From a virus, in IMG/VR virus record IMGVR_UViG_3300046691_000399, positions 1 through 46,961 of that record: a stretch of DNA of 46,961 nucleotides, one strand, 5' to 3'. The translations under genes and the position numbers were made by a program. Below, piece by piece: positions 1-46,961 of this stretch; within the stretch, counting starts at the first letter, position 1; every line of letters starts with the position of its first letter. The notes beneath the pieces are model-generated. The model was not told the origin of the DNA. It saw only the letters and a list, made by a program, of their open reading frames with translations, and did no database searches.

Positions 1-1368
1 ATGCTTGTGGGGGCGTCGGTGGGGGCATCGAAACCGATAATGGGGGCATCCGTGCCGCTTACCGATTCCCAGTGCAGAAAGGCCCCGCCGGGCGACCGCG
101 ATTACAAGCTCTCCGATGCAGGAGGCCTCTACCTGTTCGTGACCGCCAAGGGCCACAAGTCCTGGCGCCTGAAGTACCGCTTCGGGGGCAAGGAAAAGCG
201 CCTGATGTTCGGCCCCTACCCGGATGTCTCGCTGCGCGAAGCCCGCGACCGCCGCGATGAAGCCAAGCGTATCCTGCGCGCGCACAAGGACCCGGGCATT
301 GAGGAGCGCAAGCGCAAGATCGCCTCGCACGCCGCCGCGGGCGCTACCTTCAAGGTCGTCGGGAAGCGCTGGCACGCTGCCCAGCTTGGCCGCTGGTCCA
401 CGACGCAAGCCACCAAGGTTCGACAGGCCCTTGAGCGGGACGTTTATCCAGAGATCGGCGCGCTTCCGCTCGACGATATCGACGGGCCCATGGTGCTGGC
501 GCTGCTCCGCAAAGTCGAGGAGCGTGGCGCGATCGACACCGCCAAGCGCATCCGCCAACATATCTCGGCGGTGTTCGGCTTCGGGATGGCCGAGGGACTG
601 TGTAAGGCCGACCCCGCCGGCAGGCACCTGGTAAAGGGCCTGTTGCCGACTCCGATCGGCGGCAGCCAGCCAGGCCTGAGCAGCATCGAGGAGATCCGCC
701 AGCTGCACGCGGCGATCGACGGCTCGACCGCCGGCCCTCTGACCAAGCTGGCGTCCCGCCTGCTTGGTCTCACCTTCGTGCGACCGGGCCTGATTCCAAC
801 CGCGCGCTGGGAGGAGTTCGAGGGGATCGACTGGAACGATCCGAGCGGCGCCAATGATGAGCAAGTGCCGGTCTGGCGGATCCGCGCCGAGCGCATGAAG
901 CTTGAGCTGGAAAACAAGGGCGAGGAAGCGTTCGAGCACATCGCTCCCCTTCCCGCCCAGGCCGTGGAGGTCCTACGCGCCGTACACCGGCTGTCGGGCC
1001 GGTTTCCCTACCTGTTTCACAGCGTGCGCTCGACGCACCAGCCGATGAGCACAAACACTATCGGCTATCGCTACAACCAGTGTGGCTATCGCGATCGGCA
1101 CGTCCCCCACGGCTGGCGGACGGCGTTCTCGACGATCATGAACGAGCGCGCCACGCTGCTGAACTTGGAAGGCGATCGGCCGATCATCGACGCAATGCTG
1201 TCGCATAAGCCCAAGGGAGTGTCTGCCGCCGAGATGGCGTACAACCGCGCAAGACACATGCCGCGGCGCTGGGATTTGGCTCGCTGGTGGGCGAACGAGA
1301 CGCTGATGGGGCTCGCGCCCGCCGCCGATTTGCTACTCGACCATGAGCGAGCACGCGCTGCAAGGTGA
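1..1368 (+). CDS. int: Tyrosine-type phage/island integrase
   Basis: This is the site-specific recombinase expected to integrate and excise the prophage. The N-terminus carries the Arm-binding domain typical of tRNA-targeting integrases (segment YKLSDAGGLYLFV, then FGPYPDVSLREAR), followed by a core-binding region and the catalytic domain. Visible catalytic parts are an Arg in TFVRPG, HGWR (the HxxR motif) and the nucleophilic Tyr in AYNRA. The usual RPGE..ARW reads RPGLIPTARW, a small departure near the first catalytic Arg. The frame is open from base 1, but the family usually begins just before LTD, so the true start is probably ATG at 40 or GTG at 52. The attachment site would lie upstream, outside the window. 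Family assignment is confident; start and target site are not. Confidence 0.93.
   Translation: MLVGASVGASKPIMGASVPLTDSQCRKAPPGDRDYKLSDAGGLYLFVTAKGHKSWRLKYRFGGKEKRLMFGPYPDVSLREARDRRDEAKRILRAHKDPGIEERKRKIASHAAAGATFKVVGKRWHAAQLGRWSTTQATKVRQALERDVYPEIGALPLDDIDGPMVLALLRKVEERGAIDTAKRIRQHISAVFGFGMAEGLCKADPAGRHLVKGLLPTPIGGSQPGLSSIEEIRQLHAAIDGSTAGPLTKLASRLLGLTFVRPGLIPTARWEEFEGIDWNDPSGANDEQVPVWRIRAERMKLELENKGEEAFEHIAPLPAQAVEVLRAVHRLSGRFPYLFHSVRSTHQPMSTNTIGYRYNQCGYRDRHVPHGWRTAFSTIMNERATLLNLEGDRPIIDAMLSHKPKGVSAAEMAYNRARHMPRRWDLARWWANETLMGLAPAADLLLDHERARAAR
8..50 (+). repeat. Three copies of TGGGGGCRTC at integrase start
   Basis: TGGGGGCGTC (8-17), TGGGGGCATC (20-29) and TGGGGGCATC (41-50) lie at and just before the likely integrase start. 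They are direct repeats with unequal spacing. G-rich repeats directly before Arm-type integrases are plausible arm-type or accessory integrase binding sites; that role is inference. Confidence 0.5.
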
Positions 1369-1394
1369 TACCGCTTCTCTCACGTAGGCCTGTA

Positions 1395-1425
1395 CGCGGC
1401 CCAGCAAGCATTGAGCTGGGCCGCG
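1395..1425. repeat. 11-bp perfect inverted repeat after integrase
   Basis: CGCGGCCCAGC (1395-1405) and GCTGGGCCGCG (1415-1425) are separated by 9 nt and could form a strong hairpin about 27 bp after the integrase stop. No T-tract follows on either strand, so it does not look like a standard intrinsic terminator, though it could still stall or protect transcripts. Confidence 0.55.
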
Positions 1426-1458
1426 CAACTGAGAGCGTCGCCTCGCTGTTCGCTATCG

Positions 1459-1731
1459 TTACGGGCAGCGGGGCAGGCTCAAAAGGTTGTTCGGAGGAAA
1501 GCCATCCCCTTCCGTCGTCAGATACCGGCGACCCGATTGTGGATGCGTCTTGACGATTACCGCCACGGCGCGCTGCTGCGCCATGGTCCAGAACGTGTGG
1601 CCTTCATCGATCCACCGGATAATCGTGTCGATCGGTTGCGGGTCAGCGTGGAAGGTGCCGCCGAGCTTGTCGATTCGGCGATCCAGGTCGGCGCCGTCAG
1701 GCGTGACGCAGGTAACTTGATAGTGGCCCAT
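1459..1731 (-). CDS. DUF3892 family protein
   Basis: This 90-residue protein has the pattern of the DUF3892 family: an opening YQVTCVTPDG strand, a central AIxW-like segment (IIRWIDEGHTFWT), and the closing pair RYLTTEGDG and PNNLLSLP. The family is small, cytosolic and of unknown function. It is transcribed convergently with the integrase. It sits in a cargo stretch between integrase and phage control genes, so it is probably an accessory gene rather than part of the phage core. Confidence 0.8.
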   Translation of the reverse strand: MGHYQVTCVTPDGADLDRRIDKLGGTFHADPQPIDTIIRWIDEGHTFWTMAQQRAVAVIVKTHPQSGRRYLTTEGDGFPPNNLLSLPRCP

Positions 1732-2020
1732 ATGCTTCAGTTCCCATCCTTGGGGAGAAGCAATCGCCTTGACCTATCGCCTTGGAACCGCCACGAAGAC
1801 GGGGCATTTAAAGCACTAGTCCGCCGACGATTGCAGTTCGTTTAGCGGATGATCGGGGCCGGAGCGTTGGCGCGCTTCGGCCCTAATCGTGTCGGCGTTC
1901 TCTATCGGTTCCATCGCTGGCACTGTCGAGTCGCGACTGCCAAAGGGTTAACGAATCCCTACATCTAGTTGCGCGAAAACAACGATCAGACATAAACATG
2001 TCTTTATATGACGTTCTTGG

Positions 2021-2248
2021 TCAATCGAGAAAGTCATCGCTCCGTGACGCGCTTGTAGAAGCCTCGATCAGCGATAGCAGCGTTTCGTGCCGCTCTTGCT
2101 GCTGCGCGATCTCCCAAAGCTGCTCATAGAGCATCGCGCGCTGACCCGCCGCTTTGCGGCCGATGTCTTGGAGAACCAGGACGATCCACACCGTGCAGAA
2201 GCCCACAGCCGCAATGAGCGCCGCCGTGTCGTAGCTGACGAACCTCAC
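2021..2248 (-). CDS. Small single-span membrane protein
   Basis: This 75-residue protein starts with GTG at 2248. An N-terminal hydrophobic segment (about residues 9-27, AALIAAVGFCTVWIVLVLQ) is followed by a charged, Gln/Glu-rich helical tail likely to be cytoplasmic. The start codon overlaps the stop of the gene before it (GTGA), so the two are probably translationally coupled. No family recognised. The one-helix plus amphipathic-tail design resembles small phage-encoded membrane modulators, but no function can be assigned. Confidence 0.55.
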   Translation of the reverse strand: MRFVSYDTAALIAAVGFCTVWIVLVLQDIGRKAAGQRAMLYEQLWEIAQQQERHETLLSLIEASTSASRSDDFLD

Positions 2249-2385
2249 TCCGGTTTCTCTACCGACTTATGCTTCACGATCTTCCCCACGCGCTCCTTGA
2301 AGCGCGCCGGAACGTCGTCCGTCTCTAGCTGGCGCGCGGCCTCCTTGAACTTGTCTAGCTGCGTCGTATCCTGTGGCGGTGGCAA
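2245..2385 (-). CDS. 46-residue charged protein, TTG start
   Basis: An open frame begins with TTG at 2385, preceded by GAGGAG seven bases upstream, and encodes 46 residues: a Pro-rich start, the segment LDKFKEAARQLETD, then ERVGKIVKHK. It resembles the short 'DKF(R/K)EAAR-LE.DE' proteins common in alphaproteobacterial genomes; this is a recollection, not a search result. Its stop overlaps the GTG of the downstream membrane protein by 4 bp. Its start also overlaps, on the opposite strand, the possible start of the DUF3800 gene, so the two transcripts may interfere. Function unknown. Confidence 0.55.
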   Translation of the reverse strand: MPPPQDTTQLDKFKEAARQLETDDVPARFKERVGKIVKHKSVEKPE

Positions 2386-3116
2386 TTATCGTCTCCTCAC
2401 CAGAACTTCCTCACTTATCATTCTTTGGGGACAGTAGCAGCAGAGAACGCACTTATATGGTCGCGGGCGGCTTTGCCGTAGCCGGGAACCGTATCAATGA
2501 GATCGAGGACAAGATCGCCCTGCTGAGGGACGACGCAGGTATCAGATCCGAATTTCACTGGAGCGGCTATCGCGGTGGCAAGCGCAAAGAAGCGTACGAG
2601 GCCCTGGTACGCTACGCCTTCGATCTAGTGAACAAACGCCATGCCGCCCTTCACGTGATCGTCTGTAAATTCGAAGGCTACGATCACAAGGCGAAGGATG
2701 GGGAGTCCAAAGACACCAGCATCAATCGAATGTATTTCCAGCTATTGCTTCACAAAATTGCGAACTTCTACGGGGCAAAGCGGGCCATTCACGTGCGATT
2801 AGATGCTGGGAATGACTGCGCCGATATTTGTAAAATGCGCAACCAAGTTTGCGCAGCAGCCTACAGCAAATACTCCACGTTACCGAACTGTGTACGATCT
2901 ATTGAACCGGTCCAATCTCACAATGTTGGTCTGGTGCAGATGGCCGATGTCATTATTGGGGCGATAGCCGCAAAGCGGAACAAGGTTCAGCACACTTCCC
3001 CGAAGGGGGACTTAGCCAACTACGTGCTGAAAGCCTCAGGCCGCCATTCGTGGGATACCAACACGGCGTTCAAAGCCCGCTTTCTCACCGTCTGGCAGCA
3101 CGAAACGAAACTGTAG
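2373..3116 (+). CDS. DUF3800 family protein
   Basis: This 247-residue protein fits DUF3800. It has an N-terminal FFGDSSSRERTYMVAGGFAV (cf. the usual Y-x-DESG...G-G), a middle helical part, and the C-terminal acidic motifs VQMADVIIGAI and VRLDAGND that line up with the RNase H-like acidic residues of the family. GTG at 2373 or 2379 keeps the conserved first strand; ATG at 2457 would delete it. There is no clear Shine-Dalgarno. DUF3800 proteins often travel on mobile elements and near defence genes; their activity is not established. Probably cargo. Confidence 0.75.
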   Translation: MAVAIIVSSPELPHLSFFGDSSSRERTYMVAGGFAVAGNRINEIEDKIALLRDDAGIRSEFHWSGYRGGKRKEAYEALVRYAFDLVNKRHAALHVIVCKFEGYDHKAKDGESKDTSINRMYFQLLLHKIANFYGAKRAIHVRLDAGNDCADICKMRNQVCAAAYSKYSTLPNCVRSIEPVQSHNVGLVQMADVIIGAIAAKRNKVQHTSPKGDLANYVLKASGRHSWDTNTAFKARFLTVWQHETKL

Positions 3117-3414
3117 GTCCCCCGAAGCCCTAGCGCTGGGACTGGCCCGGCGCACGGCTGGTCTAGCCAGCGTATTCAGGCAACGGAGGCCTTCCGCCTA
3201 TATCGGCGCTTCCGGACCAAAAGTCAATAGAATCAGTACCTTGCTAAGCCGTTGATCTGAATCGTTTTACGCGCCGCACGAAAGAAAATAGGTACTGTTT
3301 GCCATCGCGCGGCACCCCATGATCGTGCGGCCCGCAATAGCGTTGTGCGAGCGCTGGCGGTCATCGACGCGGGCAATGTCCGCTAGTGGGACGCTAGCCG
3401 TCATTCGCCTTTGG
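3117..3414. other. Gene-free stretch between cargo and AlpA operon
   Basis: About 300 bp with no convincing gene. A short dyad, GCTGG/CCAGC, sits at 3157-3171. The minus-strand frame across 3267-3473 overlaps the AlpA gene and has a basic, non-protein-like composition. No T-tract terminator is obvious for either flanking, converging gene. Confidence 0.5.
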
Positions 3415-3618
3415 CTACGCCGCTGCGCTCCATCCCATCGGGTTCGCAAGCCACCCCTGCAGGTCGCGCTCATACCAGGCGATCACGTTGGCACTGAGCC
3501 GCACGCTGTGGGGAAATTCGCCGCGATCCATCTTTCGATAGATCGTCGCCCTGGACAGGCCGGTGCGGTGTACGACCTCGGGCATGCGGGCGTAGCGATC
3601 AACGTTCGCCGTGCTCAT
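3415..3618 (-). CDS. alpA: AlpA-family regulator / probable excisionase
   Basis: A 67-residue winged-helix protein of the AlpA/MerR-like type. The pattern MPEVVHRTGLSRATIYRKMDRGEFPHSVRLS is the classic recognition helix plus wing, and DLQGWL is the usual closing helix. AlpA proteins activate or act as recombination directionality factors for tyrosine integrases, so this is the best candidate excisionase here. The start at 3618 is supported by GGAGG six bases upstream; an in-frame ATG two codons earlier is too close to that site. Its ATG shares one base with the stop of the nuclease gene (TGATG). It is the last gene of the minus-strand operon, next to the cargo and integrase end. Confidence 0.85.
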   Translation of the reverse strand: MSTANVDRYARMPEVVHRTGLSRATIYRKMDRGEFPHSVRLSANVIAWYERDLQGWLANPMGWSAAA

Positions 3619-4016
3619 CAACATCCTCCCATCCGATAGCGGCGCCAGTACGTGTCCCACCGCGCTGCGGCGCCGGCCGCGATCACCGCGCAGCTGAGAT
3701 CTCGCCCGCCGGGTAGCGAGCACCGCGCGACCATTCGATTGTAGCTGGGCTCGATCGCGACGCAGTTGAGCTGCCGGTGCAGGACCATTCGCTCTACGAT
3801 CTGCTGGCTCGCTCGAGCCCGCGAGTCGCTGCAGACATACCCTGCCCTGCTCTGGCGGCACGGCTCCGCGCTCTCGAAGTCCGGTGCTTGAACCCCAGCA
3901 ATGCGGACCTTCGGCCCATTGCGACACCAGAGGGGCCCATCGCCGTCGTGGACCTTCGTTACATAGCAGGTGAACGGAGTCCCGGCAGTGAGGGTCAGTG
4001 CGAGCAAGAGACTCAT
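3618..4016 (-). CDS. SNase-like thermonuclease, exported
   Basis: This 132-residue protein starts with a hydrophobic leader (MSLLLALTLTAGTPF) and continues as a staphylococcal-nuclease fold: KVHDGDG (metal-binding Asp), KVRIAGVQAPDFE (Arg, Asp and Glu of the active site) and a later YNRMVARC matching the second catalytic Arg region. Such thermonuclease-family proteins cut DNA or RNA with calcium. The leader suggests a periplasmic or surface location. An upstream GGGAGGCGGC gives a good ribosome site. It overlaps its neighbours by 4 bp (ATGA) and 1 bp (TGATG). Four or more Cys residues suggest disulphides. A role in degrading incoming or host DNA is inference. Confidence 0.8.
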   Translation of the reverse strand: MSLLLALTLTAGTPFTCYVTKVHDGDGPLWCRNGPKVRIAGVQAPDFESAEPCRQSRAGYVCSDSRARASQQIVERMVLHRQLNCVAIEPSYNRMVARCSLPGGRDLSCAVIAAGAAARWDTYWRRYRMGGC

Positions 4017-4288
4017 GCCGCCTCCCGCTGCTTGAACGGCACGACCGCTTCGCCGCCACCATCGCCGCCGCGGTGAGCAGCGCGCCAGCGCCCGCAGAAG
4101 CGGTCGCCGTGTGTCTCGGGAAACATGGTGACGGGGAACGTAACAGCCTCGACGACGACTGGCGGGTTGACCTGGCATGTGCCCAGGGCTTCCGACGCGG
4201 ACGGATCGCGAAGCGCTGCCGCCAGCTTGGGCGCCGAACGCTGCCACCATTTGCAGGTGGAGCAGCTATGGGCAGATTGGTTCAGCAT
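4013..4288 (-). CDS. Cys-rich small protein, copy A
   Basis: This 91-residue protein of unrecognised family has an N-terminal CSTCKWW motif, then GTCQVNPP, and finally FPETHGDRFCGRW. The four Cys plus His suggest a zinc-binding knuckle. The upstream neighbour has the same order of motifs, so the two are tandem paralogues. The last ~25 residues are Gly/Arg-rich and may be disordered. It is translationally coupled on both sides (7-bp overlap upstream, ATGA downstream). Position in the operon with the nuclease and excisionase suggests an induction-phase phage function; nothing more specific can be said. Confidence 0.7.
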   Translation of the reverse strand: MLNQSAHSCSTCKWWQRSAPKLAAALRDPSASEALGTCQVNPPVVVEAVTFPVTMFPETHGDRFCGRWRAAHRGGDGGGEAVVPFKQREAA

Positions 4289-4560
4289 ATTGGAGCCTCC
4301 GTGCGTGGCTGCCGGTAGCGTTCGGCTTGCTGGATCAGGGCTTGGATCTCGCTGGTTGTGTGCTCACCGCAGCTTTGATCCTCGTGCACCTCGGGGAAGA
4401 CTGAGGTGACCGACACTCGTCCGAGATCATCCCATTGTGGTTGAAAGACCCGGGGCGGGTAGCGACGGCAGATGCCTCCCCGAGTGGCTTGCGACTTCGG
4501 CTCAGCCGTGGCGTCCGGAACGCCACGGCTGAGGAAGTGGATGCAGGTCGCGCAGGGCAT
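4282..4560 (-). CDS. Cys-rich small protein, copy B
   Basis: A 92-residue paralogue of the adjacent copy A: CATCIHF, then GGICRRYPPRV, and FPEVHEDQSCGEH. Shared elements are CxxC, C-x3-PP, and FPE-x-H-x-D-x-x-CG. Relative to copy A the middle is longer and the C-terminal tail is helical and Gln/Arg-rich. The ATG shares one base with the stop of the preceding gene (TAATG). A metal-binding or protein-protein role is plausible; function unknown. Confidence 0.7.
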   Translation of the reverse strand: MPCATCIHFLSRGVPDATAEPKSQATRGGICRRYPPRVFQPQWDDLGRVSVTSVFPEVHEDQSCGEHTTSEIQALIQQAERYRQPRTEAPIC

Positions 4561-5822
4561 TAGTGGACCGCGACCGCCTCAGCACCCTGGGTGCTGAGAT
4601 CGATGCCACCGATGCGGGCGAGATCTTTGATCGACTCCCAAAACAGCTTGTTGGTGCCCCCGCAGAAGCCGTCGATAAAATCCGGGTGCTTCGGATCCAC
4701 GATCGCGTGATCCGACCAGTCGCCACCCGCCGAGTGCTGGAAAGCGATGCGCAACTTCGCGACGACGCCTTCGATCGTGGTGGCGCGAGCGCCCCAGATT
4801 TTCTCCTCTAGCGCCTCCACGCGCGCATCGGCGGCATCGTCCTGCTCCTTCGTCCCGCAGCCGTTAGTCAGATAGGCCGTCATCTCCCGCCGAAGGCCGG
4901 CGAAAGCATTGAGAAGGTCACCGTCGGTTTGGACGAACGCGCCGAGCCGACCGAAGCGTCGTGCATCGCTCACAAAACGATCCACGATCTCGCCAGCTCG
5001 GACGAGTTCATGGCCGTCCTCCTGGTGGAACAGCTTCAATTTAACGGCGAGTTCGGCCGGACTTGGCGCAGGCAACAACCAAAGGCTGATCAGCGCATCC
5101 GTCCTGTGGCCCCAGAGTTCTATGCTACGGTCGAGCGCTTCGCTGAATCCGACTGAGTTGGATTCGGCCTCGTGCTCGGGACAGCGAGGCTGGCCCTGGC
5201 GCCAGTCCGGATACTTGGCAGCGATCTCCTCGAGTTGCATCGTGACGGCGCTGAAATCGTCGCGGTCGAATGCTTCGGCAACTTGGGCAGCTTCGACGAA
5301 CGCGGCATAGCCCCGCTCCCATGCGAGCCGCGGCCCCCTCATGAATGGACCAGAGGGAATTTCGGTTACGCGTTTCAGATCGGCCTCGATCAGGCGGGTG
5401 TATTCGAGCGCACCGAACTGCGAGGTGCCATCGCACTCGTTGAAGTAGGTCAGCTTGTCGACCACGTCCTGAACGCACTCGGCCGGCGCGACGATCAAAT
5501 CATGAAGGGCCTCGTATTGAGCATCGCATAGCTTGTCGAAGGTCGCCTCGGCTTCGCTCATGTCGAGGTCCATTGGGCCGTCGAGATGATTAGCGCTAAA
5601 ATCGGAGGCTTCGGCCCGCGCAGCAAGAAAGGCAGTCTGGGCCTGCGCGAACGAAGGCGTGGGCTCGGCAAGTTCCTCGAGGGTGCTGTCCACCACTTCC
5701 GCGGACAGTTCGTCGAGTGCCTGACGGATGGTGACGACGGCGGTGTCAGCCTGGCCCAGCGAAATCGCGAGCGGCGAGAATGGATACGCCTGCGCTTTGG
5801 TGATCGTGGAGTGGAACGTCAT
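4560..5822 (-). CDS. Large acidic repeat protein, first gene of leftward operon
   Basis: This 420-residue acidic, mostly helical protein has no recognised catalytic motif. It contains three divergent copies of one unit, each with an ALxxL-type helix followed by VV/AVxKL-x-x-F: YEALHDLIVAPAECVQDVV (about residue 107), TDALISLWLLPAPSPAELAV (about 240) and VEALEEKIWGARATTIEGVV (about 340). The start at 5822 has a strong AGGAG site 7 nt upstream, inside a hairpin. It is the first gene behind the repressor-controlled leftward promoter and is coupled to the Cys-rich pair. Homologous genes are, to my recollection, common in sphingomonad prophages as hypothetical proteins. Function unknown. Confidence 0.75.
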   Translation of the reverse strand: MTFHSTITKAQAYPFSPLAISLGQADTAVVTIRQALDELSAEVVDSTLEELAEPTPSFAQAQTAFLAARAEASDFSANHLDGPMDLDMSEAEATFDKLCDAQYEALHDLIVAPAECVQDVVDKLTYFNECDGTSQFGALEYTRLIEADLKRVTEIPSGPFMRGPRLAWERGYAAFVEAAQVAEAFDRDDFSAVTMQLEEIAAKYPDWRQGQPRCPEHEAESNSVGFSEALDRSIELWGHRTDALISLWLLPAPSPAELAVKLKLFHQEDGHELVRAGEIVDRFVSDARRFGRLGAFVQTDGDLLNAFAGLRREMTAYLTNGCGTKEQDDAADARVEALEEKIWGARATTIEGVVAKLRIAFQHSAGGDWSDHAIVDPKHPDFIDGFCGGTNKLFWESIKDLARIGGIDLSTQGAEAVAVH

Positions 5823-5829
5823 GGTCTTG

Positions 5830-5854
5830 CTCCTGCAAGGGGTTCTCGCAGGAG
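5830..5854 (-). promoter_or_regulatory. Hairpin sequestering the ribosome site of the leftward operon
   Basis: On the minus strand CTCCTGC (5854-5848) pairs with GCAGGAG (5836-5830), a perfect 7-bp stem with an 11-nt loop. The 3' arm contains the AGGAG ribosome site for the ATG at 5822. The roughly 100-nt leader made from the upstream promoter would carry this fold, so translation may be limited unless the hairpin is opened. Confidence 0.6.
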
Positions 5855-5926
5855 ATCAGATCACACTAGCGATCGTGATTATCCTGCGTTGCCATAGCGA
5901 GGCGCCAGTCCTCGGCGGCAAAACCC

Positions 5927-5956
5927 TGCATATTCGCGGGACACATCCCGCGTCAA
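5927..5956 (-). promoter_or_regulatory. Leftward early promoter pL
   Basis: On the minus strand TTGACG (5956-5951) and TATGCA (5932-5927) are spaced by 18 bp. The spacer is filled by a palindromic operator. The predicted start near 5920 gives a leader of about 100 nt before the gene starting at 5822. The -35 box overlaps the stop codon of the repressor gene. The layout mirrors the rightward promoter at 6756-6785. Confidence 0.7.
5935..5952. promoter_or_regulatory. Operator OL1
   Basis: An 18-bp perfect dyad, CGCGGGA-CACA-TCCCGCG apart from the central four bases. It lies between the -35 and -10 of the leftward promoter and touches the -35. Core GCGGGA-N4-TCCCGC is shared with OL2 and OR1. 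Binding by the adjacent repressor would block this promoter. Confidence 0.75.
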
Positions 5957-6711
5957 GAAGATTTGCGGGATACATCCCGCATGCGATCCAATCCTCGAAT
6001 TGGCCGATACACCCCGCGGATCACACCAACGACGTCAAAGCGCTCTCCATTCTCATCTACGGCGAGGTATGGCTCGACGAACTCAACCTTTTTCTCGAAA
6101 CGCAAACTTGGGACGGTAGTGCGCGACCGGAGAACAACGTGGTCGCTTTCCTTTTCCCAGATCTCGCGGGCAGTAACCTCATAAAGGCCCGACCGCTCAC
6201 GAAGCACGACCGCGAGGTGCCCAACGGACAGGGGTATCTCGTTCTCCTCGGCATATTCGCAGTAGAGAATGTCGTCGGGGCTGAACAACTCGTCCATTGA
6301 TAGGCCCCGCATCAAGAGGGCGAAACGCTTCACCGGCAAAGTCGTGTGCACTACGGCCGGGACGGTTTCGGCAAGGTCCTCTGGATCGAATGGGTCTTCC
6401 CGCCAAACACCGGGTTCGACCGCGCCAACGATGGGAACGCGAACCGCAGATGCAACCTGCTCATCGGGCAAATCGAGGAATCGGCTTGCTGGCATGCCCA
6501 TGGCATCCGACAAGGCTAATACAGTACGGAAACTCGGATTCTTGCTGCGCCCCGAGAGAATATCCCTCACCCCGTCGGGACCCATGCCAGCCGCCAGAGA
6601 AAGAGCCCGGCGGCTCCATTTCTTACCTGGAAGCGTCGCCTCCTCCAGCGCTTGACGCAGCGCGTCGACGTCTACGCTCGTCCGCTTGCTCATACCGTCG
6701 GATAAAGGCAT
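5953..6711 (-). CDS. CI-like repressor (HTH + S24/LexA-like domain)
   Basis: About 252 residues. The N-terminal helix-turn-helix reads SRRALSLAAGMGPDGVRDILSG, followed by NPSFRTVLALSDAMGM. The C-terminal S24-type domain begins near VPIVGAVEPG and has GLSMDELFSPDDIL, the usual G-x-SM with the catalytic Ser. The normal Ala-Gly cleavage site reads AVEPG and the expected catalytic Lys is not obvious (YEVTAREIW), so autocleavage is uncertain. ATG at 6711 has GGAGGGG seven bases upstream and is preferred; ATG at 6693 lacks a site. The gene is flanked on both sides by copies of the same palindrome, so it probably represses the leftward operon, the rightward early genes and perhaps itself. Confidence 0.85.
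   Translation of the reverse strand: MPLSDGMSKRTSVDVDALRQALEEATLPGKKWSRRALSLAAGMGPDGVRDILSGRSKNPSFRTVLALSDAMGMPASRFLDLPDEQVASAVRVPIVGAVEPGVWREDPFDPEDLAETVPAVVHTTLPVKRFALLMRGLSMDELFSPDDILYCEYAEENEIPLSVGHLAVVLRERSGLYEVTAREIWEKESDHVVLRSRTTVPSLRFEKKVEFVEPYLAVDENGERFDVVGVIRGVYRPIRGLDRMRDVSRKSS
5964..5981. promoter_or_regulatory. Operator OL2
   Basis: TGCGGGA-TACA-TCCCGCA, 18 bp, centred 29 bp from OL1 and inside the last codons of the repressor gene. It ends 7 bp upstream of the leftward -35. Tandem placement suggests cooperative repressor binding. Confidence 0.75.
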
Positions 6712-6731
6712 GCCACCCCTCCCGCAAGGCA

Positions 6732-6747
6732 TAGGGATGTATCCTTC
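6732..6747. promoter_or_regulatory. Operator OR2 (degenerate)
   Basis: TAGGGA-TGTA-TCCTTC keeps the central GGGA-N4-TCC of the operator but has imperfect outer arms. It is centred 31 bp from OR1 and ends 8 bp upstream of the rightward -35, the same arrangement as OL2/OL1. It also lies between repressor start and promoter, so it could serve autoregulation. Confidence 0.5.
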
Positions 6748-6755
6748 ATACTGGA

Positions 6756-6785
6756 TTGACGTGCGGGATTTGTCCCGCATATAAA
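6756..6785 (+). promoter_or_regulatory. Rightward early promoter pR
   Basis: TTGACG (6756-6761), an 18-bp spacer and TATAAA (6780-6785). The start of transcription is expected at about 6792, immediately before the ATG at 6793, so the first message should be leaderless or nearly so; no Shine-Dalgarno is present. Operator OR1 fills the whole spacer. Confidence 0.75.
6762..6779. promoter_or_regulatory. Operator OR1
   Basis: TGCGGGA-TTTG-TCCCGCA, an 18-bp dyad exactly filling the spacer of the rightward promoter. The arms are identical to OL2. Confidence 0.75.
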
Positions 6786-6792
6786 GCCGCGC

Positions 6793-7014
6793 ATGGCCGA
6801 CAGCAACCTGCTCGAAGAGATCGTCACCTTTTGCACTGAGCATTCCCTCAGTTCCGCGAAATTTGGTGTGCTCGCGCTGAATGATTGGAAACTTGTCCAG
6901 GACCTGACTGGCTGCGGGCGATCCGCTCCAAGGCGCCTCTGGCCGGAGACCGAAAACAGAGTCCGTGAATTCATGGCTAAATACGGCTCTCTTGCTCAGG
7001 CCGAGCGCCGGTGA
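6793..7014 (+). CDS. Cro-like small regulator
   Basis: This 73-residue protein is divergent from the repressor. The arrangement LLEEIVTFCTEH-S-SSAKFGVLALND-LVQDL...PETENRVREFMAKY is the one-domain HTH protein usually found opposite the repressor in sphingomonad prophages: a helix pair, FG-x-x-ALxD, and a C-terminal VREFM helix. It probably binds the same operators and counteracts the repressor. It is expected to be translated from a leaderless mRNA. Its stop is followed by a short gap holding an opposite-strand gene. Confidence 0.7.
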   Translation: MADSNLLEEIVTFCTEHSLSSAKFGVLALNDWKLVQDLTGCGRSAPRRLWPETENRVREFMAKYGSLAQAERR

Positions 7015-7100
7015 GCATTTGGCGTGGGCATCCTCGGATAGCCAAATGGGCAAGCCTCACAAGGACAATCAAGCGAGCCTGCCAGAAATGGCGGGTCCCC

Positions 7101-7334
7101 TTAATCATTGTCAGCCAGATGCCCCCGCAGGATCCGCACCAGGATCAGCATGGCATCGCACGCTGGTCCGTACAGTACTTCCTGAAACCCATCCTCCAAT
7201 CGATCGAGGAAGGCGTGGATCGTATCGTTCGGCACGTCCGCCGCCTGCATCGTGTCCACGATCGACCCAATCACGATGCCAATGGCACCAAGGGTAAGGT
7301 CTCCGAACTCGCGTGCCTTCTTGTCTCTCGCCAT
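7101..7334 (-). CDS. Small hydrophobic helical protein, antisense in early region
   Basis: This 77-residue protein is on the strand opposite to the early genes. It contains a hydrophobic helix (DLTLGAIGIVIGSIVDTM), a Pro break and two more amphipathic helices. Composition and third-position GC favour this strand over the overlapping plus-strand frame, which is Arg/His/Trp-rich. No Shine-Dalgarno is evident and no family is recognised. It ends in a 338-bp gap between the Cro-like gene and the next plus-strand gene and would be antisense to read-through from the rightward promoter. Confidence 0.5.
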   Translation of the reverse strand: MARDKKAREFGDLTLGAIGIVIGSIVDTMQAADVPNDTIHAFLDRLEDGFQEVLYGPACDAMLILVRILRGHLADND

Positions 7335-7351
7335 GCTGCCGGAGTTACGCT

Positions 7352-7819
7352 GTGAACGCACCGCAGCTCCACGGCAGGCGCCGCACATTCTCCGCGTCTG
7401 GCGCGGTTGAGGTGCAGGGCAATGTCCTCACCGAGATCCGCGAACAGGACCAGGCCACGTGGAAGGACATGGGCAAGGTGCTCGGCAAATCTGAGGACCG
7501 GGCCGCCGTCTATGCTGCTGGTCTCTCGCCCGTGGATCTGCCGACATTCCTGCTCGCCTGTCGAGAGTGGGGCGGCCGCTTCGCCGATCCTATCCTGGCG
7601 CTGGCGGGTGGTAAGTGGGCCGAGGCCGGCGCCTTTTGCTCCAGTGACGAAAAAGCGGCCCTCACCCTCGCATCCCTCCTCCCCGCCGTGATCGAGATCG
7701 AAGCCGACAGCATGACCGAGGCGCACGAGCTGGTGCCGCACGAGGCGCTGATCCGCCGCGTGCATGCGATAACCGCGGTCTGGCTAGAGATGATCGCCAG
7801 CGAGCGGGGGCAGGCGTGA
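7352..7819 (+). CDS. Hypothetical early phage protein
   Basis: 155 residues from GTG at 7352, which has GGAG seven bases upstream. After a basic N-terminus the segment GNVLTEIREQDQATWKDMGKVLGKSEDRAAVYAAG looks like a small helical DNA-binding-type domain: sphingomonad phage proteins of this type hold a Cro-like 'WKDMG.VLGKSEDRAA.Y..G' core. The remainder is helical and acidic. It is the first of five tightly overlapping genes leading to the primase. A regulatory or replication-accessory role is inferred from position only. Confidence 0.65.
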   Translation: MNAPQLHGRRRTFSASGAVEVQGNVLTEIREQDQATWKDMGKVLGKSEDRAAVYAAGLSPVDLPTFLLACREWGGRFADPILALAGGKWAEAGAFCSSDEKAALTLASLLPAVIEIEADSMTEAHELVPHEALIRRVHAITAVWLEMIASERGQA

Positions 7820-8031
7820 TAAAGCCCGCCATCCCGCAGGGTCAGATGATCCGCTGGCAAGATTTCATCGCCCAGCCCGGCAAGGCCATGACGCCGCTGT
7901 TGTCGGTGTTGAATGCCACCCCCGAGATGTCAGGCAAAAAGCAGATCATCCTGGTTGCCCGCGAGGCCGGTGCGATCTCCGATGCCGACGCTGCCCTCCT
8001 CATTCGTGCCTATCAGTTGGGAGCCGCTTAG
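7816..8031 (+). CDS. Hypothetical small early protein
   Basis: 71 residues, GTG start overlapping the previous stop (GTGA). Two halves are visible: MIRWQDFIAQPGKAMTPLL and a helical IILVAREAGAISDADAALLIRAY. The next gene starts on the base after its stop. No family recognised. Order suggests a replication-module accessory protein. Confidence 0.6.
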   Translation: MIKPAIPQGQMIRWQDFIAQPGKAMTPLLSVLNATPEMSGKKQIILVAREAGAISDADAALLIRAYQLGAA

Positions 8032-8925
8032 ATGGACCCGCTTACCCCTGCCGACTGCGATCTCCGCGACTTTGCGTATATGCAGCTAGACGTTGTCCGC
8101 CTCTTCGGATCGGAGTTTCATGCACTAGCCAGCGATTCCGCCTGGCGCGCGGGCGTGACGCTATGGCTGAAATCCTGGCACCAAGTGCCCGCAGGCAGTC
8201 TTCCCGAAGACGAGGCCCAGCTTGCGCGGCTTGCAGAACTCGGGCGAGACACCAAGGCGTGGCGCAAGATCAAGGATCAGGCGCTTCGCGGATGGCAGCG
8301 CTGTTCCGACGGCCGACTATATCACCGTGTCGTTTCCGAGAAGGCGCTGGAAGCTTGGCTGGAAAAGCTGCGCCAACGGCTTTCCAGCGGCGCGGGCAAT
8401 GCCAAGAGGTGGAAGATCGACTTCGATCCGACACCGATCGAGGCCGATATAGAGACTGCCGCTACGATGCTGGCGGCACTCGCCCCGCGATCCCGCGCGC
8501 TCGCTAAGGTGAAGCGCCAGCAATCCAAGCGCGATCCCGGCGGGAGTGCCACCGGGGATCCCGCCGGAACTCATACCGGGACTCCCGATGCTATCCCACC
8601 GGGAGTCCCGGTGGCAATCCCATCGGGATCGCAAGGGACAGGGACAATAAGTACTGTATCCTTCGCTAACGCTCAGGATACAGCGGCGGACGACCCGCCG
8701 CCCGATTTGAAGAAGCTGGTTTTCGACCGCGGCGTGGCCGTTCTGGTCAAATCCGGCAGGTCCGAGCCGTCGGCCAGATCGGCCATCGCCCAGCTCCAAC
8801 GAGACTTTGGCAATCCGGCCGTGATCGACGCGATCGACCGATGCGGCACCGCGACCGAACCGCTCAGTGCGATGAAATCCCACCTCGGCAAGGCCAAGGC
8901 CCAAGCGGAGTATCTCGGGGTATGA
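8032..8925 (+). CDS. DUF1376-type replication protein
   Basis: 297 residues. The N-terminal ~110 residues match DUF1376: YMQLDVVRLFGSEF, WRAGVTLWLKSWHQVPAGSLPED and CSDGRLYHRVVSEKALEAW. Such proteins occupy the place of phage replication initiators or helicase-loader partners, directly before a primase-helicase. A low-complexity Gly/Pro/Thr linker (about residues 170-205) is encoded by a DNA segment packed with GC-rich dyads. A C-terminal ~65-residue helical domain follows. The placement of a repeat array inside an initiator gene recalls lambda O and its internal origin. ATGA overlap couples it to the primase-helicase. Confidence 0.75.
   Translation: MDPLTPADCDLRDFAYMQLDVVRLFGSEFHALASDSAWRAGVTLWLKSWHQVPAGSLPEDEAQLARLAELGRDTKAWRKIKDQALRGWQRCSDGRLYHRVVSEKALEAWLEKLRQRLSSGAGNAKRWKIDFDPTPIEADIETAATMLAALAPRSRALAKVKRQQSKRDPGGSATGDPAGTHTGTPDAIPPGVPVAIPSGSQGTGTISTVSFANAQDTAADDPPPDLKKLVFDRGVAVLVKSGRSEPSARSAIAQLQRDFGNPAVIDAIDRCGTATEPLSAMKSHLGKAKAQAEYLGV
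8535..8683. repeat. Cluster of GC-rich dyads, possible phage origin
   Basis: Five short dyads built on TCCCG/CGGGA lie within 100 bp: 8535-8545, 8555-8562, 8577-8587, 8596-8614 (8-bp arms CCACCGGG/CCCGGTGG, 3-nt loop) and 8617-8629. Their centres are about 18, 23, 23 and 18 bp apart. A separate 8-bp inverted repeat, CTGTATCC (8654-8661) and GGATACAG (8676-8683), follows. Together they resemble an iteron or origin region inside the DUF1376 gene; origin function is inference. Confidence 0.45.
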
Positions 8926-10637
8926 GCATCGCTGAGCGCCTTGGCGAGCATGGCATCCGGCCTCGGGATTTTGCCGAAGGTTCGCAGAAAATGCCCTGCC
9001 CGAAATGCTCTGGGCAGCGTCGGAAGAAATCCGATCCGTGTCTGTCCCTCACCATCGACGACCGCGGCGCGGTCTGGAAATGCCACCACTGCAATTGGGA
9101 AGATGGCTTCGTGCTGTACCAGGATCGATTTCGCCCGGCGTCCAAACCGAAGCCCCAGCCGGTGCTGATCGAGCGGCAGCCCGAGGGTCTGACCGCCGAA
9201 GCCATCGCCTATTTCGCGAGCCGCGAGATCAGCGAGGACGCGCTTCGCCACGCCGGAGTGGGCTGGTCGACGAGCCGGAGATCCGTCGTGTTCCCGTACC
9301 GGAAGCCAGGCAACACGGCCCTCTCGAACGCTAAGTTCCGACGGCTGCCCAAGGACGGATTTTCCCAGATCAAGGACGGCGAGAAACTGTACTGGCTGCT
9401 CGACAAGCTCGATCTTGAGCAAGGCAGGGATCTCTACATCGTCGAGGGCGAGATCGATGCTCTTTCGCTGATCGAAGCGGGCGTGCCGAATGTGATTTCC
9501 GTCCCGGACGGGGCACCCAAGGAGGTTCGAGACGAGAGCGCAAACGGCGCGAAATTCTCGTTCGTCGCGACGTGCGACGAGTGGATCGAACCGTTCGAAC
9601 GCATCATCCTTGCGACGGATTCGGATGAGCCTGGGCAGGCTCTCGCGGAGGAACTTGCCCGGCGGTATGGCAAGGACCGGTGCTGGCGGGTTCGCTGGCC
9701 CACGGGCACGAAAGACGCCAACGATTACCTCGTCGAGTTCGGAAAGGTGTCCCTGGCGGAGTGGTGCAGGAAACCCCAGCCCTATCCGATCGAGGGCGTG
9801 TTCGGCGTCGCCGATTTCGAGGATGAAGTCCTGGCGCTCTTCCGCAACGGCCGCTCGCGAGGCACTTCCACCGGTCTGCGATCCGTTGACGAACTCTACA
9901 CCGTCGTGCGCGGGCAGCTCACGATCGTGACCGGTGTGCCGAACCACGGCAAATCCGAATTCATAGATCAGCTGATGGTCAACCTCGCCAAGAACGAGGG
10001 CTGGTCGCTCGGGGTCTGCTCCTTTGAGAATGATCCGCCAAACCACCTGAGCAAATGGGCAGAGAAGTGGCTGACGATGCCGTTCTGGGATGGTCCGTCG
10101 ATCCGCATGACGAGCTTCAACCTCGAGGCTGTGCTCGAACGCCTGCGGGACCATTTTCATTTCATCCGATCGGACGGCGAAGAAAGTCCGACGATTGATT
10201 GGGTGCTGGAGAAAGCCCGGGTGCTGGTGAAGCGCTTCGGCATCGAGGGATTGGTGATCGACCCGTACAACGAGCTGGAGCACCGGCGGCCGGATTCGAT
10301 GACCGAGACCGAATATGTTTCGTCGATGCTCTCGAAGGTGAAGCGGTTCGCTCAAGCGCACGACGTCCACGTCTGGTTCGTGGCGCACCCCGCGAAGATG
10401 CGCACCGAAGGCGGGAAGACGCCGGTCCCGACGCTCTACGACATCAGCGGTTCGGCCAACTTCGTGAACAAGGCGGACTGTGGCGTTGTCGTGCACCGCG
10501 GAGCCGAGGAAGGGACGACGGAGGTCTACGTGCGGAAGGTGCGCTTCAAATGGGTCGGGCAACAGGGAAAGGCGACGCTCGGATATGAGCGATCGACCGG
10601 CACCTACCGCGATCTCGGGAGGGTGGTATCCGCGTGA
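8922..10637 (+). CDS. Bifunctional primase-helicase (Toprim + DnaB-like)
   Basis: 571 residues of T7 gp4-like layout. An N-terminal zinc ribbon (CPKC and CHHC, about residues 26-57) is followed by a Toprim domain with YIVEGEIDAL (about 172) and ATDSDEPG (about 232). A C-terminal RecA/DnaB-type ATPase has Walker A GVPNHGKSEF (about 337), the hydrophobic-Asp strand GLVIDPYNELE (Walker B region) and a VWFVAHPAK segment typical of DnaB-like motif 3. It should synthesise primers and unwind DNA at the phage fork. The start overlaps the previous stop (ATGA) and the next gene starts inside its end (GTGA). Confidence 0.9.
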   Translation: MSIAERLGEHGIRPRDFAEGSQKMPCPKCSGQRRKKSDPCLSLTIDDRGAVWKCHHCNWEDGFVLYQDRFRPASKPKPQPVLIERQPEGLTAEAIAYFASREISEDALRHAGVGWSTSRRSVVFPYRKPGNTALSNAKFRRLPKDGFSQIKDGEKLYWLLDKLDLEQGRDLYIVEGEIDALSLIEAGVPNVISVPDGAPKEVRDESANGAKFSFVATCDEWIEPFERIILATDSDEPGQALAEELARRYGKDRCWRVRWPTGTKDANDYLVEFGKVSLAEWCRKPQPYPIEGVFGVADFEDEVLALFRNGRSRGTSTGLRSVDELYTVVRGQLTIVTGVPNHGKSEFIDQLMVNLAKNEGWSLGVCSFENDPPNHLSKWAEKWLTMPFWDGPSIRMTSFNLEAVLERLRDHFHFIRSDGEESPTIDWVLEKARVLVKRFGIEGLVIDPYNELEHRRPDSMTETEYVSSMLSKVKRFAQAHDVHVWFVAHPAKMRTEGGKTPVPTLYDISGSANFVNKADCGVVVHRGAEEGTTEVYVRKVRFKWVGQQGKATLGYERSTGTYRDLGRVVSA

Positions 10638-11458
10638 ACGACCAGACCAAGCCCGCGACCACCACGATGTTTCGGGAACTCGATCAAGCCCGCCTGGAGC
10701 GGATCGCGGCAGCGCGCCGGGCACTGGCCGACCGTGCCGCGGCAGATCCCGGCGGTGTACAGCGCTTCAACCTGAGGATGGCGCGCCTGCAGGCCGCGAG
10801 AAAGCGGGAGCAGCAGCGCGTCGACCATCTCGTCCTCGGCAAGCCCCGCCCTGCCCCGCCGGCACCGAAAAAGCCCGCGGGAATGCCCAAGGCCGAATGG
10901 AAGATAGAGCGGAAGCGGCTACTCGCCATCGGTGCCCAGCTCGAGCCCGGCATCGAGGAAGCGTCCCAGCTGCGCGAACGCTGGTCGCACAAGGCCGTCG
11001 GCACGCCAGAGACCTGGGAGTCCGCCGAGCGCACGCATAGCGATGCGCTGATCCAGCTCGAGCGCAACGGCACGATCGACAAGGAGCAGCTCGAATGGGC
11101 CGCCGAGATAGCCAACGTCTATCGCAGCATTGAGGCGGACGTCGGTGTGAAGGTGGCGAGCCTGGAAGCGCGGGTCGACCAATCACGTCGCCAGGGCGAA
11201 GTGATCGAAAGCGTGCGGCGCGTGCGCATGCACCTGGCGTACGGATATTGGCGAGATGCGTTGCCCGCGCCCAAGCAGATGGTGCTCGATATGATCGTCG
11301 GCGATCCGATCGGATATACCGTCGCCGCGCGTAGGTATTCAGTCGGCAACCGGAAGGCCAAGGCCCGCCTGATCGAGGCGTTAAATCAGTGGCCCATTTG
11401 CGTCGATCGCGCATACAAGCTCTGGGACGATCAGGATATTCACGCGGCCGCCGGCTGA
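10634..11458 (+). CDS. Hypothetical protein at end of replication operon
   Basis: 274 residues, GTG start overlapping the helicase stop. The first half is charged, coiled and Ala/Arg-rich (residues ~15-110), with a Pro-rich break at PAPPAPKKPAGMPKAEW. The C-terminal part (LPAPKQMVLDMIVGDP, YTVAARRYSVGNRKAKARLIEAL) looks like a helix-turn-helix that could bind DNA. Its place as the last gene of the early transcript suits a late-gene regulator, for example an activator of the repeated late elements found downstream. That link is inference; no family recognised. Confidence 0.65.
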   Translation: MNDQTKPATTTMFRELDQARLERIAAARRALADRAAADPGGVQRFNLRMARLQAARKREQQRVDHLVLGKPRPAPPAPKKPAGMPKAEWKIERKRLLAIGAQLEPGIEEASQLRERWSHKAVGTPETWESAERTHSDALIQLERNGTIDKEQLEWAAEIANVYRSIEADVGVKVASLEARVDQSRRQGEVIESVRRVRMHLAYGYWRDALPAPKQMVLDMIVGDPIGYTVAARRYSVGNRKAKARLIEALNQWPICVDRAYKLWDDQDIHAAAG

Positions 11459-11472
11459 ACCATTTAAAGAGC

Positions 11473-12042
11473 TTAATTGTATATGGCTCGTCCAGGATAA
11501 GGCGATGGAGCCAACTTAATAACGCATCTCGGATCATTCCCGCGAACATTCGCCGTAATTAATTCAAACGAGCCGTTGTCAGTGCAGCGTGCAAATTGAT
11601 AGGCGTCCGGCCTCCCAACCATAAAGCAAACTCGCTCGTTTGGCAGGGCTATACGACTTCCATCAGGATCCCTTCCATCGTCCGCGTACGGTGCGCAAAC
11701 CTTAGATGGTTTCACCTTGCAACTGCCAATTGTCGGAAAACGACAGGTTCCAACCTTTTTGACCTGGCCATTTCGACACAACATATTCTGATAACTTGCA
11801 GGTCCTCCAGGCACCGCCTTGCAAACAGAGCAGGTAATTGAAGAATCGGGAAATGACGGGCGATCTACCGTGGAGCACGCGGCACCTGTACCCGCAGCAG
11901 CACTTGCATTTGCGATATTAGTCGCGCCGTCAAGCGCGGCCAATTGATTGCCGCCATCAGATTGCTTGTTTTCCGCGATTGGCACATTCGCGCCACAAGA
12001 GGCGAGAAACGCCGCAAATAGTATGAGAGTAGCGATCCTCAT
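11473..12042 (-). CDS. Cys-rich secreted lipoprotein (cargo)
   Basis: 189 residues, beginning with a lipoprotein signal (MRIATLILFAAFLASC; lipobox LASC, lipidated Cys at 16). The mature part has many Cys residues (CSVCKAVPGG, CRNGQVKKVGTC, CKVKPSKVC), suggesting a disulphide-rich periplasmic or surface domain. The gene is markedly more AT-rich than the phage core and points against it, ending 14 bp from the replication operon: features of a lysogeny-expressed moron. No family recognised. Superinfection exclusion or surface modification is possible, not shown. Confidence 0.75.
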   Translation of the reverse strand: MRIATLILFAAFLASCGANVPIAENKQSDGGNQLAALDGATNIANASAAAGTGAACSTVDRPSFPDSSITCSVCKAVPGGPASYQNMLCRNGQVKKVGTCRFPTIGSCKVKPSKVCAPYADDGRDPDGSRIALPNERVCFMVGRPDAYQFARCTDNGSFELITANVRGNDPRCVIKLAPSPYPGRAIYN

Positions 12043-12348
12043 ATACTTCGCCTTTCATTCGATATGAAAAAGCCCGCGTAGTTGGATATGTGATCAGATA
12101 CACGAAAACTGCTCGAGGCTCCACGCATTCATTAATCCACCTATTCTGGGTCATCTGCTGCCGGACCATCGGATGGCGTGGAAGCGGCGACAGGTCGCGA
12201 ATTGATAAACGGTGTACCGCGGGATGCGGACGGGAAGCACAATAGCGGCCTTACCGACGCGCCAGGGGCATGCACCGGGTCATTTCGGAGAAGCCTTGGG
12301 GCATTAACAAAATGAGCGCGCGCTCATGTAATCCGAGCATTTGGCTCC
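12043..12348. other. Divergent intergenic region with 16-bp palindrome
   Basis: About 300 bp between the divergent lipoprotein and cupin genes, without a convincing gene. It holds the perfect palindrome ATGAGCGCGCGCTCAT at 12312-12327, 24 bp before the cupin-protein start at 12352. Promoters for both genes must lie here, but no clear -35/-10 pair stands out. Confidence 0.5.
12312..12327. promoter_or_regulatory. Perfect 16-bp palindrome upstream of cupin-membrane gene
   Basis: ATGAGCGCGCGCTCAT is its own reverse complement. Its position just before the start of the cupin-membrane gene suits an operator for a dimeric regulator. It contains no T-tract and is not a terminator. Confidence 0.5.
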
Positions 12349-12351
12349 GTG

Positions 12352-13350
12352 ATGAACCTATCTCTTGTTGCCGGCATGTCGCCCGAAGTCGCTACACAGA
12401 TCAATGCGCCGTTGGGAAGGCGCGCATGGGGGTGGCAATTGGTGAGCGCGATATGTCCAGCGGAAGCGAAGGCGAACCACGCTATCTTCACTAGCCACGA
12501 AGGCATGGACAACGGCGAACGCCGCTTCAGGTTGCTTCACGCTGATGGGACCGGCTACATTCGAACGGAGGCCACGGCCGAAAGTGGATGGCAAAACAGC
12601 CATGTGCACGCGATGGCCCTCGAGACGTACGTCGTGCAGAGCGGCTGGATGGCTCTAGCCGAGTTGATCGACCGCCGCATGGTTGTCCGCATAGTCCATG
12701 CGGGTGAGATCGTGACCACTCGTCCCGGCATCACCCACAACGTCTATCTGTCGGATGGCGCGATAATCCATACCGTGAAGCACGGGACAGCTATCGGACC
12801 AGACCGAGAAGCTGGCATTGATGGACCGGCATTCGACTTGCGAACGAAGGCGTTGGACACCGAGGATAAAATTCGGGCGACTTCGATACTCACGCCGGCC
12901 CAGACTTCGTACCCAGAAGAATACCGTCATTTCGACAATTTGATATGGCAAGTCCCCGCCTGGGCGACGGCAATCTTTGCACTCTCCATCCAATCGATCT
13001 TGCAGGTGGTGAGCGCGCCTAACGCGCGAGGAGGGCATCCGGGGTGGCTTCCCGTCCTCGTGCTATTCCTTGCGGGATCCGTGGGTTGTTTCGCGTTCGT
13101 GTTGGCGCGATTCAGGACCCATCAGCGACCGCTGACGCGCTTCAAATATACGCCGCCTTGGATGTCCGCTTCCACCTGGACTCAATGCCTTGTGACGCTG
13201 GAAGCAGCTGCGCTGTTCGGGGTCGCGCTGGTCCTTGCCGGGACAGAAGCTCTCTGGGCTGTGGGCTACTCCCTCTCCCTAGCGATTTCGGCGATAATTG
13301 TGACAGAACTGGGCGTCCGGCGAAGAGTGCGTAACTCGTCGAGATCCTAA
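12352..13350 (+). CDS. Cupin domain fused to four transmembrane helices
   Basis: About 332 residues. Residues ~55-150 form a cupin with both hallmark motifs: HVHAMALETYVVQSG fits HxH-x4-E-x6-G, and PGITHN carries the last metal-binding His, so a metal site is likely intact. Residues ~198-321 hold four hydrophobic helices starting WQVPAWATAIFAL, WLPVLVLFLAGSV, CLVTLEAAALFGV and LWAVGYSLSLAIS. Basic residues follow at the C-terminus. GTG 12349 and ATG 12352 are alternative starts, neither with a strong ribosome site. A canonical terminator follows. It lies in a cargo slot between replication and packaging genes. A soluble sensor joined to a membrane bundle is a common plan for antiphage or stress effectors, but function here is unknown. 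Confidence 0.75.
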   Translation: MNLSLVAGMSPEVATQINAPLGRRAWGWQLVSAICPAEAKANHAIFTSHEGMDNGERRFRLLHADGTGYIRTEATAESGWQNSHVHAMALETYVVQSGWMALAELIDRRMVVRIVHAGEIVTTRPGITHNVYLSDGAIIHTVKHGTAIGPDREAGIDGPAFDLRTKALDTEDKIRATSILTPAQTSYPEEYRHFDNLIWQVPAWATAIFALSIQSILQVVSAPNARGGHPGWLPVLVLFLAGSVGCFAFVLARFRTHQRPLTRFKYTPPWMSASTWTQCLVTLEAAALFGVALVLAGTEALWAVGYSLSLAISAIIVTELGVRRRVRNSSRS

Positions 13351-13451
13351 AGGCTTCGGTGATATCTCGGCCAGATTCACGTTTGGTTCTTGCGCCCGAC
13401 CACGAAACATGCCAAAAAATCCGTACGACAGCTATGTCGAACGCACTCAGC

Positions 13452-13476
13452 CCCGCCCTCAAAGGCGGGTTTTTTT
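13452..13476 (+). terminator. Rho-independent terminator
   Basis: CCCGCC (13452-13457), loop CTCAAA, GGCGGG (13464-13469), followed by seven T. Ends the cupin-membrane transcript. Confidence 0.9.
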
Positions 13477-13497
13477 GTGCCAGTAATGCGTCTTGGG

Positions 13498-13523
13498 CGG
13501 CCGGCCTGTCCGGAGGCCGGCCG
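13498..13523. repeat. 10-bp perfect inverted repeat
   Basis: CGGCCGGCCT (13498-13507) and AGGCCGGCCG (13514-13523) with a 6-nt loop; a very stable GC hairpin between the plus-strand terminator and the end of the minus-strand gene at 13579. No T-tract follows on either strand. It may act as a barrier between converging transcripts. Confidence 0.6.
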
Positions 13524-13578
13524 TCCTTGTGCCTGGCCTATGCTGGCGGTGCGCACAGTATTCGGAGCATAGATCGAA

Positions 13579-13911
13579 TTAGCCGTCGTGGGGCGACAGA
13601 TCCTTTGCCAGGGTCTCGGCAAAGGCGCGGAGCCGATCGCTAGCTAGCAATGCACCCTTAGCGCCCTCGCAAGCCATCTCGACACGACCAAGGACGCGGG
13701 CAAGCATCGCGTCCATATCCACTTCGCCTTTGGAGATGTGCGCTAGCTCGGCGAAGAGGCCACCACACGCGGCGGTGAGCGCGACTTCATATTCGAGCCG
13801 CTCCCTCACCACCTCCGTAAGTTCCTGGATTGCGGCGGCCTGCGCCCGAAAAACGGCGTCGTGCTGCTTGAGAATATCGAGAATCGCTCGTGCGGCGTCC
13901 GGCTGGTCCAT
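13579..13911 (-). CDS. Small helical hypothetical protein
   Basis: 110 residues if it starts at the ATG at 13911 (MDQPDAARAILDILKQHDAVF); an ATG at 13956 would add 15 residues. Neither start has a clear ribosome site. The chain is almost wholly alpha-helical with heptad-like stretches (IQELTEVVRERLEYEV), so a coiled-coil or helical bundle is likely. It runs opposite to the packaging genes and is probably cargo or a lysogenic gene. Not recognised. Confidence 0.55.
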   Translation of the reverse strand: MDQPDAARAILDILKQHDAVFRAQAAAIQELTEVVRERLEYEVALTAACGGLFAELAHISKGEVDMDAMLARVLGRVEMACEGAKGALLASDRLRAFAETLAKDLSPHDG

Positions 13912-13956
13912 TTCCGGCCACTGGCATTGCAGATACTTAGCGTCAAAACCCCGCAT

Positions 13957-14197
13957 TCAATTTCTTAACAGCCGAGCAGGCCGCCCAGCCTCAGGCCAAC
14001 TGCACATGCGCAAGCAACTGGTCGCGGCGTACGTCCCGCCAAGCCCGCGGCTATGGCCGCGAGATCGCCGCGAATGCCCAGGCGAATGCCAAGAGTTCAC
14101 GGGTCCTGACCTGTCTCGAAAAGGCGATGTCCGAGAAGCGACCGACCTCGTCGGCTCCGCCGCGGCGAACTAGGGATCCCCTTGAGGCCCCCAATCT
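13957..14197. other. Probable gene remnant before packaging region
   Basis: About 240 bp without a complete gene. One plus-strand frame (13934 onward) stays open and reads protein-like for a stretch (RQARGYGREIAANAQANAK) but has no start codon before ATG 14127, after which the translation degenerates into Pro/Arg-rich text. It may be the decayed 5' end of a lost gene. Confidence 0.3.
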
Positions 14198-14323
14198 ATG
14201 TACGACGGAGCCGGCACCAAAATCGGCGAACCGCCAGCCTGGCTCGATGAGGCACCGCCGATCGATGACGCCGAAGCGTGGCGCCTCACCCCCCCGCTCA
14301 ATCCGGACCTCGGGAGGGAATGA
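14198..14323 (+). CDS. 41-residue acidic protein
   Basis: A short frame beginning at ATG 14198 encodes 41 residues with the segment KIGEPPAWLDEAPPIDDAEAWRL, acidic and Pro-rich. Its stop overlaps the following ATG (ATGATG). A GAGG lies about 11 nt before the start, further than usual. It may be a real small phage gene or the surviving tail of a larger one. Confidence 0.35.
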   Translation: MYDGAGTKIGEPPAWLDEAPPIDDAEAWRLTPPLNPDLGRE

Positions 14324-14466
14324 TGGGTGCGATCACCAAGCTGGGTTATCGCCCGATGCCGGCCGATTTCCCCGACACGTTCATCCGGGTCGGGCAGACC
14401 GCCCGTAATCCAACGGCCATGCCGCAGTTATCAGCCGGGCAGTGCAAAGCTGTTCAGGAGATCACG
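14320..14466 (+). pseudogene. Truncated duplicate of the HTH gene at 14718
   Basis: From ATG 14320/14323 the frame reads GYRPMPADFPDTFIRVGQT, then text without similarity to known domains, and runs in frame into the next gene at 14467. The first part matches PYRQIPSDFRDVFLRLGQT of the intact gene at 14718. The missing part is the helix-turn-helix itself. It is therefore best read as a partial duplication left upstream, possibly translated as an extension of the zinc-ribbon protein. Confidence 0.55.
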
Positions 14467-14721
14467 ATGACCAAGCCCTTCGCATCGATCAATGAAATGC
14501 TGGGTGGAGTTAGGAAGTTCGGTCGACTGACCTTCGTCGAGGAGATCGAGCCACTTGTTCGTCCCGACGATGGAAGCCGTATCAGGCGCGGCATTTTTTC
14601 CTGCGCTTGCGGCCGGACGAAGCTCCTGCGGATCGACAACGTGAAGCGCGGCCGCACGCGGTCGTGCGGGTGCCTCAATCTTGAGGTCCTCGCCGCCTTG
14701 AACCGGTCACGGTCCCGATGA
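14467..14721 (+). CDS. Small zinc-ribbon protein (SCGCL type)
   Basis: 84 residues from ATG 14467, with CAGGAG six bases upstream. It shows FGRLTFVEEIEPL, SCACGRTKLLRIDNVKRG and RSCGCL. This is the N-terminal zinc-ribbon pattern seen in phage AP2/HNH homing-endonuclease-like proteins, here without the nuclease half. The frame is open upstream through the truncated duplicate, so an N-terminally extended form is possible. A nucleic-acid-binding regulatory role is plausible. It overlaps the next gene start (ATGATG). Confidence 0.7.
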   Translation: MTKPFASINEMLGGVRKFGRLTFVEEIEPLVRPDDGSRIRRGIFSCACGRTKLLRIDNVKRGRTRSCGCLNLEVLAALNRSRSR

Positions 14722-15044
14722 TGGCGAACCGCAAGCCCGACACCGGCCTGATCAAGCCCTATCGCCAGATCCCCAGCGACTTCCGCGACGTGTTCCTGCG
14801 CCTCGGCCAGACCAAGGAGATCGAGGAGCATTACCGGACCAACTGGCGCTGCATTCGTCGCTGGATCGAAGATTGTGGCGGTGATGCGCTACGCGCTGAA
14901 CGCGCGGCACTGATCGGGACGACGCTGCGGCTCAAGCCACATCGGCGGTCCAGTGCGCCGAAGCGGTACGTCCTCGGCCTACGGCTGCGGACGATCGAAC
15001 GGCCGACGTTCTTCGACCTGGAATTGATGGAGGAGGTGAAGTGA
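14718..15044 (+). CDS. HTH protein preceding terminase
   Basis: 108 residues; ATG at 14718 or 14721. The segment IPSDFRDVFLRLGQTKEIEEHYRTNWRCIRRWIEDCGG resembles a resolvase/terminase-like helix-turn-helix. The C-terminal part is basic. Directly before terS and overlapping it (GTGA), it may take part in DNA recognition for packaging or regulate the late region. Compare the truncated copy at 14320. Confidence 0.65.
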   Translation: MMANRKPDTGLIKPYRQIPSDFRDVFLRLGQTKEIEEHYRTNWRCIRRWIEDCGGDALRAERAALIGTTLRLKPHRRSSAPKRYVLGLRLRTIERPTFFDLELMEEVK

Positions 15045-15514
15045 CCCCGAAGCAGCAGCGGTTCGTCGAGGAGTATCTCGTCGACCTCAACGCGACCCAG
15101 GCGGCTGTCCGCGCTGGGTATAGCGCTGCGACGGCCTCTGAGATGGGATATGAGAACCTCAGCAAACCTCAGATCGCCGAAGCGATAGCTGCGCGTCGGG
15201 CTGAGATCGCCGAACGGGCCGGTGTTAGTCAGGAGCGCATCATCGCGGAATTCTGCAGGATGGGCTTTTACGATCCCGCGTCGATCGCCGGACAGCCCAT
15301 GACCGGGCCATCCGACATTCCAAGCCTCCCGGAGGATGTGCGCCGCGCCATCGTTGGTTGGGGCTGGGATAAGGCGGGCAACTTCACGCTCAAGCTGGCC
15401 GACAAGAATGCCGCCTTGGTCAACCTCGGGCGTCACCTGGGCATGTTCACTGACAAGGTGGAACAGTCAGGCAGCATGGCGATCATCGTCAGCAGCGAAG
15501 ACGCGGGGCTTTGA
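15041..15514 (+). CDS. terS: Terminase small subunit (Terminase_2)
   Basis: 157 residues, GTG start. MTPKQQRFVEEYLVDLNATQAAVRAGYS is the signature N-terminal helix-turn-helix of Terminase_2 small subunits; AGVSQERIIAEFCRMGFYDP is also characteristic. It recognises the packaging site and recruits the large subunit, whose gene follows. Full-length for the family. Confidence 0.93.
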   Translation: MTPKQQRFVEEYLVDLNATQAAVRAGYSAATASEMGYENLSKPQIAEAIAARRAEIAERAGVSQERIIAEFCRMGFYDPASIAGQPMTGPSDIPSLPEDVRRAIVGWGWDKAGNFTLKLADKNAALVNLGRHLGMFTDKVEQSGSMAIIVSSEDAGL

Positions 15515-15524
15515 TCCGATTGAA

Positions 15525-16898
15525 ATGACCGCGGCCCTTACCCCGAAGCAAACCGAAGCGAACCGCCTTCTCGCTAGCCCCGCCCGCAACATCATGCTCC
15601 GCGGCGGGTCTCGGTCGGGCAAGACGTTCGTTCTGTGTCGCGCCATCGTGCAGCGCGCCATCAACGCGCCAGGTAGCCGGCACGCGATATTCCGCTTTCG
15701 GTTCAACCACGCCAAGACTTCGATCTGGTCCGACACGTTGCCCAAGGTCATCAAGCTGTGTTTCCCGACGCTTCGGCTGCGGTGGGACAAGACCGATTTC
15801 TATGTCGAGCTGCCCAATGGGTCGCAGATCTGGATCGGTGGGCTCGACGACAAGGAGCGCGTCGAGAAGATCCTCGGCCAGGAGTACGCGACCCTCTATT
15901 TCAACGAGAGCAGCCAAATCCCCTGGAATTCGATCGAGACCGCGATGTCGCGCCTGGCGCAGCTGGTCGAGCTCGCCAAGGAAATTGCCGCGGTCGTCGG
16001 CCGCAAATACCTCGCGCTCAAGGCCTATTTCGACTGCAACCCGCCCAGCAAGTTGCACTGGTCGTTCACCCTGTTCCGATCGAAGATGAAACCCGGGACC
16101 AAGGAGTCGCTTCCCGATCCCGACAACTATGTCGAGATGAAAATCAATCCCGACGACAACCGCGAGAACCTACCCGAAGAGTATTTCGAGGTGCTCGACG
16201 GCATGTCGGCGGCGAAGCGGTTGCGCTTCAAGGACGGCGAATGGGCATCCGAGGTCAACGGCGCACTTTGGTCCCTCGAGGACCGAAGCAGCGAGACGGG
16301 CGAGACCATCCCGGGCATCGACCGGTTCCGCGCTTCGCTGGAATGGATCGAGGACAAGCCGTTTGCCCGATACAACGGCGCGGTAATCGCGATGCAGCGC
16401 ATCGTCGTCGCGGTCGATCCCAGCGGCACCAAGGGTTCCGGTGGGGGCGATGATATCGGGATCGTCGTTGCCGGCCGCGGAATCGACGGTCGCGCGTATG
16501 TTTTCGAGGACGCGACCTGCAATCTTAGCCCTGAAGGCTGGGGGCGGCGAACGGTCGAGCGGTTCCGCCGTTGGGACGGCGACCGTGTCGTCGGCGAGAA
16601 GAACTATGGCGGCGACATGGTGCGATGCACTGTGCAGACCTCCGACAAGACAGTGCCATTCAAACCGGTCGTTGCAACCCGCGGCAAGGTCGTCCGTGCC
16701 GAGCCGATCAGCGCGCTCTACGAACAGGGCAAAGTCAGCCACGTCGGCAGCTTCCCGGAACTCGAGGACGAGATGTGCAACTTTACGGCGGCCGGCTATG
16801 TCGGTGAAGGCTCGCCGGACCGCGCCGATGCGTTGGTGTGGGCGCTGACCGAGCTTATGCTCGGCAAGACGCGCCACTCGACAGCCGGCCTGCTCTGA
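15525..16898 (+). CDS. terL: Terminase large subunit
   Basis: 457 residues. The N-terminal ATPase has Walker A GGSRSGKT (about residue 28) and a YATLYFNESSQIP segment fitting Walker B/motif II. The C-terminal nuclease shows the acidic residues in VAVDPSGTKGSGGGDD, GEKNYGGDMV and SPDRADALVWAL. It powers DNA entry into the prohead and makes the headful or cos cut. ATG 15525 is the natural start before TAALTPKQTEAN; it lacks an obvious ribosome site. Its stop codon abuts the tRNA-like element on the other strand. Confidence 0.95.
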   Translation: MTAALTPKQTEANRLLASPARNIMLRGGSRSGKTFVLCRAIVQRAINAPGSRHAIFRFRFNHAKTSIWSDTLPKVIKLCFPTLRLRWDKTDFYVELPNGSQIWIGGLDDKERVEKILGQEYATLYFNESSQIPWNSIETAMSRLAQLVELAKEIAAVVGRKYLALKAYFDCNPPSKLHWSFTLFRSKMKPGTKESLPDPDNYVEMKINPDDNRENLPEEYFEVLDGMSAAKRLRFKDGEWASEVNGALWSLEDRSSETGETIPGIDRFRASLEWIEDKPFARYNGAVIAMQRIVVAVDPSGTKGSGGGDDIGIVVAGRGIDGRAYVFEDATCNLSPEGWGRRTVERFRRWDGDRVVGEKNYGGDMVRCTVQTSDKTVPFKPVVATRGKVVRAEPISALYEQGKVSHVGSFPELEDEMCNFTAAGYVGEGSPDRADALVWALTELMLGKTRHSTAGLL

Positions 16899-16972
16899 TG
16901 GGTGGGCCTTTCGGATTCGAACCGAAGTCTTCGGGATGGCGTCCCGACGTCCTACCGCTAGACGAAGGCGGG
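16899..16972 (-). tRNA. tRNA-like element, Gly(GCC)-type anticodon, degenerate
   Basis: Reading the minus strand gives a complete 74-nt cloverleaf outline: D-arm GTCTAGCGGTAGGAC, a 5-bp anticodon stem TCGGG/CCCGA around loop ACGCCAT, a 4-nt variable region, a 5-bp T-arm TTCGG-TTCGAAT-CCGAA, and an encoded CCA end. Defects: position 33 is C rather than U, and only four of seven acceptor pairs form (5' CCCGCCT against 3' AGGCCCA). The 3' CCA is immediately after the terL stop. It is antisense to the late genes, so it is either expressed separately, a pseudo-tRNA, or a relic of an attachment site. Confidence 0.5.
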
Positions 16973-17007
16973 AGGAATGTGGTGCTCGACTTCGGGTGCC
17001 GCAACCT

Positions 17008-17044
17008 CTGACGGCGGTAAAGCCGACGCCCGCCGCCGGATACC
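17008..17044 (+). promoter_or_regulatory. Late bipartite element, copy 1
   Basis: CTGACGGCGGTAA (17008-17020), 18 bp, then GATACC (17039-17044). The portal ATG at 17054 follows after 9 nt with no ribosome site. Predicted late promoter giving a near-leaderless mRNA. Confidence 0.7.
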
Positions 17045-17053
17045 CCACGTATC

Positions 17054-18940
17054 ATGGCGTGGATCACCGACAGCCTCACGAGCGCCATCGCGTTCGCATC
17101 GCGCCTCAATCCGTTCGGGCGTCTCGGCGGCGCCGGTTGCGACCTTCCCGGCGCCTTCACGCACCAGCTCGCCATCGCGGCCTACATGTCGTCCGGCATG
17201 TTGCGGAAGGTCATCGCGATCCCGGCTGCCGACCGCACCCAGAAATGGCGGGACTGGCAGACCGACAAGGACACCATCAAGCTCATCGAGACCGAGGAGA
17301 AGCGCCTCGGCCTGCAGGCCAAGACCAAGGAATGCGAGCGGCTGCGCGGTATCGGTGGCGGCGCGATGATCCTGATCACCGCCGGCGACCATAGCCAGCC
17401 GCTCAAGCCCGATATGATCGCCAAAGGCGGCCTGATCGCGATCAACGTCGTGTCGCGCTGGCAGATCCGGGGCGAGGATTTCGTCCGGGAGCTGACCGAC
17501 CCGATGTACGGCCAGCCCCGGATGTGGGTCATGGACGGCGATGGGAAACAGGCCAAGATCCATCCGAGCCGGGTCGTCTGCTATCGAGGTGATGCGCTTC
17601 CCGCAGGTGCAGCCGTCAGCGACGAAGAGCGGTTCTGGGGCGACAGCCGCCTTCTCCGCGTGTTCCGCGAGGTAGAGACCTCGGACAACGCCCAGGTCTG
17701 GTTCGCGGCGCTGATCCGGAAGGCGAAGCTGCTGCGCGTCGGCATCCCCGACCTGCTCGACCTGGTCGAAACCGCGGAAGGGCGGGCGCGGCTCGACCAG
17801 CGTATAGCGCTCATCGCGACCGGCGAATCCTCACTCAACGCCACGGTCTATCGCTCCGGCACCGGCCCCGACGACCCCGGCGAGAAGATCGACGATTACC
17901 AGATCACCTGGGCGGGCATCCCGGCGATGATGGACGCGTTCAACCAGCAGGTCGCGGCGGTATCGGATATCCCGTTCACCCGCCTGATGGGCCGTTCCCC
18001 CGCGGGCATGAACGCGACCGGCGAGCATGACACCGACAACTGGAACGATGCGGTGTCGGACGGCCAGGAGAACGAGACCCGGCCGTGCCTCGAGCAAATC
18101 GACCCGGTGCTGCTGCGCTCCGCCGGTGTCGCCAAGCCCGACGAGGTGACCTGGCGCTGGGCACCGCTCTGGACGCCGACCGAGCAGGAGGAGGCGGCGA
18201 CCTTCAAAACGACAATGGAAGCGGTCGATTTGCTGCAGGGCACCGGCGCTATCCCCGATCGCGCGTTCGCCGAAGGGCTGCAGAACCTCATGGAAGAGCG
18301 CGAGTACATGCCCGGCCTAGGCACCGCGCTCGCCAAGCTTTCCGAGCAAGAACGGTTCGGCCTGCCGGGCGGCGAAGACGACGGCGCCGATCCCAGCGAG
18401 CTTACCGAGACCACCAACGGCGGAAAGGAGGCGATCCAGACATCTGCCGGCGGCGGGGCAAATCCCCCAGAGCAACGCTCCGCCCGCCGTGCCGCGAATG
18501 ATGCGGCGCCGCGCACCCTCTATGTCCGCCGCGATGTGGTGAATGTCGCCGAGCTAAAGGCATGGGCGAGGGCGCAAGGCCTGCCCGCGCTGCAGGAGGG
18601 CTTGTATGTCACCCTCGCCTATTCCCGCACGCCGATCGACTGGATGAAGATCGACGGCGAGTGGAACCAGGACGCCAAGGGCGAAATCACCATCCAGCCC
18701 GGCGGCGTGCGCATTGTTGAACCGCTGGGCGATCGTACCGCGGTGCTCCTGTTCACGTCGTCCGCCCTGTCCTGGCGCCACGAGAGCATCATCCGTTCCG
18801 GGGCCTCGCATGATTATGACGACTATCAGCCGCACATCTCGCTCACCGGCGAACCCGTCGATCTGACCAACGTCGAGCCCTACCGCGGCAAGATCGTGCT
18901 CGGGCCCGAGATTTTCGAAGATCTCGACGAGACGCGCTGA
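17054..18940 (+). CDS. Portal protein (DUF1073) with C-terminal Acb1-like domain
   Basis: 628 residues. Residues ~1-430 are a DUF1073 portal: the ring through which DNA enters and leaves the head (IAIPAADRTQKWRDW, SDIPFTRLMGRSPAGMNATGEHD). After a Gly/Ser-rich linker (~440-490) the last ~130 residues form a two-histidine phosphoesterase-like domain of the anti-CBASS Acb1 type, which cleaves cyclic nucleotide signals. The second motif HIS (His594-Ser596) is intact. The first, expected HxT, reads YVT (Tyr518-Thr520; codon TAT where CAT would be His), so catalysis is doubtful. Its stop overlaps the MuF gene start by one base. Confidence 0.88.
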   Translation: MAWITDSLTSAIAFASRLNPFGRLGGAGCDLPGAFTHQLAIAAYMSSGMLRKVIAIPAADRTQKWRDWQTDKDTIKLIETEEKRLGLQAKTKECERLRGIGGGAMILITAGDHSQPLKPDMIAKGGLIAINVVSRWQIRGEDFVRELTDPMYGQPRMWVMDGDGKQAKIHPSRVVCYRGDALPAGAAVSDEERFWGDSRLLRVFREVETSDNAQVWFAALIRKAKLLRVGIPDLLDLVETAEGRARLDQRIALIATGESSLNATVYRSGTGPDDPGEKIDDYQITWAGIPAMMDAFNQQVAAVSDIPFTRLMGRSPAGMNATGEHDTDNWNDAVSDGQENETRPCLEQIDPVLLRSAGVAKPDEVTWRWAPLWTPTEQEEAATFKTTMEAVDLLQGTGAIPDRAFAEGLQNLMEEREYMPGLGTALAKLSEQERFGLPGGEDDGADPSELTETTNGGKEAIQTSAGGGANPPEQRSARRAANDAAPRTLYVRRDVVNVAELKAWARAQGLPALQEGLYVTLAYSRTPIDWMKIDGEWNQDAKGEITIQPGGVRIVEPLGDRTAVLLFTSSALSWRHESIIRSGASHDYDDYQPHISLTGEPVDLTNVEPYRGKIVLGPEIFEDLDETR

Positions 18941-19740
18941 TGCGCTTCCATCTCGCCGCAATAGTGCGCCGGACCCGCAATTCGCGGCAGTCGCAGATCC
19001 TGGTCCGCGACATCATCCCGCCGGCTGTGCTGGCCTCGAACCTCTATGTCGCCGGCTACAAGCCGGTCGTCTCAGCCTGGTCCGCCGCGGTCGATCGCCT
19101 CGTCGACGAATACGAGCGCACGCTGGCGACGATGGTCACGGATTCGCCCGCCGACCTACAGGCTGCGCTCGAGGCCGCTGGCTCCACTGCCGAACGCTTG
19201 TTCATCCTGCTCGATGCCGCCTTGCGCGACTGGACCATCAACGTGGAGCGTTGGCACCGCGAGAAATGGCGGGCCGCGATCCTTTCGGCCACTGGCGTCG
19301 ACCTCAAAACGCTCATCGGCCCTGGCGATGTCAAAACGACGCTCGAGCGGATCCTGGCCTGGAACGTCTCATTGGTCCGGGACGTCAATGCCGAGGCTCA
19401 ACGGCGGATGTCGTCGATCATCTTCGCCGGGCTCAACGAGCGGCGGCCGGCGGCGGAGGTCGCGCGGGATCTGCGCCAGGCCGTCGGGATGACGCGCGCG
19501 CGAGCCCAGCGCATCGCGTCGGACCAGCTCGCCAAGCTGACTTCGTCATTGGCGGACGAGCGACGCCGCCAGGCGGGCATCTCAACCTGGAAATGGCGCT
19601 GGTCGCACAAGCTCCATGGCCGCAAGGATCATATCGCCCGCGACGGCAAGATTTTCACCGACGAGACGGCACCGGAGGATTTGCCGGGGCAGTTGCCGTT
19701 TTGTGGGTGTCGGTCGCAGTCGTTGATAGATTTGGCGTAA
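18940..19740 (+). CDS. MuF-like minor head protein
   Basis: 266 residues. The C-terminal part is the phage head morphogenesis (Mu F) domain: LNERRPAAEVARDLRQAVGMTRARAQRIASDQLAKL, KWRWSHKLHGRKDHIARDGKIF and the closing GQLPFCGCRSQS. MuF proteins sit with the portal inside the capsid and help assembly or are injected. The final 86 bp overlap, on the other strand, the end of a membrane-protein gene. Confidence 0.9.
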   Translation: MRFHLAAIVRRTRNSRQSQILVRDIIPPAVLASNLYVAGYKPVVSAWSAAVDRLVDEYERTLATMVTDSPADLQAALEAAGSTAERLFILLDAALRDWTINVERWHREKWRAAILSATGVDLKTLIGPGDVKTTLERILAWNVSLVRDVNAEAQRRMSSIIFAGLNERRPAAEVARDLRQAVGMTRARAQRIASDQLAKLTSSLADERRRQAGISTWKWRWSHKLHGRKDHIARDGKIFTDETAPEDLPGQLPFCGCRSQSLIDLA

Positions 19741-20227
19741 CGACCTGAAGTCCGACGATTATCGACCCAAAAAGGAATGCGACAAAGGAGAGAATGCCGA
19801 ACGTCCATGGCCAAACACGCAGGTTGGTCAGGCGTTTGCGGTCTCTATCCCAATCGGGCACAAGGAGCATATCGGTGACCAATGCGGACCCGAGCGTTCC
19901 GATATATTCCCCGAGGATCTGAACTGCGCGGGTGCCGATCAAAACGTTGAACACCCCGACAATCAAGGCGAGGGATATCCCGCAGAGCCACGCAATGGCC
20001 GCGACGGCCATCACTTGAGCCGACACCTTGCTGCTCCCCATTACGGCAATAAGCGCGCCGGCGTTCACGGCAAGAAGTGAAGCCATTAGCCATTGGGAAG
20101 CGCTGGCCGTGATCTGAACTGATTGCCTGCTCGATTCCTCCACGAATTTCAGGAAGCGCTCAACTCCTTCACGTGTTCGATCATCAAGCTCAAGATATTC
20201 CCCGGGCTGCGGTGTTTCGTCGGGCAT
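19655..20227 (-). CDS. Antisense membrane protein inside head gene cluster
   Basis: 190 residues from ATG 20227 (GGGAG upstream). A charged helical N-terminus (DDRTREGVERFLKFVEESS) precedes three hydrophobic helices starting QWLMASLLAVNAG, VMAVAAIAWLCGI and WPWTFGILSFVAF, then a Thr/Pro-rich tail. It is encoded against the late genes and its 3' end overlaps the MuF gene. That suits a gene expressed in the lysogen, such as a superinfection-exclusion moron. No family recognised. Its start is 26 bp from late element copy 2, so the two form a divergent control region. Confidence 0.65.
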   Translation of the reverse strand: MPDETPQPGEYLELDDRTREGVERFLKFVEESSRQSVQITASASQWLMASLLAVNAGALIAVMGSSKVSAQVMAVAAIAWLCGISLALIVGVFNVLIGTRAVQILGEYIGTLGSALVTDMLLVPDWDRDRKRLTNLRVWPWTFGILSFVAFLFGSIIVGLQVVTPNLSTTATDTHKTATAPANPPVPSRR

Positions 20228-20252
20228 CTCTGCTACTCCCCCCATCTTGATC

Positions 20253-20289
20253 CTGACGGCGGTAAAGCACTGCCACAAGCCCCGATACA
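20253..20289 (+). promoter_or_regulatory. Late bipartite element, copy 2
   Basis: CTGACGGCGGTAA (20253-20265), 18 bp, then GATACA (20284-20289). ATG at 20300 follows after 10 nt (TCCACGGGCC), with no ribosome site. Confidence 0.7.
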
Positions 20290-20299
20290 TCCACGGGCC

Positions 20300-21442
20300 A
20301 TGGTCTATTTCGCCGACGCCCTGACCCTGGATGCACCGCGCCGCACCGCCGACGGGTATCTGGCTGTCCGCGCCAAAGCTGCGCGAACGGGCGTCTACCA
20401 GTACACCGGCCGCGAGGTGGATCCCGACAACGCCCATGGCCTGCGCGACCAGGCCAGCGTCAATGTCCTGCGCGACGCCGCCGCCGTTTTCGACGAGCGC
20501 TCTGTGCGCAGCTTCATCGGGAAGCCGATCACCAACGATCATCCCAGCGAGGCGGTGACCTCCGCGAACTGGAAGAAATATGCTGATGGCGTGAACATGG
20601 GCGCCATCCGCGACGGCGACCATCTCGCATTCGATCTGCTCCTCATGGATGCCACCGCGATCGCCGATGTCGACGCGGGCAAGCGCGAACTCAGCAACGG
20701 CTATTCCGCCGAGTTGCAGTTCGGCGACTTCGAGGCGGCTGACGGCACGAAATGCCCGGTCCGCCAAACCAACATCACCGGCAATCACATCGCGCTGGTC
20801 GATCGCGGTCGCGCGGGGCCGACCTGCCGCATCGCCGACGCCGCGACTTGTGACGCAGCCCCTCAATCCTTCCTCGATTCGATCACCACCCAGGAGACGC
20901 CCGTGCCCCAGATTATCACAATCGACGGGCTCTCCGTCGACATCGCCAATGCCGACGTGGCCAAGGCAACGATCACCACCATCCTCGCAGCGCGCGATGC
21001 CGCGAATACCAAGGTCTCCGGCTTGGAAACCCAGGTCGCGACCCTCAGCACCGACAAGGCGACGCTGGAGGCCAAGGTCACCACGCTCGAGCAGGCGGTG
21101 AAGGACGCAAAGCCTACCCCCGCCCAGCTGCGCGACGCGGGCAAGGCCCTGATGCAGACCGCCGCGAAGGCGAAGTCGCTCGGCATCACCGTCACCGACG
21201 AGATGGACGAGGCGATGATCATGGCCGCGACCGTCAACACCAAGATGGCCGACGCCGCCAAGGGCTGGAATGCCGACCAGATCGCCGCATCGTTCGCTGT
21301 CCTGACCAAGGACGCGAAGATCGAGGATGCGATCCTGCCGCTCGGCGACCCGAAGATCATCGGGGATTCCGCCAGCGTCGAAGCCGCCGCGCGCCAGCGC
21401 ATGATCGACCGCATGACCGGCAAGAAGCCCGTCGAAGCTTAA
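20300..21442 (+). CDS. DUF2213 prohead maturation/scaffold protein
   Basis: 380 residues. The N-terminal ~190 residues match DUF2213 (GVYQYTGREV, FIGKPITNDHPSEAV, RELSNGYSAEL, NHIALVDRGRAG), thought to be a capsid maturation protease. From ~200 onward comes a coiled-coil scaffold (LETQVATLSTDKATLEAKV). An in-frame GTG with its own ribosome site lies at 20903, exactly at the junction. It sits just before the capsid genes, as expected. The start at 20300 lacks a ribosome site and is explained by the late element upstream. Confidence 0.85.
   Translation: MVYFADALTLDAPRRTADGYLAVRAKAARTGVYQYTGREVDPDNAHGLRDQASVNVLRDAAAVFDERSVRSFIGKPITNDHPSEAVTSANWKKYADGVNMGAIRDGDHLAFDLLLMDATAIADVDAGKRELSNGYSAELQFGDFEAADGTKCPVRQTNITGNHIALVDRGRAGPTCRIADAATCDAAPQSFLDSITTQETPVPQIITIDGLSVDIANADVAKATITTILAARDAANTKVSGLETQVATLSTDKATLEAKVTTLEQAVKDAKPTPAQLRDAGKALMQTAAKAKSLGITVTDEMDEAMIMAATVNTKMADAAKGWNADQIAASFAVLTKDAKIEDAILPLGDPKIIGDSASVEAAARQRMIDRMTGKKPVEA
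20903..21442 (+). CDS. Nested scaffold protein (in-frame internal start)
   Basis: GTG 20903 is preceded by AGGAG six bases upstream and would give a 179-residue protein, beginning with the strand PQIITIDGLSVDIANADV and mostly coiled coil. This is the arrangement of lambda C/Nu3, where the scaffold is the separately translated C-terminal part of the protease gene. The internal site is seen directly; use in vivo is inference. Confidence 0.55.
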   Translation: MPQIITIDGLSVDIANADVAKATITTILAARDAANTKVSGLETQVATLSTDKATLEAKVTTLEQAVKDAKPTPAQLRDAGKALMQTAAKAKSLGITVTDEMDEAMIMAATVNTKMADAAKGWNADQIAASFAVLTKDAKIEDAILPLGDPKIIGDSASVEAAARQRMIDRMTGKKPVEA

Positions 21443-21454
21443 GGAGCGCATCCG

Positions 21455-22198
21455 ATGCCCGTCATCCAGAGCACTTTTCCGGACCGCATGTCTGCTTACG
21501 CCCTCGGGCGTCGGGTCAACATGGAGGAATGGAACAGCATCACTGGCGTTAACAGCGTCGCGATCGGTATCGCCCAGCCCGCGTTCCAGGGCGCGACCGA
21601 CCAGGGCATCATCGCCGGTGGTGCCTTCGCGGCAACCTCGGTTGGTGCAGCCGTCGCCGGCAACACCGGCGCGGCGACGATTACTGCCGCCCCGACTGTT
21701 GCCGCGGGCGCCAAGGCGGGCGTCTACAAGCTGACCGCCGTGTCGGCCGGCGCGACTGCCGTGTTCCTAATGACCGACCCCGATGCGATCGAGCTCGGCG
21801 AGGCCACCACGGGCAGCGCGGCGACGATCGGCGGCATCGGCCCGTTCACGATCACCGACGCGGGTACCGATCCCGCCATCGGCGACCAGTTCACCATCAC
21901 GGTGACCTACACCGCGAACGATGATTTCCTCGGCATCACCGAGTGGACGCCGGACGCGGACGCGGATGGCCTGTTTGCGATCGGGTCCAATGTCCCGGTC
22001 TGCGAATCGGGCGTCATCGCGGTGATGGCTGGCGGCACCTGCACGCGGCGCACGCCGGTCTACTGGATCGCCGCCACCAAGACCTACACCAGCACGCCCG
22101 GTACGAACTACCGGATCCGCAACGCAGAATTCGACGCATCGGCAAGCTCGGGCAGTCTTGTCCCGGTTCGCCTGCGCCGCATCCCGCCCGCCGCATAA
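21455..22198 (+). CDS. Capsid decoration / structural cement protein (Gp24-like)
   Basis: 247 residues, ribosome site GGAG. The N-terminus MPVIQSTFPDRMSAYALGRRVNMEEWNSITG is typical of 'structural cement protein Gp24' families placed between scaffold and major capsid genes. The middle is Ala/Thr/Gly-rich beta structure (INTERIOR VGAAVAGNTGAATITAA-type text), suggesting an inserted Ig-like or beta domain, and the end RIPPAA is short. It probably locks or decorates the capsid shell. Confidence 0.8.
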   Translation: MPVIQSTFPDRMSAYALGRRVNMEEWNSITGVNSVAIGIAQPAFQGATDQGIIAGGAFAATSVGAAVAGNTGAATITAAPTVAAGAKAGVYKLTAVSAGATAVFLMTDPDAIELGEATTGSAATIGGIGPFTITDAGTDPAIGDQFTITVTYTANDDFLGITEWTPDADADGLFAIGSNVPVCESGVIAVMAGGTCTRRTPVYWIAATKTYTSTPGTNYRIRNAEFDASASSGSLVPVRLRRIPPAA

Positions 22199-22210
22199 GG
22201 AGCGACGTTA

Positions 22211-23191
22211 ATGCGCATCGATATGACCGACGCCGCCCAGGTGTTCAGCTTCGCCCGCCAGCAGAGCCATGTGCTCAATGCGCGTGTCTACGAGATCGAA
22301 TATCCGGAGATGGATATCGGCTCGCTGATCACCGTCGATACCTCGCTTCCGGAATGGGCAAGCGGCATCGACACCCTGATCGGCGACAAGACCGGCAAGG
22401 CGGAATGGCAGTCCGGCGCCGCCAAGGACATCCCGCTGGCAGACACCAACCTGGCGCTCGTCGAGCTGAAGTTCGACATGTACGCGCTGGGATACCAGTG
22501 GAACATCGAGGAACTCGGCAAGGCGCAGTATCAGGGCTATCCGCTGACCGAGCGTCGCGCCGCCGCCGCGCGCCAAGGTTCGCAGGAATTCCTCTGGTTC
22601 AACTTCCTGACCGGCTCGACCGCGAAGGGTTGGACCGGGATCATCAACAGCTCGGTCATCACCCCGGTCGTCCTCTCGATCGGCACCGACACGACCACCG
22701 CATGGGTCAGCAATGCGGGTGTCGGCAACAAGACGCCTGCGCAGATCGTCTCGGACGTCAATGTGCTGCTGCTGGGCACGCCGGGCCCGTCGCGCATCGT
22801 CAAGGACACGCTGCTGCTGCCGGACGCAGCGCTCGATTACATCGTGGCGACGCCCTACGGCGTCACCTCGCCGAACATGTCGATCATGCAGTACATCATG
22901 GCGAACAACGAGTGGACGCGCCGCACCGGCAAGCCGCTCAAGATCCAGTCTCTCGATGCCCTCAAGACCGCCGCTACCGTCGGAATCGCAGGCGGCGGCC
23001 GCGCGGTGGCCTATCGCAACAGCGACGACAATCTGAAGCTTTGGGTGCCGATGCCGTTCCAGTTCCTGCCGGTCTATCAGGACGGCCCGCTGAACTTCGT
23101 CGTGCCCGGCATCGCCCGCACCGGCCCGGTCGACATCTTCCGGCCGAACGCCATCAGCTACGGCGACGCGGTGACGCCGGTCCCGGCATAA
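22211..23191 (+). CDS. Major capsid protein (DUF2184)
   Basis: 326 residues. The order of motifs fits the DUF2184 encapsulin/HK97-fold capsid family: VYEIEYPEMDIGSLITVDTS, EWASGIDTLI, ALGYQWNIEELGKAQ, LLLPDAALDYI and the C-terminal PFQFLPVYQDGPLNFVVPGIARTGP. There is no N-terminal delta domain, consistent with a separate scaffold. Strong upstream GGAG. A terminator follows directly, which would favour high molar output of the capsid gene cluster. Confidence 0.93.
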   Translation: MRIDMTDAAQVFSFARQQSHVLNARVYEIEYPEMDIGSLITVDTSLPEWASGIDTLIGDKTGKAEWQSGAAKDIPLADTNLALVELKFDMYALGYQWNIEELGKAQYQGYPLTERRAAAARQGSQEFLWFNFLTGSTAKGWTGIINSSVITPVVLSIGTDTTTAWVSNAGVGNKTPAQIVSDVNVLLLGTPGPSRIVKDTLLLPDAALDYIVATPYGVTSPNMSIMQYIMANNEWTRRTGKPLKIQSLDALKTAATVGIAGGGRAVAYRNSDDNLKLWVPMPFQFLPVYQDGPLNFVVPGIARTGPVDIFRPNAISYGDAVTPVPA

Positions 23192-23216
23192 ACGGTCCGA
23201 CGCCAAGGCATTCTGA

Positions 23217-23249
23217 GGCCCGCCTTTAACCGGGCGGGCCTTTCATTTT
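23217..23249 (+). terminator. Terminator after major capsid gene
   Basis: GGCCCGCC (23217-23224), 8-nt loop, GGCGGGCC (23233-23240), then TTTCATTTT. Likely partial, since connector and tail genes continue on the same strand. Confidence 0.85.
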
Positions 23250-23260
23250 GGAGCCCGAAC

Positions 23261-23686
23261 ATGCTCACCATCAAGAACCTGACGAACTCGCCGCACGAGC
23301 TGACCATTGTTTTGCCCGCGATGGGCTCGGTCTCCGGCCTAACGTTCGCACCCGCCTATCTCGCTGCGATCGAGGGGCTCGGATATTTCGAGTTGTCTGA
23401 GGCATCTGACCCTCTCGATCACGATCACGATGGCAAGAAGGGCGGCACCGCCGACGCAGAAGAGGCGGAGGGCGACGAGGTGAAAGCGTTCGTCTCGTTG
23501 ATGCTCGACGCATCGGCGGAAGACGTTGCAGCGCTCGTCGATGGCGATGACCGTCCGAGCGATGCGGTGCTGCGCACCTATATCGAGGCCCGGACCGGCA
23601 AGAAGGCACATCCCAACGCCAAGTCGGACACTCTGGCTGACAAGGCGAAGGACGCCGCGTCCGCGCCTGTCGAGGGAGCGGAGTAA
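23261..23686 (+). CDS. Hypothetical head protein with His/Asp-rich insert
   Basis: 141 residues. A short beta domain (MLTIKNLTNSPHELTIVLP) resembles a small strand-rich capsid-associated fold. It is followed by DPLDHDHDGKKGGT, a possible metal-binding or disordered linker, and an acidic helical domain with YIEARTGKKAH. It lies between capsid and head-completion genes. Position suggests an assembly or FI-type packaging accessory protein; not recognised. Confidence 0.65.
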   Translation: MLTIKNLTNSPHELTIVLPAMGSVSGLTFAPAYLAAIEGLGYFELSEASDPLDHDHDGKKGGTADAEEAEGDEVKAFVSLMLDASAEDVAALVDGDDRPSDAVLRTYIEARTGKKAHPNAKSDTLADKAKDAASAPVEGAE

Positions 23687-23949
23687 TGGCCGGCCCCTAT
23701 GACGGTCAGCGCGCCGAGGATGGTACCGCGTTCGGCGGTATCCTGAAGGCATGGCCGGTCGGATCGACGGTCCTGCCGAGCAACGTCAAGGCCGTGCTGT
23801 TCAATGCCGACGGCACTGCGGACCTCACCAATTCGGACGATTCCACCGAGGCCGCTGTGCCGGTACTCAAAATGGTACCCCTTCCCTTCGTGCCGAAAAA
23901 GGTCACTGCGATGGCGACGGCGACCAAGTGCTACATCGTCCTCCCCTGA
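23686..23949 (+). CDS. Small head-associated protein
   Basis: 87 residues, overlapping the previous stop (TAATG). The chain reads as beta-rich (GSTVLPSNVKAVLFNADGTADLTNSDD). It ends VLKMVPLPFVPKKVTAMATATKCYIVLP, a pattern of small decoration or spike-like head proteins. Unrecognised; structural role inferred from location. Confidence 0.65.
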   Translation: MAGPYDGQRAEDGTAFGGILKAWPVGSTVLPSNVKAVLFNADGTADLTNSDDSTEAAVPVLKMVPLPFVPKKVTAMATATKCYIVLP

Positions 23950-23950
23950 C

Positions 23951-24358
23951 ATGGCCTATGTCGTCCCCACCGCCGCAACCCTGAAACAGCGCTTCCCCGC
24001 GTTCGCCGCAGTTGACGACGTGACCGTGGAGTATTGGCTCGCCGATGCGCGCCTGATCGTCGTCGACACCTGGATCGAGAACGACCGCGCCCCGGCCGAG
24101 ATGGCCTTGGCCGCGCACAACATGGCGGCGAACGGGCTCGGCGTCGGCGGTGGCGCCGTGGGGGATCTGGCGCAGATGGGCGTGACCGACTTCAAGTCCG
24201 CGTCCATGTCGGTCAGCTTCGACGCCGCGCGCGTCGCCGCTGCAAATGCGGGCGGCTATCGGTCCACCCGGTACGGCGTCGCCTACCTCACCTACCTGCG
24301 CCGCAATCGCGGCGGGCCTTCTCTCGTCGGGTGCGCCGGCATCACGGTCTGCGGCTGA
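23951..24358 (+). CDS. DUF4054 head-tail connector protein
   Basis: 135 residues. MAYVVPTAATLKQRFPAFAAVDDVTVEYWLADARLIVVDTW and the GLGVGGGA linker followed by SVSFDA and STRYGVAYLTYLRRNRGG are typical of DUF4054. The family is a head-completion adaptor that sits on the portal ring. It is followed without a gap by the next connector gene. Confidence 0.85.
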   Translation: MAYVVPTAATLKQRFPAFAAVDDVTVEYWLADARLIVVDTWIENDRAPAEMALAAHNMAANGLGVGGGAVGDLAQMGVTDFKSASMSVSFDAARVAAANAGGYRSTRYGVAYLTYLRRNRGGPSLVGCAGITVCG

Positions 24359-24750
24359 TGCTCGCCGACGCCTTCGCCCAGGTCGCCACGGCGGTCAGCT
24401 CCGCATTCGGCGGCCCTTATCATGCCGGCAAGCTGCGATTCCCTGGCGAGCCCGTCATGGATGGCGGCTCGATCGTCTCGCCGGGCACGCCCGAGGAATA
24501 TGATTGCCGGGTCCAGGTCGATGCGGTCACCGAGGCGATGCGCGGTCAGGACGGCTTCACCGACAAGGACATGCGGCTGCTGATCATCGCGCCGGACCTG
24601 GCGCGCGCCGTTGATACCTCAGCCACGGTCGAAGTCCTGTCGGGTCCACATGCCGGCGTCTGGATGATCGCGACCAACGCAAAGGATGTCCTCGGGTTCG
24701 CCTTTGACGGTCGCGGCCGGATCCTGGCGCAGGATACCTACGATGCCTAA
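24358..24750 (+). CDS. Head-tail joining protein (hypothetical)
   Basis: 130 residues; start shares a base with the previous stop. The fold appears beta-rich, with KLRFPGEPVMDGGSIVSPGTPEEYDCRVQVDAV and VEVLSGPHAGVWMIA. In sphingomonad phages this position holds a short head-closure-type protein. No named family is assigned with confidence. It overlaps the gp10-like gene by 8 bp. Confidence 0.7.
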   Translation: MLADAFAQVATAVSSAFGGPYHAGKLRFPGEPVMDGGSIVSPGTPEEYDCRVQVDAVTEAMRGQDGFTDKDMRLLIIAPDLARAVDTSATVEVLSGPHAGVWMIATNAKDVLGFAFDGRGRILAQDTYDA

Positions 24751-25162
24751 GATCACCGGGGCGAAGGCCTTCTCCGCACGCCTCAAGCGCCTGACAAGTC
24801 CCGAGGCGAAACGCCAGATCGAGGCCGCGTTGTTCGCCGGCGGCGAGGAGATCCAGGTCGAAGCGCAGATCAGCATCACGAACGGCGCGGTTTCGGGCAA
24901 GAATCACGTGCCGTCCAAGCCCGGCGAGCCCCCGAACCAGGATACGGGCGAGCTCGCCGGCAATATCGAGACCAACGTCGTTGGTCCGCTGCACGTCCAG
25001 GTGTCGAGCAATGCCCCTTATGCGGTGCCGCTCGAGTTCGGGACATCCAAGCTGGCCGAGCGTCCCTATATGCGCCCGGCGACTGCAAAGAAGCGCAAGG
25101 AGGTGGTCGCGCTGGTCCGAGCCGCGGTCGGCAAGATCGCGCGCGGCGGCACGGTGACCTGA
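24743..25162 (+). CDS. HK97 gp10-like tail-completion protein
   Basis: 139 residues. KITGAKAFSARLKRL, GGEEIQVEAQ, VPSKPGEPPNQDTGELAGNI, YAVPLEFGTSKLAERPYMRPA are the hallmarks of the HK97 gp10 family, which joins the tail tube to the head. Overlaps both neighbours. Confidence 0.88.
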   Translation: MPKITGAKAFSARLKRLTSPEAKRQIEAALFAGGEEIQVEAQISITNGAVSGKNHVPSKPGEPPNQDTGELAGNIETNVVGPLHVQVSSNAPYAVPLEFGTSKLAERPYMRPATAKKRKEVVALVRAAVGKIARGGTVT

Positions 25163-25602
25163 TGGCGATCGATAGCACCATCCCGGTCCGCCAGGCCGTG
25201 CTCCGTCACCTCGCGACGATCCCCGCGGTGACGAAGATCGTGCCCGCATCTCGGCTCTATGCGATGACGGTGGCCGAGCCGAAATGGCCTTTCGTGCGCT
25301 ATGGCGCGTCCTCGCCCCTGCCGCTGCGCGCGACCGGCATCGACGGCGCCGAGATAGGTGTTGCCGTGCACGGGTTCGCCAAGGCCCGGCAGAACTCCGC
25401 CGGAGCGATGCTCGAGACCGCCGAGGACCATGCCGGCCGGCTTGGTGCCGCCTTGGCACGCGCGCTCGACGGGATCCGCCTCGATATCGCCGGCGGGCAC
25501 TGCAAGGTCCGCTGGGCCGGGTCCCAGTTGCTGGTGGATGCTGCTGAGGCCGACGCGTTCCATTGCGTCGTGAACCTCCGGGTGCAATGCATCACGGTCT
25601 GA
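25162..25602 (+). CDS. DUF3168-like tail terminator protein
   Basis: 146 residues, start overlapping the preceding stop (TGATG). PVRQAVLRHLATIPAVTKIVPASRLYAM, WPFVRYG and VAVHGFAKA fit the DUF3168/tail-terminator group. HCVVNLRVQCITV forms the last strand. It caps the tail tube and sets the interface with the connector. Confidence 0.8.
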   Translation: MAIDSTIPVRQAVLRHLATIPAVTKIVPASRLYAMTVAEPKWPFVRYGASSPLPLRATGIDGAEIGVAVHGFAKARQNSAGAMLETAEDHAGRLGAALARALDGIRLDIAGGHCKVRWAGSQLLVDAAEADAFHCVVNLRVQCITV

Positions 25603-25619
25603 CGATTCGGGAGGGGCGA

Positions 25620-25955
25620 ATGCGGACCTGGATTTTGGTGACCCTGCTCATTGCGAGCGGCGGCTGCACGAGCGCCGCCTCGGACGCCGAAGAACGGTAC
25701 GAGATCGTCAAACGCGGTGGAGACGCACAGAGTATATGTTCGGCAGGGCGGAAGGTGGTCGATGCCTATCTCGCTGCGAAAGATGAGAATAAGTATCATG
25801 AGTGGGATACGAGGGCCTCGATCGAGTGCCAGACGGCTTGGCTAAAAGAGCAGCACATGGAGCCCGACCGGATGGTGACCGACGATCTCGTCACCAACAC
25901 GAGCGCTCCATCTTCAGAAGACCCGCCGCTCGACAGCGACAATGCCGACATGTAA
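25620..25955 (+). CDS. Phage lipoprotein within tail genes
   Basis: 111 residues from ATG 25620, with GGAGGGG upstream. MRTWILVTLLIASGGC is a short lipoprotein signal (lipobox ASGGC). The mature part is acidic and helical with two further Cys (SICSAGRKVVDAYLAAKDENKYHEWDTRASIEC), followed by an acidic, Pro/Ser-rich tail. It is on the late strand, so it would be made at lysis or late infection. Some phages place outer-membrane lipoproteins here to block receptor binding by progeny; that role is inference. Confidence 0.7.
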   Translation: MRTWILVTLLIASGGCTSAASDAEERYEIVKRGGDAQSICSAGRKVVDAYLAAKDENKYHEWDTRASIECQTAWLKEQHMEPDRMVTDDLVTNTSAPSSEDPPLDSDNADM

Positions 25956-25964
25956 GTCGCGGAA

Positions 25965-26252
25965 GTGAGCGACACTGCCAGCATCGAGCTCGAGCTATTC
26001 CGAGAACTCATTCACGAGCTGGTGCGTGCCGATATCATCAGCGATGACATGATCGATAGCGTGCGCGAACGCTTCGACGCCCAGGCTCGGATCCACGAAG
26101 GCACTGAGACCGGGGAGAAGTTCGAGCAGCTCGCCCACATGGCGACAGTGTTGCCATTCGAAGCAGCGGCCCCCTCACCGGCTGAATTCCACGCCGAGCA
26201 GCGGCGCGCACGCATGCGGGTCGTCTCTGACGGCGGTAAAGCGCAAGACTGA
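25965..26252 (+). CDS. Small helical hypothetical protein
   Basis: 95 residues, GTG start. Sequence is helical and acidic (IELELFRELIHELVRADIISDDMIDSVRERF). The C-terminal codons contain late element copy 3, translated as SDGGKAQD. No family recognised. It resembles small proteins seen between connector and tail-tube genes. Confidence 0.6.
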   Translation: MSDTASIELELFRELIHELVRADIISDDMIDSVRERFDAQARIHEGTETGEKFEQLAHMATVLPFEAAAPSPAEFHAEQRRARMRVVSDGGKAQD

Positions 26253-26263
26253 CCACGGCTAGC
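26227..26263 (+). promoter_or_regulatory. Late bipartite element, copy 3
   Basis: CTGACGGCGGTAA (26227-26239), 18 bp, then GCTAGC (26258-26263). The next start at 26293 is 29 nt away and, unlike the other copies, has a GGAG ribosome site. Confidence 0.65.
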
Positions 26264-26292
26264 GTCCGCTCGGAATTCCAGCGGAGCGCGCA

Positions 26293-26739
26293 ATGTCCGA
26301 GCCCAACACGATCGAATTTGCCCGCATCGGCGTCCGAGACATCGGGTCGAGCGATCCTTTCACCTATTTCTGCGGCATCCAGACCACCGGCTTCAACCGC
26401 GCGGTCCAGACCAATGACCGCGCCGTGAAGGATTGCCAGTATCCGGGCCGTCCGGCGGAGCGTCGCATCCGCGTCACCGGCCGCTCGCGAACCCTTACCG
26501 GCTCGGGCCTCTACAACGAGGACCAGCGCGAGCTCGTCGACTCGATCGAGGGCGTCCGCAAGGAATACCAGGTGGTGTTCGTAGACCTCGACGACGGCAC
26601 CGAGGCCGGAACGGACGTCGAAATCCGCCAGGGCCCCGGCATCGCCACTTCGATCAACATGGGCACGTCCGAGAATGATCTCGGCACGCTCGAGATCACC
26701 ATCGAATCCGACGGCGCCTGGACCAGCGAAGCCGCGTAA
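26293..26739 (+). CDS. Major tail tube protein
   Basis: 148 residues. The compact beta-rich chain with a TTGFNRAVQTNDRAVKDC loop, RRIRVTGRSRTLTGSG, DGTEAGTDV and the closing GTLEITIESDGAWTSEAA fits siphophage tail-tube proteins of the Gp17 type. Position before the chaperone and tape-measure genes supports this. Confidence 0.85.
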   Translation: MSEPNTIEFARIGVRDIGSSDPFTYFCGIQTTGFNRAVQTNDRAVKDCQYPGRPAERRIRVTGRSRTLTGSGLYNEDQRELVDSIEGVRKEYQVVFVDLDDGTEAGTDVEIRQGPGIATSINMGTSENDLGTLEITIESDGAWTSEAA

Positions 26740-26750
26740 GGAGAACTGAC

Positions 26751-27260
26751 ATGGTTGCCGGTGTTCGCGCCAATATCTCGCTCACGATGGATGCCACTCT
26801 CATCGGCACCAACGACCTCGGCTCACCGAAGCAGCGCGTTCTCATCGACGAGGCGCTGGCCTTCGCTGCCGGCACCGCCGCGGTCAACCAGGCCGACCTC
26901 ATGTTCGCCGACACGCGTACGATTGCCGCGTCCGGCTCGGAGGACCTGGACCTTGCCGGCGTCCTCACCGACGCATTCGGCCAGCTCATCGCGGCCGCCG
27001 AGATCGTGCTCATTTACGTCAAGGCGGCTGCGGCGAACACCAATTCGGTGATCATCGGCGCCGCGACGGCACCGTTCGCCGGCCCGCTGGGCGCGCTCGG
27101 CACCTATACCGTCAAGCCCGGCGAGTTCTATTTCGCGGCATCCGAGAGCGGCTGGGCTGTCGGTGCCGGCGCGACGGATGATCTCAAGATCGCGAACAGC
27201 GGCGGGACCACCGGCGTCACCTACGACATCGTGGTGCTGGGCCGCACCGTAGCAGCGTGA
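26751..27260 (+). CDS. Tail structural protein
   Basis: 169 residues, TAAGGAG ribosome site. The chain (GVRANISLTMDATLIGTNDLGSPKQRVLIDEAL, then a C-terminal beta domain with YTVKPGEFYFAA and YDIVVLGR) looks like a virion surface protein. To my recollection it is found directly after the tail tube gene in related phages. It may decorate the tube; exact role unknown. Confidence 0.65.
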   Translation: MVAGVRANISLTMDATLIGTNDLGSPKQRVLIDEALAFAAGTAAVNQADLMFADTRTIAASGSEDLDLAGVLTDAFGQLIAAAEIVLIYVKAAAANTNSVIIGAATAPFAGPLGALGTYTVKPGEFYFAASESGWAVGAGATDDLKIANSGGTTGVTYDIVVLGRTVAA

Positions 27261-27703
27261 TGACCGTCCAGACGGCCCTGGAGCTGAAGTACGCCGATGG
27301 CGACTATCTCTTCGACCTGCCCTTGCCTCAGATGCGCGAGCTGCAGGAAAAGCGCGGTTGCGGCATCTTCAAGATCTATGGGCGCCTCCTCAAGGGACGC
27401 TACCTTCTCGGCGAGACGCAGGTCGCGATGCCCGAAGAGGGTGAGGCCTTCGCCGAGGACATCTTCGAGGTAATCCGGCTCGGCCTGATCGGCGGCGGCA
27501 AGGGAGTGGTCGACGGCAAGGATGTGGAGGTTTCCGCGATCCGCGCTCGGACGCTGGTCGAGAATTACTGCCATCCAGCACCCCTGCGCGAAAGCTGGTC
27601 CATCGCAGCCGCCGTCGTCGCGGCCCGCATCGAGGGCTACACCCCGCCGGCAGATAAAAAAAAAGCGCGCCGCGCAAAAGCAAAGCCGGTGACGGACGCG
27701 TAG
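27260..27703 (+). CDS. Tail assembly chaperone, G part (GTA family-like)
   Basis: 147 residues from ATG 27260 (or GTG 27257). LELKYADGDYLFDLPLPQMRELQEKRGCGIFKIYGRL matches the gene-transfer-agent family chaperone (gp10-like TAC). It binds the tape measure during tail assembly. The end is Lys/Arg/Ala-rich and contains nine consecutive A, a slippery site that allows a -1 shift into the T part. Confidence 0.88.
   Translation: MTVQTALELKYADGDYLFDLPLPQMRELQEKRGCGIFKIYGRLLKGRYLLGETQVAMPEEGEAFAEDIFEVIRLGLIGGGKGVVDGKDVEVSAIRARTLVENYCHPAPLRESWSIAAAVVAARIEGYTPPADKKKARRAKAKPVTDA
27656..27664 (+). other. Programmed -1 frameshift site (A9)
   Basis: Zero-frame codons are GAT AAA AAA AAA GCG. The -1 frame is closed by TAA at 27655-27657 and opens exactly inside the A-run, continuing to 27870. 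This is the lambda G/GT arrangement. A long slippery A-run supports shifting without an evident downstream structure. Confidence 0.75.
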
Positions 27704-27870
27704 ATTTCGAAGAGGTCGCCATCAACTGCACCCTGATGGGTCTGGATTGGCGGCACCTGACCTGGTGGGAATATCAGTCCCGGCTCTGGCACTGGAACCG
27801 CCACCACACCCCCGCCGACGCGATCCCGGAACCTGATTACGATCGCATCCGCAAGATGATGGTGCACTGA
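27658..27870 (+). CDS. Tail assembly chaperone, T part (by -1 frameshift)
   Basis: The -1 frame encodes about 70 residues with AINCTLMGLDWRHLTWWEYQ, then WHWNRHHTP and DYDRIRKMM, a typical T-domain of GTA/siphophage chaperones. No start codon with a ribosome site introduces it, so it should be made as a G-T fusion of about 203 residues. Its stop overlaps the tape-measure ATG. Confidence 0.8.
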   Translation, partial: KKSAPRKSKAGDGRVDFEEVAINCTLMGLDWRHLTWWEYQSRLWHWNRHHTPADAIPEPDYDRIRKMMVH

Positions 27871-30482
27871 TGGCAGTCGAAGCAGATAGCGTCGTCGTCT
27901 CGATCATCGGAGACACTTCCAAGCTCGATGAGCCGGTAGGGCAGTCCGCCACCAACTTCGATCGTAGCATGTCGACGATCGAGAAGTCCGCGTCCCGCGC
28001 GGAGGCGGCGGTCAAGCAATCCGCGGCATCGCGCGCGACAGCCGAGGAGGACGCGGCGAAGCGCACCCTCGCTGCGCAGCGAGCCGCCTTCGTGAAGCTC
28101 TCTGAGGCGAGGCAGGCCGTGGTCGCCGGCGTCAATCGCGGCGAAGATCCGGTTCAAGCCCTCACCCTGCAGCTGCCCAAGATCGCCCAGGCCCTGTCGC
28201 TCATCGACGGCCCCGCCGACAAGGCCGGCGAGTCGCTGAGCGACGCAGGCGGCGATGCGAAGGAAATGAGCGGCGCCCTCCTCGATGGCGTGAAGGATTC
28301 CGGCCTCCTGACGGGTAAATTGGCCGGCCTGGCGAGCGTTCTGTCCGGCCCCTTCGGTGCGGCCATCGGCGCCGCTATCGGGTTCTTCGCCTCTTACATC
28401 GCGTCGACCATTTCCGCGACCGACGAGACCGACGAGCTCGTCGATAAGTTGCGCAAGGAGGCGGCCCAATCCGAGCTGACCAGGCAAGCCAAAGAACGGT
28501 TCGGCAAGACCACCGAGGGCGTCACGAAGGCAATACGGGATCAGCAGGCCGCCCTCGACGACCTACACGAATCCGAGAAAACCGACGCCCAACGCCTCAA
28601 TGAGGCGACGAAGCGCTCGTTGGAGCGGATCCGTAACATCCGGAATGAGACCGCTGCGTCACTTGACCAGGCAATCGCGGAACTTGAGGTTCAACGGGTG
28701 CGCGCGCAGGCACCGGGCCAGCGTGGGGAGAACGCCAGTCTCGGGCTCGAAGCCGCGTCCGGACGCGTTGAGGCGTTGCGCAATAAGCTCGCCGCAAACC
28801 GGAAAAGCATCGCCGACGCAGAACGGGCTTACAACGAGTCGCGGGCGCATATTGGTATCGAGCAGGCAAACCGGGCGGCAGAAGCCGCCGCCACCGCTGA
28901 AGGTCGCATCCAGAGCCAGTACGAGGCGCAGAAAAAGGCGCTGCAGGACCGCTACGAGACCGAGATCAAGGTCACGAAGGAGCAGGGCAAACAGGTTGCT
29001 CTATCGAATCAGCTCGGCGCCAGCCTGAAGAAGCTCGCTCAGGACCGTGACGCTGCTTTGAAACGGGCGCAGGAGGACAAGCGCGCGCCCAAGGCGACTG
29101 ACGCCGACACGACGCCCTTCCTTCGCCCGGTGGATGGTGGGCGCGTCACTGGAAGATTTGGCGAGAAGCGGGGTGGCCGCCTCCATCAGGGCACCGACAT
29201 CGCCGTCCCTGTGGGCGCCAGCGTGTCAGCGGCGGCGGGCGGCACGATCATCGAATCGGGTACCCTGCCCGGCTACGGCAACGTCATCATCATCGATCAC
29301 GGCCGCGGCACGACCACTCGCTACGCCCACCTGAGCAAACTGCTCGCGGGCAAGGGCGACGTCGTCGACGCCGGCCAGGTCATTGGTTTGTCCGGTGGTG
29401 CCAAGGGCGCGCCGGGCTCCGGCAATAGCCAGGGTCCCCACCTCCATTACGAGGTTCGCAGGGGTGGCCGCCCGGTTGATCCGAGCGCCGGCGCCTTCCC
29501 CATCGATCCCGCCACTGCGCGTCGCTCCAACGAGAAGGTCCGCGACGACTTCAACAAGCTGATGGACGATCTGCAAGGCGACGCGGACCGCGCGCGCGAA
29601 AGGATCACCCAGAGTTTCACCGCGCTGGAAGACAGCCTCGACCCGGCCGCAAAATCGGCTCGGGAATTGGCCGATCAGATCCAGACGATCGAGAACGCCA
29701 GGCTCATCGGCCTGATCAGCGACAGCCGCGCGCTCGAACTGCGCCTGGCCGCGGTTCGCAAGCAGATCGAGCCCGTGGTCAAGAAGCTCGAGGCAATTGG
29801 GCGCGGCACCGCGAAACGCGTCGAGGCTGGCCAGAAGGAAGCGTCCGATCAAGCGCGCGAACATGCCGAAAACCAGATCTACCAGCTGGCCGATCTTTAC
29901 GAATCACTCTTCACCGGCGGCACGAAGAACCTGTGGGAGGAGTTCAAGCGCCAGGGACTTCGCGCGCTGGCGATCCTCGCGGCGCAGAAGACGTTCGAGC
30001 TTATCACGGGCAAGAAGGCGCCCGGTGGAGCTGGCGGCGATGGGATTGGAGACGCGATCGGCTCCATAATTGGAGCAATCGGCAGCGTGCTCCGTGACGG
30101 CAGCGGCAGCAGTGGGACAAAGGCCAAACTCGGCAGCTACAAAGCTGGCCTGGGTCGCGCGTCAGGTGGTTACGTCGGACCGCATTCGATTCACCCTGTC
30201 AATGAGTCCTCGGGTGGCGTCGAGCTGCTTCGGATGGGCCCGCAAGGTGGCGAGATCATCCCGCTCGGCCAGACCAAGGCCGCAACCCCAGCCGCAGGCG
30301 GCGTGACGCTCCAGCAGACAATCAACATTGACAGCCGAGGCTCGGTCAACCCGGCCGGATATACCGAGCACATCAAGGCTGCGGTTCGGCAGGAGACCAT
30401 CCAGATTGTCGCGAAAGCGAGCCGCGCGACATTGAACGCGGTGCCGGGACGCCTCGCCAGCTTCCAGACCGACGGCACCTGA
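27870..30482 (+). CDS. Tape measure protein with M23 peptidase domain
   Basis: 870 residues. Long helical and Ala/Lys/Glu-rich stretches with a hydrophobic segment (LSGPFGAAIGAAIGFFASYI, about residue 165) are typical tape-measure features; the length sets the tail length. Residues ~420-545 form an M23 zinc metallopeptidase: RLHQGTDIAVPVG (His and Asp ligands), YGNVIIIDHG and PHLHYEVRRGGRPVDP (HLH). This domain should cut peptidoglycan cross-links during DNA entry. The C-terminus is Gly-rich, with GYVGPHSIHPVNE and SSGGVELLRMGPQGGEIIPL. Its stop codon lies within late element copy 4. Confidence 0.93.
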   Translation: MAVEADSVVVSIIGDTSKLDEPVGQSATNFDRSMSTIEKSASRAEAAVKQSAASRATAEEDAAKRTLAAQRAAFVKLSEARQAVVAGVNRGEDPVQALTLQLPKIAQALSLIDGPADKAGESLSDAGGDAKEMSGALLDGVKDSGLLTGKLAGLASVLSGPFGAAIGAAIGFFASYIASTISATDETDELVDKLRKEAAQSELTRQAKERFGKTTEGVTKAIRDQQAALDDLHESEKTDAQRLNEATKRSLERIRNIRNETAASLDQAIAELEVQRVRAQAPGQRGENASLGLEAASGRVEALRNKLAANRKSIADAERAYNESRAHIGIEQANRAAEAAATAEGRIQSQYEAQKKALQDRYETEIKVTKEQGKQVALSNQLGASLKKLAQDRDAALKRAQEDKRAPKATDADTTPFLRPVDGGRVTGRFGEKRGGRLHQGTDIAVPVGASVSAAAGGTIIESGTLPGYGNVIIIDHGRGTTTRYAHLSKLLAGKGDVVDAGQVIGLSGGAKGAPGSGNSQGPHLHYEVRRGGRPVDPSAGAFPIDPATARRSNEKVRDDFNKLMDDLQGDADRARERITQSFTALEDSLDPAAKSARELADQIQTIENARLIGLISDSRALELRLAAVRKQIEPVVKKLEAIGRGTAKRVEAGQKEASDQAREHAENQIYQLADLYESLFTGGTKNLWEEFKRQGLRALAILAAQKTFELITGKKAPGGAGGDGIGDAIGSIIGAIGSVLRDGSGSSGTKAKLGSYKAGLGRASGGYVGPHSIHPVNESSGGVELLRMGPQGGEIIPLGQTKAATPAAGGVTLQQTINIDSRGSVNPAGYTEHIKAAVRQETIQIVAKASRATLNAVPGRLASFQTDGT

Positions 30483-30515
30483 CGGCGGTAATTGTGCCTC
30501 GCCTGCCACGATAGC
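30479..30515 (+). promoter_or_regulatory. Late bipartite element, copy 4
   Basis: CTGACGGCGGTAA (30479-30491), 18 bp, then GATAGC (30510-30515). The TGA is the tape-measure stop. GTG at 30524 follows after 8 nt. Confidence 0.7.
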
Positions 30516-30523
30516 TCCAGGAC

Positions 30524-31081
30524 GTGGCGGACCATCGCGAGAGCTTCATCGTCTATATCGCCTGTGACCCGGCCGCCTTGTTCTGGACGGGTGTAGGGCT
30601 TCTGCCCCTCATCGCGGATGCGGTGCTGCCGGAGCCGATGACCGCATTGGGCGCTGGAACGCTGGTCAACATCCCTGATTTCCAGCAGCTTATGGATGGC
30701 ACCGCGGAGCGCCTCCAATTTATCGTCTCCGGGGTCAACGATGAGACCCTGAGGCTCGCGTTCGACGACGCACCATCGGTTCGCAATGCATTGGCATGGC
30801 TCGGCCGGATCACCTTCGACAAGGACTGGCAGCAAACTGGCCCGATCGAATGGGAAGCGATGTTCCAGGCTCGCGAGCTGACCATCAGCCGCACCAGCGA
30901 TGGGAATGCGACCAGTCAGGCAATCTCGTTGACGGTGGTCGGCGGAGATTCCGCGCGGTCGCGCTCGATCAATTCCTATTTCACGGACGCGGACCAGCGT
31001 CGTCGCTCCCCCACCGACGCGATTTTCAGCCACGTCGCCGGCATCACCGCCGGCACCTCGCGCCGTTGGGGGCCTCGGTGA
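30524..31081 (+). CDS. Distal tail protein (hypothetical)
   Basis: 185 residues, GTG start placed just after late element copy 4. After an N-terminal segment that contains YIACDPAALFWTGVG, the chain reads as beta-rich. The region FQARELTISRTSDG, then VVGGDSARSRSINSYFTDADQRRRSPTD, resembles proteins that form the distal tail ring in GTA-like phages (DUF2163-like role). The assignment is by position and general look. Overlaps the next gene (GTGA). Confidence 0.65.
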   Translation: MADHRESFIVYIACDPAALFWTGVGLLPLIADAVLPEPMTALGAGTLVNIPDFQQLMDGTAERLQFIVSGVNDETLRLAFDDAPSVRNALAWLGRITFDKDWQQTGPIEWEAMFQARELTISRTSDGNATSQAISLTVVGGDSARSRSINSYFTDADQRRRSPTDAIFSHVAGITAGTSRRWGPR

Positions 31082-31449
31082 ACGTCGCGGACTTCCTATT
31101 CGAGGCCGCGAACGATCGCCGGCCATGGAACTGCTCGACACTCCCCGCCGACTGGTGCCTCACGCTTGGGCATCCCGACTTCGCGGCCGGGTGGCGCGAA
31201 ACAATCGAAGAGACCGAATGTCAATTTGCGGCCGCCGCCGGCCTGGTGGCCCTTTGGAATGAGGGCATCGGAGACGCGCTCCCTGCCGCGCCCGACAATC
31301 TGCGCGCGGGTGACATCGCAGTTATCAGCAGGCTGGGCCTCGAAGCCGGAGCGATTTTCGACGGCGAGCGCTGGGCGCTGCGCACTGCGCGCGGTCTGAT
31401 CTTCGCCATGCTGCCCGGGGATTCAATCCTCAAGGCGTGGAGGCCGTAA
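31078..31449 (+). CDS. DUF6950-like tail protein (NlpC/P60-like)
   Basis: 123 residues, GTG start. VADFLFEAANDRRPWNCSTLPADWCLTLGHPD, a helical middle, and LRAGDIAVISRLGLEAGAIFDGERWALRTARGLIFA agree with the DUF6950 family, small papain-like/NlpC-like proteins placed before the tail hub in siphophages. The catalytic arrangement is not certain. It would help cell-wall passage. Confidence 0.75.
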   Translation: MNVADFLFEAANDRRPWNCSTLPADWCLTLGHPDFAAGWRETIEETECQFAAAAGLVALWNEGIGDALPAAPDNLRAGDIAVISRLGLEAGAIFDGERWALRTARGLIFAMLPGDSILKAWRP

Positions 31450-33416
31450 TGGGTAAGACGCTGGGCACGATCATAACCCTTGCCGGAGCTGTCGTAGTAA
31501 ACGTCGTGCCCGGCCTCGGTCAGCTCGCGAGCGCAGCCATCCTGCTCGGCTCCGCGGCGATCGGCGCGGTGGTGTCCGGCATGGGTGCTTCGCCCAAGCC
31601 TGAATCTGCGTCCACCGCCCAGAAACAGCCGAGGCCGCCTCGCGTCTCCGCTTACGGCAAGGGCCGGCTCTACATGAACTACGCCCTTTTCGAGACCGGT
31701 ACGAACGGTCATGCCGTTGATGTCGGCGCCATACATGACGGCAAGATGGATGGAGTGATCCAGCTCTATCTCAACGACGACAAGGTCACGCTGTCGGGCG
31801 ACTATGTCCAGGCCGGTGCCGATGGCCGGTACGGCAACGACAACATCCGTCTGCTCTACACCAATGGCTCGAGCCCGGGCACCTGGTTCTCTGCGGTCGG
31901 CGCGATCGTGCCCGGCTGGACGAGCAATCACCGAGGCGATGACGTGGTGATGCTGGCGATGATCGCCAAGAATGTGAAGCAGGAGAACTATCTCAAATTC
32001 TACCCGAACGGCGCGCCTATTCCCTCCATTGCAGCGCGGTGGCAGCTCTGCCCCGATTTCAACGAGGACCAACCCTTTGACGAGACCGGCTGGACCTGGA
32101 CCGAAAACCCAATCCGCCAGCTCGGCCATTACAAGCTGGCCCACGAGGCACCAACGCCAACGCTTCCGATTGACGATCCGGACTATGCCGCGGAGATGCT
32201 TGCTCTGCGCGAGGCCTATTATCTGGCGAAGATCGCCCCGACGCTGAGCTACTGGCGGGCCGCCCAGGACATTTGCGATGAGGCCGTGCCACTGAAGGCG
32301 GGTGGGACCGAACCCCGGTATCGCAGCTGGGTCGCGCACAAGCACACCGATCCGCACAAAGCAGTCAATGCGGCGATTATGGCGACCTGCGACGGTTGGA
32401 TTTCGCCCAGGGCGGATGGCGCGCTCGTGGTTTATGCAGGCAAGCATTACGAGCCGACGGTTACGATCGGCCCAGCAGATATCGTCAATTTCGAATGGAA
32501 CGGTGTCGGGGTCGACGACGACAAGGCGGTCAACGAGCTGGTCTGTTCCTATGTGTCGGCCGACCACGACTATAACAGCGTTGAAACCGACGCATGGACC
32601 GACGAGGCCGACATCCTCGAGCGCAGCCAGGTCCTAAGCGACTCTCTCGAATTGCCGGTTCCAAGCCACGGCCAAATCCGACGGCTCGCGAAGCGCCGAA
32701 TGGCGAAGACCAACGCGCTCCACCGTGGAACCGTCACTACCAATATCAATGGGCGGGCGGTGCGCGGGGAACGCTTCATCTATCTGCTCATGGTGGTCGG
32801 CGGCCGAACCTATTTCGATGGGGTCGCTGAAATTACCGGGCTCACGCGGAACATTGAGACGGGAGGCGTCACCTTCTCGTGGATCGCCGCCGACCCGAAC
32901 ATCGATGCTTGGAACGAGGATACCGAGGAGGGCAATCCCGCCGCACTCGGTGATCGCGTCGCGTCGGAACCGCTGGACGCGCCCACCATCGACAGCGTCA
33001 CACCTACCTACGGCCAGAACACCGCTTATGGCGTACCCGGCGTCAAGCTGACGATAGAAGTCACGGGCCCAGACCGCGACGACCTGACCTGGTTCGTCCG
33101 GACCAGAGAGGCAGATGTGGGCGTCGCTTGGCTGGAGCAACGCTATCCGGACGTCGATCCCGGCGCCTCGGTGACCCTGCAGACGGATTTCTTGCCCCTG
33201 GCCGTCCTCGATGTCGAAGTCGCTTACAGCACCGGCGATGGCCGTCTGAGCCCGTGGGCGAGCCCCGACGACCCCGTCTCGACTGACGACGCGGTGCCGG
33301 CGGACCTGACCGGGCTGAGCGTGAGTGCGAATACCGCCGGCACGCTGATCTCCGCGGATTGGGACAACAGCCTGAACGCGACGCGCTACCTGTTCGAACT
33401 GATCGTGGAGCCGTGA
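31449..33416 (+). CDS. Tail tip/hub protein (J-like)
   Basis: 655 residues, start sharing a base with the preceding stop (TAATG). An N-terminal Gly/Ala-rich hydrophobic region (IITLAGAVVVNVVPGLGQLASAAIL) is followed by a beta-rich tail-hub core (RPPRVSAYGKGRLYMNYALFE; YRSWVAHKHTDPHKAVNAAIMATCDGWIS; FDGVAEITGLTRNI). A C-terminal fibronectin-like domain includes LTGLSVSANTAGTLISADWD. The hub forms the tail tip and supports receptor binding. Confidence 0.85.
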   Translation: MGKTLGTIITLAGAVVVNVVPGLGQLASAAILLGSAAIGAVVSGMGASPKPESASTAQKQPRPPRVSAYGKGRLYMNYALFETGTNGHAVDVGAIHDGKMDGVIQLYLNDDKVTLSGDYVQAGADGRYGNDNIRLLYTNGSSPGTWFSAVGAIVPGWTSNHRGDDVVMLAMIAKNVKQENYLKFYPNGAPIPSIAARWQLCPDFNEDQPFDETGWTWTENPIRQLGHYKLAHEAPTPTLPIDDPDYAAEMLALREAYYLAKIAPTLSYWRAAQDICDEAVPLKAGGTEPRYRSWVAHKHTDPHKAVNAAIMATCDGWISPRADGALVVYAGKHYEPTVTIGPADIVNFEWNGVGVDDDKAVNELVCSYVSADHDYNSVETDAWTDEADILERSQVLSDSLELPVPSHGQIRRLAKRRMAKTNALHRGTVTTNINGRAVRGERFIYLLMVVGGRTYFDGVAEITGLTRNIETGGVTFSWIAADPNIDAWNEDTEEGNPAALGDRVASEPLDAPTIDSVTPTYGQNTAYGVPGVKLTIEVTGPDRDDLTWFVRTREADVGVAWLEQRYPDVDPGASVTLQTDFLPLAVLDVEVAYSTGDGRLSPWASPDDPVSTDDAVPADLTGLSVSANTAGTLISADWDNSLNATRYLFELIVEP

Positions 33417-33417
33417 C

Positions 33418-33663
33418 ATGGGCACGACGGTAGATCCCCCCAACGACAACCCGGGCGAGGGCGAACCCGGCGATCCCGGCTACACGCCGCCGACGGGTCC
33501 GAACACCAAGATCGCGCTTGTCGTCACCAGTTCGAACCTCACGCTAACTGAGGACCAGATCGTCGCTGCCGGTGGACCATGGGCTGCGTTCACGATCAAG
33601 GTGACCCCGGTCAACGACAACGGCACCGGGGCACCGGGGGAATTCGACTATCCGCCGCCCTGA
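33418..33663 (+). CDS. Small tail-associated protein
   Basis: 81 residues: a Pro/Gly/Asp-rich, probably disordered first third followed by a short beta domain (KIALVVTSSNLTLTEDQIVAAGG). It starts two bases after the hub gene stop. Its own stop codon is part of late element copy 5. Unrecognised; probably a virion component attached to the tail tip. Confidence 0.55.
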   Translation: MGTTVDPPNDNPGEGEPGDPGYTPPTGPNTKIALVVTSSNLTLTEDQIVAAGGPWAAFTIKVTPVNDNGTGAPGEFDYPPP

Positions 33664-33696
33664 CGGCGGTAATGATGGTGCGGCCTGATGCGTAGC
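33660..33696 (+). promoter_or_regulatory. Late bipartite element, copy 5
   Basis: CTGACGGCGGTAA (33660-33672), 18 bp, then CGTAGC (33691-33696). ATG at 33707 follows after 10 nt (GTCCGCGGCT), without a ribosome site. Copies 3 and 5 also share TAGCGTCCGC. Confidence 0.68.
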
Positions 33697-33706
33697 GTCC
33701 GCGGCT

Positions 33707-34381
33707 ATGAAGGTATTCCCGATCTGCCTGTTTTCGCCAGACGGTGTCGATGCCGACATCGATCGGCGCACCGTGTCCGGTGGCACCGCGCTCTCCGGTG
33801 AGGAGGACCTGATCGCCACGGACGGCGGCGGCCGGGTCTTCGTCGAGTTCAGCAACTTCTATCTCGATGATCCCCAAGTCGCGCTCGCGTACCGCGCGCT
33901 CTCGGCCGGCTCGGACGGCGGGGCAACGCCGTTCGTCGTGCCCTTCTGTGATTCCAAGCATCAGCCCACCATCGGGACCATCACGGTCCCGCATAGCGAC
34001 GACACGCCGTTCTCGGACGATTCCGAATACGAGCAGTTCGACGCGAGCGCGGTCGTCGCATCCGACGCCGCACTGCGGGCGACCGCGATGACGCTGACCG
34101 AGATCGAGTTGGCCCGCGATCTCGTGGGCGGCGAATGGTTCACCATCGTCCATCCGGTGCACGGCGACCGCGCCTATCGGCTGATCGAGGTCGACGGCCC
34201 GGCCATCAAATTCCGGCCGCCACTGCGCGAGGCGGTAACCGCCGGCACCGCGGTCGATTTCGCGAACCCGCGCTGCGTCATGCGGCTCGACGGCGAGATG
34301 CGCTCGCCGGTCACGCTTGGCTTTGCCGACGGCCCCGGAGCGCGGTTCGTCGAGCACTTTCCTGGCCCCGGAGGATATTGA
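33707..34381 (+). CDS. Distal tail/baseplate protein (hypothetical)
   Basis: 224 residues, beta-rich. MKVFPICLFSPDGVDADIDRRTVSGG, EYEQFDASAVVASDAALRATAM, FTIVHPVHGDRAYRLIEVD and KFRPPLREAV are typical virion-like text. Such proteins accompany tail-fibre genes in related phages. Its start lacks a ribosome site and fits a leaderless message from late element copy 5. It shares one base with the next gene (TGATG). Confidence 0.65.
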   Translation: MKVFPICLFSPDGVDADIDRRTVSGGTALSGEEDLIATDGGGRVFVEFSNFYLDDPQVALAYRALSAGSDGGATPFVVPFCDSKHQPTIGTITVPHSDDTPFSDDSEYEQFDASAVVASDAALRATAMTLTEIELARDLVGGEWFTIVHPVHGDRAYRLIEVDGPAIKFRPPLREAVTAGTAVDFANPRCVMRLDGEMRSPVTLGFADGPGARFVEHFPGPGGY

Positions 34382-35895
34382 TGGGCGCGATTACCGACGC
34401 TTTGGCAGCAGCCTTCCGGGACTATGTCACGACCGGCGTCCCCGCATCGGGCGCCCATGAGCCCGTGAAGTCGGAGATCCGCGCGCTCGGCCCGCTCATC
34501 GAATCCGCGATCGGATCGACGACCCTCGCCAGTGTCGATGTCACCAAGACGACCAAATCGCTGCTCGATGCCGACCTGGCCCACGACGCCGATTCGACCG
34601 CGCTGGTCTATGCCGACAGCACGGATGCGAACAACGACCTCTACATCAAGGTCGGCACCTCGGGCTCGGGCAGCTGGACCAACACGCACGCGCTCTACAA
34701 CGCCGTGAACGCGCGCGTCGATGACGCGATCGACGAGAACGTGACTATCAACGGCTTGGCCTCGCTGACCGAGCCGGCGACGTCGCTGCTGGGACGCCAG
34801 ACCGACCCGGCGAACGGCACGACGACCGGCGGCGGTACCGTGGTCGACGTGAACCCCTTCCCCTCCGATGGCCGGATCACCGCGGCCAAGATCTATGGCG
34901 GCACCAGCAACGGCACCGTGACGCTGCGGCTGTTCCAGCGCGAAGACGACGGCATCACGTTCACCGCGGTTGGCGACTCGCTCGTCCTCAACGTCACCGC
35001 GAACACCCTGAACACGTTCGCCGATCTCGACCTTGCCGTGATCAACCCGGACAAGACCAAGACGCTGCACCTCGGCCATTGGCCGAGCAACGCCGCCGTG
35101 GATTACATCACCGAGCCGTCGGCCGTTGGCGGCTTCTATGCCACCGCGGGCGACCAGCCGGTCAGCTTCGTCGATGCCGATGGTCCCGCCGGCCAGGAAA
35201 TCCAGCACCAATGGCAGTTCACGTTCGAGGGCGTGAAGATCCGCGAGGACACGCTCGTCGTCGCGACCGCGCCGGCGGCCGACGGCAACGACCGGATCCT
35301 GCGCACCTTCGAGACGCCCGACGGCATCGTGCGTGCCTCGATTGGGTTCCAGAACGTCGACACCCACGATCCCCAGGCAGGGTTCTTCCGCGTCTATGCG
35401 GGCGATGCGCTCAGCTCCTGGGATTTCACGCCATACCAATACGGTTGCGCCGTGGTCGGAAGAGGTCTGCAGGGTGAGACGTTCGAGATGCAGCTCGCAT
35501 CGGATGACGACCCCACACTCAGTCCGGAATTCTCGATCCGCCATCGCGTCGGCGGTGCCGTCGGCGACAATCTCGGCTCGCGCATCCAGACGCGGAACAG
35601 CGCCGACACGGTAGGGTTCGGGTTGAACTTCCGCGTCGACTCCGACCCGCACCTCTGGCTCGAGGACAGCGGGGATACGCCCGCGACGCTGGGCATCTAT
35701 CACCCGAAGAGCACCGGCGCGATCGTCTCCAAGATCGGCGGCGTCGAGCGCATGCGCATCCATTCCACCGGCATCTTCGTCGCCAACAGCTCGGAGCCGG
35801 CCACGCCTACCGGGGGCGGCGTCCTGTTCGTCGAGGCCGGCGCGCTCAAGTTCAAGGGCAGCGGCGGCACGGTCACCACGCTGGGGCCGGCCTGA
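34381..35895 (+). CDS. Tail fibre / receptor-binding protein candidate
   Basis: 504 residues. The N-terminus (MGAITDALAAAFRDYVTTGVPASGAHEPVKSEIRALGPLI) is the adaptor segment common to phage tail fibres. The middle is a repetitive, Thr/Asp/Gly-rich beta structure, and the C-terminus (GIYHPKSTGAIVSKIGGVERMRIHSTGIFV...SEPATPTGGGVLFVEAGALKFKGSGGT) matches the end domain frequent in fibre tips. It probably determines attachment. No intramolecular chaperone motif seen. Confidence 0.8.
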   Translation: MGAITDALAAAFRDYVTTGVPASGAHEPVKSEIRALGPLIESAIGSTTLASVDVTKTTKSLLDADLAHDADSTALVYADSTDANNDLYIKVGTSGSGSWTNTHALYNAVNARVDDAIDENVTINGLASLTEPATSLLGRQTDPANGTTTGGGTVVDVNPFPSDGRITAAKIYGGTSNGTVTLRLFQREDDGITFTAVGDSLVLNVTANTLNTFADLDLAVINPDKTKTLHLGHWPSNAAVDYITEPSAVGGFYATAGDQPVSFVDADGPAGQEIQHQWQFTFEGVKIREDTLVVATAPAADGNDRILRTFETPDGIVRASIGFQNVDTHDPQAGFFRVYAGDALSSWDFTPYQYGCAVVGRGLQGETFEMQLASDDDPTLSPEFSIRHRVGGAVGDNLGSRIQTRNSADTVGFGLNFRVDSDPHLWLEDSGDTPATLGIYHPKSTGAIVSKIGGVERMRIHSTGIFVANSSEPATPTGGGVLFVEAGALKFKGSGGTVTTLGPA

Positions 35896-35897
35896 TC

Positions 35898-36389
35898 ATG
35901 AACCACGCCCTCACCAAGGAGCTGCCGATGTCCCCGTGGCTGGAAGGCCTGGCCGCGAAATATGGCTGGATACTGGTGGGGCTCACGTTCGGGTTCGCGG
36001 CCAAATATGCGCTGCTGATCAAGCGCGGAGTCAGGGTGCAGGCGCGCCTCGTCTTCGCCGATCTCCTGCTCCTGCCGATGGTCGCGCTCATCGCCTATTG
36101 GCTCGCCTCGCGCGCCGGGTTCGAGGGCGAGGCATCGGCCCTGTTCGCCGCGTTCTGCACCGTTGGCGCCGATCGGCTGGTCAAGCTCCTGACTGATCGC
36201 TTTCTTCAGCGCGTCGACAGCGAGGCCGAGGCGCTCGCCAACGAGATGCTCGGCCGCGCCCGCAACGTCGTGGCGACCGAACAGGCCGGCGCCCGCGTGA
36301 TCGAAGACACGATCGAAGGCCGCGCGGTGCCGCAGTACCGGACGTTGGACCCGCATCCGCAGCAACCCCGGTCTCGGAGGGATCGATGA
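35898..36389 (+). CDS. Holin, two possible starts
   Basis: 163 residues from ATG 35898, or 153 from ATG 35928, which has AAGGAG six bases upstream. The 10-residue difference (MNHALTKELP) adds charge before the first membrane helix, as in lambda S dual-start holin/antiholin. Three hydrophobic segments are visible, starting YGWILVGLTFGFAAKY, LVFADLLLLPMVALIAYW and ALFAAFCTVGADRL. The cytoplasmic tail is charged. It should set lysis timing by forming membrane holes. Confidence 0.75.
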   Translation: MNHALTKELPMSPWLEGLAAKYGWILVGLTFGFAAKYALLIKRGVRVQARLVFADLLLLPMVALIAYWLASRAGFEGEASALFAAFCTVGADRLVKLLTDRFLQRVDSEAEALANEMLGRARNVVATEQAGARVIEDTIEGRAVPQYRTLDPHPQQPRSRRDR

Positions 36390-36961
36390 CCTTGGACAAG
36401 GCTGCATTCTACACGCACGTCCGCGCCAAACGGGGGCCGCTCAAGGCCAGTCAGGTGAGCGGCTTCGAGGCCTGCGTCGCCGCTTGTGCGGGGGCACCGC
36501 TGGCGCACCAGGCGTATATGCTCGCAACCGCTTGGCATGAGACCGCTGCGACGATGCAGCCGGTCCGCGAAGCCTATTGGCTGAGCGAGGAGTGGCGTCG
36601 CGAGCATCTGCGATATTATCCTTGGTACGGGCGCGGCTATGTCCAGCTCACCTGGGAGGGCAACTACATCCGCGCCGACGAAGAGGCGTCGGATGCGGGC
36701 TTGATCAAGGCCGGCGAGCTTCTGGGCGATGCCGATCTGGCGATGCGCCCCGACCTCGCCGCCTTCATCATGCGGCGCGGCATGGACGAAGGCTGGTTCA
36801 CTGGCGTGAAGCTCGGCGCCGTGCTGCCCATGGCAGGCGTCGCGACCCGCCAGCAATACATGAACGCGCGAACGATCATCAACGGGCGGGACAAGGCGGA
36901 CCTGATCGAAGACTATGCACAGGTCTTCGAGCGCGCGCTCCGCGATGGCGGTCTCTCATGA
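36386..36961 (+). CDS. Endolysin, glycoside hydrolase 19-like
   Basis: 191 residues, ATGA overlap with the holin. The pattern ATAWHETAATMQPVREA...YYPWYGRGYVQLTWEGNYI fits chitinase/lysozyme-type GH19 endolysins, with the catalytic Glu in HETA. It cleaves the glycan of peptidoglycan after holin release. No signal peptide, as expected for a holin-dependent enzyme. Confidence 0.88.
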   Translation: MTLDKAAFYTHVRAKRGPLKASQVSGFEACVAACAGAPLAHQAYMLATAWHETAATMQPVREAYWLSEEWRREHLRYYPWYGRGYVQLTWEGNYIRADEEASDAGLIKAGELLGDADLAMRPDLAAFIMRRGMDEGWFTGVKLGAVLPMAGVATRQQYMNARTIINGRDKADLIEDYAQVFERALRDGGLS

Positions 36962-37185
36962 CCCCGCGCGAACAGCTCATCGCCTATCTCGCCACGCTGG
37001 CCGCGCTGGTGATAGTGCTCCTCGGGGCAATGATCATCGCCGCCATGGCTGCGGGCATCATCGGCAAGATGGAAGCGTTCGGGCTCGGGACCGTCACCGG
37101 CGGCCTGATCGGCGTGCTTCGCATTCCCGCTGCTCGGAGCGCAACCGGCTCGACCGAGACCGGTGACGTGAACGTGAAGCCATGA
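36958..37185 (+). CDS. Second small membrane protein of lysis cassette
   Basis: 75 residues overlapping the endolysin stop (ATGA). Two hydrophobic helices (about residues 6-33, LIAYLATLAALVIVLLGAMI, and 40-55) precede a hydrophilic tail. Size and position suit an antiholin or accessory holin. No family named with confidence. Confidence 0.65.
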   Translation: MTPREQLIAYLATLAALVIVLLGAMIIAAMAAGIIGKMEAFGLGTVTGGLIGVLRIPAARSATGSTETGDVNVKP

Positions 37186-37553
37186 TCGCCTCCCTCACCC
37201 TATTCGTCGCCCGCTTCGTCGGCCCCAAGGCCGCCAAGCCTGTGCTGATCGCGCTGGCGGTGGTGGCCGCCGTGCTCGCGCTTGGCGTGGCGAAGTGTGC
37301 CTACGACCGCAGCATCATCCGCGCCCACGACACCAAGCAGGAAGCCGAGCTCGCCACCAAGGCCCGCCCCGCCGACGCGAAGGCCGCCGAAGCGCGCCAG
37401 GCCACCACCGCCATCATCGCGAACGACACTCAGGAGATCACCAATGCGCTCGCTCCGCTTCCGGATGCCGGCCTCACTCCTCGCCAGCGCGTGCGTGCTT
37501 GCACTGTGTGGATGCGGCAGCACCCTGGCGCTGCAAAGCCCGCCGGCTGCTGA
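37182..37553 (+). CDS. i-spanin (Rz-like)
   Basis: 123 residues. An N-terminal membrane anchor (VGPKAAKPVLIALAVVAAVLALGV) is followed by a charged coiled-coil periplasmic part (YDRSIIRAHDTKQEAELATKARPADAKAAEARQ). ATGA overlap with the preceding gene. The o-spanin gene overlaps its 3' end in another frame. Together they fuse inner and outer membranes in the last step of lysis. Confidence 0.75.
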   Translation: MIASLTLFVARFVGPKAAKPVLIALAVVAAVLALGVAKCAYDRSIIRAHDTKQEAELATKARPADAKAAEARQATTAIIANDTQEITNALAPLPDAGLTPRQRVRACTVWMRQHPGAAKPAGC

Positions 37554-37734
37554 TCTCGCCCCGTCGCCGGAGCCCATCCTCGACGTGTTGGCGATCCTGA
37601 ACGACAGCGTGGCCGCTCTCGACGCCTTCGACACCGCGCATGAGGCATGGGGACGCACCGAGCACGGCAAGGTCGTGCGGCTCTGCACATGGTTCCGAGA
37701 CATGGGCGTGAAGACGCCGGACTGCACCCCGTGA
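37444..37734 (+). CDS. o-spanin lipoprotein (Rz1-like)
   Basis: 96 residues in the +1 frame relative to the i-spanin, overlapping its last 110 bp. A signal LASACVLALCGC gives a lipobox with Cys ~24, then a Pro/Ala-rich mature part (SPPAADLAPSPEP). This is the Rz/Rz1 overlapping arrangement. It is longer than typical Rz1 and ends CTWFRDMGVKTPDCTP. Confidence 0.75.
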   Translation: MRSLRFRMPASLLASACVLALCGCGSTLALQSPPAADLAPSPEPILDVLAILNDSVAALDAFDTAHEAWGRTEHGKVVRLCTWFRDMGVKTPDCTP

Positions 37735-39977
37735 CGACGCTGGCGCCCTTCAGCCTTTCGATTCCTGCGCTGGCGATGCGCCGCAGTGCCGGGGCCGCTG
37801 CGCCTTCCGCGCCGATCACATCCGCGAACGCGGACGGCATCACGGTCATCCCGCTGGTGCAGACGAACACCTTCTTCCCGGACGACCCCCTGCTCCGCGT
37901 CGCGTACACGCCAATCGACAAGGGCTATAACAGCTCCGGTGTCCTGACCGACTTCTCTGACAAGACGCGCGTGCTCATCGGCGGCTTGCGGCTCCATCCC
38001 TATGAGAAGGGCAACGCGACCGACTTCAACGTCTACGAGACGGTCGATCGCGAGATCAACGGCGCGAAAACCTACGCAGCCGCGATCAGCATCCCGAACT
38101 TCGTGACGACGACGATCCCGGGCCGGTCGAACAATTCCACGCGACTAGCTCCGAAACCGACCATCGCCGCCATCACGACTGACCGCATCACGGTCCGCAA
38201 CGACGGCTCGGGGCACTGGTACCTGACGATCGATTGGGCGGCCTTCACCTACAAATGGCGCGGCCAGCAGACCTGCCCGTACCTCGAGTATCGCGTGACC
38301 GACAGCGCGGGCACGGTCGGGCCATGGAAGCCAGCCACCTGGGTCGACGAGTTCACGGGGCGCGGCGACCGCACCTCGGGCTGCGGCTTCACCGCGACCG
38401 AGGACCTGGCGGCCTATGCGGACGGCGTCGGATTCGTCGACTTCCGCGCCTTGCCGGCGATGGGCGACGATCGCTCGATCCGCTCGACGCTGGACACGAC
38501 CAAGCCGCGCGGCGTGAAGCCCTTCTATTTCCGCAAGAGCAGCGTCGCCGCGACGGATTACTTCATCGCGTCGACCGGCAGCGACAGCAACAACGGCCTG
38601 TCGCGCGGTGCGCCGTTCCTCACCGGCGGCAAGTTCCTGAACGCGGCGACGGCCGCCGGCGCGCGCGAAGATGCCGTGCTGAACGTGATGGACAGCGTCG
38701 CATGGGGCACGACCGCTGTGACGGCCGACGGGGCGACCACGGCTTACGTCAACATCCAGAAGGATCCGCAGGCCGCAGCGGGCACCGTCGTGCTCAGCTT
38801 GCCGAATGCGCAGTATAGCTCGCGCAACAAATATACGCGCTTCCTCAGCCCGAGCCACGAGCTGAAGGTGACGCGAACCGCGGCGGCGTTCTTCCATGGG
38901 TTGTCAGGCGGCCGCTTCTGTTTCGATGGCGCGATCATGGACGGTGGCGGCTTCAATGCCCCCTGGACCAACGTCACCGGCACCGAGTTCCATCTCGTCG
39001 GCGGCGGCGAGAACCTCAACTATATCTCGGCGTGCTTCGCCGGCACCGCGAACATCAATGTCACGCTGATGCGCGGCCTGAAGATGGACTTCCCGAACGG
39101 TGCCGGCATCGGGCAGCACATTGTCTTCTGCTGCGATTTCAACGGCGTTTACCCCAGCAACGGCGGCACCTCCTCCTCGACGCGCATTTGGGCCGGCGCA
39201 GGCCTGATTGTCGCGTTCAACCGGATCATGGGAGGCGGGGTCAGCTCCGGCGCCGATCTTATCGAGGTCTACGCGACTGCTGGCGAGACCCTGGTCGATG
39301 GCTATGCGATCGTCGGCAACGAGACCGAATGGTCGAAGAATGTCAGCGGCTGCATCCTCTCGGTGTCGCGCGATCCGCCGCACCAATTCGGCACCGAAGG
39401 GGGCATTCGCCGCGGCAATATCTTCGCCGGCACAGGCGTCTATGGTCGCGGGAATGTCGAATACGACAACAACAGCGCAGCCTCAGGCAGCGCTACGGTC
39501 GTTCGCTATCACATCAGCCTCGACGATAGCGACAATGTCTACGGCCAGCACAATTCGAAGGGTGGCCAGTTCGTTGGGACCAACGATGTGGATATCACCA
39601 ACGCCCCGCTTCACATCGCAAACATGGAGACGCTGCTCGGTGTCGGCAAAGAGAACAACGTCATCCTCTTCCTCGACGCGGCCGGCGGCCGCTCCCGCGG
39701 CCTATACTCCGACACGTTCTCACCTCTCTATGCGGGCTTGAACGCCTATATCGGGACGGCGACGACGACCCGGTTCGACGTGTTCGCCGCATTTACCGGC
39801 GTCCAGTTCAACGGCACCACCGCCACGTCTGGGGCCGGCGGTAGCGATCTGCGCGTCAAGAATAGCTCTGCGCCTCAACACCTTCACTCGCCGGTACCAT
39901 TCCTGCCGCGCACGCTTGGCGGCGGCGTGATCGCTCCTGGCGTCACGCACACCGGCTGTCGCGGGCTGGCGAACTGA
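37731..39977 (+). CDS. Tailspike-like beta-helix protein
   Basis: 748 residues, GTG start overlapping the previous stop (GTGA). The N-terminal ~270 residues hold a virion-anchoring, beta-rich region. From DYFIASTGSDSNNGLSRGAPFLTGGKFLNAA (about residue 280) onward the chain has the repeated short turns of a right-handed parallel beta-helix, as in polysaccharide lyases and tailspike depolymerases. Placement after the lysis genes suggests a late-acquired, interchangeable host-range module. Substrate cannot be read from sequence. Confidence 0.75.
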   Translation: MTTLAPFSLSIPALAMRRSAGAAAPSAPITSANADGITVIPLVQTNTFFPDDPLLRVAYTPIDKGYNSSGVLTDFSDKTRVLIGGLRLHPYEKGNATDFNVYETVDREINGAKTYAAAISIPNFVTTTIPGRSNNSTRLAPKPTIAAITTDRITVRNDGSGHWYLTIDWAAFTYKWRGQQTCPYLEYRVTDSAGTVGPWKPATWVDEFTGRGDRTSGCGFTATEDLAAYADGVGFVDFRALPAMGDDRSIRSTLDTTKPRGVKPFYFRKSSVAATDYFIASTGSDSNNGLSRGAPFLTGGKFLNAATAAGAREDAVLNVMDSVAWGTTAVTADGATTAYVNIQKDPQAAAGTVVLSLPNAQYSSRNKYTRFLSPSHELKVTRTAAAFFHGLSGGRFCFDGAIMDGGGFNAPWTNVTGTEFHLVGGGENLNYISACFAGTANINVTLMRGLKMDFPNGAGIGQHIVFCCDFNGVYPSNGGTSSSTRIWAGAGLIVAFNRIMGGGVSSGADLIEVYATAGETLVDGYAIVGNETEWSKNVSGCILSVSRDPPHQFGTEGGIRRGNIFAGTGVYGRGNVEYDNNSAASGSATVVRYHISLDDSDNVYGQHNSKGGQFVGTNDVDITNAPLHIANMETLLGVGKENNVILFLDAAGGRSRGLYSDTFSPLYAGLNAYIGTATTTRFDVFAAFTGVQFNGTTATSGAGGSDLRVKNSSAPQHLHSPVPFLPRTLGGGVIAPGVTHTGCRGLAN

Positions 39978-40294
39978 CCAGCTCGGGCAGGTAGCCCCCG
40001 GGGCGGCAAAGAGGCGCCAGCATAGGGGTCGTACCCAACAGGCGGCGCAGCCGATTCCGGCGCATTCACCACAACAGGCGACGGTTCAACTCGCCATATT
40101 AAGCACGAGGGCGGGCCCTCTGAAATATGGACGCTCCGATGATCTGAGCCCCAAAGGATTGCCACCGATCGCCCGGGCGGTGACCCCAATCGCGACCGCG
40201 GCTGACAAGCTAAAACGCCCGGAGGATAGGAGCAAATGAAAACAACTAACAATCAAAATTATCGCATCAATTCACGATGATTATATAATATTAA
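39978..40294. other. Gene-free stretch between tailspike and Rhs cassette
   Basis: About 320 bp without a gene. It changes from GC-rich (with the palindrome CGCCCGGGCG at 40170-40179) to strongly AT-rich around 40240-40310. No T-tract terminator is visible for the tailspike. This composition break may mark the phage end or the border of a later insertion. Confidence 0.5.
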
Positions 40295-40657
40295 TTACTT
40301 ATAGACAATATTTACTCCAAGAACATCAGAATTTTTTAGAAAAATTCGAGAATTTGAAGGCAAAGGTATTACAAGTTGCTTTTCTCCTCGCCACATAGGT
40401 TTATAATTATCGGTATATCGAGGAGCCTGATCCAGAATAAGTACGTTTCCTTTACTGACCACTTCTTCACCGCGTCGTACAATCGACACCTGAATGTTAT
40501 TGCTTGTTGTTGCTCCGCAGTTCCGAGAGAAGACAACCGCAACCATGCTCCCATCAGGGCTAGGCGAAATTCCCAATTTCTCATTTTGACATGATGGTTC
40601 CGTGCTGCATGCAGCAAGTAGAGTGGCAGAAAGTGCCGTTGCTAAAGAAATTCGCAT
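40295..40657 (-). CDS. Lipoprotein, candidate Rhs immunity protein
   Basis: 120 residues from ATG 40657 (or 124 from ATG 40669, inside the Rhs end). MRISLATALSATLLAAC is a lipoprotein signal (lipobox LAAC). The mature part is short and beta-rich, with SPDGSMVAVVFSRNCGATTSNN followed by IQVSIVRRG. It starts one base after the stop of the Rhs gene, the usual place of the immunity gene. If it neutralises the toxin it would do so in the periplasm. More AT-rich than the phage core. Confidence 0.65.
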   Translation of the reverse strand: MRISLATALSATLLAACSTEPSCQNEKLGISPSPDGSMVAVVFSRNCGATTSNNIQVSIVRRGEEVVSKGNVLILDQAPRYTDNYKPMWRGEKQLVIPLPSNSRIFLKNSDVLGVNIVYK

Positions 40658-40658
40658 T

Positions 40659-43600
40659 TTAGCAGCCATTCCTTCTATCTGCGATACCACGTTTGATCAT
40701 TTCCTGATCATTGGGGTCGTCTCCATAAGGCGGCTTCCCACCGAAGAGACCGTATGTTCCGGGATTGCCCCATCCAGGCTTGGAAGTGCCCGCCGCAATT
40801 TGGGCCTGCCCCGCTTGTTGCAGTAGAAAATCAGGTGATACACCCATGGCTAGGCCCGTATAGCCATAGTTGTAATTTCCAAAATTTTCAAAACCGCGAT
40901 CATACTGTTTATAGTCCCACGGCCCTCCGTTGCGGACTTGCGCCCGGAACCACAGCAAGTTCGTCGGACTCCACATGTAGGCTGCCGCTTGCTCACCATT
41001 GATCCGAACCTGGTTTGCTAGCTCTTGCGCGGTAATGCCCGGAACGGGCACCGCCGGCGGTCCATAGCATTTTGCGTTTGGCGACGGCAACGCCGAGAGA
41101 CCACGTCCGACCCCGGGCATTTCTCGCGAGTAACCACGTGGCAAGGAAATTCCGGGAAGAATCGGTCGAACATCCCCAGCTTCAGGCATGCAAACGGTAC
41201 GATGAGCCGGACCGCCAGGAAGGCCTTCAAAATGACTAGTGCTTTCATATGACTGGGTCCAGCACTGCACCAATCCAGACGGATCGCTATCGTTTACTGG
41301 GTCTCCGCTTACGTACCCGTACATGTTCATTCCGCCACCATATCCGATGGGGTCGGTCTGCATGAATCGGCCGAGCGTAGGCGAGTAGATGCGGGCCTTG
41401 TAGTAGTACATGCCCAGTTCGGGCAGCCAAGCCTGGCCGGTGTATTGGAACCGTCCGATATTGGCGCTCGTCGGGATGCCATATTCGTCATACCGGTTGA
41501 TCCCACCCGAGATGACGTTGCCCGCACTGTCGGTCACCGCCACCACCGATCCACGCTCGTCGGCATGCAACCAGCGGCGGTCGCTTGTTCCCGAACCTTC
41601 GTACCAGACAAGCACTTCATCGGCGCCAGGCCCGAACACGTAACGCTTCAAGATACTTCCCGACGGATTGCCGATCTCGGCTGCCATCTGGCCGCCGTCG
41701 TAGATGAACCGCGTCGAGACACTGGTGTCGTATTCGATGATCCGACCGAGGCTATCATAGTATAGGGACGCGCCGGGCGCGCTCTTCAGCAGATTTTCAG
41801 ACGAGTAGGTAAAACTGTTGCCACCCGATGTCGTGAGATTGCCGCGTGCGTCATAGCCGAGGCTCGTCGAGCCCGCCGTGGTGAGCTGGTTCAGCCCATT
41901 GGGCACATAGCCGCGATCGATATTGTAGTGCCCGTTCCAGGCATAGGTGTCGTTCGACCGCGTCACGGACCCGATCTGACTTCCCGGATTGTAGGTGAAG
42001 CCATGGCTGAAGTCGTAGCTCGAGCCAGCCAGATCCTGCGTAAGGGTGCCCAAACGCGACACCGCATCATAGCCATAGCTTGTTACCGTCCCGTTGCCGC
42101 GCGTCAGGCTCGTGCGATGGCCGAGATTGTTATAGGCATAAGTGGCGAGCACGCCCACGCCGGAGGCTGCGCCATTCTCGCGGACCGCAGTCATCTCGCC
42201 AGTCGTCAGATAGTCATAGCTGACGTAAAAATTGTCCGGCCAGGTCATGCGCGTGCGCCGGCCGGCCAAATCATATTGATAGCTGATCGTGCCGAACGGC
42301 TGTCCGTCGCTGGTGAGCCTGCCCAGCGCATCATAGCCGAAATTCGATACCACCCCGTCTCCGGGCCGCGAGCTCTGGGTCACCCTGCCCAGATTGTCGT
42401 AGGCGTAGGATACGTCAAACTCGCCGGTCGGCATGTCCTTCAGGGTTAGGCGATTGAGCGCGTCGTAGGTGAAGTCGATGTGCTTGGAGCTGTCGGTGCT
42501 ATACCCCCGCAACCGACGGCTGGTGACGTTGCTTCCGCCATCATAGCCGAGCTGCTCGTAGTCGGTGGTTGAACTGATGCCGGAACCCTTGGTCGTCCCG
42601 GGATAGCGGGTCTTCGACAGCCGATCGAACCCGTCATATTCATAAGTGGTCGTATTGTTTTCAGCGTCGGTCACTGTCGCGAGCTTGCCGTTGCTCGAAT
42701 AAGTGTTGGTTGTCTCGTCCGACTGATTTCCGGTGCCATAGGCGACCTGCACCTTGGTCACCTGACCGGCGATGTCGTAGCTGTATTTGGTGACACGATC
42801 CGGCCCTTTCGGGCCGTTGGTCTGCAGCGGTGCGCAACTGCTCGCCTGCGGCCCCCATTGCGCGGGATCCATATATTGGATGCTGCACGAAAGCTGGCCG
42901 TCGGCGTCATAGACATTGTCGAGGACTGCATAGTCAACGCCGTTCGACCAGAGCGTCTGGCGGATCACGCGGCCCGCCAAATCGTACTGGCTGGAACGGC
43001 GATAGGCCTCGGCAAAACTATTCCAGGCGGTGTCCGACTGATCGGTCACTGTCCCTACAGCTTCGATCGTCACGCGTCCGTTGTCATCGCGGGTCAGCTT
43101 CTGCGCACGCGGTATGAGCGAACCGCCACCATCCGGATCAGGGTTGGTGACGCCCACCAGCTCGCGGTCGGCGTTGTAGCGGTAACGCGACGTGTCGGCA
43201 GTGCCAGCGAGCGGACCATCGACCGTTAGAACATCGCCGACATCATTGTAAGCGGCGCTTGTAGTCGCGCTCAACGATCCGTCGCCTGCTCCAACAGTGG
43301 TAGAAACCGGCAGAAGGTTGTTGCCCACCCCCGCAGTCTGCGGGCCATAGCCGATTGTGGTTTTCACCTCGTCGGCGCCGCCCGCGCAGCTTGCCGTGGT
43401 CCGGCATGCGGAAATACCCGTCACCTTGTACACAGGCAGACCCGATGCAACGATCGACGCCCCGTTCTTGTAATAAGCCTGCAGCGAGGAATAGGAGTAG
43501 CGCGTCTGCGGTCGCGTTGCCCCGGACGTCGGAGCCGGCGCGGTTACCGTCAGTACGCCGCCATGTACGGGATCGTAGGTATAGTCGGTAACGTTGCCGC

Positions 43601-44954
43601 GCGGATCCGTCGTGGTGGATGGCTGGTTGCACGTCACCACATTGCCGCAAGGCGAGGGAAAAGTCGCCGAGGCGACGATATCGCTTAATCCCGTCCCGGC
43701 TTTGGCGACGGAGCGCCGTTGGGTAATGTTGCCGCGAGAATCGTAAGTGTATTTAGTGTAATTTCCCTCGGGTTGAGTGACATACTCTACGCGTCCAGAG
43801 GGATCATATTGCCAACTCGTGGTCTTGCTCAGTCCGTTCGTGTAGGATTTGAGGCGGAAATTCGCTATGTCGAATACATAGCTGGATATCAGTGTTCCGT
43901 TGCGAGTAATGGTTGTGGTACGGGTGGTCGAAGTGTCTGTATAGCCGTAGACGTAATTTACGCTGCCACGCGTTACCGAAGAAACCTTCCCGCTACCGTC
44001 ATATCCGATGGTAACATCGTCGGTCGTGTGACCCGGATATCGCAGTCCGGTGACCCGGCCGCTGGTGAAGGCCAAGGTGGTTACGCGGCCCAAAGCGTCG
44101 GTAAATGTATTCCCCGGATATGGCGTGCCCGCAATTGTGAGCTCCGGCGTGACCGAAGTTACGGTGCAGCTATTGGCCTGATCGTCGCACGCATCGATAA
44201 CCCTGTTGAACGATTTTACCTTTGCCAGGGTCAGCCAATTGCTTAAATTCAGCTGGGTTCCAGCGACATCTGTTTTATATTGAAATTTTATACCGTATCC
44301 TTGACTACTGTTAACCGTCTGAAGGCGAAGTGCGGACGTATACGAAACGCAGCCAGCTCCTCCAGTATAGATACAAGGGGTTTCATACCGGTATTTGTAG
44401 GTCAAAGTCTCACCGCTAGGGCGCTTTACAGTCGATACCGAGGCGATACCTTGGTCAATATTCGCCGTTGCGCTGTATATCGTTAGAAACACCGCCGTGG
44501 TGCCATCAGGCATAGTATAATCGTACTCGCCGGCATTGGGATGCGTCAGCGTCGAGCCGGAACCGCTATCTGATGTATACACACCCCCGGACAAGGTGAA
44601 TGTTTCGCTCCCACCGCCGAGACTCACCATATATTTGGTTCCGTCGGTCGATATGGTGCCCGCAAGCGATTTGCGAAGTGCGGTGCCCTCCACAGTGAGC
44701 GTCAGATTGAGCGCGTCGGACTTATTTGAACCGATGGAGACCGAAGGAAGCGCGACGATCAACGATCCTCGGGAAAGATCCACGCCGTTTTCGTCCACGG
44801 TCGAAACGGTGGGGGGCGGAGGCACGTTTGTTTGCGCCGCGGCGCGCTGCGCCATGATCGGCAACAACGACACGGAAACGAGCAGCAAACGCGCGAGCAG
44901 TTTGGCAACGGCTTTCCCGCCGCCGGGGCGCAGCGCCCTGACGTTATTCAGCAT
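40659..44954 (-). CDS. Secreted Rhs-repeat protein with C-terminal toxin-44-like domain
   Basis: 1431 residues. An N-terminal Sec signal (LLARLLLVSVSLLPIMAQRAAA) is followed by a long series of YD/Rhs repeats (YTYDSRGNITQR, YQYDLAGRRTRM, YSSENLLKSA and many others). The conserved Rhs core is YYYKARIYSPTLGRFMQTDPIGYGG ... DPSGL near residue 1225. The variable tip contains WFRAQVRNGGPWDYKQ, NFGNYNYGYTG and KPPYGDDPNDQEMIKRGI, which I recall as the polymorphic toxin type 44 pattern. It is therefore probably an exported toxin-delivery shell. The catalytic activity of the tip is not established. Confidence 0.85.
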   Translation of the reverse strand: MLNNVRALRPGGGKAVAKLLARLLLVSVSLLPIMAQRAAAQTNVPPPPTVSTVDENGVDLSRGSLIVALPSVSIGSNKSDALNLTLTVEGTALRKSLAGTISTDGTKYMVSLGGGSETFTLSGGVYTSDSGSGSTLTHPNAGEYDYTMPDGTTAVFLTIYSATANIDQGIASVSTVKRPSGETLTYKYRYETPCIYTGGAGCVSYTSALRLQTVNSSQGYGIKFQYKTDVAGTQLNLSNWLTLAKVKSFNRVIDACDDQANSCTVTSVTPELTIAGTPYPGNTFTDALGRVTTLAFTSGRVTGLRYPGHTTDDVTIGYDGSGKVSSVTRGSVNYVYGYTDTSTTRTTTITRNGTLISSYVFDIANFRLKSYTNGLSKTTSWQYDPSGRVEYVTQPEGNYTKYTYDSRGNITQRRSVAKAGTGLSDIVASATFPSPCGNVVTCNQPSTTTDPRGNVTDYTYDPVHGGVLTVTAPAPTSGATRPQTRYSYSSLQAYYKNGASIVASGLPVYKVTGISACRTTASCAGGADEVKTTIGYGPQTAGVGNNLLPVSTTVGAGDGSLSATTSAAYNDVGDVLTVDGPLAGTADTSRYRYNADRELVGVTNPDPDGGGSLIPRAQKLTRDDNGRVTIEAVGTVTDQSDTAWNSFAEAYRRSSQYDLAGRVIRQTLWSNGVDYAVLDNVYDADGQLSCSIQYMDPAQWGPQASSCAPLQTNGPKGPDRVTKYSYDIAGQVTKVQVAYGTGNQSDETTNTYSSNGKLATVTDAENNTTTYEYDGFDRLSKTRYPGTTKGSGISSTTDYEQLGYDGGSNVTSRRLRGYSTDSSKHIDFTYDALNRLTLKDMPTGEFDVSYAYDNLGRVTQSSRPGDGVVSNFGYDALGRLTSDGQPFGTISYQYDLAGRRTRMTWPDNFYVSYDYLTTGEMTAVRENGAASGVGVLATYAYNNLGHRTSLTRGNGTVTSYGYDAVSRLGTLTQDLAGSSYDFSHGFTYNPGSQIGSVTRSNDTYAWNGHYNIDRGYVPNGLNQLTTAGSTSLGYDARGNLTTSGGNSFTYSSENLLKSAPGASLYYDSLGRIIEYDTSVSTRFIYDGGQMAAEIGNPSGSILKRYVFGPGADEVLVWYEGSGTSDRRWLHADERGSVVAVTDSAGNVISGGINRYDEYGIPTSANIGRFQYTGQAWLPELGMYYYKARIYSPTLGRFMQTDPIGYGGGMNMYGYVSGDPVNDSDPSGLVQCWTQSYESTSHFEGLPGGPAHRTVCMPEAGDVRPILPGISLPRGYSREMPGVGRGLSALPSPNAKCYGPPAVPVPGITAQELANQVRINGEQAAAYMWSPTNLLWFRAQVRNGGPWDYKQYDRGFENFGNYNYGYTGLAMGVSPDFLLQQAGQAQIAAGTSKPGWGNPGTYGLFGGKPPYGDDPNDQEMIKRGIADRRNGC

Positions 44955-45014
44955 TGTCGGTTCTCCGAACCTAAAGGATCAGCAAGCCTGTGGAATCAGA
45001 AAGGAAGCCGCGCC

Positions 45015-45242
45015 TCAGGGCGGCGGCGCATTGGGCGAATTGGTGACCTTCACATTGGTCCGGTTGTTCGCCTTGTCATGGGTATAGTCATAGGTGACAT
45101 TGTTGTTCACCGTCCCCGTGCGCACCACCTTCACCAGGCGGCCCTTCGCATCATAGGTGTAGGTGACCGTTTCGCTCGCCATGGCAGCGCTTGCGACGCA
45201 AACCCCCACCAGCCCGAGAATCGACGCGATCCGTCGCCGCAT
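45015..45242 (-). CDS. Mini-Rhs: secreted protein with one YD repeat
   Basis: 75 residues. A signal peptide (MRRRIASILGLVGVCVASAAMASE) is followed by a single pair of Rhs-like repeats: TVTYTYDAKGRLVKVV and VTYDYTHDKANNRTNVKV, then a Pro/Ala end. ATG 45242 has GGTGGGGG upstream. It precedes the large Rhs gene by 60 bp on the same strand and is probably co-transcribed. It may cap or chaperone the Rhs cage or be a shed fragment of an ancestral gene. Confidence 0.65.
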   Translation of the reverse strand: MRRRIASILGLVGVCVASAAMASETVTYTYDAKGRLVKVVRTGTVNNNVTYDYTHDKANNRTNVKVTNSPNAPPP

Positions 45243-45527
45243 ACGCTTGCCCCCACCGCAATACGGCATCGAAACGACTCGATCCAGTGCGGTATCATCA
45301 GAAGACCTGATAATTGGCTGCACGACAACAACATTTTTGCGTCTGGAAACTTCCAAAATGGGTTGAATTAGCTTCAGTTTGCGATGCTGATCTCGCGACC
45401 CGTTGGGCGACCAAGCAGCATGGGAGACTTCGGCATACGTTGAGGTCGTTCGCACAAACCTCTTTATATAGCGCGTGACAGAACGAGCCACTCGACTGAT
45501 AGCAATCGTTCCTTATATGTTCCATAA
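45243..45527. promoter_or_regulatory. Divergent control region of the Rhs cassette
   Basis: 285 bp between the mini-Rhs gene (minus) and the gene at 45528 (plus), AT-richer than the phage core. A small dyad ATCAG-N5-CTGAT lies at 45297-45311. No confident promoter boxes. It must hold the promoter of the Rhs operon. Confidence 0.45.
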
Positions 45528-45992
45528 ATGCGAGTCGGCGAATATATCGAGAAAACCAATTGGTTGGCCCATCGCTGGCCCATCGTGCTGGAGACCTCTC
45601 CATACGGCCGATGGGTTGTTCATGTCGCCAAGGTGGAAGGGCAGCGTGTCGGCCAGCGCACATCCCGCGAAGAATATGACACCTGGTACGGGACCGCCAA
45701 GCCGCAGTGTCTGGCACGCTTTATCGCCTCACGACGCCTCGATCAGCCCATCGCACTGGTGATCGCGGGAGAGTATCGCCTGGGCCGTATCCCGCCTGAG
45801 CTGTGGTGCGGTTACGACGCGATGGAGCTATTGGACGAGCCGCAGGTGACGGTCCTCTCCGCAAAGGCGCGGGCGATGTTTCCAGACTGGCCACAAGCTG
45901 TGATTCGCGTCGTTCGAAGGGGCGAACTGGGCGGCCTGGGCCTCAAAGCTGCTCTGTCCCCATCGGGGCCGCGGCTGCGCGTGGTCGCATGA
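45528..45992 (+). CDS. Hypothetical protein
   Basis: 154 residues beginning MRVGEYIEKTNWLAHRWPIVLETSPYG. It is a mixed alpha/beta protein with W-rich N-terminus (WVVHVAKVEGQRVGQRTSREEYDTWYG) and a basic end (VIRVVRRGELGG). Homologous unnamed proteins occur, to my recollection, in sphingomonad chromosomes. It may be a host gene beyond the prophage end. Function unknown. The next gene starts one base after its stop. Confidence 0.65.
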   Translation: MRVGEYIEKTNWLAHRWPIVLETSPYGRWVVHVAKVEGQRVGQRTSREEYDTWYGTAKPQCLARFIASRRLDQPIALVIAGEYRLGRIPPELWCGYDAMELLDEPQVTVLSAKARAMFPDWPQAVIRVVRRGELGGLGLKAALSPSGPRLRVVA

Positions 45993-45993
45993 A

Positions 45994-46308
45994 ATGGCGC
46001 GCTACAACCAGAACGGTGGCACGATCGCGACCACCTTGTTCGAAGTGGCGGCGTATCAGCACACGTTGAAAGCGAGCTGTCCGCGTTGCGGGCATGATGC
46101 GGTGTTCAGCGGGCACGCCCTGTGGTGGCTATTCCAGCGAAAGCACTGGGGCGATCATCTCGACCAAGTGCGCGAGCGCCTGAAATGTACAAGATGCGGG
46201 CGCAAGGATGTGCGGATCACGGTCGGGTACGAGGCGCCTACCATCACAAGCCTGCCTATGCCGCAGGAGGGCGAGTGGAAGCGCGCGGTTAGTCGTTATC
46301 GGAGCTGA
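45994..46308 (+). CDS. Zinc-ribbon protein
   Basis: 104 residues. CPRCGHDAVFSGHALWWLF and LKCTRCGRKDVRI form a CxxC...CxxC zinc ribbon around a helical insert. Such small proteins are frequent in Sphingomonas and may bind nucleic acids. It is tightly spaced with the preceding gene, so the two form a pair. Confidence 0.7.
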   Translation: MARYNQNGGTIATTLFEVAAYQHTLKASCPRCGHDAVFSGHALWWLFQRKHWGDHLDQVRERLKCTRCGRKDVRITVGYEAPTITSLPMPQEGEWKRAVSRYRS

Positions 46309-46448
46309 GCGGCGAACTGCAGCTAACGCCCCAATTTCGGCCGCTGGGTGTAACTGCCGGTGCCACTGAAAGCGGCCGTTCACCTTAGCTCTATAGCCGT
46401 ACGGACCAACCAGTTGCGGCGATCGATTTTGAAGGGCAAGCTGGGTCT

Positions 46449-46961
46449 ATGAAGGTCTCCGGTCTAGTAATCTTACTCCTCGCGTCATCATTTGGAGCGC
46501 CGTTGGCGGCTTCTGCCGCGACTTCTGATGGTTGTGATCTGGGCAAGGTTCAAACTATCGGGGAGTTGCAGGCCATCCTGAGCATTCGTGCGGTAGACGC
46601 GGTGCGGTTGGCTGCGGCACCTTCTGCAACCGATCGACGTTTGGCCCAGTTGGTCTCGTCTTCGGCGCAATTCTCGTCGGGTGGCGGAGATGTCGGCCTT
46701 CCGATGGGCACGGGCGTGGAAGGATTGCGTGCCCTTACCAAACACATGAACGCTGCTTCGTTCCACTATTATGGCTGGGACGGAATACCGACGCCCGTCC
46801 AAAATGTCTGTGGGGTGCAAAAGGTCGACGTTGAATTCATCGATGCGACCTCACGGAATGCCTTCCCTGTGACTTTTACATTTGAGGCGGGGCGGATCGT
46901 GGCGGCGGCGGGCTGGCGAAGGTCACTTGAAACAGGTCAAATCGATCGCAACCGCGATTAG
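46449..46961 (+). CDS. Exported hypothetical protein
   Basis: 170 residues with a cleavable signal (MKVSGLVILLLASSFGAPLAASA). The mature domain has two Cys (CDLGKVQTIGELQAILSI; NVCGVQKVDVEFID) and a beta-rich C-terminus (FPVTFTFEAGRIVAAAGW). Periplasmic. The window ends exactly at its stop codon. No family recognised; another accessory or host gene. Confidence 0.65.
   Translation: MKVSGLVILLLASSFGAPLAASAATSDGCDLGKVQTIGELQAILSIRAVDAVRLAAAPSATDRRLAQLVSSSAQFSSGGGDVGLPMGTGVEGLRALTKHMNAASFHYYGWDGIPTPVQNVCGVQKVDVEFIDATSRNAFPVTFTFEAGRIVAAAGWRRSLETGQIDRNRD

Follow-up and report, generated by a model that had tools for sequence, protein, structure and literature searches.

The five copies of the 13-mer CTGACGGCGGTAA present in a viral DNA of 46,961 bases (an IMG/VR virus record, analysed at its whole length and referred to here as the window) are likely to be late promoters read by a small phage-encoded HTH activator acting with the host RNA polymerase, a reading to which we give a probability of about 0.72. 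In the mechanism that we propose, an HTH protein whose gene precedes those of the terminase and the virion, most probably the gene at 14718–15044, would bind CTGACGGCGGTAA at −45 to −33 and substitute for the −35 element, and the host RNA polymerase, carrying its housekeeping sigma factor, would thereby be placed on a minimal −10 element, TANNNN. Transcription would begin 6 nt past the −10 element. For the portal, maturation, connector and several tail genes the 5′ end would lie on the start codon or about 2 nt from it, giving a leaderless mRNA, and for the tail tube, tape measure and one distal gene a leader of 16–25 nt with a Shine-Dalgarno sequence would remain.

A bolder reading, which in our view could as well fail as hold, is that in a large group of sphingomonad phages most virion operons are truly leaderless from a hard-wired promoter, that this promoter is served by an undescribed minimal HTH activator of approximately 70–110 aa, that Shine-Dalgarno leaders are kept for fixed genes such as the tail tube, and that co-evolution of recogniser and box has given natural orthogonal promoter-activator pairs. 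If true, there would be a class of dsDNA phage late genes translated by rule from leaderless messages, with the type of leader set per gene, and one regulon would allow a direct test of how, and for what reason, leaderless mRNAs are translated under high demand. A compact unannotated activator family would also be named, for which the 13-bp site is defined and variants of specificity occur naturally, and a simple pattern would be available for the annotation of late operons and true start codons in phages of Sphingomonadales.

The five elements of the window and their spread

An earlier note, made from the sequence alone, had claimed five exact copies of the 13-mer, each followed at a fixed spacing by a second box with an invariant central TA, and both claims held. 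With mismatch and simulation controls, an exact scan recovered the five copies (Table 1), all on the + strand, and no copy with one mismatch was found elsewhere in the window; a first-order Markov model predicts 0.0006 + strand copies in the window, and 100 simulations under such a model gave no 13-mer above 3 copies. The TA is observed at offset 33 from the start of the box in 5/5 copies, the chance of which is approximately 4e-9 at one fixed offset and 2e-7 over 40 offsets. When the window was scored with a 15-position weight matrix trained on the sites of other phages, the five sites reached 28.7 bits and the next-best window site 8.6 bits, which is noise level; the top score in 30 simulated windows was 15.1 bits. 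The description of the second box as a GATACC-like hexamer held only in part, the conserved part being the TA alone (139 sites). It was also correct that the TGA of the box doubles as the stop codon of the upstream gene in two copies (30479 and 33660) and that copies precede the portal, maturation and tail-tube units, all three of which have Pfam support (sub-threshold in the case of Phage_tail_2). That copies precede distal-tail and tail-fibre units remains unconfirmed, the genes at 30524 and 33707 having no match in a Pfam search.

Table 1. Coordinates of the putative promoter elements, the genes downstream and the candidate recogniser in the window
Feature	Coordinates	Strand	Source
Candidate recogniser (HTH-like, 108 aa), whose gene immediately precedes that of the small terminase	14718..15044	+	
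Putative activator box 1, CTGACGGCGGTAA, predicted −45 to −33, portal promoter	17008..17020	+	
Putative −10 element TACCCC (TANNNN); predicted start site 17053, portal ATG 17054	17041..17046	+	
Portal protein (PF06381) with C-terminal Acb1 domain, predicted leaderless	17054..18940	+	Pfam
Putative activator box 2, head-maturation promoter	20253..20265	+	
Putative −10 element TACATC; predicted start site 20298, ATG 20300	20286..20291	+	
DUF2213 head-maturation protein, predicted leaderless	20300..21442	+	Pfam
Putative activator box 3, tail-tube promoter	26227..26239	+	
Putative −10 element TAGCGT; predicted start site 26272, ATG 26293, 21-nt leader with GGAG	26260..26265	+	
Tail tube protein (Phage_tail_2, just below cut-off), predicted leadered Shine-Dalgarno class	26293..26739	+	Pfam
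Putative activator box 4, overlapping the stop codon of the tape-measure-position gene	30479..30491	+	
Putative −10 element TAGCTC; predicted start site 30524, which is the GTG start codon	30512..30517	+	
Tail-region gene without Pfam match, predicted exactly leaderless	30524..31081	+	
Putative activator box 5, overlapping the stop codon of the upstream gene	33660..33672	+	
Putative −10 element TAGCGT; predicted start site 33705, ATG 33707	33693..33698	+	
Late gene without Pfam match, predicted leaderless	33707..34381	+	

The earlier note had also proposed a search of related prophages, and the fixed spacing, the single strand and the same virion genes downstream are in fact kept in 22 further phages. 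These motif-bearing IMG/VR contigs, mostly metagenomic, have 3–8 sites each (at most two mismatches), all on the same strand within each contig, and a control with the reversed pattern gave 0–2 per contig. As the 22 comparison phages were picked by means of the motif, the selection itself guaranteed at least one site with this geometry in every one of them. When the spacing was set correctly, exact IMG/VR scans retrieved at least dozens of contigs, many with 2–4 sites per stretch. An informal control scan of the collection with N15-19 spacing gave only single copies in the stretches examined.

Random scattering of the 13-mer in the host would, according to the same note, refute its reading, and this was looked at in 11 genomes with an exact site, in which the multi-site sphingomonads have their sites mostly clustered and not scattered. 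The scan of the genome collection gave chance-like matches over many phyla, plus Sphingomonadales, and only multi-site loci were counted as real. Where sphingomonad genomes contain several sites, these are mostly clustered in one prophage-like stretch and on one strand; in Sphingomonas soli all 8 sites are inside 25 kb, and exact sites were present in 6/299 genomes sampled from the family of this species. From the relatives, we infer Sphingomonadales as the host order of the window.

A near-identity DNA search of phage records gave no match, and the 13-mer was absent from the literature searched. A scan with the motif GTAA-N20-YA-N9-13-ATG gave no site in Rhizobium phage RHEph04, whose portal is approximately 36% identical, and none in five motif-free records, of which the first stretches were scanned. 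The promoter family seems to be undescribed, as a variant of the activator-dependent phage late promoters.

Putative promoter geometry and the two predicted classes of leader

Outside the box, only T (68%) and A (87%) at offsets 33–34 are strongly conserved among 139 sites from 23 phages. The spacer between the box and the TA shows no conservation in these sites, the TA is exactly 20 bp past the end of the box in 95 of them, and at position −7 a T is present in only 35%. In Zymomonas mobilis, a sphingomonad with mapped start sites, the sigmaA −10 element is TANNNN without T-7, the commonest discriminator is 6 bp, 119 transcripts are leaderless, and the housekeeping −35 element is TTGNNN with a usual spacer of 17 bp (PMC7566282). 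We set the geometry by taking the TA as T-12/A-11; the box then extends from −45 to −33, and the start site falls at offset 45. The phage element then has what is expected of a sphingomonad sigmaA −10 (TANNNN, with T-12/A-11 dominant and T-7 absent) and does not have what is expected of the −35 (TTGNNN approximately 17 bp upstream of the −10); the box positions that fall in −35 to −30 are TAA, the remainder of that interval being unconserved. It is very likely that the element is a phage late promoter, although promoter activity, as well as the use of the host sigma factor, is inferred from sequence, without transcription data.

Start codons were assigned in 98 sites of conserved late genes as the first in-frame one past the −10, a choice backed by the conserved portal N-termini (MAWITDSL and similar). 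Two classes were observed: a leaderless class, with the start codon between −5 and +4 relative to the predicted start site (72/98 sites), and a leadered class, with the start codon at +16 to +25 (26/98); no start codon was found at +5 to +15. More than half of the sites (57/98) have the start codon at 0 (35 sites) or +1 (22), followed by +2 (5), +3 (4) and +4 (2), and upstream by −1 (2), −3 (1) and −5 (1), the last two being probably mis-chosen start codons. Shine-Dalgarno-like GGAG, GAGG or AGGA sequences are absent from all the leaderless-class sites (0/72) and present in all the leadered ones (26/26). The class is fixed by gene, with the portal, maturation, connector and several tail genes being leaderless, and the tail tube, tape measure and one distal gene, mainly the tail tube, being leadered. 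The late mRNAs are very likely to be mostly leaderless, bearing in mind that start sites are predicted from the position of the −10 and that 5′ ends are unmapped.

These observations bear on other claims of the earlier note. That four of the copies are leaderless and that the gene at 26293, with its GGAG, is the exception holds as a prediction, the predicted start sites being 0–2 nt vs 21 nt from the start codon. The wider claim, a late promoter family that gives mostly leaderless mRNA under a phage activator, is strongly supported by comparative evidence, still without mapped 5′ ends. The second box as the −10 had to be changed, since the putative −10 is a TANNNN that begins at the TA, of the host sigmaA type known from Z. 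mobilis (PMC7566282). As for the suggestion of a phage activator or an alternative sigma factor, the activator part is supported and an alternative sigma factor is not needed, because the 13-mer is located at −45 to −33 in place of the −35, which is the position of an activator.

A candidate recogniser and the concerted change of the box

We compared, all against all, the 22 motif-bearing contigs, the window and a set of 7 contigs without the motif, in which only early genes are shared. The motif accompanies one virion module, composed of the portal (PF06381), Mu F-like, DUF2213, major capsid, tail tube and GTA-gp10-type tail chaperone genes, and the family of the protein encoded at 14718 is the sole non-virion family present in 23/23 motif-bearing phages, being missing from the 7 motif-free relatives with shared early genes. 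Most members have 70–110 aa, with the core P-x-x-F-x(3)-F-x(3)-GW-x-x-IE-x-x-Y ... RW-x(5)-GG-x-x-L-x(3)-R. The motif was present in 7/7 loci selected by the HTH protein alone. We also selected 80 loci by the portal alone and scored the HTH gene where at least 3 kb of upstream DNA was available: it precedes the portal in 56/56 such loci, ending at a median of 2.4 kb before it. Nearly all portal-selected loci with a placeable portal start have the arrangement box-N20-TA-N10/11-ATG, with a box that diverges by clade; the sites in this set were scored partly by consensus, and the result is supportive, not blind.

The box changes throughout a phage. One phage has TGACGGAGGTAA at all six sites, and other phages have CTGAGGGTTATAA, CTGAGGGGTATAA or ACGACGGTAA-ended boxes at both the portal and the maturation promoters. 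The distance between the portal and maturation boxes within a phage is 1.81 of 8 positions vs 2.67 when shuffled, with 0/5000 shuffles as low. The portal and maturation sites are non-homologous, yet they change together, and therefore a shared trans-acting factor is indicated; we consider it likely that the box is read by a phage-encoded trans factor, in the absence of binding data. Phage L444 is the CTGACGGAGGTAA phage. In the recogniser clade with IHRASW in the helix, an A occupies box position 7 in 6/6 cases vs 2/49 elsewhere, an association in which phage ancestry was uncontrolled and is a confounder. A Mantel test of recogniser distance against box distance gave no overall correlation (rho −0.02), because very different recognisers share the consensus box.

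No family was identified in Pfam and PHROG for the 14718 protein, with the exception of a weak DUF7047 match of a single member. AlphaFold2 predicts short HTH-type helices, with a pLDDT of approximately 92 over residues 21–60, and the best matches of this model in a fold search were mostly HTH DNA-binding domains, all weak and without a confident relative. A search for relatives in isolate phages found none, only one unannotated faecal contig, which is without the box. Given the co-occurrence, the gene position, the predicted fold and the concerted change of the box, we lean, by a modest margin, towards the 14718 family as the reader of the box, binding being inferred without binding data.

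A one-HTH protein of 70–110 aa is small for a 13-bp asymmetric site and would need a partner, a dimer or a sigma contact. P0001 (window 10634–11458), the first candidate regulator, was rejected, since the phages of its relatives are without such a regulon; eight records of these phages gave only three scattered two-mismatch matches.

Alternative explanations and known systems

An alternative sigma factor, of phage or host, having the 13-mer as its −35 and the TA in its −10, is unlikely. The fixed spacing of the two boxes and the missing normal −35 fit this explanation, and the HTH protein could be a minimal part similar to sigma region 4. However, the 20 bp from the end of the box to the TA are longer than the 17-bp housekeeping spacer of Z. 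mobilis, the −10 equals the TANNNN of the host housekeeping factor, no sigma family match was obtained among the window proteins scanned (not every ORF was scanned), and the sole universal non-virion gene, with 70–110 aa, is too small for sigma regions 2 plus 4.

Binding of the 13-mer by a host-encoded transcription factor is also improbable. It is favoured by the identical box in phages with widely differing HTH proteins, but in the host genomes that were examined, clusters of several sites are found only in prophage-like stretches, and the 6/299 family genomes with exact sites are few. Nor would phage-wide switches of the box be expected if the host factor were fixed, although some of them could result from a difference in host species.

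A ParB/Noc-like partner, whose gene immediately precedes the small HTH gene, might be the specific binder where present, with the HTH protein as an accessory. Its gene adjoins the HTH gene in 11/23 phages and its fold is a DNA-binding ParB/Noc-like one, and it could take part, but it is missing from the other 12 phages, in which the same box is used. The window is among these, and therefore the ParB/Noc-like protein is not a general reader, which leaves this explanation unlikely.

We also doubt that the 14718 protein acts in packaging, or as the small subunit of the terminase, and co-occurs merely via the virion module: the HTH-like gene is directly upstream of the terminase genes, but a separate Terminase_2 small subunit exists in the window and in 9 other phages (G004, G009 and G016, which have the short form, included). 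That the repeats are other spaced DNA sites, e.g., for packaging or replication, is very unlikely: transcription data are lacking, but the placement 0–4 or 16–25 nt ahead of the start codons of the same genes in different phages and the matching Shine-Dalgarno switch are specific to transcription starts.

We make no claim that the putative late promoters, read by a small phage HTH activator with the host polymerase, belong to the T4 MotA, Mu C or GafY/GafZ families; by analogy, their logic is comparable to the sigma appropriation of T4. The element is similar to Z. mobilis sigmaA promoters in its TANNNN −10 without T-7, in the 6-bp discriminator and in the many leaderless transcripts of that system, and differs in that the TTGNNN −35 at 17 bp is replaced by the 13-mer (PMC7566282). 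In T4 middle promoters, the MotA box replaces the −35 and the host sigma −10 is kept (sigma appropriation, with AsiA; PMC2988021), and the phage element is alike, at the sequence level only, with a putative activator box in the place of the −35 and a host −10. However, the MotA box has its centre at −30 and is separated from the −10 by 12 ± 1 bp, whereas the phage box spans −45 to −33, at 20 bp, and the phage element serves a late virion-gene class with predicted leaderless starts. In phage Mu, C activates several late operons with non-consensus −10 and −35 (PMC4461284); a small phage activator near the −35 region and several late operons would be common to both, but the C site is upstream of the −35, and a fixed 20-bp geometry or a leaderless rule was not found in the relevant sections of PMC4461284.

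GafA from Rhodobacter and GafY/GafZ from Caulobacter activate the virion clusters of gene transfer agents and have sigma-like HTH (PMC9638019, PMC11150451), being, as proposed here, dedicated activators of virion clusters in Alphaproteobacteria that work with the host polymerase. No match to a GafA-related regulator was obtained in Pfam and NCBIfam among the proteins scanned. Caulobacter GafY/GafZ act on one promoter per long cluster, with a far-upstream GafY site, IHF and anti-termination (PMC11150451), whereas the phage element is present as 3–8 short promoters per phage, with the box adjoining the −35 position.

The portal gene and the boxes before it

The C-terminal part of the portal protein (residues 487-626) was identified as an anti-CBASS Acb1 domain (Pfam PF23474, E 1.7e-29); the portals of several relatives, of about 480 aa, do not contain this domain. 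The fusion gene sits behind a predicted late promoter.

The boxes before the portal gene appear to be tandem or overlapping, with a second GGCGGTAA inside the spacer, in the related phage locus L457 (around 5955-5985) and in two other relatives, L474 and L476.

Genes near the candidate recogniser and a 274-aa protein

The 147-aa ORF has a recogniser-like N-terminal stretch, YRPMPADFPDTFIRVGQT, followed by an HNH-like region, and may be a truncated duplicate. In L399, a related phage, and in ten others, the short-form recogniser is preceded by a gene whose product is predicted to have a ParB/Noc-like DNA-binding fold, with no match in Pfam or PHROG.

The 274-aa protein, to which no family was assigned, keeps 61-73% identity across eight phages whose virion modules are not that of the window; its C-terminus looks HTH-like, by eye only.

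Possible toxin cargo

The RHS-Ntox44 gene and the low-GC gene that comes after it resemble, tentatively, toxin cargo close to the record end, the 131-aa product being a possible immunity protein for the toxin.

Coordinates of the features discussed (window positions unless prefixed)
Feature	Position	Strand
274-aa protein	10634-11458	
147-aa ORF, immediately 5' of candidate recogniser gene	14278-14721	
Portal-Acb1 fusion	17054-18940	+
Low-GC gene, 131 aa	40295-40690	-
RHS-repeat protein, C-terminal Ntox44 toxin domain	40659-44954	-
ParB/Noc-like protein, 178-195 aa, immediately 5' of short-form recogniser	L399:16516-17049 and ten more phages
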